Shown here piece after piece: positions 1 to 64,000 of a stretch of DNA of 64,000 nucleotides. The position numbers were made by a program, and so were the translations under genes. Each line of letters begins with the position of its first letter. The first letter of the stretch is position 1. The notes beneath the pieces are model-generated. The model made no database searches. It saw only the letters and a program-made list of their open reading frames with translations, and was not told where the DNA came from. Source of the DNA: Hyalella azteca (Eukaryota > Arthropoda > Malacostraca > Amphipoda > Hyalellidae); NCBI RefSeq assembly GCF_000764305.2, contig NW_025945035.1:82244-146243 (forward strand). Reading direction: 5' to 3'.

Positions 1-17
1 CCCCCCCCCCCCCCCCC
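1..17. repeat. Poly-C run at window edge
   Basis: The window opens with 17 consecutive C. It may be a genuine homopolymer or an assembly-edge artefact. Confidence 0.8.
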
Positions 18-84
18 GAATTTCACCTGTCAATTGTACCTTTCCCCTCATTCCATATTCCTTAGGTCGTCTTGTCTTGTCTTC

Positions 85-315
85 TCGTTTACTTCTAGTT
101 CCATCATTCTTCAGTCGTCCTCCCTTGTCATCTCTTTCACTTCTTGTTCCATCATTCGTTAATCGTCCTCCCTTGTCATCTCTTTCACTTCTTGTTCCAT
201 CATTCTTTAATCGTCCTCCTTTATCTTCTTGTTTAATTCTTGTTCCATCATTCTTTAGTCGTCCTCCTTTGTCGTCTCGTTTACTTCTTGTTCCCTCATT
301 CTTTAGTTGTCTCAC
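85..315. repeat. 48-bp minisatellite, about 5 copies
   Basis: Pyrimidine-rich units containing CTTGTTCCATCATTCTT and CGTCCTCC recur every 48 bp. The length is a multiple of three and gives an open frame with a 16-residue period, which I regard as an artefact. No exon is evident at either edge. Confidence 0.8.
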
Positions 316-994
316 TTTATCACCCGTTATTCCGTTCCTCTCCTTAATCCAACATTCTCGCAGTTTTCCCTCTTCGACTTCCTTCCATCCCTCGACAGTT
401 GGACGTACCTCGTCAAGGAGAGGTTATGAGGGCATGAGGGTAGAGGAGGGTAATGAGGGGAGGTGGGGTATACCTGGGGAGCGAGGGGCTTGGTAATTCT
501 GGCATTCTGCCAGGTCGTAAAATTCGCCGCCAGGTTCCATATTCCCGCAAATTTTACCGAATATCGCGTGTTGCTTGCGTGTCCCAACATTTCTTGCAAT
601 TCTGTATGGGTAGCCTTCCTCATTTCGTCATATATCCCAACTGGAAGATTGAAGCTAACTGCTGTCTCTAGTACGGTTCACAGAGAGAGAGCTCACTAGT
701 CAGATTCCTTACGACTGCCAGTGATGACACATCTTCACATTTTGTCCGCTTCATCTGCATTATGGAGCGAGACGTTCAGTATACGTCTCGTCCTCCCTTA
801 TGCCTCCTTTGTCATATATTCAACTAGCAGGTTCACCAATCCTGTCCTTTGATCGCCACCAAACTCACGACGTCATACATTTCGCGCGAAGTGTATCGCA
901 AATTGAAAACGATGATTTAGCCGCCAGCAGCGCTAAACTGGAAATTTCCCAACGTCGCTGTTGCGGAACTGACGGTCAACGCCAAGACCGGGAA
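316..994. other. No gene recognised
   Basis: Mixed-composition DNA with only short overlapping frames on both strands. I see no convincing splice-bounded exon or terminal repeat here. Confidence 0.5.
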
Positions 995-1455
995 GGGTGG
1001 CCCAGTGGTTAGTTCAGAGTACCAGGGGCGGTATTATCAAAACTTCGTAAGTACGCAAAATCGACTAACGAGTGGCGTTGCTATGACAACGTAATACTAG
1101 CGGTGGTATTATCAAAACATTTGAGCGGGAAAAAACATTTACGCTTTTAGTTAAGACTTGCGTACGAAAATTTTGATAATGCAAAAATTAGGGTGTATTT
1201 ACGTACCACATAACTTTTTTGGTCGTAAGTACAAAAAGTTACGAAGTTTTGATAATCCGGCCACAGGATTGGCGCTGAGAGGCGCGAGTTCGATCTCAGC
1301 TCTGTGCGCCAGTTTCTGGTCAGAATCGGCAAGGAGGCCGGGCGGTTAAGCACAGCATAATTGAAGCAGTGAGTTGCGCGTTCGAGACCGCAACAAGCTG
1401 TGAATATTCCGCGATGTTAAGAATCGGCGACAGGCCCATGGCCTAATAAAGGGTG
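995..1455 (+). mobile_element. tRNA-derived SINE, copy 1, split by an insertion
   Basis: The left part GGGTGGCCCAGTGGTTAG resembles a tRNA A box. After an interruption the right part has GCGAGTTCGATCTC, a B-box-like GTTCGANNC, followed by a shared tail (TTCTGGTCAGAATCGGCAAG, GAATCGGCGAC, GGCCTAATAAA). The same left part, B box and tail occur uninterrupted at about 23.97-24.21 kb, so the two copies define one family. It is a Pol III-type SINE and not a functional tRNA gene. Confidence 0.8.
1027..1262. mobile_element. MITE-like TIR element nested in the SINE
   Basis: A roughly 236-bp insertion interrupts the SINE body. Its ends are inverted repeats: GGCGGTATTATCAAAACTTC on the left, and on the right the reverse complement of GGCCGGATTATCAAAACTTC. 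Further copies of TATTATCAAAAC and its complement lie inside, so the element may be compound. It has no coding capacity. Comparison with the intact SINE at 24 kb places the insertion between the A-box and B-box regions. I could not define a clear target-site duplication. Confidence 0.7.
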
Positions 1456-1590
1456 AAACCACAATTAACCGCTATTATTAATAAGACCAACGCGACGGGT
1501 GGAAGCTATCGGAGAGAAGAAGCCATCTATTATTGACTAGTGACGTACAGTATTTATACCGTTGCCTGCAGTCAGTAAAACTTATGTTGC

Positions 1591-1735
1591 CACTCATCAG
1601 CTAGCCAAGGATGCAGCACTTCCCTCCCACGAGGTAAGCTAGTCAAGGATGCAGCACTTCCCTCCCACGAGGTAAGCTAGTCAAGGATGCAGCACTTCCC
1701 TCCCACGAGGTGAGCAAGCCAAGGATGCGTTCTCC
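1591..1735. repeat. 38-bp minisatellite carrying a splice donor (+)
   Basis: Nearly four units, each with ATGCAGCACTTCCCTCCCAC followed by GAG|GTAAGC; the last complete one reads GAG|GTGAGC. Both are good plus-strand 5' splice sites, and the GTRAGC is kept while other positions vary. Confidence 0.8.
1601..1633 (+). CDS. Candidate 33-bp exon (LAKDAALPSHE)
   Basis: A pyrimidine-containing acceptor ending CACTCATCAG precedes 33 nt that translate as LAKDAALPSHE and end in CACGAG|GTAAGC, a consensus donor. The last part of this segment and its donor are then repeated at 38-bp spacing, the same arrangement as at the recognised genes' donors. Gene identity is unknown. It could also be only a repeat that happens to contain a donor. 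Confidence 0.35.
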
Positions 1736-3037
1736 TCACACGAAATAAATCAGCCAAAAGTCATACCCCATTTTCCCAACACCGGCCGGAATTTTCTCCC
1801 CATATTATTCACATTTTAATCTTACTTTTCTCCGCCCCTCATCCTTCCTAAGATGGCGTCTAAATTTCAGGTGAAGTTTGAGCGACGAGCACCTGCGGCT
1901 TTCATCTATTCGAGGTTCACAATAGAAAATATTTCGTAAAATACGCCCGCGCAGCGCCTCGAACTTATCCATCGGCCAAAACTGGCGATATTTTAGAATA
2001 GTTCATCGCTGTGACCGATTGCCTGGGGCGCGAGCCTTCTCTGCTCAGAACTGAACTGCCATCCCGCGTCTGCTGTTCAGAAAAACCTCACTCTTTGTTC
2101 TCTATTTCGATAAATAATTCCCCTTATGCGGCCATGGGACTCGAGTTTTTTTTAAATAAATTCGTATGTTTTTTGCGCTCGTGTTAGCATTCATAATTCA
2201 AGGGAGTTTAAACCTGGGCTAGCATGAGACTTATTTAAATAGTTTTAATTATTCTTCATGATAATTGTTCAAGTGAATAATTGTTTAGGTGAAGAAGTTG
2301 GGAATAGAGGGAAATTAACTCCAACACCGCAAGGTACAGTCACACACTCCGTGTTACAGCAACACAATAACGAAAGGTACAGTCACACACTCCGTGTTGC
2401 AGCAAACGTCTAGTGACGCACAAGCATCTGACCATACAAAAACGGTTATTGAAGCGAAAACGCCAAGGGACGCCAAAGGCACCATGATCTGGTTTCCAGC
2501 AGAAATTTTTGCCAAAAATTCCAACTAAAAATTCATAAGAAACGTAAACTTATAATTCTAGCTTTGAAATTGAGTGAAAATTTTTGCGACAGTTGGAGAA
2601 CTGACAAGCAACATACACAAATGAGACGTGCTGACGCACTTCACTCACTGTCTTCAGTTATTAGTCATCATGTGGCATGTCAAAAATGATGTCATGCTTA
2701 TATGACTCACCATTCACCATTTCCACTATATACATTAAACTTAAGTTGAATGTCATGCTCGCAACAACGTCATGCGCTCCATTATATACATGAAATTTAA
2801 GTTGCCACACTCACCTGTTCACGAAGGATTATGCAGCGTCGGACGACTCTTTCTGGCCTGATAACCAACGACTGGCATTAAACGACTGGTGACTCGCGAC
2901 TTGATAGTATTGACTTAGCAGCACGACTTGTTTCATGTCGTATAGTTGCTGTGTTATGCTTTTACACACGTGGAGATGACACACAGAGACTGCCGCCTAC
3001 ACGATGTGGCGACATCGCCTTATTGGTACTTCGTTAA
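1736..3037. other. No gene recognised
   Basis: Non-coding, moderately AT-rich sequence. The only structure noted is a 43-bp direct duplication near 2.32-2.41 kb containing GGTACAGTCACACACTCCGT. No splice-bounded frame was found. Confidence 0.5.
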
Positions 3038-3354
3038 CCCTCTACCGCCGTATGTCACTCTCCTGGAAAATAAATTTCAACTTTAATTATACGTAAACTA
3101 TTGAGTGTAGCAACCTGAGGACGTTTGTACGCAACAGAGAACATTTTAAAGTTGTCGTACGTGGTGGCAAATTATACGTAAACTATTGAGTGTAGCAACC
3201 TGAGGACGTTTGTACGCAACAGAGAACATTTTAAAGTTGTCGTACGTGGCGGCAACCATCAGTGCAAGTCATTTTACGCTCACTAGAACGTATCCTTTTT
3301 GGAAGTAGGCGCGTGACAATATTGCTCCGGTTACTCATGTTAGGCGGTAGAGGG
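3038..3354. mobile_element. Short TIR element (CCCTCTACCGCC termini)
   Basis: CCCTCTACCGCC at the left end, directly after TTAA, is matched by GGCGGTAGAGGG at the right end, about 317 bp apart. The TTAA neighbour and CCCT terminus suggest a piggyBac-type non-autonomous element, but there is no TTAA on the right, so the family is a guess. An 85-bp direct duplication fills the interior. Confidence 0.45.
3086..3255. repeat. 85-bp direct duplication
   Basis: Two nearly identical adjacent copies starting ATTATACGTAAACTATTGAG and ending near GTACGTGG(T/C)GGCAA. They lie inside the CCCTCTACCGCC element. Confidence 0.85.
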
Positions 3355-4229
3355 CTGACAGAGCAGACTCGGACTACATACCTACAGAGCAGACTCGGTA
3401 CAGAAACTGAACTCACTGAAGAAAACTCTTATCAATAATTATTAGGAAAAACATATAAATGCAGACACAAATTTACCTAATTACGCATAGATCATCTTCA
3501 CTTGATCACAGCCGGCGAAGCACTGATGGATGACAGGCGGGCACCGCGGGAAACATTTTAGCCGAAATAAAATATTTCCCGCGCGCGTCAACTTTCATTC
3601 AATTTCAGGGCGCAAGTTTTTTTCCAGGGTTCATGTCAATTATTATATTTGGCTGTTCATCAGTAAAAAGATTTATTATGGACTTTATTACGTCATACTT
3701 TTTTCATGGGTTAATAAGTTATTGAATAAAATTAAAAATTATGTTTGAAGTATTTCTGAAATATTATTACCTAAAAATCAGTTAAGAACATAAATGCACA
3801 GAAAATGACCGTAACGTTCATCTCATTATCATTTAAACTTTTCACAGACCAGTCCATCATCATAACAAAACTATAATGCAAACGTTATAGAGCAATACTT
3901 TTAACAGCTTATAGTGCCTTCAAGCTAAACGGTTCGTTATGAGCTCATGTGCCTATATAGGGTTAGAGAATTATGAAGGCCTTGCAATTTATAAAGAAAC
4001 TCTTGTCCTAACGACTTCTATAGTCATAATCGCTTGGTATTTTAGAGCGAAATAAATAGGTATCTGCACAATATTAGATGGATATTTTTATGAGCTATAG
4101 GTATATAAATAGATGAGCACTTCAACAGATTAATTGATCCAGTTGTTCGCATCTGAAAGTCTAGCTAGGTATTAGTCACTACTGTGTAAATATAGTTTTT
4201 CGTTTGGCAATATCTGTATTATTGAATTT
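3355..4229. other. No gene recognised
   Basis: AT-rich non-coding DNA with short frames only. Confidence 0.5.
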
Positions 4230-4480
4230 TGAAGTGATGAAGAAACGTTCTCCGAAACATTTGAAGTGAAGACGAAACGTTCTCCGAAACGTTTGAAGTG
4301 AAGATGAAACGTTCTCAGAAACGTTAGAAGTGATGAAGAAATGTTATCCGAAACGTTAGAAATGAAGACGAAACGTTCTCCGAAACACAGGATGTATGAT
4401 GTGATGTATTTCTGAACGTCAGGATGTATGATGTGATGTATTTCTGAACACCAGCATGTATGATGTGATGTACATCGTAT
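4230..4480. repeat. Two short degenerate tandem arrays
   Basis: First come degenerate units around GAAACGTTCTCCGAAACGTT with GAAGTGAAGA. Then come about three units with GGATGTATGATGTGATGTA. The GAAACG words recall the 3' tails of Penelope-like elements, but no coding remnant is attached here. Confidence 0.65.
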
Positions 4481-4644
4481 GCACATGTCATGCCTGTCAA
4501 AGAATGTGCCCAGTTACAAATTTTTACAGCCTTCACCAGACTTGAAGAAGACCCTGGCAGCTGGAGACCAGGAAAAATCTATTAAATTTTAGAGATTCGG
4601 AATGTCTAAGACCTTTTCTCCGTGATTCAATAAGCTAAGTATAA

Positions 4645-5065
4645 ATCCTTGAGCCTTAAAGAGCCTGGCAAAAAATACTCGAGAGTTAAAGAGCCTGGCA
4701 ACAAATCCTTGAGACTTAAAGTGCCTGGCAACAAATCCTTGAGAATTGCAGAGCCTGGCAACAAATCCTTGAGACTTAAAGAGCCTTCCAACAAATACTT
4801 GAGATTTAAAGAGCCTGTAAAGAAATCGTTGACGCTTAATGAGCCTGGCAACAAATCTTTGAGGTTTAAAGAGCCTGGCAACAAATCCTTGAGACTTAAA
4901 GAGCCTGGCAACAAATGCTTGAGATTTAAAGAGCCTGGCAACAAATCCTTGAGACTTTAAGAGCCTTCCAACAAAACCTTGAGATTTAATGAGCCTGGCA
5001 ACAAATCCTTGATATTTAAAGAGCCTGTAAACAAATCCTTGAGGCTTAAAGAGCCTGCATCAACT
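4645..5065. repeat. 30-bp minisatellite, about 14 copies
   Basis: Units of GAGCCTGGCAACAAATCCTT plus GAGACTTAAA. The period is a multiple of three, so both strands stay open for about 100 codons; I treat these frames as artefacts. Confidence 0.9.
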
Positions 5066-5299
5066 AATCCCCGAGATTACAATAGCATGCAAAAAGGTTT
5101 TCACTCCGACATCAACCCTAAGATGCAGCCAAGTCTCCGTTATGCCGGCGAAATGAAGTTTTCAAAACATGCGAAAGTTTTTCTGCAAGGAATATCCTGC
5201 TGAGAACCTAAAGGCTTCTAGGACTGCCCTGCGACCTGAGGCAGCCGATGCGCTGCAGTCCTGCCTCTAGAACTAGGAGAAGATTGTCTCTGGGAATAG

Positions 5300-5575
5300 C
5301 AGTGGCCATGCCTGTAGGCCTGGAGCGGCCATGCCTGTAGGCCTGGAGCGGCCATGCCTGTAGGCTTGGAGCGGCCATGCTTGTAGGCCTGGAGCGGCCA
5401 TGCCTGTAGGCCTGGAGCGGCCATGCCTGTAGGCCTGGAGCGGCCATGCCTGTAGGCCTGGAGCGGCCATGCCTGTAGGCCTGGAGCGGCCATGCCTTTA
5501 GGCCTGGAGCGGCCATGCCTGTAGGCCTGGAGCGGCCATGCCTGTAGACCTGGAGCGGCCATGCCTGTAGGCCTC
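5300..5575. repeat. 23-bp GC-rich minisatellite, about 12 copies
   Basis: Units of GCCTGTAGGCCTGGAGCGGC plus CAT. Because 23 is not a multiple of three, each strand opens with a 23-residue period. Each unit contains AGGCCT. Confidence 0.9.
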
Positions 5576-7960
5576 TAAATCAAAGGCAAGGCACAGACTG
5601 CAATTCGTGGAGGCATAAACCAGTCGCGGATAAAAGACCTGTCGGCAACAGCGGCATATTAGGGCTCGCTGCGTGATGCGTGTTGCGTGTATGGTGCGTG
5701 TTTTGCTTGTTGAGTGCGTGTTGCGTGTCGCGAGTGTAGCGTGTTTGGTGCCTCTATATTTCATGCATCACTCAGAAGAATGAGTGAAACTTTGTTCAAA
5801 TAGCGAAGCACATTTGATCCTGTGTAGGTCTACCTGACCTTGTTTATCTAAGTTAAAGTGAGCCGTAGTGATGCCTCTGCTACACGGTCGTGCTGGGAGT
5901 CGATAGCGCATCATTCACTTTTTAGGCAACATTACTTTTTTTGTGTGTGGAGCATATATATTCCATACCATATATATAACATAGGCGACAGGCCAGCCAT
6001 ATACTGGATAGGCGACAGGCCTATCCAGGCCTTTTCTTCAATGCCGAAGATAATGTACTATACTATAACATAAAAGCTTTTCTGGAAACAACCTGCTTCA
6101 TCTCAGCCTATCAGCCTGGTACTGCTACCCAGCACCCAAAATTTATAGCTCCGTCGTACCAGGTAATCCATTTTTATGACGAGTCCTGCCTTGACCTAAG
6201 CAATAAATGACCAGTTCTTAGTGCACGGCCTATCCTGCTCAAACGCGTCTTTGGCTACCACAGCCTGCACAGATAAATGCTCAATATTTTGATGGGCATT
6301 ATTCTCTGGGATGAAAGGTATTTGTACACCTGGATAATAGTGGCGACCAGTGTTATTTTCAAATACTAACCGCCACTATTTTCCCAGCTGATAGCTTTGT
6401 GTATAGGCGCTACTGGCAACGGAAGGACCCGTTAACCATGTACACGTGGCCAGTAGCGTGATAATTTGTCGCAGTTAGCATGTAAGATTTCTACTGGCAG
6501 CCACTACTGGCCTCGTGGACAGGTATTTATTAGGCCGAGTTGATTTATAATACTCTTTGAAAGGCAGCCCGTTTACAGACGTTTACCGACGCCATTGCCC
6601 TTCAGGGGATGACGCCTTCCCCACCTTTTCGAGGCTTTTAGTCCATCCAGCGTGGAGATCCTGAGAAGAAGAAGAAGCCTTCTCGAGGTCACATATTTGA
6701 TGGAACTTCAGCTCCACAATTGATGGAAGAGATGCGCAGCTCGCGGTGCGCAGCTGCAGTTTTTCTCATGCAAATAATCGAATGAATAATCCAGGGTCCG
6801 ACTAATTATTCTCTACTTAAGGCTTCACAAATATTTCGCTAAGCCCTTGAAGATCCAACGGAAGTCCTTGCCCCGGTGGACCCGAATTCCGGCATCCGTG
6901 CCTAAATGAATATTGCTCTTAATACGATTTATATTAAAATATTGACTTTAATAATATTAAAAACAAAATATGATAGCAAAGATTCATATGTAATTAAAAA
7001 TTGTTGGAAATTCTGCAGTCACTGATGTGCTTCCGGCGCATCCAACCTTCCCGCGAAGTCGTCGAGCTCATCAGAGCCTGCGGCTTCTTGCGACTTTTTT
7101 TACGACATTATTCTTATTCTAACTTCAATATTGGATCACGTCAGGGATCTTGATATAAGAAAGGGAAACTTGGCCATAGAATTGTTTATTGATCAAATTT
7201 GGATCTTTACATAAGATTTCAAAAGACACTGGTTTTCGCTACATGGGTGACCGGTCAATGATTGTATTTAGTGAAGGAATGAAACTTTAGACACTATAAT
7301 TCCCATGGTAAATTGTAATGAAGGTTTGGGCATAAGGTTCGACATGCCTTCACAGCGCGCTTGATCACAAGCCATGTAGGAGCGATCCTCTTCCTCTCGT
7401 TCATGAAGACTCTAAATAGTCTTGTTTCGTGATAAATAAAATATTTAAATTAAAATATTCGTAGAAACTTCCTGCATGTTCTTCTCTAAAATCACTAACA
7501 CTGTGATAAATTTTCGACAGTGAAATTTATCAATTTATATTAAGACAATTTAATTTATATTAAGACAATGTAGCGGTAGCGGCAGCGCCCGCTACATATT
7601 TAGGTATCGATACGAGGTTTTGCCGCTACAGCGATTCCGCTACATCTATAGATAAAGCCTTTAGATTTTACTTAATAGTATTAAATATTATTTAAAAACC
7701 AGCATGATACATACATAATATAAATTACAGAATAAAACTTTACGAAAGATTTCGGTGTAATGTTGTTTACCTTAGCCTGTTACTAGTGTCAATATGTTAG
7801 TTGTTACTTGTTAAGTTGTTACCAGTTACCACTTACAGGTATTTTTTCATTTTTCAGTTTGCTTACAGTTATTTTTACACAATTATTTTTATGTTTCACC
7901 TTCCCTACATATGGATGTCTACTTTAATCTACCAATCTCAAAAATAATCCACATGTAACA
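5576..7960. other. No gene recognised; one small foldback
   Basis: About 2.4 kb with no supportable exon. A foldback at about 7569-7646 has TGTAGCGG at one end and CCGCTACA at the other and may be a tiny TIR element. The rest is AT-rich with scattered short frames. Confidence 0.45.
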
Positions 7961-8165
7961 ATTATAGTTATGAAAAAAGTCCTAAGCTCAGATGGTGCAA
8001 AAAACTTTTAGGTTTTTAGTCTATCCCTAATTAAGAGTAAGTAAGAATTATAGTTAAGAAAAAAGTCCTAAGCTCAGATGGTGCAAAAACTTTTTACGTT
8101 TTTAGTCTATCCCTAAGTAGGAATTATAGTTAATAAAAAAGTCCTAATAAGCTCAAAGGGTGCAA
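7961..8165. repeat. About 80-bp tandem repeat, 3 copies
   Basis: Three copies starting ATTATAGTTA and containing AAAAGTCCTAAGCTCA and TTTTTAGTCTATCCCTAA, spaced about 86 and 76 bp. Confidence 0.8.
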
Positions 8166-8539
8166 TGTCTCGTAAATCTCACGCCTGCTGCAGCTCTGTA
8201 GGCCGGAGGTCGGATACACGATCTATAAGATCTCGTCATGAATGAGATCGTCGTCCGTGATCTTCATAAAAGACGTCGAGGTCTTCTTAACTGAAGAATC
8301 AGGCTGGCGATAAATTCGGTCCTTTTTGTCGGCAGCTTCTGGCAATTTTTGGATGATAGAAAACCCGGAGAGAAGATATTCAATAGAAAAATAGATCCTG
8401 CAATTTGTAGAGGAAGCACAAGAAATTTATTATATGACATATTCATTTCGATCCTCGTAAAGAGGATAGAAATGCACACGAATAAAGTAATAAGGGAGAA
8501 AAGAATAATGAATAACTGGAAAAAGTCAGCGTGGTTCTT

Positions 8540-8965
8540 TGTACGATCCAAACCAGTCGTTTATACGATCCAAACCAGTCGTTTGTACGATCCAAACCAG
8601 TCGTTTGTACGATCCAAACCAGTCGCTTGTACGATCCAAACCAGTCGTTTGTACGATCCAAACCAGTCGTTTGTACGATCCAAACCAGTCGTTTGTACGA
8701 TCCAAACCAGTCGCTTGTACGATCCAAACCAGTCGTTTGTACGATCCAAACCAGTCGTTTGTACAATTCAAGCCAGTCATTTGTACGATCCAAATCAGTC
8801 ATTTGTACGATCCAAACGAATCGTTTATACGATCCAAACCAGTCATTTGTACGATCCAAACCAGTCGCTTGTACGATCCAAACCAGTCGTTTGTACGATC
8901 CAAATCAGTCCTTTGTACGATCCAAACCAGTCGTTTGCACGATCCAAACTAGTCGTTTGTACGTG
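8540..8965. repeat. 22-bp minisatellite, about 19 copies
   Basis: Units of GTTTGTACGATCCAAACCAG plus TC. All six frames are open for long stretches with a 22-residue period, so none is taken as coding. No consensus donor is present. Confidence 0.9.
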
Positions 8966-9189
8966 CCAGAGGCAGTTTGCTGGTCCCAAACGAGCTATTC
9001 ACACGACTAAGCCAGTCGTTGCTGGGACCAAAGCAATATCAGGGAAACGCTTGTGTGTTCGCCGGAGCGCCGAAGTCTTCATAAGTTCCGCACTGAAGGA
9101 ACTAAACTGGCTACAGTGTAGCGCTAATAACTGAACTTGCTGGAGCTGCTGGCCTGGCCCGTCTTGGCTGTTGCTCCATCGTATCTTGT

Positions 9190-9770
9190 GCCAGTTGTGT
9201 TCTTCATGAGTTGTTCTTCACAGTTGTTCTGGTCAGTTGTGTTCTTCATACGTTGTTCTTCACAGTTGTGTCTTCATATGTTGTTCTTCACAGTTGTGTT
9301 CTTCATAAGTTGTTCTTCACAGTTGTGATCTTCATGAGTTGTTCTTCACAGTTGTGTTCTTCATAAGTTGTTCTTCACAGTTGTGTTCTTCATAAGTTGT
9401 TCTTCTCAGTTGTGTTCTTCATAAGTTGTTCTTCACAGTTGTGTTCTTCATAAGTTGTTCTTCACAGTTGTGTTCTTCATAAGTTGTTCTTCACAGTTGT
9501 GTTCTTCATAAGTTGTTCTTCACAGTTGTTCTGGTCAGTTGTGTTCTTCATAAGTTGTTCTTCACAGTTGTTCTGGTCAGTTGTGTTCTTCTTAAGTTGT
9601 TCTTCACAGTTGTTCTGGTCAGTTGTGTTCTTCATAAGTTGTTCTTCTCAGTTGTTCTGGTCAGTTGCGTTCTTTATAAGTTGTTCTTCACAGTTGTTCT
9701 GGTCAGTTGTGTTCTTCATAAGTTGTTCTTCACAGTTATTCTGGGCAGTTGTGTTCTTCATAAGTGGTTC
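9190..9770. repeat. 28/43-bp compound minisatellite
   Basis: Units built from TTCATAAGTTGTTCTTCACAG with TTGTG, later joined by TTGTTCTGGTCAG. The plus strand repeatedly offers a pyrimidine stretch followed by CAG, an acceptor-like motif, but no exon can be placed beside it. Confidence 0.85.
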
Positions 9771-10199
9771 TTTACAACTGTAGATACGCTCATTTTTACT
9801 CATATCTAAAGACGCAGTTGTTCAGTTATCCCAAAAAAACAACAATTGATGCGTTCTCTCAGTTGCAGGCTTGTGTTGTCTGAAGTTGCGAGAGATGACG
9901 CGATCGCGTCTGCAGCTCAATGGAAGACCGAGGGACGTGAAATTGAATCCTAGTCTGGCCAACGCATTCGATTTCGGTCGCGCTGCTGGCAGTGATGGAA
10001 AGTTGTTTTGATATAAAAATACAATATTCCATCAACACTACCGGTCGGAAGTCAGAGAATACGGTTGGGGATAGAGATATGGCAGATTATGTTACCTTGA
10101 AGCTTGAAGTCAATTCAAAGTGACAGATTGATTCGCGACTGAACAATTTTGGAAGATATACCAGATCTCTCTCGCGCCTGAATTTTGGTTTTGAAGTTA

Positions 10200-10395
10200 T
10201 GTTTCTCGAATACGACGCTAAGCAATTATTGCTTAGTGCAATGGTTACGACGCTAAGTCATCATTATTTAGTGCTATGGTTACGGCGCTAAGCCATCATT
10301 ATTTAGTGCAATGGTTACGACGCTAAGTCATCATTATTTAGTGCTATGGTTACGACGCTAAGCCTTCATTATTTAGTGCTATGGTTAAGGCGCTA
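10200..10395. repeat. 35-bp minisatellite, about 5 copies
   Basis: Units of GGTTACGACGCTAAGTCATC and ATTATTTAGTGCTAT. No adjacent exon was recognised. Confidence 0.85.
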
Positions 10396-10515
10396 AGTCA
10401 TACTGATTCATTTTGTCCAGCCAAAAAGGCAAATCAGTGCAACACGCATGAAGCATGTCACTGTACAGACAAAGCATGTCTGCATGCCCTCTAACAACGC
10501 ATAGCCTACAGATTA

Positions 10516-10862
10516 ATGCAGGAGCGGTCCGACCAGCGAGAGCGGTCCGACCAGCGAGAGCGGCCCGACCAGCGAGAGCGGCCCGACCAGCGAGAGCGGC
10601 CGGACCAGCAAGAGTTGCCCGACCAACGAGAGCAGCCCGACCAGCGAGAGTGGCCCGACCAGCGAGAGTGGCCCGACCTGCGAGAGTTGCCCGACCTGCG
10701 AGAGTGGCCCGACCAGCGATAGCGGCCCGACCAGCGAGAGCGGCCCGACCAGCAAGAACGGCCCGACCAGCGAGAGTTGCCCGACCTGCGAGAGTGGCCC
10801 GACCTGCGAGAGCGGCCCGACCTGCGAGAGTTGCCCGACCAGCAAGAGCGGTCCGGCCAGCG
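10516..10862. repeat. 18-bp GC-rich minisatellite, about 19 copies
   Basis: Units of AGCGGCCCGACCAGCGAG with variants. The multiple-of-three period keeps several frames open. A donor-like AAGG|GTAAGC lies just beyond the array at about 10.89 kb, but I could not define an exon. Confidence 0.9.
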
Positions 10863-10889
10863 GCTGATAAGGCCTGACCTGTCAAGGGT

Positions 10890-11930
10890 AAGCTCTGAAA
10901 TTCAGTCCATGCAAATTAGAACGTTTTCTCTTGCAGCCAGATCTCTGTACTTCATTTATCGTTTAAAAATTAAATTAAAGCGAAATATCTGTCAGCTAGA
11001 AAACTGTTTTGAAGTTTATTGTTACCTTCATATATACAGTAGTTACCTCAATTTTTCTTTAGCAGACTTAATTTAAATTTATCCGCAGCAGAGATGACGC
11101 GATCATTTAGAGATGTGACACAAAACATTAAAATTAATAAAACGTAGAATTCTCGTTGATTTCGCCTCCATAAATCGAATTTAATTTTGTTAGCCAAAAG
11201 ATTTTGACATAAATCTCAGCGTCGGCGAAGAACCCGGGAATGCATCTAAATTAACTTAAACCTAGATGGAAAATGATTAAATATTTCACTCTTCTCGGGA
11301 TTTAAACCTCAAAAAACACGGCTAGTTTTGCAAGGCGCTATGGGCGAGTTTCCTGAAGCAACAGAAAATTCGGTGCGCGCAGCCTGAGCAAACCGGCGGC
11401 GCTCCCACAGCAGATCATCAGGCCCCGGTGAGCGGGCTGATTCTGGACACATTTTTGCTGCTGTGAAGACGATCTGGGCGCCATATTGAATATTTTATAC
11501 TCTACTTATCTTCATTTTAGTTCAGCATTTTCATATATCTATAAGTTATCTCTACTTTAGTTCAGCATTTTCAAATATCTAGTTATCTCTACTTTAGTTC
11601 GGCACTTTAGATGGAGATGCTGTGCTGAGACGATGTAGGTTGTCATCTTGCCTGAAGGAGAATTTCCCATTTCAATTCAATAATTTAAAATTCTGCAAAT
11701 AACTTTCTCTTGCCTATTTGTTATCAACTATAATTTTTATTAAATAAGGTCATATCTTTTATCAGTGTATCGAATTTCACTAAATATTGAAACTTATGAA
11801 CCTAATTATGAGTTCGGGACTTCCTAGTCCCCGGTCACGCTGATGCGCCGCCTTCGTCGTCCTCCGAGTCGTCGCTAGGATGTACCCCGCCCTCGGGTCC
11901 CGGATGTAACGTTGGACGTGTTTCCCTGAT
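10890..11930. other. No gene recognised; short 3-copy repeat
   Basis: Region downstream of the O-methyltransferase gene. About three copies of TCTACTTTAGTTCAGCATTT lie at 11.5-11.6 kb. A GC-rich stretch near 11.33-11.46 kb has an open plus frame with a possible GTGAGC donor, too weak to call. Confidence 0.45.
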
Positions 11931-11938
11931 ATAAAGTT

Positions 11939-11944
11939 TTTATT
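11939..11944 (-). promoter_or_regulatory. AATAAA polyadenylation signal of the O-methyltransferase gene
   Basis: Reverse-complement AATAAA lies about 80 nt beyond the stop codon of the O-methyltransferase terminal exon, in the right orientation. Confidence 0.6.
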
Positions 11945-12025
11945 TCCAATTACGACGAAAGGGGGAAAGAAAAGCCATAATTTATGTTTTATCCCATTTT
12001 TACGTCACAGTAAATAATTATTTCT

Positions 12026-12160
12026 TCACTGCACGAAGAGGAGACTGAGGCCATCTCCTATGGGCAGGAATGAAACGCGTACGCGGGAATCGCGGTGCAC
12101 TTTATCGTTGAACTCCCTGATGGCAACCGTGCACTCATCTGTGTGTGATGTGTCGAACAC
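12026..12160 (-). CDS. OMT exon 5 (terminal, stop TGA)
   Basis: Acceptor GGTGTTGTGCAG opens 135 nt reading VFDTSHTDECTVAIREF, then HRDSRVRVSFLPIGDGLSL and a stop at 12026-12028. The sequence fits the family's final strand, where LPxxDG is typical. It is too short for a standard ORF filter and was found by splice-phase reasoning. Confidence 0.9.
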   Translation of the reverse strand: MFDTSHTDECTVAIREFNDKVHRDSRVRVSFLPIGDGLSLLFVQ

Positions 12161-15100
12161 CTGCACAACACATGCTTGTGTTACTCAGAGTGTGTGATGT
12201 GTCCTTTCCACTCACCCCACCATTCAACCTACCACTCACCCTACCACTCACCCCACCACTCACCCTACAACTCACCCTACCACTCACCCTACCACTCACC
12301 CCACCAACCCCACCATTCACCCCACCACTCACCCTGCCACTCCACAATGTATTGTCCACCGCAATGATGCCTCCCCTCCTAACAAGCAGCAGGCACAGCT
12401 CGTAGTAGCCCCAATAGTTTTCCTTGTCGGCGTCGATGAAGGCGAAGTCAAAAGTTCCTGACTGTCCATCGTCCACGAGCTTCTGGAGGTTGTCCATCGC
12501 GGGGCCGAAGTGGATCTTGATCTTCTCCTTCACTCCGGCCTTCTCGAAGAATGGGTAGCCTGAGAGAGACAAAACATGAACATAATAATATAAATTAATG
12601 GCCATATTGTACAGATAATGATACATTCTCTGCACAGAGTTCTGATGTAGACGTTTGTTATGCTTAATTAATTGCGTAAAGATGACTTGCATAATGCCGT
12701 CATGCATGGTCTTATGAGAAGTCATGCATTTCCATAGGCAGCATTGCGTAAATATATATAGGTGAAGCAAAATTTTATCACAGGGCCAACACACGAATAG
12801 CAAACGTAGAACATTGCGCGTCTGCTATATTCATGATATCGCTAATACTGTAGGTCATTTGCTATGCTAGCAAACATGCGAAAAAGAAGTGCATTTCTTC
12901 CGGCATCTAAAAACCCTTTCGATCTTCCTTCGTTTAGTGAGCTCATTATGTCCGTGGATTTTGTACCGGCAGCCTCAAAAGAAAAATTCAACTCCGCGGA
13001 CTTTTAAAGTTTGGTAAGGGATCTTTTTGGTCGCAGCCTTCATAGTAATGGTGACAGGAAACGTGCATATTGAAGTCGGACATAGAAGACAGGATGCTTC
13101 ATTATTTACAATGAAGTAATACTCGGGCGAAAAGGCAATAGATACGGAAGGAAGTTCCTAGTTAATACAAATAGATACATAATTTACAAAGAAATGAGTC
13201 AAGGAACCGGTAATCGATCTCTGCAACAGAAAAGGCAACGAAATCCTCATCTAACTATTATTCATTTAATATTAACCATAAATTGTTCATTGAACTTTCA
13301 TGCGCAAGCCAGGGTCATCAGCGCACACGACTTTCAACATGTTAGCCACAAAATTTAAATTGCGTGTTCAGTAAAAAGCAAAGGTCAAACAGGTTTAATT
13401 AAACAATAAACTGTTTGCCGTACTAAAATTAAACAATTAACAATTTGCTGTGTAGTTAAACGCCAGACAAATGTAACAAATTAGATTAAGTACATGATAT
13501 AACAATGCGCATGAATGGTGAGGCATGAATAATGAATTTTTACGGTAAAATACAGGAAAGTACCGACCGTGTTTGACGTATTATTAGATCAAAATACAGG
13601 AAAATATCGACCGTGTTTGACGTATTATTAGATCAAAATACAGGAAAACATCGATCGTGTCTGACGTATTATTAAGGAAAAATAGATGAAAATATCGACC
13701 GTGTTTGACGTATTGTTAAGGCAAAATAGAGGAAAATATCGACCGTGTATAACGTATTATTAAGGCAAAATAGAGGAAAATATCGACCGTGTTTGACGTA
13801 TTATTAAGGCAAAATAGAGGAAAATATCGTCCGTGTTTGACGTATTATTAAGGCAAAATAGAGGGAAATATCGACGATGTTTGACGTATTATTAAGGCAA
13901 TATAGAGGAAAATATCGACCATGTTTGACGTATTATTATGGCAAAATACATGAAAATATCGACCGTGTTTGACGTATTATTATATCAAAATGCAGGAAAA
14001 TATCGACCGTGTTTGACGTATTATTAAAGCAAAATAGAGGAAAATATCGACCGTGTTTAACGTATTATTAAGGCAAAATACGGGAAAATATCGAACTTAT
14101 TTGACGTATTATTATGGCAAAATACAGGAAAATATCGACCGTGTTTGACGTATTATTAAAGCAAAATACGGAAAATATCGACCGTGTTTGACGTATTATT
14201 AAGGCTAAAACAGGAAAATATCGACCGTATTTGATGTATTATCAAGGCAAAATAGAGGAAAATATCGACCGTGTTTGACGTATTATTATGGCAAAATACA
14301 GGAAAATATCGACCGTGTTTGACGTATTATTGAAGCAAAATACGGGAAAATATCGACCGTGTTTGACGTATTATCTATGCAAAATAGAGGAAAATATCGA
14401 CCGTGTTTGATGTATTATCTAGGCAAAATAGAGGAAAATATCGACAATGTTTGGCGTATTATTAAGACAAAATACAGGAAAATATCGACCGTGTTTGAAG
14501 TATTATTAAGGCAAAATATGGGAAAATATAGAACGTGTTTGACGTATTATCAAGGTAAAATACGGGAAAATATCGATCTTGTTTGAAGTATTATTAAGGC
14601 AAAATACGGGAAAATATCGACCGTGTTTGACGTATTATTAAGGCAAAATACGGGAAAATATCGACCGTGTTTGACGTCTTATTAAGGCAAAATACGGGAA
14701 AATATCGACCGTGTTTGACGTCTTATTAAGGCAAAATACGGGAAAATATCGACCGTGTTTGACGTATTATTAAGGCAAAATACGGGAAAATATCGACCGT
14801 GTTTGACGTATTCCTCGCTGATGTCGAAGCCGTAGACCTGTCCGTCGTCAGGCAGGGCCAGGGCCGCGGAGAGGGCGCTGCTGCCCGTGAACATGCCGAT
14901 GTCCAGCACCTGCAGCACCAAACTATCTTCAGCGAGATAATTAATATTAATAATATTAGGTAAGTAATAAATAATCTTATTACTTATCTCTTCATGGAGA
15001 TAAGTAATAAGATTCAGTCATTAGTATAATTAGTATATTAGTATAATAATAAACTAAAATTAGTATAATACTAAAGTATAACAATAATACTAATGTATAA

Positions 15101-18100
15101 TACTATACTTTAGTATTATTTAGTATACTTTAGTATTTATAATACTCTAATACTAAAATTAGTATAATAATAATTGCAGCCTGGTTTAAAGCACGCAGTG
15201 GCAGTGGAAGAAGATAAGGTTTAATTGAGATATATCGGTAATCTAGTGAGATTTAGTATAATGATAGCGCGATGCCAATTGTGGGAGAAAACGTGTCTGT
15301 AATCAATGGAGGTTTTAAATCGAGATGAGGATCCGTTTTTAAGTTCCTTCAGTCGATCTCAATTATAAACGCAACTCTGATTGTTGACGGAGATCATGCG
15401 ACTGATATTGACAGATGCTACATGTAATGTAATGTAATCTTAATTAAATGTAATTTAATTATTCTTGCTAAATCTTGCAAGATCTTGCAAGTTTTATTAA
15501 TATTAATTAAAACATCGGAGATTAAATGTAATCTCTGCTGATGCAAATACTACACCGGTTTCTGATAGCGATATTATGCTCGTGATAACTGAGATAAGAC
15601 ACTTTCAATTGTTGGAGATAATACGCCCGTGATGATGGAGATAACACAGTAAAAATTGGATCACTACTCATTGCAGAGAGTGACAGAGAGCGCATTTTCT
15701 CGTGCATTAATCAGTTTTCATTGCGATTAGTACAGTGCACTGCACTCAGTACATCAGGTAAGAAGATGATATGTGCTGATAGAGGTCACGGACGGACGGA
15801 CGGACGGACGGACATGACTAGCACAATAGCGCCTTTTTTCCATAAATGAGAAAATGCTCTAAAAATTCATGGATATAACAGGTCAGCAGCAGAGTGTCCA
15901 CTGAGAAGGCACCTCGATGAGCTCCTGAGCTTCCGGTGTCCGGCGCTGCCGCCGGAAATCGAGCTCAAGAAGTGGAAATTGAGTTTGAAAAAAGGAAATT
16001 GAAATCAAAAGATGCCGGGGGGCTCTTGAATGGTCGGATAAAGGCCAGTCAATATACGAACATCTCTTAAATGTTTTTAAGTGAATAATTCATAGATGAC
16101 AGTTGAGGTCAAGTCAAAAGTTAGAGGAATTTAATGAAGGTTTCGTCACACTTTCTTGCCGTAAAATTATACTGCATTCATGGCTTAAAATTGAGACCGT
16201 TTTTCTCCGCTCATAACTATAGCTTTCTCGTGTCAGGCGGAAGTCATACTAAGAAAACCCAATGTGTCACATTGTCTAAATCCTGGCGCGTCCTCTTTCC
16301 CACAGTACGAGCAGAGAGCGCTGGTCTCATGGCCTCACCCTCCTGCCCCCGATGACCTCACCCTCCTGCCCCCGATGGCCTCACCCTCCTGCCCCCGATG
16401 GCCTCACCCTCCTGCCCCCGATGGCCTCACCCTCCTGCCACCGATGGCTTCACCATCCTGCCCCCGATGGCCTCACCCTCCTGCCCCCGATGGCCTCACC
16501 CTCTTGCTCCCGTTGGCCTCACCCTCTTGCCGCCGATGGCCTCACCCTCCTGCCTCCGATGACCTCACCCTCTTGCCCCCGATGGCCTCACCCTCTTGCC
16601 CCCGATGGCCTCACCCTCCTGCCCTGCCCCGATGGCCTCACCCTCTTGCCGCCGATGGCCCTGATGAGGTTGGCCGTGAGCTGGAGGACCTCAGGCGCCC
16701 CCATCATCAGGCCGACGCGCCCCATAGTCTTCAGGGTGTAGTCCTGTAGCTGCTGCTCTATATCCGTTAGCCTGCGGGGCAGCGATAGATATAGTAATAC
16801 AATATATTATAATAGTAGTTATAGCAATATCCATGTTCTTCAGGGTGTAGTCCGTCAGCTGCTGCTCTACATCAGTCAACCTGCGGGGCAGCAATATAGT
16901 AATACAATATATTATAACAATAGTTATAGCAATATCCATGTTCTTCAGGGTTCAGGGCTCTATCTCAGTCAGCCTGCGGTACAGCGATAGATCTCCCTTA
17001 TTATTAATAGGGAAGCGACAATAGTTTCCTTCAATATCTTTTTTAAATTTTAATCATGAATACGGCATTGAATTTTATTAGGGCAGCGATAGAACTCCGT
17101 TATTACTAGTATAGGGAAGCGACAATAGTTTCTTTCAAAATATTTTTTTAATTTAGATAATGAATACGGAATTTATTTTTTTATAACACGTGTTTTTTCA
17201 CTACAGACTTATTTGAATATTTCAGGACTGGAAAAAACCTTAAAATTCCTAGATTTATAAGACTTTTTGATCTTATTTACTTGCTTGACCTGAGTGTTCA
17301 GCGATGTATTTGGTGGTTGAGGCCATCATGACTCACCTAAGCGAGTGTTCAGCGATGTATTTGGTGGTTGAGGCCATCATGACTCACCTGAGCGAGTGTT
17401 CAGCGATGTATTTGGTGGTTGAGGCCATCATGACTCACCTGAGCGAGTGTTCAGCGATGTATTTGGTGGTTGAGGCCATCATGACTCACCTGAGCGAGTG
17501 TTCAGCGATGTATTTGGTGGTTGAGGCCATCATGACTCACCTGAGCGAGTGTTCAGCGATGTATTTGGTGGTTGAGGCCATCATGACTCACCTGAGCGAG
17601 TGTTCAGCGATGTATTTGGTGGTTGAGGCCATCATGACTCACCTGAGCGAGTGTTCAGCGATGTATTTGGTGGTTGAGGCCATCATGACTCACCTGAGCG
17701 AGTGTTCAGCGATGTATTTGGTGGTTGAGGCCATCATGACTCACCTGAGCGAGTGTTCAGCGATGTATTTGGTGGTTGAGGCCATCATGACTCACCTGAG
17801 CGAGTGTTCAGCGATGTATTTGGTGGTTGAGGCCATCATGACTCACCTGAGCGAGTGTTCAGCGATGTATTTGGTGGTTGAGGCCATCATGACTCACCTG
17901 AGCGAGTGTTCAGCGATGTATTTGGTGGTTGAGGCCATCATGACTCACCTGAGCGAGTGTTCAGCGATGTATTTGGTGGTTGAGGCCATCATGACTCACC
18001 TGAGCGAGTGTTCAGCGATGTATTTGGTGGTTGAGGCCATCATGACTCACCTGAGCGAGTGTTCAGCGATGTATTTGGTGGTTGAGGCCATCATGACTCA

Positions 18101-18177
18101 CCTGAGCGAGTGTTCAGCGATGTATTTGGTGGTTGAGGCCATCATGACTCACCTGAGCGAGTGTTCAGCGATGTATT
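12026..18177 (-). CDS. SAM-dependent O-methyltransferase gene (CCoAOMT-like), 5 exons
   Basis: The spliced product of about 214 residues belongs to the cation-dependent methyltransferase family of caffeoyl-CoA OMT and COMTD1. These enzymes transfer a methyl group from SAM to a catechol-type hydroxyl, using a divalent metal. The sequence shows the N-terminal helix with GAPEVLQL, SAM motif I VLDIGMFTG, an acidic SAM-binding segment GFDISEEY, the metal-binding segment FIDADKENY, and VDNTLWSG. The C-terminus GDGLSLLFVQ then stop fits the family. The exons join with phases 2, 0, 1 and 0. Exon-1 context is obscured by an array and an N. The true substrate is unknown. Every intron carries its own minisatellite beginning at the donor, so the gene is about 6 kb for under 0.7 kb of coding sequence. 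Confidence 0.92.
12190..12345. repeat. 12-bp minisatellite at OMT exon 4 donor
   Basis: On the minus strand the exon end AGTGGCAGG|GTGAGTGG runs straight into units of GTGAGTGGTAGG, so each 12-mer again provides AGG|GTGAGT. About 11 units. The frame stays open from the exon as SGRVSGGV-type residues, but exon 5 joins precisely at the first donor. Confidence 0.9.
12333..12559 (-). CDS. OMT exon 4 (metal-binding region)
   Basis: Acceptor TTGTCTCTCTCAG|GC opens with YPFFEKAGV. The exon carries TFDFAFIDADKENYWGYY, with the metal-binding Asp, and ends VDNTLWSGR at donor AGG|GTGAGT. It is 227 nt and joins exon 5 in phase 0. Confidence 0.93.
12561..13535. other. OMT intron 3, unique part
   Basis: AT-rich intronic sequence between exon 4 and the 44-bp array. 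No further exon or element was recognised. Confidence 0.6.
13540..14797. repeat. 44-bp minisatellite at OMT exon 3 donor, about 28 copies
   Basis: Each unit, on the minus strand, holds AATACGTCAAACACG, the last 15 nt of exon 3, then GTCGATATTTTC, the start of the intron, then intronic filler. The array starts exactly at the exon 3 border and extends into the intron for about 1.26 kb. Scattered substitutions show it is not a single recent expansion, although the copies nearest the exon are the most uniform. Confidence 0.92.
14798..14909 (-). CDS. OMT exon 3 (SAM-binding motif I)
   Basis: Acceptor GTGCTGCAG|GTGCTG begins VLDIGMFTGSSAL, the glycine-rich SAM loop, and the exon ends DISEEYVKH plus one base. 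The donor is ACG|GTCGAT, which departs from GTRAGT but gives the correct phase 1 join (G plus GC makes Gly) to exon 4. This same donor is copied in every unit of the 44-bp array downstream. Confidence 0.9.
14910..16329. other. OMT intron 2: AT-rich repeat and GGAC run
   Basis: Intronic sequence with an AT-rich degenerate repeat of AGTATAATACTAAA words (15.0-15.17 kb) and a short GGAC tetranucleotide run (about 15.79-15.81 kb). A GC-rich inverted repeat, GAGCTCCTGAGCTTCCGG against CCGGAAATCGAGCTC, lies near 15.92-15.97 kb. No exon was found. Confidence 0.6.
16330..16641. repeat. 23-bp minisatellite at OMT exon 2 donor, about 13 copies
   Basis: The minus-strand unit GCCATCGGGGGCAGGAGG|GTGAG mirrors the exon end GCCATCGGCGGCAAGAGG|GTGAG. 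The array begins at the splice border and extends into intron 2. The 23-bp period is not a multiple of three, so it cannot be a coding expansion. Confidence 0.92.
16642..16771 (-). CDS. OMT exon 2
   Basis: Acceptor CTGCCCCGCAG|G and donor AAGAGG|GTGAGG bound 130 nt. The translation contains LTDIEQQLQDYTLK, MMGAPEVLQL and ANLIRAIGGKR, the helical region just before the SAM fold. The donor end seeds the 23-bp array downstream, and the acceptor end is duplicated upstream. Confidence 0.9.
16730..16990. repeat. About 110-bp tandem triplication of the OMT exon 2 acceptor
   Basis: Three copies each hold, on the minus strand, an acceptor (CTGCCCCGCAG or a decayed form) and the first part of exon 2 (TGGAGCAGCAGCT-like, then CTACACCCTGAAG), followed by AACATGGATATTGC intronic sequence. 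The two upstream copies are truncated exon fragments. Only the copy at 16771 continues into the full exon. Confidence 0.8.
16991..17290. other. OMT intron 1, unique part
   Basis: AT-rich sequence with an imperfect direct duplication of TAGGGAAGCGACAATAGTTT (17.02 and 17.11 kb). Confidence 0.5.
17291..18177. repeat. 51-bp minisatellite at OMT exon 1 donor, about 17 copies
   Basis: The minus-strand unit contains TACATCGCTGAACACTCGCT, then CAG|GTGAGTCATGATGG, so every copy carries an ATG, a coding exon end and a perfect donor. Copies are almost identical, which implies recent expansion or active homogenisation. The plus strand is also open (17-residue period) but I treat that as an artefact. 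Confidence 0.92.
18153..18177 (-). CDS. OMT exon 1, 3' end (best-placed copy)
   Basis: The reverse strand reads KYIAEHSL followed by AG|GTGAGT, a perfect donor in phase 2, and the G at the start of exon 2 completes AGG. KYIAEHSLR then LTDIEQ matches the family N-terminus. This 25-nt segment abuts an N, and seventeen downstream copies of the same exon end follow in the array, so which copy is used and where the ATG lies are uncertain. Each complete unit has an in-frame ATG 12 residues before the HSL, giving MASTTKY. Confidence 0.5.
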
Positions 18178-18178
18178 N
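18178..18178. other. Single N at a satellite-to-satellite switch
   Basis: The 51-bp array stops at one N and a different 62-bp array starts immediately. It probably marks an assembly join of unknown true length. Confidence 0.8.
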
Positions 18179-18505
18179 GCGCCGTACACCTCCTATGTAT
18201 GGACTAACTACACGGTATGTGTCGTGGCACACGGTTCACAGCGCCGTACACCTCCTATGTATGGACTAACTACACGGTATGTGTCGTGGCACACGGTTCA
18301 CAGCGCCGTACACCTCCTATGTATGGACTAACTACACGGTATGTGTCGTGGCACACGGTTCACAGGGCCATACACCTCCTATGTATGGACTAACTACACG
18401 GTATGTGCCGTGGCACACGGTTCACAGTGCCGTACACCTCTTATGTATGGACTAACTACACGGTATGTGTCGTGGCACACGGTTCACAGCGCCGTACACC
18501 TCCTA
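18179..18505. repeat. 62-bp minisatellite, about 5 copies, donor-like on both strands
   Basis: The plus-strand unit contains CTAACTACACG|GTATGTGTCG, a good donor preceded by an open stretch reading PYTSYVWTNYT. The minus strand offers ATAGGAG|GTGTAC. Either could be the seeding junction, and the missing sequence at the N hides the decisive flank. Confidence 0.8.
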
Positions 18506-18509
18506 CAAG

Positions 18510-20420
18510 CTATAGAGGGTGACTGACTGGCGCCAGTAAATGCGGAGCTATACAATAGAGGGCGGATGTTCAATAGCGGGCGGATGTTCAATCGAGGCTT
18601 GCAGCCTGTACGTGCATCTCTGCCCTGTACACGTCTACAGACACGCACACAGGTCACAAGAAATTTCTGTCCACACAGCGAAAGAGGCCAAAAATGGTAA
18701 AATGTTCGAGTTTGTTTTAGTGTCAAAGTTTACCGATCGATGTCCTGACCTACGATAAAAATTGCCAAAGTTAAGTCTAAAATCTTTATTCATTTGCTGG
18801 TCCATTTATTCATTTTTATTGCATACAGCCTGGCCACTTCTAAGGCTGCACACTGCAACGGCCCTTGTGCAATGTCATGCATACCTGCGTGACTATTGAC
18901 TGCGGCATTTCCCTTGCACAATGTCATCTCTCTTGGCCTATCGCTAGCTTCAAGGTCGTGCGAACTATTAATCTTGCCGACTATCACCGTATCCAGCGAT
19001 TTTTTCGTTGTCATCTAAACCTTACACAACGCAATATTCACGAATCGCGTTATCGATATTTTATCCGTAATTCCAGCAATTAATTTCAGCTCTTTGGCCA
19101 ACCAGGATCGCGAAAGGCTAAATACGCGTTCATTTTTTATGAACTCGCACTAAGATTGCACTTAGATGACATTTTGATTTGCGCCATTAACCGTAACAAA
19201 TAAATGACATCTCGGACCCATTCATTCGTCTACAGAGACAATTTCGAAGGATTACAATTTCGATTTTCAGATATTATGTCTTGTTAGCGATATGTCCTTT
19301 CAGTGCACAGAGGCTTAAACTTCTTTGGGACAATAGACGATCAAAATTAAAACTTATTGCGCGAAGAACTTTCTCAAATAGGCAATGGATTACAAGCATC
19401 CTTAGTTACCTCGTCATAGGAAAATGAATACACGCAATGCGTGCACGAACAGTTTACGAAGTTCGCTGCACGCCGTGCACTGAGGAGACTAAAAAGTTTA
19501 GGGCTGGGGTAAGTACACTTGCAATGATAAGATACGAAACCATAATAATCTCTCACGGCAATTCACGGCAATACGACACAAGACCTGATAACCTCTTGCT
19601 ACAACACATAGTCGGTCCTTCACTGCAATGTTCGACAACCATGCCATAATTTAATTTAGAATGTCTACCGGACCGATCACGTCCATCGGAACGAGCGATT
19701 CATACAGAGATTGAGCATTCGGTGAGAGTCCTACGAACCTTGCTAAATCGGGGTGGCATTCACAGCATCACAATCCTGGCAACGTAACCCGAAATCTGTG
19801 AGCTACTGAACTGTACAAGCCAAGTTTGAATGTCGCCCAATTAAACTAACGTCAGGTGAAAATCTTCGTTCGTGTTATATACAGTACCATTATTCAAGTG
19901 TTCCGAATAACGCGCAGCATCTCTACTTCCTGCTCAATCGGATTCGTGCAATCCACGTTGTCTCCAGCTTACATCCGTGGTCATTACCAACTTCCCATTA
20001 GCCAGCGGTGTCCCATCACCCTATTTACACCTAGTGCTGACGAATTCGAAGTATGCCACACATTTACAGACATAAGTTTGTACAGATATTTCCAAAACCA
20101 CATCTAACCAGCCAGCACACTGACTCAAACCTCTTAAGTTCACAGTTCGTTTTGGCATGCAACCCAAATTATGCGTGCGGCAATTTTCTTTACGACACAA
20201 TGTAATCTGCGAGTATGGCAATAAGAGGCTTTGCTAAGCTCCGCAGCAAGAATGATATATTCATTCCTATACATGAGCAATTCTTAACATCTTATGCCTC
20301 ATATCAATTTTATGGTGCAAATATAAGAACTAATCGAGAAGTCTGCTAACTATTCTAACTATCAAATTGCAACTGTCGAGGCCTCTAAACAGGTTTTCAT
20401 CAGGCAAAGAAAAAAACGGA
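18510..20420. other. No gene recognised; possible decayed retroelement
   Basis: About 1.9 kb of non-repetitive sequence with short frames. A minus-strand stretch near 19.66-19.76 kb reads NAQSLYESLVPMDVIGP, faintly like the start of a retroviral-type integrase core, with stops nearby. This is too weak to classify. Confidence 0.3.
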
Positions 20421-20425
20421 GGTCA

Positions 20426-20444
20426 TTTATTAAAATAGTTTATT
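20426..20444 (-). promoter_or_regulatory. Two AATAAA signals for the 20.5-kb gene
   Basis: Minus-strand AATAAA at 20439-20444 and again at 20426-20431, about 50-60 nt beyond the stop codon. This supports 20.5-21.6 kb as a terminal coding exon. Confidence 0.65.
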
Positions 20445-20489
20445 GAATGCAAGGGGGCTAAAACATTAACGCTGTTCAAGAACATTTGC

Positions 20490-21573
20490 CTATAACGGCA
20501 TGGCTTTATCGTCGGCCTCTTCACTTGGCGAGGGACTGATCTTGCCCTCCGACGGCGCTGCATCGCTGAGCGACGAAGGCGTGTCCACATCACGGCACGA
20601 CTCGGCCAAAGGAGACTGTGTTCGGGAGGTTGATGAAGATCCTGCAGTTGCCGATCCAGCAGCTGAAGATGCACATCTACTTCCAGATGGTGAACCGGCA
20701 GGTTCGGGAACGGGAGAAGGGGCTGCCGCTACAGCTATATCTGGATTCACGACTTCCGGTTGATTCAAGTCGCGGGGTTCTTCACGGGGCTCTTCACGTG
20801 GCTCTTCCCGGGGTGTGGCACCTGCGGGTGCGGCACCTGCGGGTGCGGCACCTGCGGGTGCGGCGGGTCGAGCAGCATTCATTTCCTCTTGCTGCCTTAG
20901 GCGTTCCATATTTTCACGATGCTGTTGGAGTAAATGCCTGCGCAACTCACCAGGTTCAAGTGGGCTTAACTCTTCCTGTACCTCCATCTCTTCGCCTTCT
21001 TTCCCCTCTTCCTTCTCTGCGTAGTGTCCGTCATCTACGCTTTTAGCTCCACTCTTCTTTCTCCTTCTGTCTTTATCGTCATCGTCGTCATCGTCTTTCT
21101 CCCCAGCTCCTCCCGAAGGGGGCGAGCCAGCTGGGGCCTGTTCAGAGGCTTTTTCAGTCCTTTTGCTCTGCCGCCTGGGAGCTCCTCCTGAGCTAGACTC
21201 GTCGTCTGCGTCAGTTACCTCATCTTGCCCAACAGATCCATCTCCTTTGAACTTCGTACAAACTCCAGGAAGTCCAGCATATGTACTTTCCACGTACAAG
21301 ATAGTCTTGGTATTCTGACCACATTCCAGGACCATCGCTGGATTAGGTTGTGCATGAAGTGGTTCAACTGGGCAATCCCGGATTGCGATATTCTCGCCGA
21401 TGGAAGTCAGAAATTCCAAATAGTCCAAATGCACGAGGCTCGCTTCCAAGAAGGTGTCTACAGTTCGTTGTGAAGGTATGCCGTTAAACAAGTAATCTTC
21501 CAACTTCCCGTCTTCTAGCCGGCATTTCTCATCAGATAGTTTTCCTTGGGTCAGTTGCTTAGTTACACAAACC
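20490..21573 (-). CDS. Terminal exon of an unrecognised protein with acidic Pro/Glu-rich tail
   Basis: About 360 codons. The start is set by an acceptor GGTGTTTTTGCAG (phase 2); the open frame continues upstream of it to 21674, so an intronless start there cannot be excluded. Residues 1-110 look folded (YLFNGIPSQRTVDTFLEAS, LDYLEFLTSIGENIAIRDCP, CGQNTKTILYVESTYAG). The rest is low complexity: an Asp run with KDRRRKK, then a Glu/Arg-rich helix (LRRHLLQQHRENMERLRQQ), then APAGA and REEP micro-repeats, then a Ser/Pro-rich acidic end. I do not recognise the family. The basic-acidic, disordered tail might suit a nuclear or scaffold protein, but that is speculation. AATAAA follows. Confidence 0.65.
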
Positions 21574-21579
21574 CTGCAA

Positions 21580-23005
21580 AAACACCGAGTCAATATAGGC
21601 ATTACACACAAGAGGCGCGCGTATTTAGGCTGTCTGTCTACCCGGCTAACCTTGTTGCCCAGTGAGATGCTCAAGCTTCTTACCCGATGTGATTATGGAT
21701 TCATCAAACTTACCCCCTAAAGTATAGCCAGTTAACCATTTTTCACCAAGGCTGGCTGAAGTTCGTTTGCACGGGAAGGCTGCACAACAAATTCTAAACA
21801 TTTATGTAGAAGTTTTTGCAGGTTCCTACTACTGTAAGTACCAGCCGTTGATAGACCTGCACCATAAATCTAAGTAGAAAATGCCACCCAGATGCCACCG
21901 AAAATTCTTAGATGCCACCGAGTCAGACCGAGACAGTTTCGATCATACAACTGCTACACAATTTAGCAAGACCTGCTACTTCTTTCTAAGAAAGATAACC
22001 AAATACGACTGCCACCTCAAATCATAATTTTTCAAAATTGACGTTACTCGCATTTGCTCTTACGTGTATATAGGAATCTTCACTACTCTTCTGCAAATTA
22101 TCAATTCACGACCAGCACGTAAAGAAGGGTTCAAGACATGGTCATATTGTAAGCATGCTAGCCAAACATTGACGTCCATATTTTATGTCAATTTTCAAAT
22201 CTGAATAAAAACTGGATAATATTTCCAAAACTTACGATATTATTCGAAGCTTTGCTTCGTCGAAGGCCATAAGATTGAAGTTATGAGCGTAATACCGTAA
22301 GGAACTTCTATCTGAAGTTTCATTACAAATATTATAGCAGGTAGTGAAGAACAGTCATTTGACCAGAATATAACCTATAGTTTAAGTCTCATATCACGAC
22401 ACGTAATCTGCCATTAGTTCGCCTAACTAGAAGTGAATAGATGGCCCCCATAAGCTAACACCCGTCATTATCGCCAACCAAATCAACACTTACATGTTTA
22501 CACCGGAAGACTGTAGTGATGAGGACACTTGAGGCGACTGTAGAGGTGATGAGGAACGATTACGTCGACAGAAGACAATCTGTCCAACAGACATCGATGC
22601 TTTCTAACTTGAGTGTCGAGAGTTTTCTAAGAAATGCGGAATTTCTTAACACACGCAACACCCTTGAAGTTGAACAAAATGTTGAACACTGAAGCTGTAA
22701 TTGTATGCAACTTCCAAATTTTATTATAATTCAATTACTATATATAGTTTTAGAACGTTTAGTATTTAATTACTTACTGCAGTGGTTAACGTTAACGTAA
22801 CTAACAGCCTTCGTCTGATTAATGTCTGACTGAAGACAAATTTGATAATTACTAATAATTTATAAATGGCACCAGCAAGCAAATACGAGTTGAGATACTG
22901 ATAAATAATTAACAGATAAGATAGCGATGAATTGTTACCAGCAACAGAGATGCTAATCGGCAAATTACTTTACATGTCATCCCGCTAATTATATGACACG
23001 AAGGC
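21580..23005. other. Upstream of the 20.5-kb gene; no exon recognised
   Basis: Mostly AT-rich. I could not find a convincing preceding exon for the terminal exon at 20.5-21.6 kb. Confidence 0.4.
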
Positions 23006-23009
23006 TATC

Positions 23010-23360
23010 GATGATTAGTTTTCCTTGATGGTACTGATATCTTAAATGATAAGGTTCTCCTTGATGTTACTGACAACTTAAATGCTAAGGTTCTCCTTGA
23101 TGTTACTGACAACTTAAATGATAAGGTTCTCCTTGATGTTACTGACAACTTAAATGCTAAGGTTCTCCTTGATGTTACTGACAACTTAAATGCTAAGGTT
23201 TTCCTTGATGATACTGACATCTAAAATAATAAGGTTTTCCTTGATGGTACTGACATCTTGAATGATAAGTTTTCCTTGATGATACTGACATCTTGAATGA
23301 TAAGTTTTCCTTGATGGTACTGATATCTAAAATGATTAAATTCGCCTTGATGGTACTGAC
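23010..23360. repeat. 36-bp minisatellite, about 9 copies
   Basis: Units of AAGGTTCTCCTTGATGTTAC and TGACAACTTAAATGAT. The distal units diverge. No canonical donor lies at the border. Confidence 0.85.
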
Positions 23361-23964
23361 ATCTTAAGTCAACATCAACTGACGGAACTCATTTTTTATT
23401 CCGTTTAGAGTCCCGACTTCGAATTCTGCGAGTAACGAGTAGTAAGTATTGCTGATGGTACCGGTGATCAAGTCAACGCTGCGTGTATTAGCGATCAATT
23501 ATTCCCACTGTAGTCGCAAATGAGGAGCGACGCTGTCATTTCCATTTCCTCAAGCAATTGAAGTAATTTTTTTAACAGTTCATCAACTCGGATTTTAAAA
23601 TTTCTCTATCACTGCCGATAAGATTGTAAATGAACAGATGGATAAGAGATATATTAATTCAGTTCGTGAATCATTCAAAGACATCAAAATTGTGAACGAC
23701 AGCTTCCGTAAAAAAATCTAATTTAAGAATTACTCGATTCTATTTTCAAATATTGTTTACTTCTTTTGATTTTCGCTAAGATATGATGATATGATTTACT
23801 AGCGTGTGCAGAGCTTTGCATGGTACCTCGAGCTGCAAATGATCGTAAAATTTGAAATATTTTCATCGATTATCCGACAATTAACTGGTTAGGTTATTAG
23901 GTTCTATAGCGGAGTTCTGGACGACACCGCCCATGGTCCCGCCGGTGCATGGGATGAAACAGCC

Positions 23965-24212
23965 TGGGGGTGGCCCAGCGGTTAAAGTTCAGAGTACCAA
24001 GAATGGAGCGGGGAGTGCGGTTCGATTCCAGCTCTAGCTGTGCGCCAGGTTCTGGTCAGAATCGGCAAGGAGGCCTGGCGGTTATAAGCAAAGAAATTTT
24101 GAAGCAGTGAGTTGCGAGTTCAAGCCATGCTGTGGGATGCTATAGATATTCTGCAATATTAAGAATCGGCGACGGGCCTACGGCCTAATAAACGCTAGAA
24201 CCGCTATATTAA
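23965..24212 (+). mobile_element. tRNA-derived SINE, copy 2 (uninterrupted)
   Basis: The A-box-like GGGTGGCCCAGCGGTTAAAG is followed by the B box GCGGTTCGATTCC. It shares with copy 1 the tail words TTCTGGTCAGAATCGGCAAG, GAATCGGCGAC and GGCCTAATAAA. It serves as the intact reference that shows copy 1 has been interrupted. Confidence 0.85.
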
Positions 24213-24214
24213 GT

Positions 24215-25525
24215 AGTGGATAATATCGCCACTGCTTACTAATGGCAGCAGGGCAGAGATCATGGACTGTGCTCAGAGACACGTCTAGTCGTCTCTGGAT
24301 GTGTGGTTAGCTGACCAATATGTAGGACGCCAGGCATGAATCGGCTTACGATATGATGATTGAAGCTCTTCCTCTTTCAGCGACTCCATTGACACAGCGC
24401 TGATCGTTCTGTGCCACCACAACTAGAGATCCCAACAAGGTTCAAAGGGATATTCTCGAGTGCCTGTCACTCGTTTCAAGCTTATGGGTCACACATTCGT
24501 AAGTCTCATCATCAAATTTTTGTTCCAGGCCCGTTATCTTCCCGTGTGCAATATTGTATATACCTTTCTTTTCTCTTCCATGGAGGCATCTTTCGTGACT
24601 GCGCTTCTGCCGGTAGTCTCCCGCATCCCGCATCTCCCGCATCCCGATGATAATCAACACGGCGATTCACTAGACCGCCTCGATCATACGGTCGCAGTGC
24701 ACCCACCTCAACCAAGCCCACATGCATAGTGCTCAGCAATACGCCAGACGAAGGTTGCTCAAGAGGACAATCACATAAGATATATTTACAGCTTCTCTTG
24801 CATGAATCAAGAGGGCAATCGCATATATGATATATTTACCGCATCTCTTGCATAAATCAGCAGGTATATCCATGCCTTTTGCAACCTCTTAAGTTATCAT
24901 CAAACGTAGCCTTATCAACTTTGGCTCTAAAAACCGAAAACTTGTGCCGTCTAAAGACGAGCTATTTTGTAGTGTTTTTTGTCAGCGTCTTTACAACGTA
25001 TTGCAGTTCAGCCCATGAGTAATATTCAAGAGACTCGTGCTGTCCGTCGATGAAAATGCAGTAGCGAACAATAATTATTGAGTTACTCCCGCAAATTATT
25101 TTCTACGTACGTTGGTACAATAATTACGCTCATAACTTAGCTCAGTCACCCTCCAACTCTTTATTCTTCACGTTATTCCATTTATTGAACATGCTAATTA
25201 CCGATTGTATATCTATCGTTTCAAAAAGGCTACTCGTCAACATTTTCTTTATATCAACACTAACTTAATTTATTTGGTATATGATCAATAGATTCTAATT
25301 CGAATTTTTCAGAACGCTCACCATTCAATGATCACTACAAGTTACCTGTCGGGCCGATTCAACTAATTTGCGCAGTTAAAAGATAACAATTTCCTCCAAA
25401 CATCCGAACTCAAGTTAGGCGCGAACTTTAAAAACTTTCGGACGCATCAGATTCCGTGCACAGCTCACGATCGAGAGGTCAGCTTCATCACACCAGGACA
25501 CCAAATATGTTTCTCAGAGACGCCT
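24215..25525. other. No gene recognised
   Basis: Short overlapping frames only. A near-duplicate pair around TTTACAGCTTCTCTTGCATG and TTTACCGCATCTCTTGCATA lies near 24.78-24.86 kb. Confidence 0.4.
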
Positions 25526-25529
25526 TATT

Positions 25530-25809
25530 GTACGCACACAGTGAAAGCAGGTTGCCAGCGTGCTGGTTACCTGCTCAGGCTGGCGTCTGAAACCATAGAA
25601 TACAGAAGCCTATTCGTACAGGTTTTCACTGTGAACACTTACATTATTATCCTATGTTCATTCTTGTGGCAGGTTGAAACCATAGCATACAGAAGCCTAT
25701 TCGTACAGGTTTTCACTGTGAACACTTACATTATTATCCTATGTTCATTCTTGTGGCAGGTTGGAGCAGGTTGCCCGCGCGGGCAAACCTGCTTCCACTG
25801 TGAGCGTAC
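25530..25809. mobile_element. Non-autonomous TIR element with internal 87-bp duplication
   Basis: The left end GTACGCACACAGTGAAAGCA and the right end, reverse complement GTACGCTCACAGTGGAAGCA, form a good inverted repeat continuing into GGTT. Between them an 87-bp segment (ACCATAGAATACAGAAGCCT to CTTGTGGCAGGTT) is tandemly duplicated. There is no transposase. The superfamily is not assigned. Confidence 0.65.
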
Positions 25810-25811
25810 CC

Positions 25812-26585
25812 TTAGAATGGAATGAAACTCATGCGTCCATGTAAGCATTTTCTATCATAGCAAATTAACAAGAAAAAGATCAGTCAGCAATCGCGTAAAA
25901 ATGTTAAATAATTTTCACCAGTCCATGAATTAAATGCGATAAAATTTCTCAGACATTTGAAATTAACAATCCTTACGATAACAATTTGGCAAGTCTATTA
26001 AATAATCTCTTAACGCAACAAAAGAGAAGTTCGATATCTGCCCAAATTTGACAACATTCTCAGAAGAAATTGCACGCGTAAGTTGAAACTCGCGATGCGG
26101 CAAATCCATCGAGATTAAGTCTGCGCTGGGACGCTGATACAAGTAAATGAAATTACGCTATTCGAGTCTACTTTAAGCACACAAATTAAATGTTGATTGG
26201 TCTGGTATTTTCAAACATCGTCGCTGTCAAGATAACAAATTTGACCGAAATAGAAATTAAAATTAATTACAAATTACCAGGCTAAGCTTAACCGGCGGAC
26301 AAAAGGCTTGCTAGGCAGTTAACATCTGAACAAATTCTGTTTGTGGGAATGGTCATCTTACTATGTATGCCTATTGGCAATATTATATCGATATTTTAAT
26401 GGATGCGCAGCCACAGCTGCACACGCAGTGTGGGAACACAGCAACCCGACGTCAAAACTGCGTCATTTGAGTAAAACTTTTAACAAAGATTTTCCCTGGA
26501 CGCTGGACGCTAGGAACTCCCAAGCCAAATTTTCGGCAAGACCTAACAAAAACGTTGCATTGGCGCTAGAAGGGAACTTCGCTCT
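25812..26585. other. No gene recognised
   Basis: AT-rich sequence with short frames only. Confidence 0.4.
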
Positions 26586-26589
26586 TAGG

Positions 26590-26865
26590 AAGGAAACTAG
26601 CGCTCGAAGGTAACTTTCCTCCCAGGAAGGGAACTATATAGCGCTCGAAGGGAACTTCCCTCCTAAGAAGGGAACTATATAGCGCTCGAAGGGAACTTCC
26701 CTCCTAAAAAGGGAACTATATAGCGCTCGAAGGGAACTTCCCTCCTAAGAAGGGAACTATATAGCGCTCGAAGGGAACTATATAGCGCTCGAAGGGAACT
26801 TTCCTTCTAAGAATGGAACTAGCGCTCGAAGGGAACTTCCCTCCTAAGAAGGGAACTAGCGCTCT
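26590..26865. repeat. About 40-bp minisatellite, about 7 copies
   Basis: Units of GCGCTCGAAGGGAACTTCCC and TCCTAAGAAGGGAACTATAT. The first copy alone reads CGAAG|GTAACT, donor-like; later copies have lost the GT. Confidence 0.8.
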
Positions 26866-26869
26866 AGTG

Positions 26870-27539
26870 TGGGGATAATTGCCATTCAAGTAGCGTCGCC
26901 AGAGTTGCATTAGGGTGACGGACTTCAGTTAATAAACATTCACCATTTGACGGGCGCGATTTCAATTTCACCTCAACTGAGAACAAAGAAATACTATCAA
27001 TTGAACCGTGGAAGGCATCAACCTCGCCTGCTCCTCAGTCTTTGTCCTGTTTTTCTTCTCGATCTGAAGTCTCTATAGTTTGCCCCCCACCACGTAATTT
27101 GGGAAACGGATCTGTGGGATAGAAGTTTCATTCTGCGTTAGGACTTCATTTAATATATGTAACTTTACTGCTTTAAATTGCGAAAACTATGATTAAAGCG
27201 CTTAGAATGAAGGTCCTGGGTATACGCATGCAGCATCAATTTATCAGAGGAGGGCGGATGAAGGTTTTTAAGCAATAAAAACGATGAAGGTTTCAACGCA
27301 AGGCAGGTTAACAAATGACAATCATTGATGCAGAAACGCGATCAAAAAGGTGCTGGTATGATAACTTAAATTGCACTGCCATACAAAAAACTTAATATAA
27401 GCGTATATTAATATATTAATAATAAATTCCATAATTCTAAGTTATAATGGTTTATGAAAAAATATCTAAACATTCAATCTTAGTACCGGTATTGAACAAC
27501 AAAATTTCTTACCTAGTGATTCCCAGAAAGACAAGCGCT
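26870..27539. other. No gene recognised
   Basis: No exon, element or notable repeat seen. Confidence 0.4.
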
Positions 27540-27735
27540 GAAGTGGCGATAGGTTCTTCAGACGATTTAATTTTCAAGCCCCCGATGCTCGCAGGTATTG
27601 GGCATTAGGTTCTAGGTTCTTCAGACAGTCTAACTTCAAGCCCCCGATGCTCGCAGGCATTGGGTGTTAGGTTCTAGGTTCTTCAGACAGTCTAACTTCA
27701 GGCCCCCGATGCTCGCAGGTATTGGGTGTTCATCC
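27540..27735. repeat. 62-bp tandem repeat, 3 copies, donor-like
   Basis: Units contain GTTCTTCAGACAGTCTAACT and CCCCCGATGCTCGCAG|GTATTGGG. The GCAG|GTATTG is a fair plus-strand donor, but no exon was identified. Confidence 0.8.
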
Positions 27736-27873
27736 AACTGGTCCTCCATCAAAGTCACAAGTAAACCTCATCCAATGTTGTTTAGATTCCCACACAGAAA
27801 TGTACGCGCCTCCATAGCGTCAAGAACCCAGCTCTTCCTCTGACCCTAAATGACGTTGATGCGAAACAGACAT

Positions 27874-28866
27874 TTAGTGGCTCCCGTCAGTCACGTCGAC
27901 ACTCCCGTCAGTCACGTCGACACTCCCGTCAGTCACGTCGACACTCCCGTCAGTCACGTCGACACTCCCGTCAGTCACGTGGATACTTCCGCCACTCACG
28001 TCTAAACTTCCGCCACTCACGTCGATACTCCCTCCATCCAAGTCGATAGGAATAGTCCAGCGGCCGAACCTACGTAATTCGATACTGCCTCCGTTAAAGT
28101 CAATACTGCCTCCTTTCAAGTCGAGACTCCCTCCGTTTAAGTTGAATATCCCTCCGTTCAAGTCGAAACTCTGTCCCTTGAAGTCGAGACTACCTCCCTT
28201 CAAGTCGAGACTTCCCCTGTTCAAGTCGAAACTTCCTCCTTCCAAGTAATCACTCAATCCGCTTCTGTCGATGCACCCTCTTTTCAAGTTGATACTCCCT
28301 CCTTTCAAGTTGATGCTCCCTCCGTTCAAGTCTATACCATCACCATTCAGGTCGATTTTCCCTCCGTTCAGGTTAATATTCCCTCCGTTCAAGGCGATAC
28401 TTCCTTCGGTCAAGTCGAAAAACCCTCCATGCAAGTCGAAAATTAATCCGAATAAGCCGATACTCCCTCCTTTTAAATCAATTCTCCCTCCTTTCAAATC
28501 TATATTGCCTCCGATTAAGTCGAAAATTTCACCGTTCACGTCGACATCAGTTACATTTACGTCGATATTTCCCCGCTCCGCGTCGAAATTTCCACAAACC
28601 ACATCGACATATCCCCAATCCGAATCATTTCCCCAATCCGAATCATTTCCCCAATCCGAATCATTTCCCCAATCCGAATCATTTCCCCAATCCGAATCAT
28701 TTCCCCAATCCTCGTCGACATTTCCCCAATCCTCGTCGACATTTCCCCAATCCTCGTCGACATTTCCCCAATCCTCGTCAACATTTCCCCGTTTCACGTC
28801 GATATTCCCCCGTTCCACGTAAATACTTTCATTGATCCTATCTAGATTTCCTTGATTTTCCTGTAC
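27874..28866 (-). repeat. 21-bp family minisatellite with an uninterrupted 330-codon frame
   Basis: The reverse strand reads continuously from the GC-rich exon candidate at 28867-29022 through about 45 seven-codon units of the type GGSIDLN, GGSLDLK, VDVTDGS and NVDEDWG, plus six-codon SDWGND units, to a stop at 27874. Units diverge strongly but length changes remain multiples of three. Positions 4 and 6 of the motif tend to stay hydrophobic around an Asp. This could be a translated beta-roll-like tail or just a stop-free satellite. I cannot decide from sequence alone. Confidence 0.5.
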
Positions 28867-29022
28867 TGCCAGCAGCCGCCTGGCCCCCACCCTCATGTCA
28901 TGATGAGCAAACTGCGGGTGCACCACAACAGCCGTGGAGACCTCAGTTCTGCTGAGCGTGCCAGGGTCAGGATTAGGTTCTGCGGGCGCACGGCCGACCG
29001 CGTAGTCGCCCTCCTGGGCGAA
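28867..29022 (-). CDS. Candidate TMC 3' exon
   Basis: A strong acceptor with a long pyrimidine tract (CTCTACGCCGCCTGTGCCTGCAG) opens a GC-rich frame reading FAQEGDYAVGRAPAEP, later TAVVVHPQFAHHDMRVG. It is in phase 0, matching the donor of the TMC exon at 31361. A possible donor GGCA|GTACAG ends it at 28867, or it may run on into the repeat ORF. Linkage to TMC rests on strand, order and phase only; the residues are not diagnostic. Confidence 0.4.
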
Positions 29023-29104
29023 CTGCAGGCACAGGCGGCGTAGAGGTGTGGGGAGGGATGAGGCGAGCAGACATAAAACTGTCATGTACCTGAAGAACAA
29101 CATC

Positions 29105-30455
29105 TCTAGCTATCTTCACTTTGCGTCGACTTGTAAAACCACTAAAAATTCTCTAGATTAAGTTTAAAATCTGTTGAGAGCGGGAAGAAATCATACCCAG
29201 CTATTATTATTGAGGTAAGTAAAAATTTGTACATAGACATTTCGAGGTCTCAAATTTCTAACGACGGAATTTTAAAGGATTTTGCATAGCTTATCGCGGT
29301 TCATAGTTAGAAACTAAGTTGCCAAATACGTTCCTATGGACAAGACGTAGAAGATGCATTTGACGTACAACAAAAGCTGGCTAATCAAAATGGTGAGTGG
29401 TCTTTGGAGAGCATGAACTGGAGATACCACTGCATTTTTAATTGCGAAGAATATCAAGATTAGGTTAGATGAATTTATGTTCTAATAACTAAAGTTGAAT
29501 CCCCACTCGCCTTCGGGTCGAATGGGCACGCATAAAAATTTCAAGCATATTTTAGTGTATGTGAGCAGAAATGGTGTGTTACAAGAAAAAATTACCTATT
29601 TTCAGGTCACGATTGACACCAAGTGTACATTACCTCTACTTCCGAGACTTTTAAACACAAGACGATTTTATTTTACTGCTAAATGTCTTCATACACTCGG
29701 CCAAGAACATGACGAATCAAGATGGCGTTTCAACGAACACACGACTTAGTTGGAGAGCTAAAGTTAAAAGAAATATAAATTTACACGCCTTAGTTAGCTA
29801 TGGAGATGACATTAGGAGAAATACAAAATTTTAGAGCGGCAATTGCTGGGGCACATTAGCCGTATATTTGAGAACAAAGTCAACGTTACGAAGTTACGTA
29901 CTGAGTGAACATAAGTATTACAGAAGATGATGGAATAACCGGTAAAGTTGCAGTAGTGACAAGCTTAGCCGAGGCGTAAAAGAAGAGTCCAGCAAGGCTA
30001 GAAAATTCAGCTTCTTCCCGAAAATAAGTATTCAAGGTAATTCATAGTGCGTGGCCACAAGCCCAACTGCAAAATTCATTCAAAAGCTCCTTGGAACTGA
30101 CTGGCATGCAAACAATATTGGAACATCCAGCCAATTCTTGAATTTACTACAGTCTACTTGTAAAGTAAGTAACTTTTAAGCTATAGTAAATATGTGTAGA
30201 GTAATTAATATGATGAAATGAACTACATTTATAATCAAGAGATAATACATAATGAGAACAGGAATACAGTTTGACGACTAGATAGAGCGGGACGCACAAC
30301 ATTCGCAGTCAATATGGCCTTCACAACAAGCGAGCTCACGGATCGTGGTGAATCCAGCGTTAAAGATGGCGCCAATAATCAAGTAAGAAGCTCACGGATC
30401 GTGGTGAGTCCTGCGTTAAAGATGGCGCCAATAATCAAAGTGCATCTACGTACGT
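29105..30455. other. Probable intron or spacer; no exon seen
   Basis: Mostly AT-rich. A 58-bp direct duplication (AGCTCACGGATCGTGGTGA to GATGGCGCCAATAATCAA) lies at about 30.33-30.44 kb, just before the Penelope-like remnant. Confidence 0.5.
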
Positions 30456-30459
30456 TGGA

Positions 30460-30925
30460 ATGACGTCGCGTAACTTCTACATCCGGGTTTCTGAACACCG
30501 TGGCAGGAGCTATCGTTCTAACTTGCCTCTCTCCAAACCTCCTCATTCTTCCGTGCGCCTCCATGCGGCATGCTGAACAGTGCAACGTGGCCGTAACTGA
30601 GAGTGATTTCAGGATACTCGGTTCCACATCTGGCTGCTCGGATTTGAGGATATTGGAGTCTCTACAAATCTTCAAACGAAAACCGTGTCTAAATAATTCG
30701 TTTAGTTCATATAATCTGGAAACAGTGAATCGCTAGGCTTTTATATTCTTTTCGTGAACTCTAGGATTAAATTGTTCCAATCGACTCCTGTTTTTTTCGA
30801 TATAATGCTATGTCTTGTTTAGGTTTTATGTCTGTCTTAGAATTTTGATATAATATTATGATTTTATTCATTTTTAGTTTGTCGAACTGATGATGGAACT
30901 GGACTCCGAAACGTTTTCAATATAG
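30460..30925 (+). mobile_element. Penelope-like retroelement remnant (GIY-YIG tail)
   Basis: One frame reads IRVSEHRGRSYRSNLPLSKP; after a frameshift near 30.56 kb another reads HAEQCNVAVTESDFRILGS, SDLRILESLQIFKRKPCLNN and a stop. The pattern RILES...I.K.KP.LN after an HxxxC region is typical of the C-terminal endonuclease region of Penelope-like elements (my recollection of the family). A tail with CTGATGATGGAACTGG and TCCGAAACG follows at about 30.89 kb. It is a broken, 5'-truncated copy. Confidence 0.6.
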
Positions 30926-31004
30926 ATATGGTGCATTTGCTTGATGTTTTCTTTGCTTTTAAATTCCTTGTGAACTTGCGATGTAAGCAGACTGATAAAA
31001 TAAG

Positions 31005-31360
31005 TCTACCTCATATCTCAGGTAGGCAAAATCACCACAATAGTCTACCTGATATGCCAGGTAGACAATATCACCATAATAGTCTACCTCATACGCCAAG
31101 TAGACAATATCACCACAACAGTCTACCTCATATGCCAGATGGACAACATCACCACAATAGTCTACCTGATATGCCAGGTAGACAATATCACCACAATAGT
31201 CTACCTCATATGCCAGGTAGACAATATCACCACAACAGTCTACCTCATATGCCAGGTAGACAACATCACCACAATAGTCTACCTGATATGCCAGGTAGAC
31301 AATATCACCACAATAGTCTACCTGATATGCCAGGTAGACAATATCACCACAATAGTCTAC
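31005..31360. repeat. 39-bp minisatellite at a TMC exon donor, about 9 copies
   Basis: The minus-strand unit runs GTAGACTATTGTGGTGATAT, then TG, then TCTACCTGGCATATCAG, which is the last 17 nt of the TMC exon. Each unit therefore recreates CAG|GTAGAC. Because 39 is a multiple of three, the exon frame reads on without a stop through the whole array. Confidence 0.92.
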
Positions 31361-31439
31361 CTGATATGCCAGGTAGATGAAGCTCAGCGCAGCACAGAGG
31401 CCCAGGACTGTGATGTTGCTGGCCAAGTCGAACACGCGG
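31361..31439 (-). CDS. TMC: TMC exon with a late TM helix
   Basis: Acceptor TTTGCTCCTTGGCAG (completing the phase-2 codon AG+C as Ser) to donor ATCAG|GTAGAC. It reads RVFDLASNITVLGLCAAL then SFIYLAYQ. Phase 0 at the 3' end. The last 17 nt are copied in each unit of the array that follows. Confidence 0.82.
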
Positions 31440-34400
31440 CTGCCAAGGAGCAAAGTCGAACATTGAAATTTTCTGGTCAGGAGTTGAATTTTGTCAAAAA
31501 TTACCTAACCCGCCGAGTTAAAAACAAAAAAAAATTCAAAAGGAAAACGCTGATCTACGAAATAAATTTCAAAACGCGCCTTGTTAAAGTCTAAAGTGCG
31601 TTATGAAGATGATAATAATACTTAATTGAGTTCTCATAGATTAAAGTTTGGAATTCTTAAATTTTTTGATAAGTTAGTCTTATTCGAATACAAGTGAAAA
31701 GGGTTTAATCATATCGGTTTAACGTTTATAAAAGAAAAATGGTTTAATCATAATCATAACGAAGAAAAGTTGAGAACATTACCTGAAGAACTCGTTGTGG
31801 CACACGTAGTACGCGGTGGTAATGAAGACGTTCGGCTGGCCGCGGAAAGGAGTACATCCATACGATGACTCGACTGTGTTCACCATCAGCAACATCGCAA
31901 CGAGTGCAAGAAAGAACGAAAATGCCTGACTCCACACGAACATGTACCTGGTGATATCGACCGTCATCATGTTCGGGGTAATCCTGCAGAACAGTGCGAC
32001 ACGCACCAAGAACAACGCCCAGTACAACATGAGTACCGCCACGGTCAGCAGGGGGAACAGGGGCATGATTGTTGTACCAACCCATGACAGAGTTTGGACC
32101 CCGAGTAGCATTAAGCCAGCACCTGGAACGTCAAGCCTTCGTTGCATCCTTTTCCTGACTTTCTTCCAAGGTGACAGCCGCAAAGGAAGGAGCACCACAA
32201 TCTCAAAAACAAAAACAAGGATCCACATCATCGGCTGGAACATCATGGATGCGTAGATCTGCTGAGCAAACTCTGCCTCCCAGCAGAAGTGATTGGTAGG
32301 ACACAAGTTACGAGACGGGTTGATGATTTGAGTGTAGAATAATACACCGATAGATGAGAACTGTAGCGTGGCAAGACGTATCGTTAGAATTCGAAGAGAT
32401 ATCATTTCAGAATGTTTTTCCAATTTTCCTATTGCCTCGATGATTGGCGGAAATATTTGGTTGATAAAGTAGAGGCATCCTGAAACCAAAAACTGCAGTA
32501 AATGCGAATACACACTAAGTTGGTTCCAGTCAATGTCACCACCATCTCCAGGATCCGTTGAGTTACCCGAAGAAACATTTGGATTTGATGAAATATTTAA
32601 TGAAGTCGAATTGGTATTTTGCAACTTGAAGCGCTGTTGTAGTCTAGCGGTGGTGTAGACAATCCCCTAAGCTGTACCTATTACCACCCACACCATAATG
32701 TTACAAATTAATCGAACATAAAACAAACGAACCTTCCCACAACATGTGCGCGTTAGCTTCTCTCTTTTATGCATGATCTTCGCCAGAAAAGTCTTTAATG
32801 AGTGACGAACTGACTTCTTCCGAGCCTTTACCGAGATGGGGTCACAAACCGAGAAGTCCCATCCGGTAAACAAGGTCGACGTGACGTCAGCTGACGACTT
32901 ATCTAAGCTGTATTTCTGCTTCAAATAATGACCAAACTTTGATACCAAATAAACTGCGGTGATAAAGAGATACAAGAAGCTGGTGATCTGAGTGACCATA
33001 GCCACGGGGTAGTTGATATCCTCGATGTAAGCAGGATAAACTGACGAGTAGAAGTAAGATGACTCGACGAAGCCAGTGCCCTGGAAGATGTCCAGCAAGG
33101 TTGCGTAGGTCCAGTTAGCTCTTTCATAGGCCATTGATTCCATCAAGTTCAGCTGATAGCCCGTGCATTGCAGGATCTGAACGTAGACAGGGGACAATAA
33201 CATCGTGAGGTGCGTGAAATGACATAAATTATTGGAGGTGAATTATTGAAATGACGCATATTCACTCCATTGGAAAAATGGAGTGAAATTTAGAAAAATA
33301 TATAGAATGAATTTTAAAAGCTTGGTCTATCGAGGGAAAAAATTTTACTGTCATGTTATTCGTAGAAATTTATCTCTCTGCTAGTGTACGTCACTCCCCA
33401 TAAGTTGCCAAATCCAAATAAATCTATGCTTCAGCTTTCCATTGCAACAAACAACACAAAGTCGCCCGCAAGGAACATTGCAATGCCATCAAAGCGTATT
33501 TGTCAGCCAATTGTTGGTCGGCCAATCATTCGCGTTGGTCGGCCAATCATTAGTGTTGGTCGACCAATCATTCGCGTTGGTCGGCCAATCATTCGCGTTG
33601 GTCGGCCAATCATTCGTGTGCAATTAGGAAGCAATGGTCAGCAACTAAGGAGAGACGGACAGTAATTGAGGTCTTATAAACGTAAGTGAAAAGAACGATG
33701 GACACTAATTGTTCATGCACCACTCTGAGAAATGTATGGGTGATAGTGTCCAAATTTTGACACACTGCCTGCACGTAGCACTGATACGCCCGTTTGCCCG
33801 GTCAAACTGAGTCAGTATGACTCACATAAAGGCCAACCCCGCATCGCTATTTAGACTAAGTCTATGAGTCCAAGAGATACATTTAACATGGACCGTCGTG
33901 AGCCAGACACCTGCTCGTCGTTGTCGCTGAGCAGGATGCCATCGCAGGATCCATCGGCTGCGATCCTGACACGTGTTGACATGTTCCCAACCACCGACCA
34001 GCCGTAGGACTGGTCGTGTACCGAGCTGAAGGTGATGGTAGGACAGACGAGTACCACCATAATCACCATGGCCGCCATCACGTTCATCAGGAGGAGGTCT
34101 TTGTACAGACCAAGCAACAGACTACCACTCCAGCCCAGTCTCGACAGCATGTGGTGGCGCAGTTGACGCTTCAGCTGCACCAGCATATCAAGGTTTTATA
34201 AACAATATCAATGTCTATTGAATATTAGGTCTGCTAAATATTAGATAGATTTTTGGGCTGGCAAGTAAAGGAAGCCTAATGCAGTTAATATATAATAGGA
34301 AATAAAGAAATTTATTATTTATTCCTTTTCTGGCAGAAACAAAGCTAAGGCTTTTCTAACATTGCAGGTAACACTCACTATACCTAGAATCAACCCTGAA

Positions 34401-35185
34401 GAAAAATTGAAATAAGGCTTAAGAATTTCTAAAAATAGTGTTATTGGTTTTAAATGATATGCGGGGGCTCAAGCTCTGTGATGTGAGCCGAACACAGCCA
34501 TCACTCACCTGGTCCGGATGCAGACATCGGATGAGCTTGATCAGCTTCAGCGCCTTCCTTCGCCGACACCAAGACTCGGTCGAGCTCATCTATAGGAATA
34601 CTCACGTTAGTTAGGTTTTATCAGGGAAAATGTTATAAATCCATTGAAAAATCGGAGAGTGTAGGTAAATCAATGAAATAAGAATTCTCTGCCAACCCAC
34701 TGGCAGAAATATTTCACATAGTAAATTATTGCACATGGCGCAGTGATAATTGAGACCCTCTATTAAGAGAAATATCTATTTATATGATGTGCTGTTATTT
34801 CATCATAAAATTTACTAATATCACATTTATACCACTAAGATAACCTCAATTTGTTAATATACTCTGATGTTCTCACAGGCACATTTAGGGGTGCAGGTTT
34901 AGTCCGTCCTGGCCACGCCCTCCAGGACTTCTTCTTTTCTTCCAGTTTGCGGACAGAATTTCTCAGGCGCTCATGCGGGGCGACTTCAGCCGCGGATCTT
35001 CGGTTGCCATTACGACCCAACATTGTCCGGATCCTTTGGTACGTCCTCGTCCCGTCGTCGCTGGCGGCGACGTGGGGACCGCGAAACGACCGTGTCCCTC
35101 GGTACGTCCTCGTCCCGTCGTCACTGGCGGCGACGTGGGGACCGCGAGACGACCGTGTCCCTCGGTACGTCCTCGTCCCGAACAA
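31361..35185 (-). CDS. TMC: Transmembrane channel-like (TMC) gene
   Basis: TMC proteins are multi-pass membrane proteins; animal members act in mechanosensory or other ion-channel complexes. Here five minus-strand exons join in matching phases. Diagnostic segments, in order: a basic N-terminal region (EEKKKSWRAWPGR); a Lys/Arg-rich helix before TM1; TM1 (LLLMNVMAAMVIMVVLV); GTGFVESSYFY; LFTGWDFSVCD, the family's WDF motif; RLFYVRLICNIMVWVVIG; CWEAEFAQQIY, the classical TMC-domain signature; then several further TM helices ending in LGLCAALSFIYLAYQ. The first exon's 5' edge and the 3' end are uncertain (a candidate lies at 28.87 kb). One in-frame TAG at 32667-32669 interrupts the main exon. 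A 39-bp array begins at the last certain donor. Confidence 0.9.
31783..33176 (-). CDS. TMC: TMC main exon, interrupted by one TAG
   Basis: A 1394-nt exon from acceptor CCCCTGTCTACGTTCAG to donor TTCAG|GTAATG. Both halves, 33176-32670 and 32666-31783, lie in the same frame and both carry strong TMC signatures (FTGWDFSVCD before the stop, CWEAEFAQQIY after). Between VVIGTA and GIVYTTARLQQRF sits a single TAG. An apparent 34-bp GT...AG gap around it (32644-32677) is too short and would shift the frame. Confidence 0.88.
33515..33620. repeat. 21-bp minisatellite in a TMC intron, 5 copies
   Basis: Units of GGCCAATCATTCGCGTTGGT plus C, mid-intron between the 33911 and 33176 borders. No splice motif is included. 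Confidence 0.88.
33911..34174 (-). CDS. TMC: TMC exon with TM1
   Basis: From acceptor GCTGGTGCAG to donor GAGCAG|GTGTCT, phase 0 at both ends. It encodes LKRQLRHHMLSRLG, the TM1 helix and an extracellular loop (HDQSYGWSVVGNMSTRV). The acceptor's pyrimidine tract is weak. Confidence 0.75.
34509..34589 (-). CDS. TMC: TMC exon, 27 codons
   Basis: Acceptor TATTCCTATAG and donor CCAG|GTGAGT bound 81 nt reading SSTESWCRRRKALKLIKLIR and then CLHPDQ, a basic amphipathic stretch as expected ahead of TM1. Phase 0 at both ends. Confidence 0.7.
34877..35185 (-). CDS. TMC: TMC N-terminal exon (5' edge uncertain)
   Basis: The frame ends PGRTKPAPLNVP at donor CCT|GTGAGA, phase 0. Confident coding starts at about 35023 (MLGRNGNRRSAAEVAPHERL). 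Further upstream the frame continues through 2.3 copies of a 63-bp repeat (DDGTRTYRGTR), which may be exon or intronic repeat. Confidence 0.6.
35040..35180. repeat. 63-bp GC-rich repeat, 2.3 copies
   Basis: Units of GGTACGTCCTCGTCCCGTCG with GGCGGCGACGTGGGGACCGC. It overlaps the open frame upstream of the TMC N-terminal exon. Period is a multiple of three. Confidence 0.85.
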
Positions 35186-35755
35186 CTGTGTCTTATTGTG
35201 CCGACAACTGTGTCTTATTGTGCTGACATCTGTGACTTATTCTGCCGACAACTGTGTTTTATTGTACCGACAACTGTGTCTTATTGTACCGACAACTGTG
35301 TCTTATTGTGCCAACAACTGTGTCTTATTGTGCCGATAACTATATCTTATTATACCGTCAATCGTGTCTTATTGTACCGACAACTGTGTCTTACTGTGCC
35401 GACAACTTTGTCTTATTGTGCCGACAACTGTGTCTTATTGTACCGTCAACTGTGCTTTACTGTGCCAACAACTGTGTCTTATTGTGCCGATAAATGTGTC
35501 TTACTGTGCCGACAACTGTGTCTCATTGGACCGACCCTGTCCTTATTGTGCCGAGAATTGTGCCTTATTATTCCGACAACTGTGTCTTATTGTGCCGACA
35601 ACTGTGTCTTATTGTGCTGAAATCTGTGACTTATTGTGCCGACAACTGTGTTTTATTGTACCGTCAACTGTGTCTTACTGTACCGACAGCTGTGCCTTAT
35701 TGAACCAAAAACTGTGCCTTATTGTGCCGGCAACTGTGCATCATCGAACCGATTT
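35183..35755. repeat. 22-bp minisatellite upstream of the TMC first exon, about 26 copies
   Basis: Units of GTGTCTTATTGTGCCGACAA plus CT. The minus strand gives AATAAGACACAG|TTGT, acceptor-like. If the N-terminal exon begins here, this would be another acceptor-bearing array, but the border is not resolved. Confidence 0.88.
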
Positions 35756-35872
35756 CATTTAACAGTAAATTTTTGTAATTCACATTTCGTACATTTGGAG
35801 ATTTGAACTGAGGTAAACTTAAAAAGAATTTTTAGTTGAATCGTTATTCCTAAACGAATAAGAATTTTTCTC

Positions 35873-36759
35873 AAGGGGAGCGTCTGGGCAAAATTTTATC
35901 TCAGCTATTAACAGACGGATCAGTTTGAAACTTGATACACATGTGTAAAACCATTTGAGAAAATTTTTTTGTTCGTGTGAATTTTTCGAAAAAAATAAAG
36001 AAAACGTGAAATTCTTAGAAAACGAACCAAAAACAGGGGTACTTCAGAATTCTATCTCCTCCTAGGATTTTCAAGCTACAACATCGAGACACATATCATT
36101 CGATGCATAAAGACCAGATCTATGAAACGTCGCATACGTTTTTTGAAATTTTCATTTTGTGTGTGTAGAAGCATTTTTCGTAAAATTTTCGAAATTTTTA
36201 GATTTTACCCCCGCCAAACCCCCCCACCTTTTTTTGCATTATAAAATCCAAACTACAACGAAATTAGAAAAAGGTTTGCCACGTTTTGTTGATATTTTCT
36301 TTGCAAATCGAACGGTATATCTCTCATTGCTGTAGCTTCAAAACTGTAGGAGGAGATAGGATTGCCGTAAGAGAGGTTTTCAGCTTTGGCAACTTCTCAG
36401 TAGAAGCAAAAACCCTCCGCGCGGCACGTAACGTAGCCTAGATACCGAAAGTAAGCATCAACTCGCTTCACAGTCAGTCAGCGGTGCATGGAGCCACTAA
36501 ATGAACACCATCCCGCGTGCTGTCTGTGAGGTTACTGAGCTCTAGCTGAGTGGAGAGCACATTCTATAGTTAATTTCACCATTTGGAATTACTGAAGGCC
36601 CCCCACCCTCTTCCCCCCTTACGGGATCTGTCGTGAACGCATAAATCAACGTACAGAGATGGTTCTAGTACCGTTCGATGCAGCAGAAAGTAAGCTTTAA
36701 GGTGAGTCTAAAAACCGGAAAAGCCGAAATTTCGACCTTTGGATCCAGACGCTCCCCTT
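35873..36759. mobile_element. 887-bp non-autonomous DNA transposon
   Basis: AAGGGGAGCGTCTGG on the left is matched by a perfect 15-nt inverted copy, CCAGACGCTCCCCTT, on the right. The interior holds no transposase; it has A/T-rich stretches and a GC-rich 3' third. The right flank reads CCCC|TTAA, a possible TTAA target. The left flank is TCAA, so the superfamily is unproven. Confidence 0.7.
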
Positions 36760-36894
36760 AAGCGTTTGTTCATGTTGAATTCTTATTTAATTGCTCGTTA
36801 GACAGCAATACTTTTGAAGGCGTTGAAGTGATGCAGATGAAACATTTCACCATAGCATGCAGTATTAGAAATCCACTATATATTCTCTATTAAA

Positions 36895-37215
36895 ACTAGG
36901 GACTAAATTACTAGAGAAGCAACACAACTAGTAACATAAAATTAACTAGAGAAGCAACATAACTAGTAACATAAAATTAACTAGAGAAGCAACATAACTA
37001 GTAACATAAAAACAACTAGAGAAGCAACATAACTAGTAACATAAAAACAACTAGAGAAGCGACATAACTAGTAACACAAAATTAACTAGAGAAGCAACAT
37101 AACTAGTAACATAAAATTAACTAGAGAAGCAACAAAACTACTAACTAGTAACATAAAATTAACTAAAGAAGCAACATAACTAGTAACATAAAATTAACTA
37201 GAGAAGCAACAATGC
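36895..37215. repeat. 35-bp minisatellite, about 9 copies
   Basis: Units of ACTAGAGAAGCAACATAACT and AGTAACATAAAATTA. Confidence 0.9.
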
Positions 37216-37305
37216 ACACGCTGGTGTGTACTAACTGCACACGCTGGTGTGTACTAACTGTACACGCTGGTGTGTACTAACTGCACACGCTGGTGTGTAC
37301 TAACT
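37212..37305. repeat. 23-bp minisatellite, 4 copies
   Basis: Units of GCACACGCTGGTGTGTACTA plus ACT. Each is largely self-complementary (CACACGCTGGTGTG). Confidence 0.88.
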
Positions 37306-39834
37306 GTTGCTTATATCATCGTTATCATTAAGGTTCCATTAGTGATTATCATCGTCATGGTTGCATAGGTCCTGACCACGCTTGCCTCTATAAATAAAGT
37401 TAATGGCTCTTTAAAAATCAATTCATTTTACCATCAGTTGCCGCTGAAGCAATTATTAGATAATATAATACAGAGCCACGCTTGTCAGGGGGCAGTTAGC
37501 CAGCCTAGTCGCTGGCCAAATTGTCGTATGAATTTTCCACTTCATCTTATTGATAATTTAGGCTCTACGCTTCATAATAGCATTTTTATGATAACTGCAT
37601 TTATGTTAATGGTTTACAGCTGAACAATATATCTTCTTCAATTGCCTACTTGCGATAAAAACAGATTTTTCAGAGGAGGATTGCGAAAATTTTGCCTCGC
37701 TTCGCAAACAGAAATGTTTCATTCATGGCCTGCTTGTTCAAGTGTTCCACGTCACGCGCTGCGAACAATTTTTCGTTGAAAATATCTAGCGAAGAATTAT
37801 CCTTATTGTTTTTAATTGCATTACATGATATAACGGCGCTCTGATAATATTGAAATGTCATAAAATCGCTCTCAAAATATAAAGTTCCGGAACGTAAAGC
37901 CCGAGCTCACCCAGAAACCCGAAACTTTTGTTCGTAATATAATTTCGGTGCACAAATCATTTGAGTTCTTGTTCATATTTCTGGATGAGCAGTTGAGTAG
38001 CAAATTGAATGAAAAATCCTGCCAATATCTCCAATACATCATAACTGAGAAATTTAGCTCTCATAAAGCATATACCTGGTTGGACTTACTAAATATAGCT
38101 TATTATTGCAGAATTTTGTTGAAAAAACAAAAATTAATAATATAATAAAGTTTCTATCGTCGATTGGTTCATGCTGGTGCGTTATTACGTCAGACACTTG
38201 CGAGGGAATGGCCATTATTATTATTGCGAGGGGAATCGCGACTGGGCTGCAATGTGTGAAACAAGCAAATCTGAGGATGCTAATCAGGCATATATGAAAA
38301 TTTTTCTTGGTATTGTTGTGCATTATTTCTAATATACTGAGAATGTTATAATACAGTGGATGCTGTAACGAGATGTAGCAATTAGCAGTTCATGAGAGCA
38401 TTGCATGCCAAACTATAACATATTGTATCATTCATTTGGTAAAATTAAGTGGAGCTGTGCAAAATTTGGTCCAGAGTTCACAGCTCTAAAGTTGCGTTGT
38501 AAATTTCTTCTATCAAAGGAATTCTTCCATTAGAAACTCCGCCACGCAAGTCACGCAGAGTAGAGTTCTCGTGAGGCGAGCCGTAAACAATCTTTTATTT
38601 TCCTGAAGCCAAAGAATAAAACTAATGAAATCAAAGACAATTTGATTGCGTTGAGCTCCCAATAGAAGGGTTTCAGGTCCTGCAATAACGTGTCAACCGA
38701 CGGGGCATTTCAGGGAGCTGATCGGCAGGCTTGCGAGAGATCGTCAGTGGTGAGCTCGAGAAAAAATACAAGTTCAGAGTGTATTATATACATGTATAAA
38801 TAGATTATATAAGTTTATTCGAGATAAAGCTAATTGACTGGCATGGAATGGCTGACTGTAACATAAGAGCGAAGTTTCTACAAGTTATCCGAGATAACTT
38901 AAGTCAGGATGTGGCAGCGGAAGATGCTAAAACCAAAGCCAAGACCTCTAGAGTGAAGCCATGAAAATGAAATTGCGAATTTTGTGGTTTTGAAACGGTA
39001 CAAGGTTTGATATCTATAAATAACGCTTGATGCCAATTAAATGTATTGCATCTAGGTTAAAGTTATTGGTGTAATGCAGGCACAAATAGAATTTGCTTTT
39101 AACACTACGTGATAAGAGAAATCTAAGAATGTTAGAAACGAGTAGTTAATTCATAGGCACTTAAATTTTATATTCACATTAGCGAAAAAATTCGATTAAT
39201 TGGTCATTGCAGTTGACTTCAAATTGTAGAGAATATACAGAGTAATTTTTGTTTTCATCACGCACATGCTACATGAATATGAATATAGTTAATTCATTAA
39301 TTCATAAGATAATTGTTATTATTGGTAAATTTAACATATCAAAGGCAACTAAAGGTTTTATTGAAGACTTTCTAAAGAAGAAGAAACACCTGCTACTTTA
39401 GTTATAATTGTCCAGCAGTCTACGCTTGTGATAATTGTGAAGACTTTGAATTGCACAGCCATGTAGACTGAATGTGATGATTGGCTGCTGGTCCTTGAAA
39501 GGTACAGTATGAATTTACAAGGAGCAAGAAGCATAATTGCGGTAGTAAAGGGAAGTGAGTAACGCGTGTCGAAAATAGCATAGTCTAAAGGCAATCTTTA
39601 AGATTTAAAATTAAGCATTCAATATTCTAATATTACTATAATTAGCCTTAAACTATTATTTTAGTTTAAGATAGAATTCCAATTAACACCTGGATTCCAA
39701 TTAAAAATTCCCTGGCACATTCCTGGTGATTTTACGTTGTAGCGGGCATGCGTTCTTGATTTCCTCTGGAGGTAGAAGAACTGGAAGTCCAACAGCTAAC
39801 CATCGCCAGTCTTCTCCAGTTTTTATCCAGTGAA
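37306..39834. other. No gene recognised
   Basis: About 2.5 kb of AT-rich DNA with only short frames. I found no element ends or exons that I can support. Confidence 0.45.
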
Positions 39835-39965
39835 CATCAGGCCAGTGACAGGCTACTTTCGCCAGTGACGGTCGTCTTTAGCCAGTGACGGGCATCTTTG
39901 GTCAGTGACGGGATATTTCGCCAGTGACGGGCGACTTTCGCCAGTGACGGCATCTTTCGCCATTA
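39835..39965. repeat. 20-bp minisatellite, about 6 copies
   Basis: Degenerate units of TTTCGCCAGTGACGGGCATC. Confidence 0.8.
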
Positions 39966-40058
39966 TAAGCCTGGATTTTATGACCGACGCCTGGTTCTTC
40001 GTCGCATGTGGAGTGGATCAATAAAGGGGCTAAAGTCTACGCGTCCGTGTATGATCCT

Positions 40059-40203
40059 GGCCCATACTTTCAAAAAAAGTTAAGAGATCGTAAGTTCATC
40101 AGCCAATCATTGACGGCCTTTCAAGCAAAATCCGCCAATCATAGACAAGAAAATAGAGCGTAAGTACTTACGTTCACTTAGCGAGTTTTGAAAGTATGGC
40201 CCC
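40059..40203. mobile_element. 145-bp foldback MITE
   Basis: The left end GGCCCATACTTTCAAAA and the right end TTTTGAAAGTATGGCCC form near-perfect inverted repeats. The interior has GTAAGTACTTACG and other self-complementary words. Confidence 0.7.
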
Positions 40204-40209
40204 TGGGCC

Positions 40210-40800
40210 TCGGTCGGAGGACCCGTCATCTCGAGCCACTTGTCCAGCCTCAGCCTTACACGAGACGTAAGTCTTGGTGTGTGGCTGTATCGTAGGCTGA
40301 CAGAGCTGTACTCTACCTCTTGGCCTCACTAAAATAAAGGTGTTGCCCTAACTTAGTTTGTTAATCTATATTTTATCAAATAGGTGTATGAATATAGTTA
40401 ATCAATGGTTGCAGGTTGGCTTGCAATTTTGTTTCAACAGATAAAAGGGCCGTGCACAATGCTTGAATTTTAATGGATAATTGATAATATTATTGATAAA
40501 TATTTGTATATATTCCTAAGAGATAGGTATCGAGAATTTGCCTCCTGTTAATATAAAGTATTGAGTATAATTTAATGGATAATCCGTAAATTTAATTTTT
40601 GTATATGGGCAGCACTGAACAGAACGCGTTGGTGGCATGGGTCGCGAGGCCAGCGGTTGGGGTTTTAACCAACCAGCCCGCATTCTCCCGGCCCAGTCAT
40701 ATTTCACATACCTATTTGCTATTTGATTGCCAAAGAATGAAAATAATGTTTAGGCTATTAATCTTGTTTTATTGCCAACTCCGACCCCATCCGTATGGTA
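40210..40800. other. No gene recognised
   Basis: AT-rich sequence without exon signals. Confidence 0.4.
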
Positions 40801-40804
40801 TTCG

Positions 40805-41010
40805 TTAACGCGGTAGTAAAGAGAATTAAGAAATGAACGCGGTAGTAAAGAAATGAGAGCAACGCGGTAGTAAAGAGAAGGGAACAACGCGGTAGTAAAG
40901 AGAAGAGAGCAACGTGGCAGTAAAGAGAAGAGAGCAACGTGGTAGTAAAGAGAAGAGAGCAACGTGGTAGTAAAGAAAAGAGAGCAACGTGGTAGTAAAG
41001 AGAAGAAGAA
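40805..41010. repeat. 25-bp minisatellite, about 8 copies
   Basis: Units of GCGGTAGTAAAGAGAAGAGA and GCAAC. On the minus strand these form long pyrimidine tracts. Confidence 0.85.
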
Positions 41011-41124
41011 CATGTAGTAAAGAGGAAACGAAGCGAATGAACATGAAATTGAAGCGAAGGAATGTAAAACTGAAGCGAATGAACAAAAGTTGAAACAGAT
41101 TAAATGAATTTAAAAGGGATGGTA

Positions 41125-41300
41125 GTTCATGACAGTTCATGACAGTTCATGACAGTTCATGACAGTTCATGACAGTTCATGACAGTTCATGACAGATCAT
41201 GACAGTTCAAGACAGTTCATGACAGTTCATGACAGTTCACGACAGTTCATGACCAGTTCATGACAGTTCATGGCAGTTCACGACAGTCCATGACAGTGCA
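41125..41300. repeat. 10-bp repeat, about 17 copies
   Basis: Head-to-tail GACAGTTCAT with a few variants. Confidence 0.92.
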
Positions 41301-41304
41301 CGTT

Positions 41305-42500
41305 ACAATAATATAACCATGATAATAAATAAAATGTTCAATACCCATTTATTAACAAGAAATTTCCTTCATACCATTTATTTGATTATTTAATGCCTGA
41401 GCAAGTTTTTAACTACGTTGAAAAATAACAATTAATTTCTTTATTGTTTTCTTGAACTAAAATTTTTTCATTCGTATTTATTTTATTTGTTCCGTGCTGC
41501 GTCCCGCCATGCATGCAATGCCCGCGAGCTCCTCAGATCATCAGGAAACTCAAAAGAATTTACAAGAAAAAGTCCAGACATAAAATTTCATGACCCTAAA
41601 TTGGCTTAGGAAATTTCCTAGAAGTTCAACGCAACTGAAGTTAGACGCGCACTTTGGAAATTTTGTTTTGTAGGAAAAAATTGAACTGAGCAATTTTTGA
41701 GCGCCCCTTGAGTGCCCCAGAGAGCTTGGGAGCAGCACGCGTGACTCCTTAATGTGTCGTCACAAATTTCATTAGGGATCTCACTTAGAATGTCCGGGGA
41801 CTGCAGGGTAAAATAACACCGTGACTCTAGGGCAAAAGTTAAATTACTTGAAGATTAAATTATCAACTACTTATTTTTTAGTAATAGGTAATAAATAGGT
41901 TATATAAATTTAGTAATAGGTAAGTTGTAGATAATTAATATTTCTTTTTATGAATATTCCAACTAATTTTCAATTCTTTCATTTTCAAAATGCATCAAAA
42001 CAAAACACATTTCGACTAGAATCTCAGCTTGTTCGGCAACTTAAAAAGTCAAGGCCTCGCAAGCAAAGCCTGCATGCAGATTTATTTTTTTACTTCTAAC
42101 AGGAAGCACAACAAATTCCAAAGTAACGCCCCACCCTCCAGTGACGCCTACTACTTAAAACGAACTGAATAATTGACAAGCATTTATTTATTTCCATGCA
42201 GAAGAATTAATTAAGTAAAGTTAAGCGAAGTTGAGTTGAAAAGGTAAGTCCCTCAGGTGCTAAGGCCAGGTCGGTAACCCTGAACTCCGATTCGTAATTT
42301 AACCCTGCGATAACCAACGCTGTTTAGGGGGTAAAGGGTCATTTATATCGCAGGTTTAGGGCTCGCAAGGACGGGTTTAAGGCGTCTTTTAGGCGCCAGC
42401 GTCATCTCAGTGTCGCGTCAAGAACGGATTAGGCGTCGTAAATTATACGAGCAGAGGTTTTACGTCATCGGAACTTCTCGACGATACCGCACGGCACTGT
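41305..42500. other. No gene recognised
   Basis: AT-rich; short frames only. Confidence 0.4.
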
Positions 42501-42504
42501 GACC

Positions 42505-42595
42505 TCTCAGGAATGTGTTGTGTGTTGGGAAATGTGTTGTGTGTTGGGAATGTGTTGTGTGCTGAGGAATGTGTTGCGTGCTGATGAATGTGTTG
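42505..42595. repeat. About 18-bp GT-rich repeat
   Basis: Four to five units of GAATGTGTTGTGTGTTGG type. Confidence 0.8.
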
Positions 42596-42692
42596 GCTGC
42601 CGTATACCGTGTCTCTGTTTTAACCATCGCAACATAGAAAGGCTAGAATAAGATAACAGCTCGGGAACAGTACACTGTATTTCACAACAGAT

Positions 42693-42766
42693 TTATGGCG
42701 CCATAAGCCCATGTTGGTCAGAGCTCGTCTTGCCAATGGAGGTGGTGCAGGTCGGCTTGTTCGTCT
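42693..42766 (-). CDS. Candidate short terminal exon
   Basis: A strong acceptor (GAAGTTTTGTTTTTGCAG) opens 23 codons, TNKPTCTTSIGKTSSDQHGL then MAP, and a TAA. Another frame is also open here, and no protein family is recognised. Candidate only. Confidence 0.3.
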
Positions 42767-42839
42767 CTGCAAAAACAAAACTTCAGTAAAATATTGACCA
42801 GAAATATTTGCTACATTCGTTGGTAAATGCATTATATAA

Positions 42840-43600
42840 TAATATCCGGAATATAAATTCTGAAATTTGAAATCTAAACTTTTTAACTGAAAGTTTAGAT
42901 AGATTTTCTTATGAGCGGCTGGGTTTAAGTGAAGTAGTTAAAGTGGGTTAAAGTGAACAAACATACTTCCTACTCTCAACCCTTGTGTTCCAATTTAACG
43001 GAAAATTTGTTGCATATATTTTGAAAGGCAAAATTATGTTCCCATCTCAATTTAATCCTCGTAATAAGGCCTTATATTCCACCTAAAAATCCATGATCTA
43101 AAACAGGAGATTATGACCACACATTACACATTTGCATTTTTCTCAGTCCTGTGATAGAAATCTTGGCAAAGTCACAAGTGAAAAATGATGTTTTCATCTA
43201 AAATTTTACGGATTCACTTTGAAATATGAATGGTTCTTTGTATACAATCGAGATACACTTTCTGATACGTTCTTCACCCGAGCTAAAATGGGTCAATATG
43301 ACCTACACAAGTGCTTAGAGTGCTTCGCTGTTTGAACAAAGTCTAATTTATTTTCTTGAGTGAACGACAATCAAATTGTTATCTGCTCACGACCAATTAA
43401 ATGAAAATAGAATTATTTTTTCAACAATATTTTATATTGACAAATTTAGAACGTCCTTGTTGATGCTCTACGTAAATAAAAGTTGATTTATTAACATCAG
43501 ATAATGGAATATAATCGAGAAAATATTCCAATCAAGAACATATTACAGCAATAACTTTTCTGCTCATAAATTCCATTAAATCAAATCATCGTTAAGCATT
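42840..43600. other. No gene recognised
   Basis: AT-rich DNA. Confidence 0.4.
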
Positions 43601-43604
43601 GATA

Positions 43605-43765
43605 TCATTTCTTCTCAAGGATATAAACAAAACAAAGTATATCATTAAGAACTGATATCTTTTCTTTCCAAGGATATAAACAGGACAAAGTACATCATTA
43701 GGTATTGATATCTTTTCTTCTCCAGGATATAAACAGGACAAAGTATATCGATAAACACAGATATT
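43605..43765. repeat. About 57-bp tandem repeat, 3 copies
   Basis: Units with GATATAAACAGGACAAAGTA and ATATCTTTTCTTCTCCAG. The last motif is a plausible plus-strand acceptor, recurring in each copy just before the GC-rich exon candidate. Confidence 0.8.
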
Positions 43766-43821
43766 ATTTCATGACACAAATCATTCCCCCACCTGCCCCC
43801 TCCATCCCCCGGCACTGTCAG

Positions 43822-43965
43822 GAAGGCCGCGGATGTGACGGTCCAGCTGCCGTACAAGACGTCGTCCCGCCGCCGTGCGAACAGCGGCAGCGGACGCGCC
43901 TCCGACGCCAGCGATCCGCAGTTGGGGCACCGCCGCCGCCCGCCGCCCGCCCCTGCACGCGGCAT
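43822..43965. CDS. GC-rich exon candidate, strand ambiguous
   Basis: A GC island in AT-rich surroundings, with splice-like borders both ways. Plus: acceptor GGCACTGTCAG, then KAADVTVQLPYKTSSRRR and an Arg/Pro-rich end. Minus: acceptor CGCGTGCAG to donor GGGCAG|GTGGGG, open in more than one frame (one reads VRTAAGRRLVRQLDRHIRGL). Composition argues for an exon, but strand and frame are not settled. Confidence 0.4.
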
Positions 43966-43989
43966 GAGTTGCCGGGATTTGTGGAGAAT

Positions 43990-44450
43990 TTAAATTTGGT
44001 GGATTATTTTGTGTATTTTGTCGGTAAATTGCAATGCGGTGAGTTATGTTGGCAATTTTTCCTTAATTTAAGATGCCTTGGATTATGTTGAAAATTTTAT
44101 CCGTATTTCATGATGCAGTGGATTATGTTGGGAGTTTTGTCCGTAACTTAAAACGCGGTGGATTATGTTGGGAAATTTTTCCGCAATTTAAAATGCTAAG
44201 GATTATGTTGGGAATTTTGTCCACAATTAAAGTTGCCATGTGTTATGTTGGGAATTTTTTCCGTAATTTAAGAAGCCGTAAGTTATGTTGTGAATTTTGT
44301 CCACAATTAAAGTTGCCGCGAGTTATGTTGGGTTATTTTGTCCGTAATTAAAGTTGCTGTGGGTTATGTTGGGAACTTTGTCCGTAATTAAAGTTGCCGT
44401 AAGTAATGTTGGGAATTTTGTCCGTAATTGAAGTTGTCGTGGAATAAATT
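43990..44450. repeat. About 40-bp minisatellite, about 10 copies, some with donor-like GTGAGT
   Basis: Units of GTTATGTTGGGAATTTTGTC and CGTAATTAAAGTTGCC. Several junctions read GCG|GTGAGT, GCC|GTAAGT or GCC|GTGAGT; others have mutated to GTGGAT. It starts just beside the GC-rich exon candidate. Confidence 0.85.
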
Positions 44451-44454
44451 TTTA

Positions 44455-45690
44455 AGTAAATTAATATTAGGTGATTTATGTTTGGAATTTTGTCAGTTAT
44501 TAAGAATTCGGTTCGTTATTCTAGACAAAATCTGTAATGTTACAGGATGCTGACTCATAAGGTGATTACTGGCCTCACGTTGTGCCTTAGGATGTCTAAT
44601 GCTATAGAGTTCAGGAAAACAATAGACAGTGATGTCTCCACCTCCCCTACAACCATCCCAATATCCTCCAATTCATTTGATCTTTGGCATTTTATATTAT
44701 TTATTCATTAAAATAAGGAATAAGTACATAAATAGAAAACAGCGGTTCCATAAAAATAAATACCGGTGCAAAAACAGGTGTCCATTTAACTTTGAATGAT
44801 ATAACAGTTCGCCAGTTTCAACCCAGTTTTAGAAGCAAAAATAGAATAAAACATGACGAACCTAATGAGTGCCATAAATCCATATATAAAATGTCCCATA
44901 GGAAAATTTTAAGAATATTTAGTTAGTGAATCCTTTCATAGGATCTAATTTGCAGTGTCTACACTGAAAATTGAACTCTTACTTTAATTTTATACAATTA
45001 CTTAACATGTCTTTGTATATCAGGAAAGGAAACCTGTAGGACACTAGTACGCAAATCATACTTTCTTGCAGGATTATTAAAAGGGTTTCCCTCAATAATA
45101 TTAATTAGAAATTTGTTAGATTATTTGGATCCTTGCTTAGTTTCAAATTTATTTGGTTATAACAAGGAATCAGCGTGTATCTGAAATGCTATGAGTTGAA
45201 AATTTTTAACGTAATTTGAAATTTACCGTCAAATTAATTAATTATAATAAAATTTCTGTCAATAATGAATAATAAAAGCTCATTAAAGGCATTGAATTTT
45301 TTCCTCTGTAGATGAGGATTGTAACAATGAACATGTCGTCCTTCAATAAACAGTGTTTTTCGCTGTAGTACTGTAATGAGTTTAAAGAGACGCATTCGGT
45401 AACGGGAGTCTCGGACGCAGTGCAGTTTCCTCTGCTGGCCTTATATGTGATCTTTTTACTGTTTAGTTTTTACGAAATTGAAAAATAATTAAATTCTATG
45501 TAATTGAGTAAAATATTTTGTGATGGCTTAATACATCATCGAATTTATTAAGTAGGTCATTATTTTAAGATGTATCAATTAGAAGGCAAAACTGAGTGCG
45601 TTTTGCAACCATTGTGAAGACAATGAGGAAGTCCAGGCTATATTGTCCACAAATATTATACGGAAATATTTAATTTATTATATGCAATAT
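44455..45690. other. No gene recognised
   Basis: AT-rich spacer with no exon signals I can support. Confidence 0.45.
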
Positions 45691-45779
45691 GCGACGTTGG
45701 AACTTTGAAGGCATCTCGTACGAGGCGCTCTTCACAACGAAGAACGTGCAAGATGATAACCAACTTATGACAGATGGTG

Positions 45780-46170
45780 CCATGGAACCAGCTGCTGCAA
45801 CACCACCAACCAGCTGCTGCTGGTGCAACACCACCAACCAGTTGCTACTGGTGCAACACCACCAACCAGCTGCTGCTGGTGCAACACCACCAACCAGCTG
45901 CAGCTGGTGCAACACCACCAACCAGTTGCTACTGGTGCAACACCACCAACCAGCTACTGCTGGTGCAACACCACCTACCAGCTGCTACTGGTGCAACACC
46001 ACCAACCAGCTACTGCTGGTGCAACACCACCAACCAGCTGCTGCTGGTGCAACACCACCAACCAGCTGCTGCTGGTGCAACACCACCAACCAGCTACTGC
46101 TGGTGCAACACCACCTACCAGCTGCCGCTGGTGCAACACCACCAACCAGCTGCTGCTGGTGCAACACCCA
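45780..46170. repeat. 28-bp minisatellite, about 14 copies
   Basis: Units of CCAACCAGCTGCTGCTGGTG and CAACACCA. The minus strand gives CAGCTG|GTTGGT, a weak donor, in each unit. The array adjoins the exon candidate at 46.17 kb. Confidence 0.9.
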
Positions 46171-46172
46171 AC

Positions 46173-46269
46173 CTTCCTCCTGCAGCGGCGCCTCCCCAGC
46201 AGCGTCCCCCTGAGGGCTCGGCAGGACGACGAGGGGCAGCGAGTACACGCGAGGGTTGCCCACGCCCTC
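46173..46269 (-). CDS. Exon candidate, strand ambiguous
   Basis: Minus: acceptor CTCACTCGCCCGGCAG, then VGNPRVYSLPLVVLPSPQGD and GEAPLQEEG to a GAAG|GTTGGG donor. Its hydrophobic VYSLPLVVLP could suit the last beta-strands of an XYLT-type C-terminal domain, but XYLT already has a stop upstream at 48361. Plus: acceptor CCTTCCTCCTGCAG at 46185, then 33 codons to a TGA. Both are GC-rich and plausible. Confidence 0.35.
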
Positions 46270-46554
46270 CTGCCGGGCGAGTGAGGGCAGAGAACGAGGG
46301 AAGAATTTATTGCATGTTTTCTTGTTATATAGATATTCATTTTTTACGTCTGACAAATTATTCTCCTTCTTTGAGACAAAAAATTCCATTTGGACAAAAA
46401 ATAATAATATATAAAGATAAACTTATAACTTATATAATGCAAATTAGCTGAATATATAAACATATAAATGAATGGTTTGACTCTTTTGTGTTGATGTATA
46501 TATTGTATCGTTAAATGATAGTGCTGACGATGATAAAGCTAACGATAAACCACA

Positions 46555-47260
46555 TACTGTCGTAACACGCACCCGCTCAAGTCGTAGAGTGTAGGCGCCT
46601 TGTAACACGCACCTGTTCAAGTCGTAGAGTGTAGGCTCCTTGTAACTCGCACCCGCTCAAGTAGTGTAGGCGCCTTGTAACACGCACCTGCTAAAGTCGT
46701 AGAGTGTAGGCTCCTTGTAACTCGCACCCGCTCAAGTCGTAGAGTGTAGGCGCCTTGTCGTAACACGCACCTGTTCAAGTCGTAGAGTGTAGGCGCCTTG
46801 TAACACGCACCTGTTCAAGTCGAAGAGTGTAGGCGCCTTGCCGTAACACGCACCTGTTCAAGTCGTAGAGTGTAGGCGCCTTGTAACACGCACCTGTTCA
46901 AGTCGTAGAGTGTAGACTCCTTGTCGTAACACGCACCTGTTCAAGTCGTAAAGTGTAGGCACCTTGTCGTAACACGCACCTGTTCAAGTCGTAGAGTGTA
47001 GGGCCTTGTAACACGCACCTGTTCAAGTCGTAGAGTGTAGGCGCCTTGTAACACGCACCTGTTCAAGTCGTAGAGTGTAGACTCCTTTTCGTAACACGCA
47101 CCTGTTCAAGTCGTAGAGTGTAGGCGCCTTGTCGTAACACGCACCTGTTCAAGTCGTAGAGTGTAGACTCCTTGTCGTAACACGCACCTGTTCAAGTCGT
47201 AGAGTGTAGGCGCCTTGTAACACGCACCTGTTCAAGTATTAGAGTGTAGGCGCCTTGTAA
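46555..47260. repeat. 40/43-bp minisatellite carrying a splice donor (-), about 17 copies
   Basis: The minus-strand unit reads AAGGCGCCTACACTCTACGA, then CTTGAACAG|GTGCGTGTTACG. The exon-like half translates as KAPTLYDLN plus two bases, and the donor CAG|GTGCGT is kept in nearly all copies (a few have GCGG|GTGCGT). By analogy with OMT, TMC and XYLT it should mark the end of a real minus-strand exon, but the upstream flank is hidden by an N. Confidence 0.88.
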
Positions 47261-47261
47261 N
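47261..47261. other. Single N at a satellite-to-satellite switch
   Basis: One N separates the 40/43-bp donor array from a different 26-bp array, the same configuration as at 18178. Confidence 0.8.
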
Positions 47262-47540
47262 CATTATTGTGATGAGCCAATACGAGCCAATATTGTGATG
47301 AGCCAATACGAGCCAATATTGTGATGAGCCAATACGAGCTAATATTGTTATGAGCCAATAAGAGCCAATATTGTGATGAGCCAATACGAGCCAATAATAT
47401 GATGAGCCAATACGAGCCAATGAGATGAGCCAATACGAGCCAATATTGAGATGAGCCAATACGAGCCAATATTGTGATGAGACAATACGAGCCAATATTG
47501 AGATGGGACAATACGAGCCAATATTGTGATGAGCCAATAA
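47262..47540. repeat. 26-bp minisatellite, about 10 copies
   Basis: Units of ATTGTGATGAGCCAATACGA and GCCAAT with small length variants. Confidence 0.9.
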
Positions 47541-47544
47541 GAGA

Positions 47545-48355
47545 CCTCAAGTTCAAATGACCAGACGCCATGATAAATTCTTCGTACAATAATAATAATA
47601 ATAATAATTATATGCCAACATCTCCATGCGGTCACAATATTTTGAGGCAGCAATGGTGCAGAACTCTAGTATTTAAGTGACAAGGAAAGGTGAGAGAAAG
47701 GCCTGCCGCTAATGTCACGGTTAAGCTCTGCTGCATTGTCAGCCGTATTCAGAATACTTGCATTCACTTTTTCGTTTTCATTTTCTTCGCTACCATCGTT
47801 GACAGCATTGATATTATTCTCAGTATTGTGCGACTAAATTATCATTTATTGTTGACACGTTGTTTCGAGCCTCACAGGCTGATGTGAATACGCATAGCAG
47901 ACCTCATAATTACAGACCAATTTACCACGCCCAACAGCGTGCCTCTCACAAGCCCAGGTGAGCATAAATAGCCTCTCTTGTTTTAAGCACATACCTATTA
48001 CAATCAGGAATAACAGTGAATAACATTTTAACAGTGAATCCTAGCGTAAAATTAAATCTCACAATATCCGTGAGGGTAATTTCTCTATCTAAATTTAATT
48101 TGGACAAAAAATAATAATATATAAAGATAAACTTATAACAAATGCAAATTGGCTGAACATATAAAGCAATATCGGTTTGTGGTAATTAACTCTGTCAGAT
48201 AACAGCCTACTTCTCTGGAGCGAAGCCGATTTTTATTCCATTGTTCAGGCTTACAAGGACAGTGTTTCCACTTCGGAAAAAATTATCTCAATTGAGTTTT
48301 GAGTAATTTTTTTAAAGCGTTATTTCCTTATTCGAATAATTATATATTAAGACTA
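47545..48355. other. No gene recognised
   Basis: AT-rich spacer downstream of the XYLT stop. A minus-strand AATAAA near 48.23 kb could serve XYLT. A segment around GGACAAAAAATAATAATATA and AAGATAAACTTATAAC occurs here (about 48.1 kb) and at 46.39 kb, so a dispersed repeat is present. Confidence 0.45.
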
Positions 48356-48360
48356 ATGAT

Positions 48361-48499
48361 TTATCGTGAGTTTGACTTAACTGACAGGGTTGTTTGAGTG
48401 TAGTCTTGCACGGCGACCTGATAGCGCAGAGGTGCAGCAGTCACAGCTGTCATGTTCAGCTGCAGCAGATGTAGGGGCGCGCCAGCAGCTGTAACGCGT
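48361..48499 (-). CDS. XYLT: XYLT terminal exon (stop TAA)
   Basis: Acceptor TCCCGCTGCAACAG, then RVTAAGAPLHLLQLNMTAVT and APLRYQVAVQDYTQTTLSVK to a TAA at 48361-48363. It looks like amphipathic beta-strands. Compared with vertebrate enzymes the C-terminus seems short, so a further exon spliced from within (YQ|GTCGCC) cannot be excluded. Confidence 0.65.
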
Positions 48500-51400
48500 C
48501 TGTTGCAGCGGGACATTTCATGAACATGTTCACTTGCGATGATAGTGATGATGATAATGATGATAATGATATGCAAATTAACAAGTTTGTGTGGCATGTG
48601 TGGTATATGTGGCATGTGTGGCATGTATGACAGCTGTGGTCACGCTTGCCACCAGTAAACACTTTGCCACAAAAATGCGCCACATAAAAAAGTTTTTCAA
48701 AGAAAGCTACACGACGTATTATTATTGATATAATTATTTATTATTATTAGCATTATTATTGTTGCCAGTACATTAATCGTGGCATTAATTGTACCCACAA
48801 TAGAGCTACTCGCCTCCTGGCACACTCCTCGTTGACGCTGCGTGTGGTGACGTGTAGCCATAACTCCACGTAAATGTTGGTGACAGGAGCTGGCCGAGAT
48901 GACAGCGGCAAGTTGACGGACGACTGAGGCGGCACGGCTCCCTGTCAACAGGTGACAGATGGCAACAGTCTTAACAAGGACAAAGTTGTTAAGAGTTGCC
49001 CGAGATATTTTGCTGTCGACAATGTTCATTTAAAATAACTACGGTCAGTCGGTCACTCTATAAAATAACGACTGTCATTCTATAAAATAACCACGGCTAC
49101 TCTATAAACGCAACGCTAAATAAGTATATAAAATTTAATGCTTTAACATTTTTTTGCGGTGCAGCTGTTATTGGAAATTTGCATCAGATAAAAAGCTCTA
49201 AATAATTGGTCCATTGTTAGCTTGATTTTTAATATTATTAAATATCGCTGTCCAGATGGCTCACCTCACTGTCCAGATGGCTCACCTCGCTGTCCAGATG
49301 GCTCACCTCGCTGTCCAGATGGCTCACCTCGATGTCCAGATGGCTCACCTCGCTGTCCAGATGGCTCACCTCGCTGTCCAGATGGCCTCGCTGTCAAGAT
49401 GGCTCACATCGCTGTCCAGATGGCTCACCTCGCTGTCCAGATGGCGCAGGCTGAGGGCGTTGGCTGGCCAGGTGGTAACGCGTAAGGCTCTCAGGTGACC
49501 GTCAGGGTAACATGCGAACATCTTCTGCGGTATGATGCGGCTCCGCGCACGCAAAATCTTACCCTAGGACATTTATTAGGAACAACTCAAGTATTGTGAC
49601 TCGTATAATTTATACATAATACATAGCATTAATTAGGAATTGTTCTGCCACATTGTCTTCTGGGGTATGATGCGACTCCGCGCACGCATAATCTTACCCT
49701 AGGACATTTATTAGGAGTAACTCAAGTATTGTGACTAGCATTATCAATAAATAACATTCATTAAGAATTGTTCTGCTACTATACCTCCCCTGGTGATGTC
49801 TGGTGCCATTGTACGATAATAAATAGTGAAAGTACTATGTATAGTGCTTTCTTGTATAACATTCATAACGAATATATGTTCATAACAATAACATTCATTA
49901 AGAATTGTTCTGCTACTATACCTCCCCTGGTGTTCTCTGGTGCCATTGTACGACAATAAATAGGGAAACCACTATGTATAGCATAACATTCATTAAGAAT
50001 TGTGCTGCCACTATACCTCCTTTTGTGTTTTCTGGTGCTATTGTACGACAATAAATAGTAAAACCTTCTTACAGTGAAGCAGCATCGAGATATTCGGTCC
50101 TTGGCGGCTGCCAAATCACTACAAAAACAATGGCACTGCCACATCAACTATAGTTTCTCCGAGACACAGTCTATAGTGCCACAAGTTTATGGCCCGAGGC
50201 CACTGTGCCGTAATTTGTGATTGCATAGCGCCAGTATATGGCGCCACCGCGCCGTTTATTTATTGTCGATGGGAACAAAAAAAACTTCTAGAAGTCGAGT
50301 CTACTTCTCTCAAAAAACTTTGTCTAGGCTCGACTAGGAAGTCGAGCCTACAGGCAAGGGATGTCAAGATGACAGTTCGAAAATTACGAAGCTCATTTTC
50401 TGGATTGCCGCTACCAATTGGCTTAGTGAAACTGGCTGAGTGGCACTGACTGAGTGGTATTGACTGAATAACACTGACTGAGTGGCACTGACTGAGTGGT
50501 ATTGACTGAATAACACTGACTGAGTGGCACTGGCTGAGTGGCACTGGCTGAGTGGCACTGGCTGAGTGGCACTGGCTGAGTGGCACTGGCTGAGTGGCAC
50601 TGGCTGAGTGGCACTGGCTGAGTGGAATTGACTGAGTGACACTGGCTGAGTGGTATTGACTGGATGACACTGACTGAGTGGCACTGGCTGAGTGGTATTG
50701 ACTGAATGGCACTGGCTGAGTGGCACTGGCTGAGCGGTATTGACTGAATGACACTGGCCGAGTGGCACTGGCTGAGTGGCACTGGCTGAGTGGCATTGAC
50801 TGAATGGCACTGGCTGAGTGGCACTGGCTGAGTGGCTTAATTTTATTTTACCCGCGGCCTGCGGACTGCGAACAAAAATCCCCGTCCTTGATTGAATTTC
50901 TGCGGCGGTGAATATGGGCAGATTTGGGCATAGGCCTGATTGCTGCTGGGACTGGATTGCTGCTTGGAATAGATTGCTGCTGCTGGGACTGGATTGCTGC
51001 TAGGAGCAGATTGCTGCTGGAGCTAGATTGCTGCTGGGATTGGATTGCTGCTGGGAACAGATTGCAGCTAGGACTGGATTGCTGCTTGGAATAGATTGCG
51101 GCAGGGACTTGATTGCTGCTAGTAACAGATTGCTGCAAGGATTAAATTTATGCTAGGAACAGATTGCTGCTGGGACTGGATTGCTGCTAGGAACAGATTG
51201 CTGCAAGGATTAAATTTATGCTAGGAACAGATTGCTGCTGGGACTGGATTGCTGCTTGAAATAGATTACCTGAAGGGATTAGATTTCTGCTAGGAACAGA
51301 TTACTGCAAAGAGTAAATTGCTGCTATGAATAGATTGTTTTTAGGGTTTAATTGATGCTAGGACGAGATTACTCCAAGGATTACATTGGTGCTAGGAACA

Positions 51401-54400
51401 GATCGCTGCAAGGATTAGATTGTTCCTAGGATTTACATTGGTGCTAGGAACAGATTGTGGCAAGGATTAGATTGCTACTAGGAACAATTACTTCTCATTC
51501 GCGTGGTTATTCCTATGCTATTTGCATGCGAGAACTGCTAAAAAACATGCCGATCAATGGACGATTAGTTGTCGATCAACGGATGATCAGCGGACGATTA
51601 GTTGACGATCAATGATCAATGGACGATTAGTTGATGATCAATAATCAATGGACGATTAGTTGACGATCAACGGGTGATCAACGGACGATTAGTTGACGAT
51701 TAATGATCAACGGACGATCAATGGACTGTCTGCATCGTCGATTTGGCCTTGAGAACTTAACTCGTATCTTATTTACTGAAATTCAGGTCTACTATTTAAT
51801 CGTTACGGAACTCTTATCATTTCGTAAGTGCAACTCGCGTAACTAAGAATTTTTTTCCTTAAAAGTTAGAGAAATGCCTCTAATAATAATAATTAACATT
51901 GATTTCCCCTCAGCACTGCAACACTGAGGGAAATTGGCTGAGGGTTGAGCCAATCAGGCGCTGTTGCCTTCTGCTGATGAGGCAAACAGTCTACTGTGTA
52001 CAGTCCTATGTATGTGTACAGTCACTGGCTGAGTAGATGTGCAGTCACTGGCAGTGTAGGTGTACAGTCTTTAATTTAACTACAGTCACTTGCTTGGCTT
52101 GTGTACAGTTACTGGTATAGCTTGTGTACAGTCACTTGCCTGGCTTGTGTTCAGTCACTAGCTGAGTAAATGTACAGTCACTGGCAGTGTAGGTGTACGG
52201 TCTTTAATTTAACTACAGTCACTCACTTGCTTGGCTTGTGTACAGTCACTTACTTGGCTTGTGTACAGTCATTTACTTGGCTTGTGTACAGTCATTTACT
52301 TGGCTTGTGCACAGTCATTTACTTATCTTGTGTACAGTCATTTACTTGGCTTGTGTGCAGTCATTTACTTGGCTTGTGTACAGTCATTTACTTGGCTTGT
52401 GCACAGTCACTTATTTAGCTAGTGTACAGTCACTTGCTCGGCTTGTGTACAGTCACTTATTTAGCTAGTGTACAGTCACTTGCTCGGCTTGTGTACAGTC
52501 ACTTATTTAGCTAGCGTACAGTCACTTGCTCGGCTTGTGCACAGTCACTTATTTAGCTTGCGTAAAGTCGTCACTTGTTTATCTCTAATTTCTAAGCTTC
52601 TTCAGTCATTCATTGAGCCACTGTGAGGGCTACTTTAGCGTCACTCTTACTAAGCTAGTCATACTAAGCCAGCCTACCTAAACCATTAAGACACGTGGCA
52701 CACTTAGGAAGCCTAACCTTAGTGCACATGCAGTTCCAGCAATATAGTTTACCCGAATCTATAATGAATTAAAGTTCTCGCCCGGGCACTCGTGTTTACA
52801 TATGTCTATTGCAGCTCTCAGTAACTGAGAAGCTCATTAATATTAAACTTGGAGAGGACCTCAGATGTAAGTACCCTGAGATCTCAATTATCGCGAGCCG
52901 CTAATTATACATGAGGTAATGAACAGGTACCCTCGTCTGCCCTCAGTTGCCTTAATCTCACTCTCTCCCTCAGTTACCCTCAGTTACCCTAAGTTACCCT
53001 CAGGTACCCTCAGTTACCCTCAGTTACCCTCAGTTACCCTCAGTTACCCTCAGTTACCCTCAGTTACCCTCAGTTACCCCAGTTACCCTCAGTTGCCCTT
53101 AGTTGCCCTCAGTTGCCTCAGTTGCCTTCATGTGCCCTAGGCTACATTCAATTACCCTCAGTAGCCTTCAGTTTCCCTCAGTTGCCCTCAGTTGCCCTCA
53201 GTTGCCCTCAGTTGCCCTCAGTTGCCCTCAGTTGCCCTCAGTTGCCCTCAGTTGCATTCATTCACACTCGAATATCTGGGGTAACATATAGGCCCATGAG
53301 GACCTTCAGTTGCCCTTATGGGCCCTTGGCTGCACTCAGTCACCCTCAGTTGCCTCAGTTACCCTCAGTTGCCTTCAGTTACCCTCAGTTGCCCCCTGTT
53401 ACCCTCAGTTGCCCTCAGTTACCCTCAGTTGCCCGCAGTTACCCTCAGTTACCCTCAGTAGCCCTCAGTTACCCTCAGTTGCCCTCAGTTACCCACAGTT
53501 GCCCCCAGTTACCCTCAGTTTCCCCCAGACACCCTCAGTTGCCCTCAATTGCCCTCAGTTGCCCCCTGTTACCCTCAGTTGCCCTCAGTTGCCCTCAATT
53601 GCCCTCAATTGCCCTCAGTTACCCTCAGTTGCCCCCAGTTACCCTCAGTTGCCCTCAATTACCCTCAGTTGCCCCCTGTTACCCTCAGTTGCCCTCAGTT
53701 ACCCTCAGTTGCCCCCAGTTACCCTCAGTTGCCCTCAGTTACCCTCAGTTACCCTCAGTTGCCCCCAGTTACCCTCAGTTGCCCTCAGTTACCCTCAGTT
53801 GCCCCCAGTTACCCTCAGTTGCCCTCAGTTACCCTCAGTTGCCCTCAATTGCCCTCAGTTGCCCCCTGTTACCCTCAGTAGCCCTCAGTTGCCCTCATTT
53901 GCCCTACCCTATAAAGCCACTCCTCAACATCGCCACCCCCGATCAGCTCAGAGCCTGCGTACCGTGCAGGAGAGCGACGCTGAGCCGGGATTTTCAGTCA
54001 TCTGAGCACAGAAGTAAAGCTGAATTTGTTAACATAAAAGCCCGAGATAATCCGCCTTAAGAGCGCGACTCACGTCGCTCAGAGGCAGCGAGAAGTCCAA
54101 GACGGCGGAGAAATGCTGTACCATCTTGTAGCCGAGCTGGTAGGGCAGGTCGCAGCAGGGGTGAGGGCTCTCTAGCTGCGGCAAAAACTGCGCAGTGAAA
54201 GTAAACGGGTAATGTTTACTATTCCCTTATGGTTTTTAATGAGCTATTAGCTAAAAATAACTATTATATAATATATAATTTTAAGCAAAATTTAATTAAT
54301 TATTACCAAATAATTAATTATTTATTACCTAATAATTTAATTAATTATCACCTAATAATTTAATTGATTATTACCTAATTATTTAATTAAATTTAATTAT

Positions 54401-57400
54401 TAGGTAAAAAATATTATTTTCTAAATTCATAGCTAAAAATAATCACATAATATATGTCCTAGAATGTAGTTGATTATAAAATTATAAGAAACATAACAAA
54501 AATTTACAATAGTAATTAAACTTTAACATAAAGTTCTGCCGTCATTGACAAACAATTCGCCACCGTCAAATACACGCGATTTATCTAACACCGTTGAATA
54601 AGAAACTCCTGGTTTACTTTAAAAACGATAGCACTTTCCCTTGGTATTCCAACACAAAAAATGACCATTATTACATACATTCCAGAATAAATTAGCAAGT
54701 TCCTTACCTTAACTATAATTAACTAGAATTACCTTAACTATAACTAAAGAATCACGCGTAAAATAAATTAATCTTATTTAATAACTTCAATAATAACAAT
54801 CATCTTCTTGACTGACAATGCCATCTGTTGATGATGAATGCAATTCATGTAGAGGGTAATTTTTCAGATATGAATGATCTAGCGGGATTATGAAATGATG
54901 TCAATTTCATATCGTTTAATTATCACGAAAGAGAGTCATTTAAAGATACAGTAATATCGATTGAATGTTGGCATTGTATCACACAGTAAATCAATACAAA
55001 ATGTCTTTCAGGTTTTCATATTTAAAGTTTCAATTTTTTCTATAATTTATGTATAAAAGTTTCAATTTTTCCTATAATTTCAATTAATAAATTTTCCCAA
55101 TGTATTGCTATAAGGGCTAATGAATATTCACTGAATTCATAAATTCATACAAATTCATCAAAATTATTGACGATTAAATACAATTCAATAAAACGAGACG
55201 AAGAACTACGAACCCGTAGCTTGTAGTCTGCGGATCCGTCCCACAACAACGTTTTATCCAACTGTCCTTGAAGGATTAATTTATCCAAGGACATCCTGAC
55301 CATCTGTCTGATGAGGCTGTGACTGACGTGTCGCAGGATGTCTTCATAATATCCTTGTCTCTGGTGATGGGCGACCTTGTCTCGAGTTGCTTCAGTGGCA
55401 GGAGGAAGAGTGGATGAAGAAGAGGAATTGAAAGAAGTGTTGAATTTCCTGGCAAAGAAATATCGGTGAGAAGCTTCCCGCAGCGCAGGCCAGTCTGAGG
55501 ATTCAATCGTGCTTGGACCCTGGCAGAGAGGAAAGATATTGATATGTTAGGCTGATGTACAGTGGACTATTGGTGGAAGATACTGAAATGTTAGGATGAT
55601 CAACCGTGGACTTTTGGTGAGAGATACTGAAATGTTAAGCTGATTATCAGTGTACTTTTGATAAGAGTTACTGAAATGTTAGGCTGATCAACCGTGAACT
55701 TTTGAGGGGAGAAATACTGATATGTTAGACTAATCTTCCGTGGACTTTAGGTGAGTTATACCGAAATGTTCGGCTGATTTACCGTCAACATCTGGTGAGA
55801 AATAGCGAAATGTTAGGCTAATTAACCGTGGACTATTGGTGAACGATACTGAAATGTTATGTTGACGTACCGTGAACTATTGATGAAAGATACTAAAATG
55901 TTAGGCTGATTTACCGTAGATCATTGGTGAGAGAAACTGAAAAGTTAAGCTGATTTACAGTGTTTCATTGGTGGAAGATACTGAAATGTTAGGCTGATTT
56001 ACCGTGGACTATTAGTGAGAGATACTGAAAGGTCAGGCTGATTTACCGTGGACTATTGTGAGAAATACCGACATGAAGGCATTATTTTCGGGATAGCGAT
56101 ATGAGCATTTATTATTATAAAAGATAATGCATCTTTTAAAATAGAGGTAAATAAATTGTATGAATTTATTGACAAAATATGCAAAAATGCAGGAAATTAT
56201 TATATAAATCAATCGAAATTTAGAAACGAGATGGAACTCGAATGTTGTTTTCATTTCACATATAAACATTGCTGCACCAAGTGGAGATCAACATGACCTG
56301 AGCTCCAGCAGCGGAGTGCATGCTGACCAGCGGGCACCCACCTGGCCACAGAAGTCGGCCTCGTGAGTGTGCCTGCAGAGCTGCAGCGCTGACCGCTTCT
56401 GGTAAGCTTTGAGCCAATGAAGGGAGACGTTCAGCGTCCTGTTCCTGTTGGCAGAAACTACAATCAAGGTTTAATTACAGGGCATCTTCGTTAATTATCT
56501 TGAGAAATTTAAAAGCACTTACATTAAAGAGCGAATCCTGTTCCTGTTGCCAGAAATAACACTAAAGGTTCTATTACAGGGCAACTTTGTTAATTATTTT
56601 AAGAAATTTAAAAGCACTTACGTGAAAGGACAAAATTTTGTCAGTGTTAAAGAATGAAAAAAATATAACAAATAGACAAAATAAAATAATGCATAAGAAT
56701 ATCATACATAACTGTAGCTGCATATGCAGTTAAAATAGTCATAATTCGATATAAAATTATGACTCGGGATTGTCGAAGTGAAAACTCCTGAGTGATGCAA
56801 TGTAGTTTTTGAAATGTTATACTTTGCGAGGAAAAATTCGGGTGCAGGGGGCAATATTCTTACTAATAAAGTGACGATATCAAATAATTGGTAGAGTGAA
56901 ATAGAGGATGGCAGAGTGAGGGTAGCTCATAATTTGGCAGTGAGGGAAAGAATGGTAGAGTGAGGCTAGCCAATAATTGGTAGAGTAAAATAGAAGATGG
57001 TAGAGTGAAGGTTGCTTAAAATTAGCAGGGTGAAAGAGAATATGGTAGAGTGAAGGTAGCTCAAAATTAGCAGAGTGAAAGAGAGGATGGTAGAGTGAAG
57101 GTAGCTCAAAATTAGCAGTGTGAAAAAGAGGATGGTAGAGTGAAAATAGCTCAAAATTAGCAGACTGAAAGAGAGGATGGTAGAGTGAAGGTAGCTCAAA
57201 AGCAGAGTGAAAGAGAGGATGGTAGAGTGAAGGTAGCTCAAAATTAGCAGAGTGAAAAAGAGGATGGTAGAGTGAAAATAGCTCAAAATTAGCAGACTGA
57301 AAGAGAGGATGGTAGAGTGAGGGTAGCTCAAAAGTAGCAGAATGAAAGAGAGGATGGTAGAGTGAAGGTAGCTCAAAATTAGCAGAGTGAAAAAGAAGAT

Positions 57401-60400
57401 GGTAGAGTGAAGGTAGCTCAAAATTAGCAGAATGAAAGAGAGGATGGTAGAGTGAGGGTAGCTCAAAATTAGCAGAATGAAGGGGAGGATAGGAGTATGG
57501 GGCTAAGCTGCTGTACGTTACTTATTATCGGAAGAGCGAAATTGGTTTGAGCAAATTTAGAGTGAATATAAAAGAGGACAGCGAGAGGATAGGGATAGAA
57601 GTGAGAGTGGCTGGAAATGAGCCAAGTGAAGGAAATGATATAAAAGTGAGGCTGAGTCGTTATGGGTAAAGTGATTAGAGTAGGTATAAGAGCAGAGTGT
57701 AAGTGACTTATTATTATCAGAGTGAGGCAAGTCAGAGTACAGTACAGGAGCAGAGAGGTCTCACAACAAACAGCCCTCACAAAGAGTGTTGTGAGTCAGA
57801 GTACAGTACAGAAGCAGAGAGGAGTCTCACAACTCACAGCCCTCACAACGAGTGAGGTGAGTCAGTGTATAGTACAGGAGCAGAGAGAGGTCTCACAACA
57901 CACAGCCCCCCCAAAGAGTGAGGTGAGACAGAGTACAGTACAGGAGCAGAGAGGTCTCACAACACACAGCCCTCACAAAGAGAGCCTCTTGGGCATTGTC
58001 CACGGAGCCCTCATTAAAGAGGGTATCTTAAAGAAGCTCAAACTTCCTTTCTCTCCCGAGAAAAGAAGCAAACGAAACGCCGTCTTAAGCCTCGTGCGAC
58101 GCAACAATGGCTGTCTCACGGAATATTTCCACGTGCGCTTGCATGAAACTTAATGGAAATGAAAATAAATGCTGGCAGACTTTTAAATATTTATAAATTA
58201 GATATTCCGCACAAGAATAAAGTGGTTTCACATCCGCGTTCGTATTTATACAAATGTGGATCGGGTGCATTTTTGGCTCGAAGTGTGCCACGCGGACTTT
58301 ATTGGTGCATTCAAGTGTCGATCGGTGACATTTTCCTCGTTACTTTTCGCAATAAAATGTTTTACTGAACGAGGCCTAGAATCTTTATTACCCTTTATTT
58401 CGCCAACAAATTTTCATAAACAATATTTTGCCACAAACATCCAGCAAACAATTTCAGTCGAAATCCAAAGGCAAACAATATTTCCTTGCGAATTTTAAAT
58501 TGTCACTTTACTTCACCAGCTTTAGACCGACAACCACAGCTGCTTCTCATGCAAAGATTTTCACCCATGAGGCTTAAGTGAACATTATCCTCCATAAGGA
58601 GGACAAGGCGTGTATCCTGTAAGTGAACATTATCCTCCATAAGGAGGACAAGGCGTGTATCCTGTAAGTGAACATTATTCTCCATAAGGAGGACAAGGCG
58701 TGTATCCTGTAAGTGAACATTATTCTCCATAAGGAGGACAAGGCGTGTATCCTGTAAGTGAACATTATTCTCCATAAGGAGGACAAGGCGTGTATCCTGT
58801 AAGTGAACATTATCCTCCGTAAGGAGGACAAGGCGTGTATCCTGTAAGTGAACATTATTCTCCATAAGGAGGACAAGGCGTGTATCCTGTAAGTGAACAG
58901 TATCCTCCATTAGGAGAGCAAGGCATGTATCCTGTAAGTATCCTCTCCTGCAAGGCAAGAATCCTGCAAGGCTCCTCTCCTGCAAGGCAAGTATCCTGCA
59001 AGGCTCCTCTCCTGCAAGGCAAGTATCCTGCAAGTCTCCTCTCCTACAAGGCAAGTATCCTGCAAGTCTCCTCTCCTGCAAGGCAAGTATCCTGCAAGTC
59101 TCTACTCCCGATACCTGCACTGGAATATTCCAGCAGGATAAGCAATAAAAAACTGGTGCATGAACTGAGCAAATCGCCCCACTTATGGAAATAAAGCAGA
59201 ATTTTGGTCGTCATCGATCATTTGCTTCCTGGCCTCCCGTGCGAATGTCAAGATTTTAATCAAGGGAGCCCTCCGATATCTCACAACCTCGGAACAGATT
59301 AGCGTTCGCAGATCAAAGGACGATTGCATTTAACGGAGGTGACGTTAGTTGCAGGCGCTCGCTGCACCGTGCTGAAAAATTGAATTTATGGTTATGTCAT
59401 GCAGTTGACATGCGTGTCAAAACTGTACAGTTTGTTGAATTTATGGCTATAGCAAGCAGTTCACAGGCGTGTCAAAACTGTTACAGATTATTGAACTAAT
59501 GGCTGTATCATGCAGTAGACATGCGTGTCAAAACTGTACAGTTTATTGAACGTATGGCTATATTATGCAGTAGACATGCGTGTCAAAACTGTACAGTTTA
59601 TTGAACTTATGGCTATATCATGCAGTAGACATGCGTGTCAAAACTGCTACAGTTTATTGAACTTATGGCTATAGCAAGCACTTCACAGGCGTGTCAAAAC
59701 TGTTACAGATTATTGAACTAATGGCTGTATCATGCTGTTGACATGCGTATCAAAACTGTACAGTTTGTTGAACTTATGGCTATGTCATCATGCAGTAGAC
59801 ATGCATGTCAACACTGTTAAAGTTTATTGAACTTATGGCTATATCATGCAGTTGAAATGCGTGTCAAAACTGTTACAGTTTGTTGAACTTATGGCTATGT
59901 CATCATGCAGTAGACATGCATGTCAACACTCTTAAAGTTTATTGAACTTATGGCTATATCATGCAGTAGTCATGCGTGTCGAAACTGTTACAGTTTATTG
60001 AACTTATGGCTATATCAAGCAGTAGACTTGCGTGTTAAAACTGTTACAGTTTATTGAGCTAATGACTAAATCAGGCTGTTCACACGTGTCAAAACTGTAA
60101 GAGTTTATTGAACTTATGGCTATATCATGCAGTAGTCATGCGTGTCAACACTGTTACAGTTTATTGAACTTATGGCTGTATCAAGCAGTTCACACGCGTG
60201 TCGAAACTGTTACAGTTTATTGAACTTTTTTCTATATCAAGCAGTTCACAGGCGTGTCAAAACTGTTACAGTTTATTGCGTGTCATAAACTGGAAAGGTT
60301 TTGGAAGCGAGACTTGGTGTCGAGTTGCGTGAAATCGATGAGCCGCTGAGCGTCATAAATTTCAATAAACGGGCCGTAAAAGAAGAACTTTATTTGGCGC

Positions 60401-61839
60401 CAAGCGGCTTTTGTCCAAAGGCCTTGCTCGGCAACCGAACATATTAAAACAATGGGTAATTTTGGGAGAGTATAACATGATGGACAAGATTAAAACTACC
60501 CTGGCAGCTCCAAAATGCAAAATACCGAGAAACGAAATGCAATGACTAGAGAACATTGAAACGCTATCACGCAATGGCGTTCGAACTCTAATTTAAGTAG
60601 CGCCAATCATAGTATATAAGCAGTGAAGATATGTATGATAACATTGTACACGTATGATCCCACACTACACGTATGATCCCACAGTACACGTATAATCCTA
60701 CGGTATACGGCACACGTGATGTCAGTCAAACTTAGTTGGTAGCTCGTATCGTAAAATACTGTTCAGGGAAGTGAGAGTTCTTTGCAATTGAAATGTTGAG
60801 ACAATTTTCTTATGGTGATACTTTCAAATTCATAAATGACTTTTTTTATACCGGGATATAGCAGAAAAATTATATTACCTTCATATTGGAATTCAAAGTT
60901 GTATCCCATGTTTCAGTTTTTGTATAAGATATTCATTTTCTTTATGTGTGAACTGAGTATAAGTGACAGTCCACTCTTCAGTAAATATCCCAGTCTAAAT
61001 TCAGACTCCATTCTGAATCGCCCCGGACTCCATTCCCTCGTCTAATAGGTGAATCAGGAGCAAATTGGCCACATACTCTATTCGGATGCTAATTACGTGC
61101 TTATTGTGGGAATCTACTGCACAATGGGCCGATTCTGCGTAATATAACCTAAAAGAGCAGCTGGTCAGGCTGTATCCTGTCAGACGCTGGTATTGGAGCG
61201 AACCATTACCATCTCCTGCTCATGGAATTGCGTTGATGTATGCGCGCGCGTACGTTTGTTAAGTCATACGATGGAACGAGATGAGAATTGAACTGTTGAG
61301 TTGAGTTTACGTTATAGTTAGATAGTAATTACATTAATTATATGAGAAAAAATAATATATTATTTTGCTGTATTTAAAAACCACAATCTGCTTGAAGGCA
61401 TGGAAATATGATTAAGAAAGGGTCGTGGCAAGTTGCCAGGGTCGTGGTAAGTTGCTTACTCCAACTTACTCTTCAACTCAAACTCAATTGAATTTCCAAT
61501 TCAACATTAGCGAAAGGTCGTTGCAAGTTGTCAAATGACTCTCCAACACAAGCTCAAGTGAAATTCTTACTCAGTATGAGCGAAAGGTTGTTTCATATTG
61601 TCAACTTACACTCCAACTCAACTTCTAGTGAATTTCCTGCTCAACATAATGGAAAAGTCGTAGCAAGTTCTCCCAGACCTTCCCACCTGAGGGGCGAGTT
61701 TTGCAGGACTGTGGCGGTGAACATCTCGTCAGGGAGGATGGACGTGGAGAAGTAGAAATGGTGACGACGCAACGCGGCAGACCTGTTAGCGCTGAACAAG
61801 TACTGCACTAATGACCTGTGAGGTACCGACCACTGCGAC
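48361..61839 (-). CDS. XYLT: Peptide O-xylosyltransferase gene (XYLT-like), 3' part
   Basis: Xylosyltransferases add the first xylose to serine on proteoglycan core proteins in the Golgi, starting the linker for chondroitin and heparan sulfate. The seven minus-strand exons here (about 330 residues) cover the end of the GT14 catalytic domain and the region after it. Family matches: GSQWSVPHRSLVQYL aligns with the GSDWF.LSR.FV.Y region; STSILPDEMFTATVLQNS aligns with the TLLPAESFFHTVLENS region; LCRHTHEADFCG and SHRYFFARKF match the conserved Cys and FFARKF segment. Later exons resemble a beta-rich C-terminal domain. Phases agree (2,0,0,0,0), except that the last join needs an alternative donor. 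The 5' exons lie beyond 64 kb. Introns hold at least a dozen different satellites. Confidence 0.85.
48826..48923 (-). CDS. XYLT: XYLT exon with alternative donors
   Basis: Acceptor GCCGTGCCGCCTCAG opens SSVNLPLSSRPAPVTNIY and VELWLHVTTRSVNEE. A donor GAGGA|GTGTGC ending at 48826 gives phase 2 and fits the last exon. A better-looking donor GGCGA|GTAGCT at 48810 would break the frame, so the exact border needs transcript data. Confidence 0.65.
49250..49428. repeat. 21-bp minisatellite at an XYLT exon donor, about 9 copies
   Basis: The minus-strand unit GTGAGCCATCTGGACAGCGA plus G is the exon end CATCTGGACAGCGAG joined to the intron start GTGAGC. The array starts at the splice border and runs into the intron. 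Being 21 bp it stays in frame (HLDSEVS). Confidence 0.92.
49429..49524 (-). CDS. XYLT: XYLT exon, 32 codons
   Basis: Acceptor CATCATACCGCAG to donor AGCGAG|GTGAGC. It reads KMFACYPDGHLRALRVTTWP then ANALSLRHLDSE. Phase 0 at both ends. Its last 15 nt plus the donor form the unit of the 21-bp array that follows. Confidence 0.75.
49500..50070. repeat. Larger tandem duplications beside the XYLT exon
   Basis: A segment of about 150 bp containing GGTATGATGCGGCTCCGCGC and ACCCTAGGACATTTATTAGG occurs twice (from about 49.52 and 49.66 kb). The first copy includes the acceptor region of the 49524 exon. About three units follow with CATTAAGAATTGTTCTGCTA and CTATACCTCC. Confidence 0.8.
50425..50835. repeat. 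15-bp minisatellite, about 27 copies
   Basis: Units of CTGAGTGGCACTGGC and ACTGAGTGGTATTG type. Open minus frames through it are artefacts. Confidence 0.92.
50935..51485. repeat. About 17-bp degenerate minisatellite
   Basis: Units of GGATTGCTGCTGGGAAC and AGATTGCTGCTAGGA, decaying toward the right. Confidence 0.88.
51545..51730. repeat. Degenerate GACGATCAAC repeat
   Basis: Short units of GGACGATTAGTTGACGATCA with variants. Confidence 0.85.
52010..52560. repeat. 24-bp minisatellite, about 20 copies
   Basis: Units of CTTGGCTTGTGTACAGTCAT and TTA. The minus strand has GCCAA|GTAAAT, a possible donor; the plus strand has TGTACAG, acceptor-like. Neither can be tied to an exon. Confidence 0.9.
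52925..53895. repeat. 10-bp minisatellite, nearly 1 kb
   Basis: CAGTTACCCT / CAGTTGCCCT units, about 90 copies. The minus strand gives GAGG|GTAACTGAGG, weakly donor-like, every 10 bp. Plus-strand open frames up to 315 codons are artefacts of the 10-bp period. Confidence 0.93.
54074..54187 (-). CDS. XYLT: XYLT exon, 38 codons
   Basis: Acceptor TTTCACTGCGCAG to donor AGCGAC|GTGAGT. It reads FLPQLESPHPCCDLPYQL and GYKMVQHFSAVLDFSLPLSD. Phase 0 at both ends. Confidence 0.8.
54195..55205. other. XYLT intron, AT-rich
   Basis: Contains an AT-rich degenerate inverted repeat (TTAATTATTACCTAATAATT family, about 54.28-54.42 kb). No exon was found. Confidence 0.6.
55214..55519 (-). CDS. XYLT: XYLT exon with FFARKF motif
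   Basis: Acceptor TTTCCTCTCTGCCAG to donor CTACGG|GTTCGT, 102 codons. It contains SDWPALREASHRYFFARKF, a Ser run, then YYEDILRHVSHSLIRQM and TLLWDGSADYKLR. The donor GTTCGT is atypical, but phase and continuity support it. Confidence 0.85.
55525..56070. repeat. About 44-60-bp minisatellite next to an XYLT acceptor
   Basis: Degenerate units of GATACTGAAATGTTAGGCTG, ATTTACCGTGGACTATTGGT and GAGA. The unit nearest the exon is the intronic sequence immediately upstream of the 55519 acceptor. Plus strand reads ATTG|GTGAGA; minus strand CCACG|GTAAAT. Confidence 0.88.
56342..56438 (-). CDS. XYLT: XYLT exon: Cys-rich segment
   Basis: Acceptor TGCCAACAGGAACAG to donor GCCAG|GTGGGT. It reads TLNVSLHWLKAYQKRSALQ then LCRHTHEADFCGQ, matching the family's Cys-containing segment before FFARKF. 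A roughly 105-bp duplication including the acceptor region lies just upstream. Confidence 0.85.
56445..56640. repeat. About 105-bp duplication at an XYLT acceptor
   Basis: Two copies containing CCTGTTCCTGTTGGCAGAAA and AATTTAAAAGCACTTAC. The copy beside the exon supplies the acceptor of the 56438 exon. Confidence 0.8.
56890..57490. repeat. 45-bp minisatellite, about 12 copies
   Basis: Units of AGAGTGAAGGTAGCTCAAAA, TTAGCAGAGTGAAAGAGAGG and ATGGT. The plus strand carries GAAG|GTAGCT in most units; the minus strand is pyrimidine-rich. Confidence 0.9.
57725..57990. repeat. About 65-bp tandem repeat, 4 copies
   Basis: Units with GAGTACAGTACAGGAGCAGA and GAGGTCTCACAACACACAGC. A plus frame leaves the array and continues to 58153, but nothing about it is recognisable. 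Confidence 0.88.
57991..58570. other. XYLT intron, unique part
   Basis: A short plus frame (GIVHGALIKEGILKKLKLPF) runs to 58153 without clear borders. I could not assign it to a gene. Confidence 0.35.
58575..58935. repeat. 45-bp minisatellite with donor (+) or acceptor (-), about 8 copies
   Basis: The plus strand has TATCCT|GTAAGTGAAC in each unit; the minus strand has GTTCACTTACAG|GATAC, a good acceptor. These are the same bases read both ways. The unit at the right end is the only one open in the frame QYPPLGEQGMYP; the others have a TAA. XYLT runs minus, so an acceptor reading would suit it, but no exon of XYLT fits here. Confidence 0.9.
58936..59110. repeat. 32-bp repeat with GC-type donor words, about 5 copies
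   Basis: Units of CTCCTCTCCTGCAAGGCAAG and TATCCTGCAAG. TGCAAG|GCAAGT resembles the consensus of the rare GC-AG intron class; some copies read GCAAGT after CCT. Confidence 0.85.
59365..60285. repeat. About 56-bp minisatellite with AATAAA on the minus strand
   Basis: Units of CAGTTTATTGAACTTATGGC, TATATCATGCAGTAGACATG and CGTGTCAAAACTGTTA, about 16 copies. The reverse complement holds AATAAACTG in most copies, inside an XYLT intron and in the sense orientation of the gene. Confidence 0.92.
60290..61425. other. XYLT intron, mostly unique
   Basis: Three short copies of CACGTATGATCCCACA lie near 60.65-60.70 kb. No exon was recognised. Confidence 0.5.
61430..61680. repeat. About 85-bp degenerate tandem repeat, 3 copies
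   Basis: Units with GCGAAAGGTCGTTGCAAGTT and CTCCAACTCAA, immediately downstream (minus) of the XYLT exon at 61687. The donor itself is not part of the unit. Confidence 0.75.
61687..61839 (-). CDS. XYLT: XYLT exon: end of GT14 domain
   Basis: Acceptor TTCTGTTGCAG|G to donor CTCAG|GTGGGA, 153 nt, phase 2 at the 3' end. It encodes SQWSVPHRSLVQYLFSANR and FYFSTSILPDEMFTATVLQN. The conserved acidic PDE/PAE segment is present. The acceptor and exon start are repeated three more times upstream. Confidence 0.85.
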
Positions 61840-62095
61840 CTGCAACAGAATTAGTGTGGTAAAACATCGCAACAGAAACTGCAACAGTGATCTGTGAGGC
61901 ACCGCCCACTGCGACTTGTAACAGAATTAGTATGGTAAGACATCGCAACCAAAACTGCACCAGTGACCTGTGAGGTAGCGACCACTGCGACCTGCAGCAG
62001 AAATAGTGGTAGAACATTGCAACGGACACTGTACCAGTGACCTGTGGGGTACCGACCACTGCGACCTGTAACAAAACCAGTAGTAGAACATCAAT
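61800..62095. repeat. About 75-bp tandem repeat of an XYLT acceptor, about 4 copies
   Basis: Minus-strand units contain CTAATTCTGTTGCAG|GTCGC, AGTGGTCGGTACCTCACAGG and then CACTGGTGCAGTTT. Each copy repeats the polypyrimidine tract, the CAG acceptor and the first roughly 28 nt of the exon. Only the copy at 61839 leads into the full exon. Confidence 0.88.
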
Positions 62096-62194
62096 ACAAT
62101 AAACTCAAAATTTATTCATTTTTTTATGTACGAGGATGTTTTTCCTGTCCGGATGCATTGATTAATAAAAACAGTTGTGTATATCAGGACGGCC

Positions 62195-62500
62195 TAACAC
62201 CGCGGCAGGATATATCGTAATGAACTCCCGCTTGCTCACCGGTCCCATTTTGTTTTAAGCGTTCACGCTGATCCTTGTGACGCGACTGTTTCGAAGAGCG
62301 ATTTGAAGATTCTTGGTTCCAACTCTGGGGCTTCGGATCTTAAAATTTTGGAATATCTGCGAATATCACAGATATGGTACTTAGGTACTTAGGTTCAAGT
62401 TTATGCGTAAATTTGACTCTTTATAAATTGTGTGTGCCTGTATTTGTTCAGATTTTGTTAACAGATGATGGAGCTGGTCTCCTGAGCGTCTTTTCAGAAG
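62195..62500 (+). mobile_element. Second Penelope-like GIY-YIG remnant
   Basis: One uninterrupted frame reads YRNELPLAHRSHFVLSVHAD, PCDATVSKSDLKILGSNS and SDLKILEYLRIS, parallel to the remnant at 30.5 kb (SDLRILESLQIF). A tail with AGATGATGGAGCTGG follows at about 62.46 kb. It is a short, 5'-truncated copy of the same or a related family. Confidence 0.6.
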
Positions 62501-62689
62501 ATATATTGAACTTACTTGTCTTTTTTCTTATATTCAAACTTCAAGTTATTGTATTGACAGACATGCACAAAAGTTTACTTCACTGACTGACAGGTTGAGC
62601 AGGTTACTGCATTTACTGAAAGACGAAGCAACTTCAGTTATATCATTGAAGGCTCTGCAGAGATTCAGCCGAATTATGCAGAGGATGCC

Positions 62690-63125
62690 TCTGCCGCTGC
62701 AGGCCTGAAGAGCCGCTGCAGCTGCAGGTCTGAAGAGCCGCTGCAGCTGTAGGTCTGAAGAGCTGCTGCAGCTGCAGGTCTGAAGAGCCGCTGCAGCTGT
62801 AGGTCTGAAGAGCTGCTGCAGCTGCAGGTCTGAAGAGCCGCTGCAGCTGCAGGTCTGAAGAGCCGCTGCAGCTGCAGGTCTGAAGAGCCGCTGCAGCTGC
62901 AGGTCTGAAGAGCTGCTGCAGCTGTAGGTCTGAAGAGCTGCTGCAGCTGCAGGTCTGAAGAGCCGCTGCAGCTGCAGGTCTGAAGAGCCGCTGCAGCTGC
63001 ATGCCTGAAGAGCCGCTGCAGCTGCAGGCCTGAAGAGCCGCTGCAGCTGCATGCCTGAAGAGCCGCTGCAGCTGCAGGTCTGAAGAGCCGCTGCAGGCCT
63101 GAAGAGCCGCTGCAGGCCTGAAGAG
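62690..63125. repeat. 24-bp CTGCAG-rich minisatellite, about 18 copies
   Basis: Units of GAAGAGCCGCTGCAGCTGCA and GGTCT. Each unit contains one or two overlapping palindromes (CTGCAG, CAGCTG). Open minus frames rich in Ala, Gln, Ser and Leu are artefacts. Confidence 0.92.
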
Positions 63126-63129
63126 CCGC

Positions 63130-64000
63130 TACATTATGCATGGCAGCGTCGGAGCTCAGAGTGCCGGATCAGCAACCAGGCGCGCGCTGTGCTTTGATTC
63201 TGCCCACAATGAGACGCATTGGGGCGAAATTAAGGTACGTGAGAGCGAATGAATTTCCGAACATATGGTGCGTTCGAAACATTCCTTTAACTATTCTTTA
63301 AGTACGAAGTTTAAATTTAATAAATTAAATCTTAAATTATTTAATACTTTGAAGTGTTGTAGAGAAAATAAAAACGACATTAAAAATTTTTGGCCAAACA
63401 AAATTATTTTAATCATTATTTTTTTTTTGTAAACTTCGAATTCAAATTCATTATTATATTGAAGTTGTTGAAGGTGCTACTTTTTCCCACTTAGGCCTTC
63501 TATGGAGCAATTTAGAAATGTTCATTCACAACGAAGAAATAATTGAAGCCTTGTGCTTGAGTGAAGCCTTGTGCTTGAATCAAACAACTTGTGTCATTTC
63601 CACTCATGGATCTCTACAGCTCCTGTCATTGTTGTAGTTTAATCTCAAATCAACCAATCTCTCCTTTAATCCAATATTTGAAATTTTTCAAATGCCTATT
63701 TACAATTAAAATTGTAGTTAGGGTCAAGGTATCGGCGCGTTTATGTAGAATCACGCGACACTTTTGGACGCTAAAAAGTTGTTGTCAGCGACTCTTCGAA
63801 ATTCTTTAAAACTCGACACGAAGTTTGCTTTGTAGACTGACAGAGATAACCTGTAGACTGGATCACGACGCTCAGCAAAGAAAATAATATATCTTGAAAG
63901 TTTTGAACTATCTTGGAACTTCACTATTTAGAATATATTTATTCAGTCACAATTTGCAGTTGGGTAAATCAGGACCATTGTCGTCGTTAATGTTAGCGTT
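63130..64000. other. No gene recognised
   Basis: AT-rich end of the window. XYLT 5' exons would be expected further right; none was recognised here. Confidence 0.45.

Follow-up and report, generated by a model that had tools for sequence, protein, structure and literature searches.

An intriguing question relates to minisatellites at the edges of exons; namely, whether splice sites are places where tandem duplications preferentially arise or whether duplication is frequent throughout a genome and is tolerated where it happens to cross an exon border. We examined this in 64,000 nucleotides of the genome of the amphipod Hyalella azteca, referred to here as the window, in which arrays of duplicated exon–intron borders are confirmed in three genes.

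Genes and repeat content of the window

All three genes lie on the minus strand. Exon-like segments of one gene belong to a caffeoyl-CoA/catechol O-methyltransferase (COMT-like; Pfam PF01596 and relatives in the PDB), the second encodes a TMC-family protein (Pfam PF07810) and the third encodes a protein xylosyltransferase (PDB 6ej7). Most borders were first placed by eye, and NCBI proteins agreed with these placements or shifted them by a few bases (Table 1). A protein search returned P0001, 'probable caffeoyl-CoA O-methyltransferase 2 [Hyalella azteca]', at 100% identity over 86% of the query, and the joined COMT-like exons reproduce it letter for letter across all 185 amino acids. The joined xylosyltransferase exons are identical to residues 502–859 of P0122 ('uncharacterized protein LOC108679286 [Hyalella azteca]'; UniRef name, protein xylosyltransferase), and residues 1–501 have no convincing match within the 64-kb window. 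An exon at 54074–54187 was placed from the alignment to the NCBI protein, and the borders used for the counts below are 1–2 bases off the final ones at the E5 donor. The xylosyltransferase E5–E6 intron (48500–48813, minus strand) fits a GC–AG intron, AGGAG/gcgagt ... aacag.

Other exons were placed by different evidence. COMT-like exon 0, which lies in the 51-bp array, has no counterpart in P0001 and was placed by homology: the amphipod homologue P0003 aligns to every 51-bp unit, weakly (23.5 bits, E = 0.31), the likeness of P0002 to this exon was judged by eye, and the PDB match 5lhm starts inside it, at residue 3. The one TMC relative found, P0121 (38%), backs TMC exon 3 and not exons 1, 2 and 4, and a comparison of the TMC gene with the PDB gave no match. 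TMC exon 3 has an in-frame stop at 32667–32669 (minus strand), which reflects either a pseudogene or a sequencing error. Two TMC segments were removed before counting: the doubtful exon 1 (34509–34589), neither border of which falls in an array reported by Tandem Repeats Finder (TRF), and a possible exon near 29.1 kb.

TRF returned 116 rows for the window, which merge into 79 arrays with periods of at least 9. These arrays make up 32.5% of the window, 48% of the mapped introns (eleven introns, 17.6 kb, of which two are flanked by TMC exons of lower certainty) and 4.9% of the mapped exons; COMT introns B–C and C–D reach 56% and 73%, respectively. The shares in the window and its introns are very high beside the 6.18% of tandem repeats given in the available text on another amphipod, Trinorchestia longiramus (PMC7062882). 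Microsatellite density in a further amphipod, Uristes adarei, was described in 2012 as the highest reported for any animal to that date (PMC3504011, available text). The window contains just two Ns, single bases at 18178 and 47261, each between adjoining arrays, so the array lengths at both places are unsure.

Table 1. Junction repeats, a neighbouring array and the exons concerned, in positions of the window (a slash marks the splice site)
Feature	Positions	Strand	Evidence and remarks
51-bp array, 17.4 copies, COMT-like exon 0	17292–18177	-	TRF; unit encodes MASTTKYIAEHSLR, ends CTCAG/GTGAGT
23-bp array, 14.3 copies, COMT-like exon A donor	16329–16660	-	TRF; unit GCCATCGGCGGCAAGAGG/GTGAG
44-bp array, 29 copies, COMT-like exon B donor	13536–14812	-	TRF; 15 exon bases inside
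12-bp array, 11.5 copies, COMT-like exon C donor	12208–12342	-	TRF; unit AGTGGCAGG/GTG; fills most of the 172-nt intron
39-bp array, 9.6 copies, TMC exon 4 donor	31003–31377	-	TRF; 17 exon bases inside
21-bp array, 9.8 copies, xylosyltransferase E4 donor	49245–49445	-	TRF; unit CATCTGGACAGCGAG/GTGAGC
105-bp duplication, 2.1 copies, COMT-like exon A acceptor	16728–16951	-	TRF; 44 exon bases inside
76-bp array, 3.6 copies, xylosyltransferase E1 acceptor	61802–62073	-	TRF; 38 exon bases inside
99-bp duplication, 1.9 copies, xylosyltransferase E2 acceptor	56437–56628	-	TRF
About 85 nt around xylosyltransferase E4 acceptor (49523–49608), copied 135 nt upstream (49658–49743)	49523–49743	-	No TRF row
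44-bp array, 12 copies, ending 11 nt before xylosyltransferase E3 acceptor	55531–56058	-	TRF; abuts the border, does not span it; uncounted
COMT-like exon A	16642–16771	-	Holds the start of P0001; acceptor outside P0001, placed by homology
COMT-like exon B	14798–14909	-	Pfam profile search; P0001
COMT-like exon C	12333–12559	-	Pfam PF01596; P0001
COMT-like exon D	12026–12160	-	P0001; its GACACATCACACAC (from 12154) recurs in the intron (from 12203)
TMC exon 3	31783–33176	-	PF07810; 38% to P0121
TMC exon 4, weakly supported	31361–31439	-	Frame continuity and splice sites; outside P0121
Xylosyltransferase exon E1	61687–61839	-	P0122 from residue 502; PDB 6ej7; first base placed by the splice site
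Xylosyltransferase exon E2	56342–56444	-	P0122
Xylosyltransferase exon E4	49429–49563	-	P0122

Repeat units at donors and acceptors

At six donors the repeat unit consists of the end of the exon followed by the 5′ splice site, with unit lengths of 12, 21, 23, 39, 44 and 51 bp, and all four mapped donors of the COMT-like gene carry such an array. TRF recovers the six arrays where a preliminary description had placed them, with the same unit lengths. That description had the arrays start exactly at the exon edge, which is not so, as TRF places 10–19 exon bases inside five of the six. Its statement that each unit holds the last 9–18 nt of the exon is right for five arrays and fails for the 51-bp unit, which comprises about 44 nt of exon and 7 nt of intron; the N at 18178 joins this array to another, which leaves the copy number and the 5′ end of the 51-bp array uncertain. 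The expected abundance of potential splice sites was borne out by retention of GT in most copies counted: 24 of 29 in the 44-bp array, 17 of 17 in the 51-bp array, 8 of 9 in the 21-bp array, 9 of 10 in the 12-bp array and, by eye, 14 of 14 in the 23-bp array, in which GGTGA is retained in all 14 parsed copies. Substitutions set the copies apart in five of the six donor arrays; in the 51-bp array the copies are nearly identical. The reading frame stays open across the copies of the TMC 39-bp array, the border of which was placed by frame continuity only. No likeness between units is visible by eye; they therefore look unrelated, which points to recurrence rather than to one repeat family, and recurrence in three genes with differing units, at donors and acceptors alike, was correctly foreseen.

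Acceptors are affected at more places than the two arrays first described, with three TRF rows and a fourth acceptor that is copied 135 nt upstream; all four repeats have few copies. Three suggestive neighbouring features were kept out of the counts: the 44-bp array that abuts the E3 acceptor, a 70-bp array with its start 18 nt away from the E1 donor, and a 14-nt copy of the start of exon D in COMT intron C–D. That intron is 172 nt in length and, apart from the array of donor units that forms 73% of it, contains this copy; the 12-bp unit, as AGTGGCAGGGTG, is the spliced join of exons C and D.

Border arrays and chance

Because arrays fill so much of the window and of its mapped introns, chance is a serious rival to any special role of junctions. 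A near-identical copy lies at most 600 nt away from 10 of 27 borders in the three genes (6 of 13 donors and 4 of 14 acceptors), including five of the eight COMT-like borders tested. For the remaining 17 borders, no copy of the 20-mer at 15 of 20 matches occurs within 600 nt. In this count the point of the COMT donor D0 lay 2–3 nt off, inside one copy. Three of the ten copied borders have weaker exon evidence, namely homology for the COMT donor D0 and the exon A acceptor, and frame for the TMC donor D4. Nearby copies accompany 33% of 3,000 random positions; inside exons the figure is 0.9% of 816 positions, over half of them in the long TMC exon. Junctions therefore behave like intron and not like exon. 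Duplication across a border thus appears to be tolerated about as well as duplication within an intron. P0001 or P0122 extends over seven of the copied borders (three COMT donors, the acceptors of E1, E2 and E4, and the E4 donor), and at all seven the protein requires the exon-proximal copy.

Whether junctions exceed chance depends on the null model. Junctions inside any array number 8 of 26, both with provisional and with refined xylosyltransferase borders, compared with 8.4 expected after rotation and 8.7 at shifts of 50–200 nt, and are therefore not enriched. Taken as worded, the preliminary claim that junctions would stand out from such shifted positions would be contradicted by this count, yet plain overlap has little power because the introns are half array and most array bases are expanded copies. 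Array edges give a different result: at 8 of 26 junctions, an array has its exon-side edge no more than one unit away (1.56 expected after rotation, P = 0.0003; 0.92 at shifts). The excess persists with GC-matched points (1.62 expected, P = 0.0001) and with arrays of at least 2.5 copies only (6 of 26; 1.22 expected, P = 0.001). This null is too kind, as selection against exonic arrays would be enough to leave any spanning array anchored at its edge.

We therefore collapsed each array to one unit, its founder, and asked what share of ancestral positions falls in a founder, with the borders D0 and XY_A4 added to the set. The founder share is 9.1% for the window (8.2% without the junction arrays) and 14.1% for introns (12.3% without them). 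Founders occur at 10 of 27 junctions, compared with 2.5 expected from the window (P = 0.0001) or 3.8 from introns (P = 0.003); all P values for junctions given here are post hoc, for a region chosen for its striking look, and borders of one gene are not independent. Seven of the 19 borders that lie inside NCBI proteins have founders (P = 0.001 and 0.012), as do 6 of 13 donors (1.2–1.8 expected; P = 0.0006 and 0.006), 4 of 14 acceptors (P = 0.03 and 0.12) and, without the COMT-like gene, which contributes much of the excess, 5 of 19 borders (P = 0.025 and 0.12). An excess of founders at junctions is likely, and its size is uncertain.

Three properties of the units were compared with controls. 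GC content does not account for the excess: units are just 3 points richer than their flanks (P = 0.04), and GC matching leaves the excess in place. Divergence that rises with distance from the exon was found in three of five arrays, similar to 48 control ends (P = 0.33). A donor-like motif, scored with a matrix, occurs at score 4 in 11 of the 79 arrays compared with 3.8 in matched windows, and these 11 include four known donor arrays and the E2 acceptor duplication; with the same matrix, stricter scores leave 3 versus 0.8 at 6 (P = 0.045), 2 versus 0.6 at 7 (P = 0.10) and none at 8.

Origin of the arrays and known systems

We consider it probable that these are minisatellites of the 'mirage' type, in which frequent duplication sometimes straddles exon borders and survives as splicing keeps the exon-proximal site. 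The anatomy of the units, their differences between introns, the use of exon-proximal copies in gene models and the near absence of copies inside exons are direct observations; the duplication mechanism, the near-neutrality of the arrays and the splicing behaviour are steps that we infer. Tandem duplication of segments of 10–130 bp would be frequent in this genome, and some duplications would by chance start with a stretch lying across an exon border, then lengthen into the intron through slippage or unequal exchange. Extra copies would leave with the intron as the exon-proximal site is spliced, and arrays within coding exons would mostly be purged by selection. Border arrays may thus survive because splicing joins the exon-proximal copy. 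Two points weigh against this account: the 2.6- to 4-fold excess of founders at junctions is unexplained by tolerance alone, and the NCBI gene models, one of which (P0001) is without the exon of the 51-bp array, could be partly homology-built.

The founder excess is what would be expected if exon–intron borders were preferred birthplaces of tandem duplications, owing to sequence, chromatin or transcription-linked breakage at splice sites. This is a possible reading, although we lean against it. The number of edge-anchored arrays (8 of 26 versus 1.56), which GC matching does not reduce (1.62 expected, P = 0.0001), the founders at 10 of 27 junctions (versus 2.5–3.8) and at 6 of 13 donors (versus 1.2–1.8), and the donor-like units (11 of 79 versus 3.8, though five of the 11 are known junction repeats) all agree with it, whereas plain array overlap is at chance (8 of 26 versus 8.4), the results without the COMT-like gene (5 of 19) and for acceptors (4 of 14) are weaker (P = 0.02–0.12), and the comparison is post hoc, from one window picked as striking. 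The interpretation in the preliminary description is partly supported. A broader reading seems to us unlikely, namely that amphipod exon borders would be duplication hot spots from which introns expand, starting at their splice sites, that arrays of duplicate sites would be present at a large share of borders across the genome and that an intron such as the 172-nt COMT intron C–D would consist almost wholly of its own borders.

Some introns might even owe their existence or their present position to tandem duplication of an AGG/GT proto-splice site, giving array and intron one origin. COMT intron C–D invites this suggestion, since an array of donor units, a 14-nt copy of exon D and a unit, AGTGGCAGGGTG, that matches the exon C–exon D join are what intron gain by tandem duplication would leave, and such a model is published, in the text available, for Drosophila, potato and amphioxus. 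In five introns, the prefix shared by the intronic part of the unit and the beginning of the following exon is only 1, 1, 1, 3 and 3 nt long, and we regard this origin as improbable. Selection for spare or regulated splice sites, yielding in-frame or NMD-linked variants, would fit the unit lengths of 12, 21, 39 and 51 bp, all multiples of three, the open frames across the 39-bp array and over the translated stretch of the 12-bp array, and a donor 9-mer with lower variability than the other bases of its unit in three of the five arrays computed (0.054 versus 0.070 for 44 bp, 0.012 versus 0.028 for 21 bp and 0.016 versus 0.066 for 23 bp, where the 9-mer is one base off). The 9-mer is more variable in the other two (0.078 versus 0.067 for 12 bp and 0.007 versus 0.000 for 51 bp), the 23- and 44-bp units shift the frame, the 51-bp unit has a stop and the frame of the 21-bp array closes within a few copies, which makes retention by selection quite improbable. 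It is more improbable still that the arrays are assembly artefacts, with repeats collapsed or invented at gaps, as the single Ns between adjoining arrays at 18178 and 47261 might hint: an N borders just one of the ten junction repeats, and copies vary by substitution in five of the six donor arrays.

In amphioxus, mirage minisatellites lie at 5′ and 3′ intron borders of globin and PGBD5 genes and also in Adh3 and TnC; the available text of these reports describes them as harmless, or thought to be harmless, to splicing and already carries a proposal of intron gain (PMC3087553, PMC3902484). As far as those descriptions go, units that span exon–intron borders at both ends of introns are common to the amphioxus cases (Adh3, the globins BflGb6 and BflGb9, TnC and PGBD5) and to H. 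azteca. Here the unit spans the border at 8 of 26 junctions in TRF arrays and at D0, and at 10 of 27 by nearby copies; both intron borders are involved, with differing units, and AG or GT is kept in many copies. The differences from what is described for amphioxus are that the host is an arthropod, that more borders per gene are affected (five of the eight tested in the COMT-like gene), that arrays reach 29 copies, that short units are mostly at donors and that introns are about half minisatellite. Judged from sequence, the kind of structure is already known from amphioxus and what appears new is its occurrence in an arthropod. Searches of open-access literature, and the available text of papers with crustacean data (PMC7062882, PMC7831040, PMC3504011 and PMC5111886), yielded no report of border minisatellites in crustaceans.

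Similar arrangements are described elsewhere. In human segmental duplications, variable internal tandem repeats (mean, 30 bp in 4 copies) include some at exon–intron boundaries that alter introns (PMC2812944); according to the available text, these were found by comparing paralogues and have RNA support, whereas the H. azteca arrays are described from sequence and gene models. Papers on potato (PMC4974935) and Drosophila (PMC2891723) describe intron gain through tandem duplication. The duplicated segment in those cases, as far as the available text goes, likewise crosses an intron–exon border or holds a proto-splice site, but duplication and new intron were deduced by comparing species, whereas H. 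azteca presents long arrays in a single genome.

That a single gene in a phylum far removed from lancelets has mirages at several of its borders suggests that mirages are an outcome of a high birth rate of minisatellites. The minisatellite of the human interferon-induced transcript 6-16/G1P3/IFI6 reportedly provides multiple splice donor sites; judged by its title, that report shares with our case an array that supplies several donors, in a single gene. The H. azteca genome offers a test bed for intron growth and gain by tandem duplication and for the choice among near-identical splice sites. It also holds a warning for annotators, in that the exon within the 51-bp array is missing from the NCBI methyltransferase protein.

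Beyond the three genes, a Pfam search with 30 more open reading frames, picked by hand from about 250, gave nothing at E = 0.01 (ten others of the 250 had gone into an earlier Pfam profile search), and Rfam gave no match at gathering thresholds. A 411-amino-acid open frame at 27874–29109 (minus strand) contains arrays at 27881–28811 with units of 18, 21 and 42 bp, all multiples of three. It is probably a coding minisatellite, perhaps within the final exon of TMC, and has a Pfam match (PF21930) that looks repeat-driven. A 400-amino-acid open frame at 20490–21692 (minus strand), without a Pfam match, has a small 15-bp array and is a possible intronless gene.
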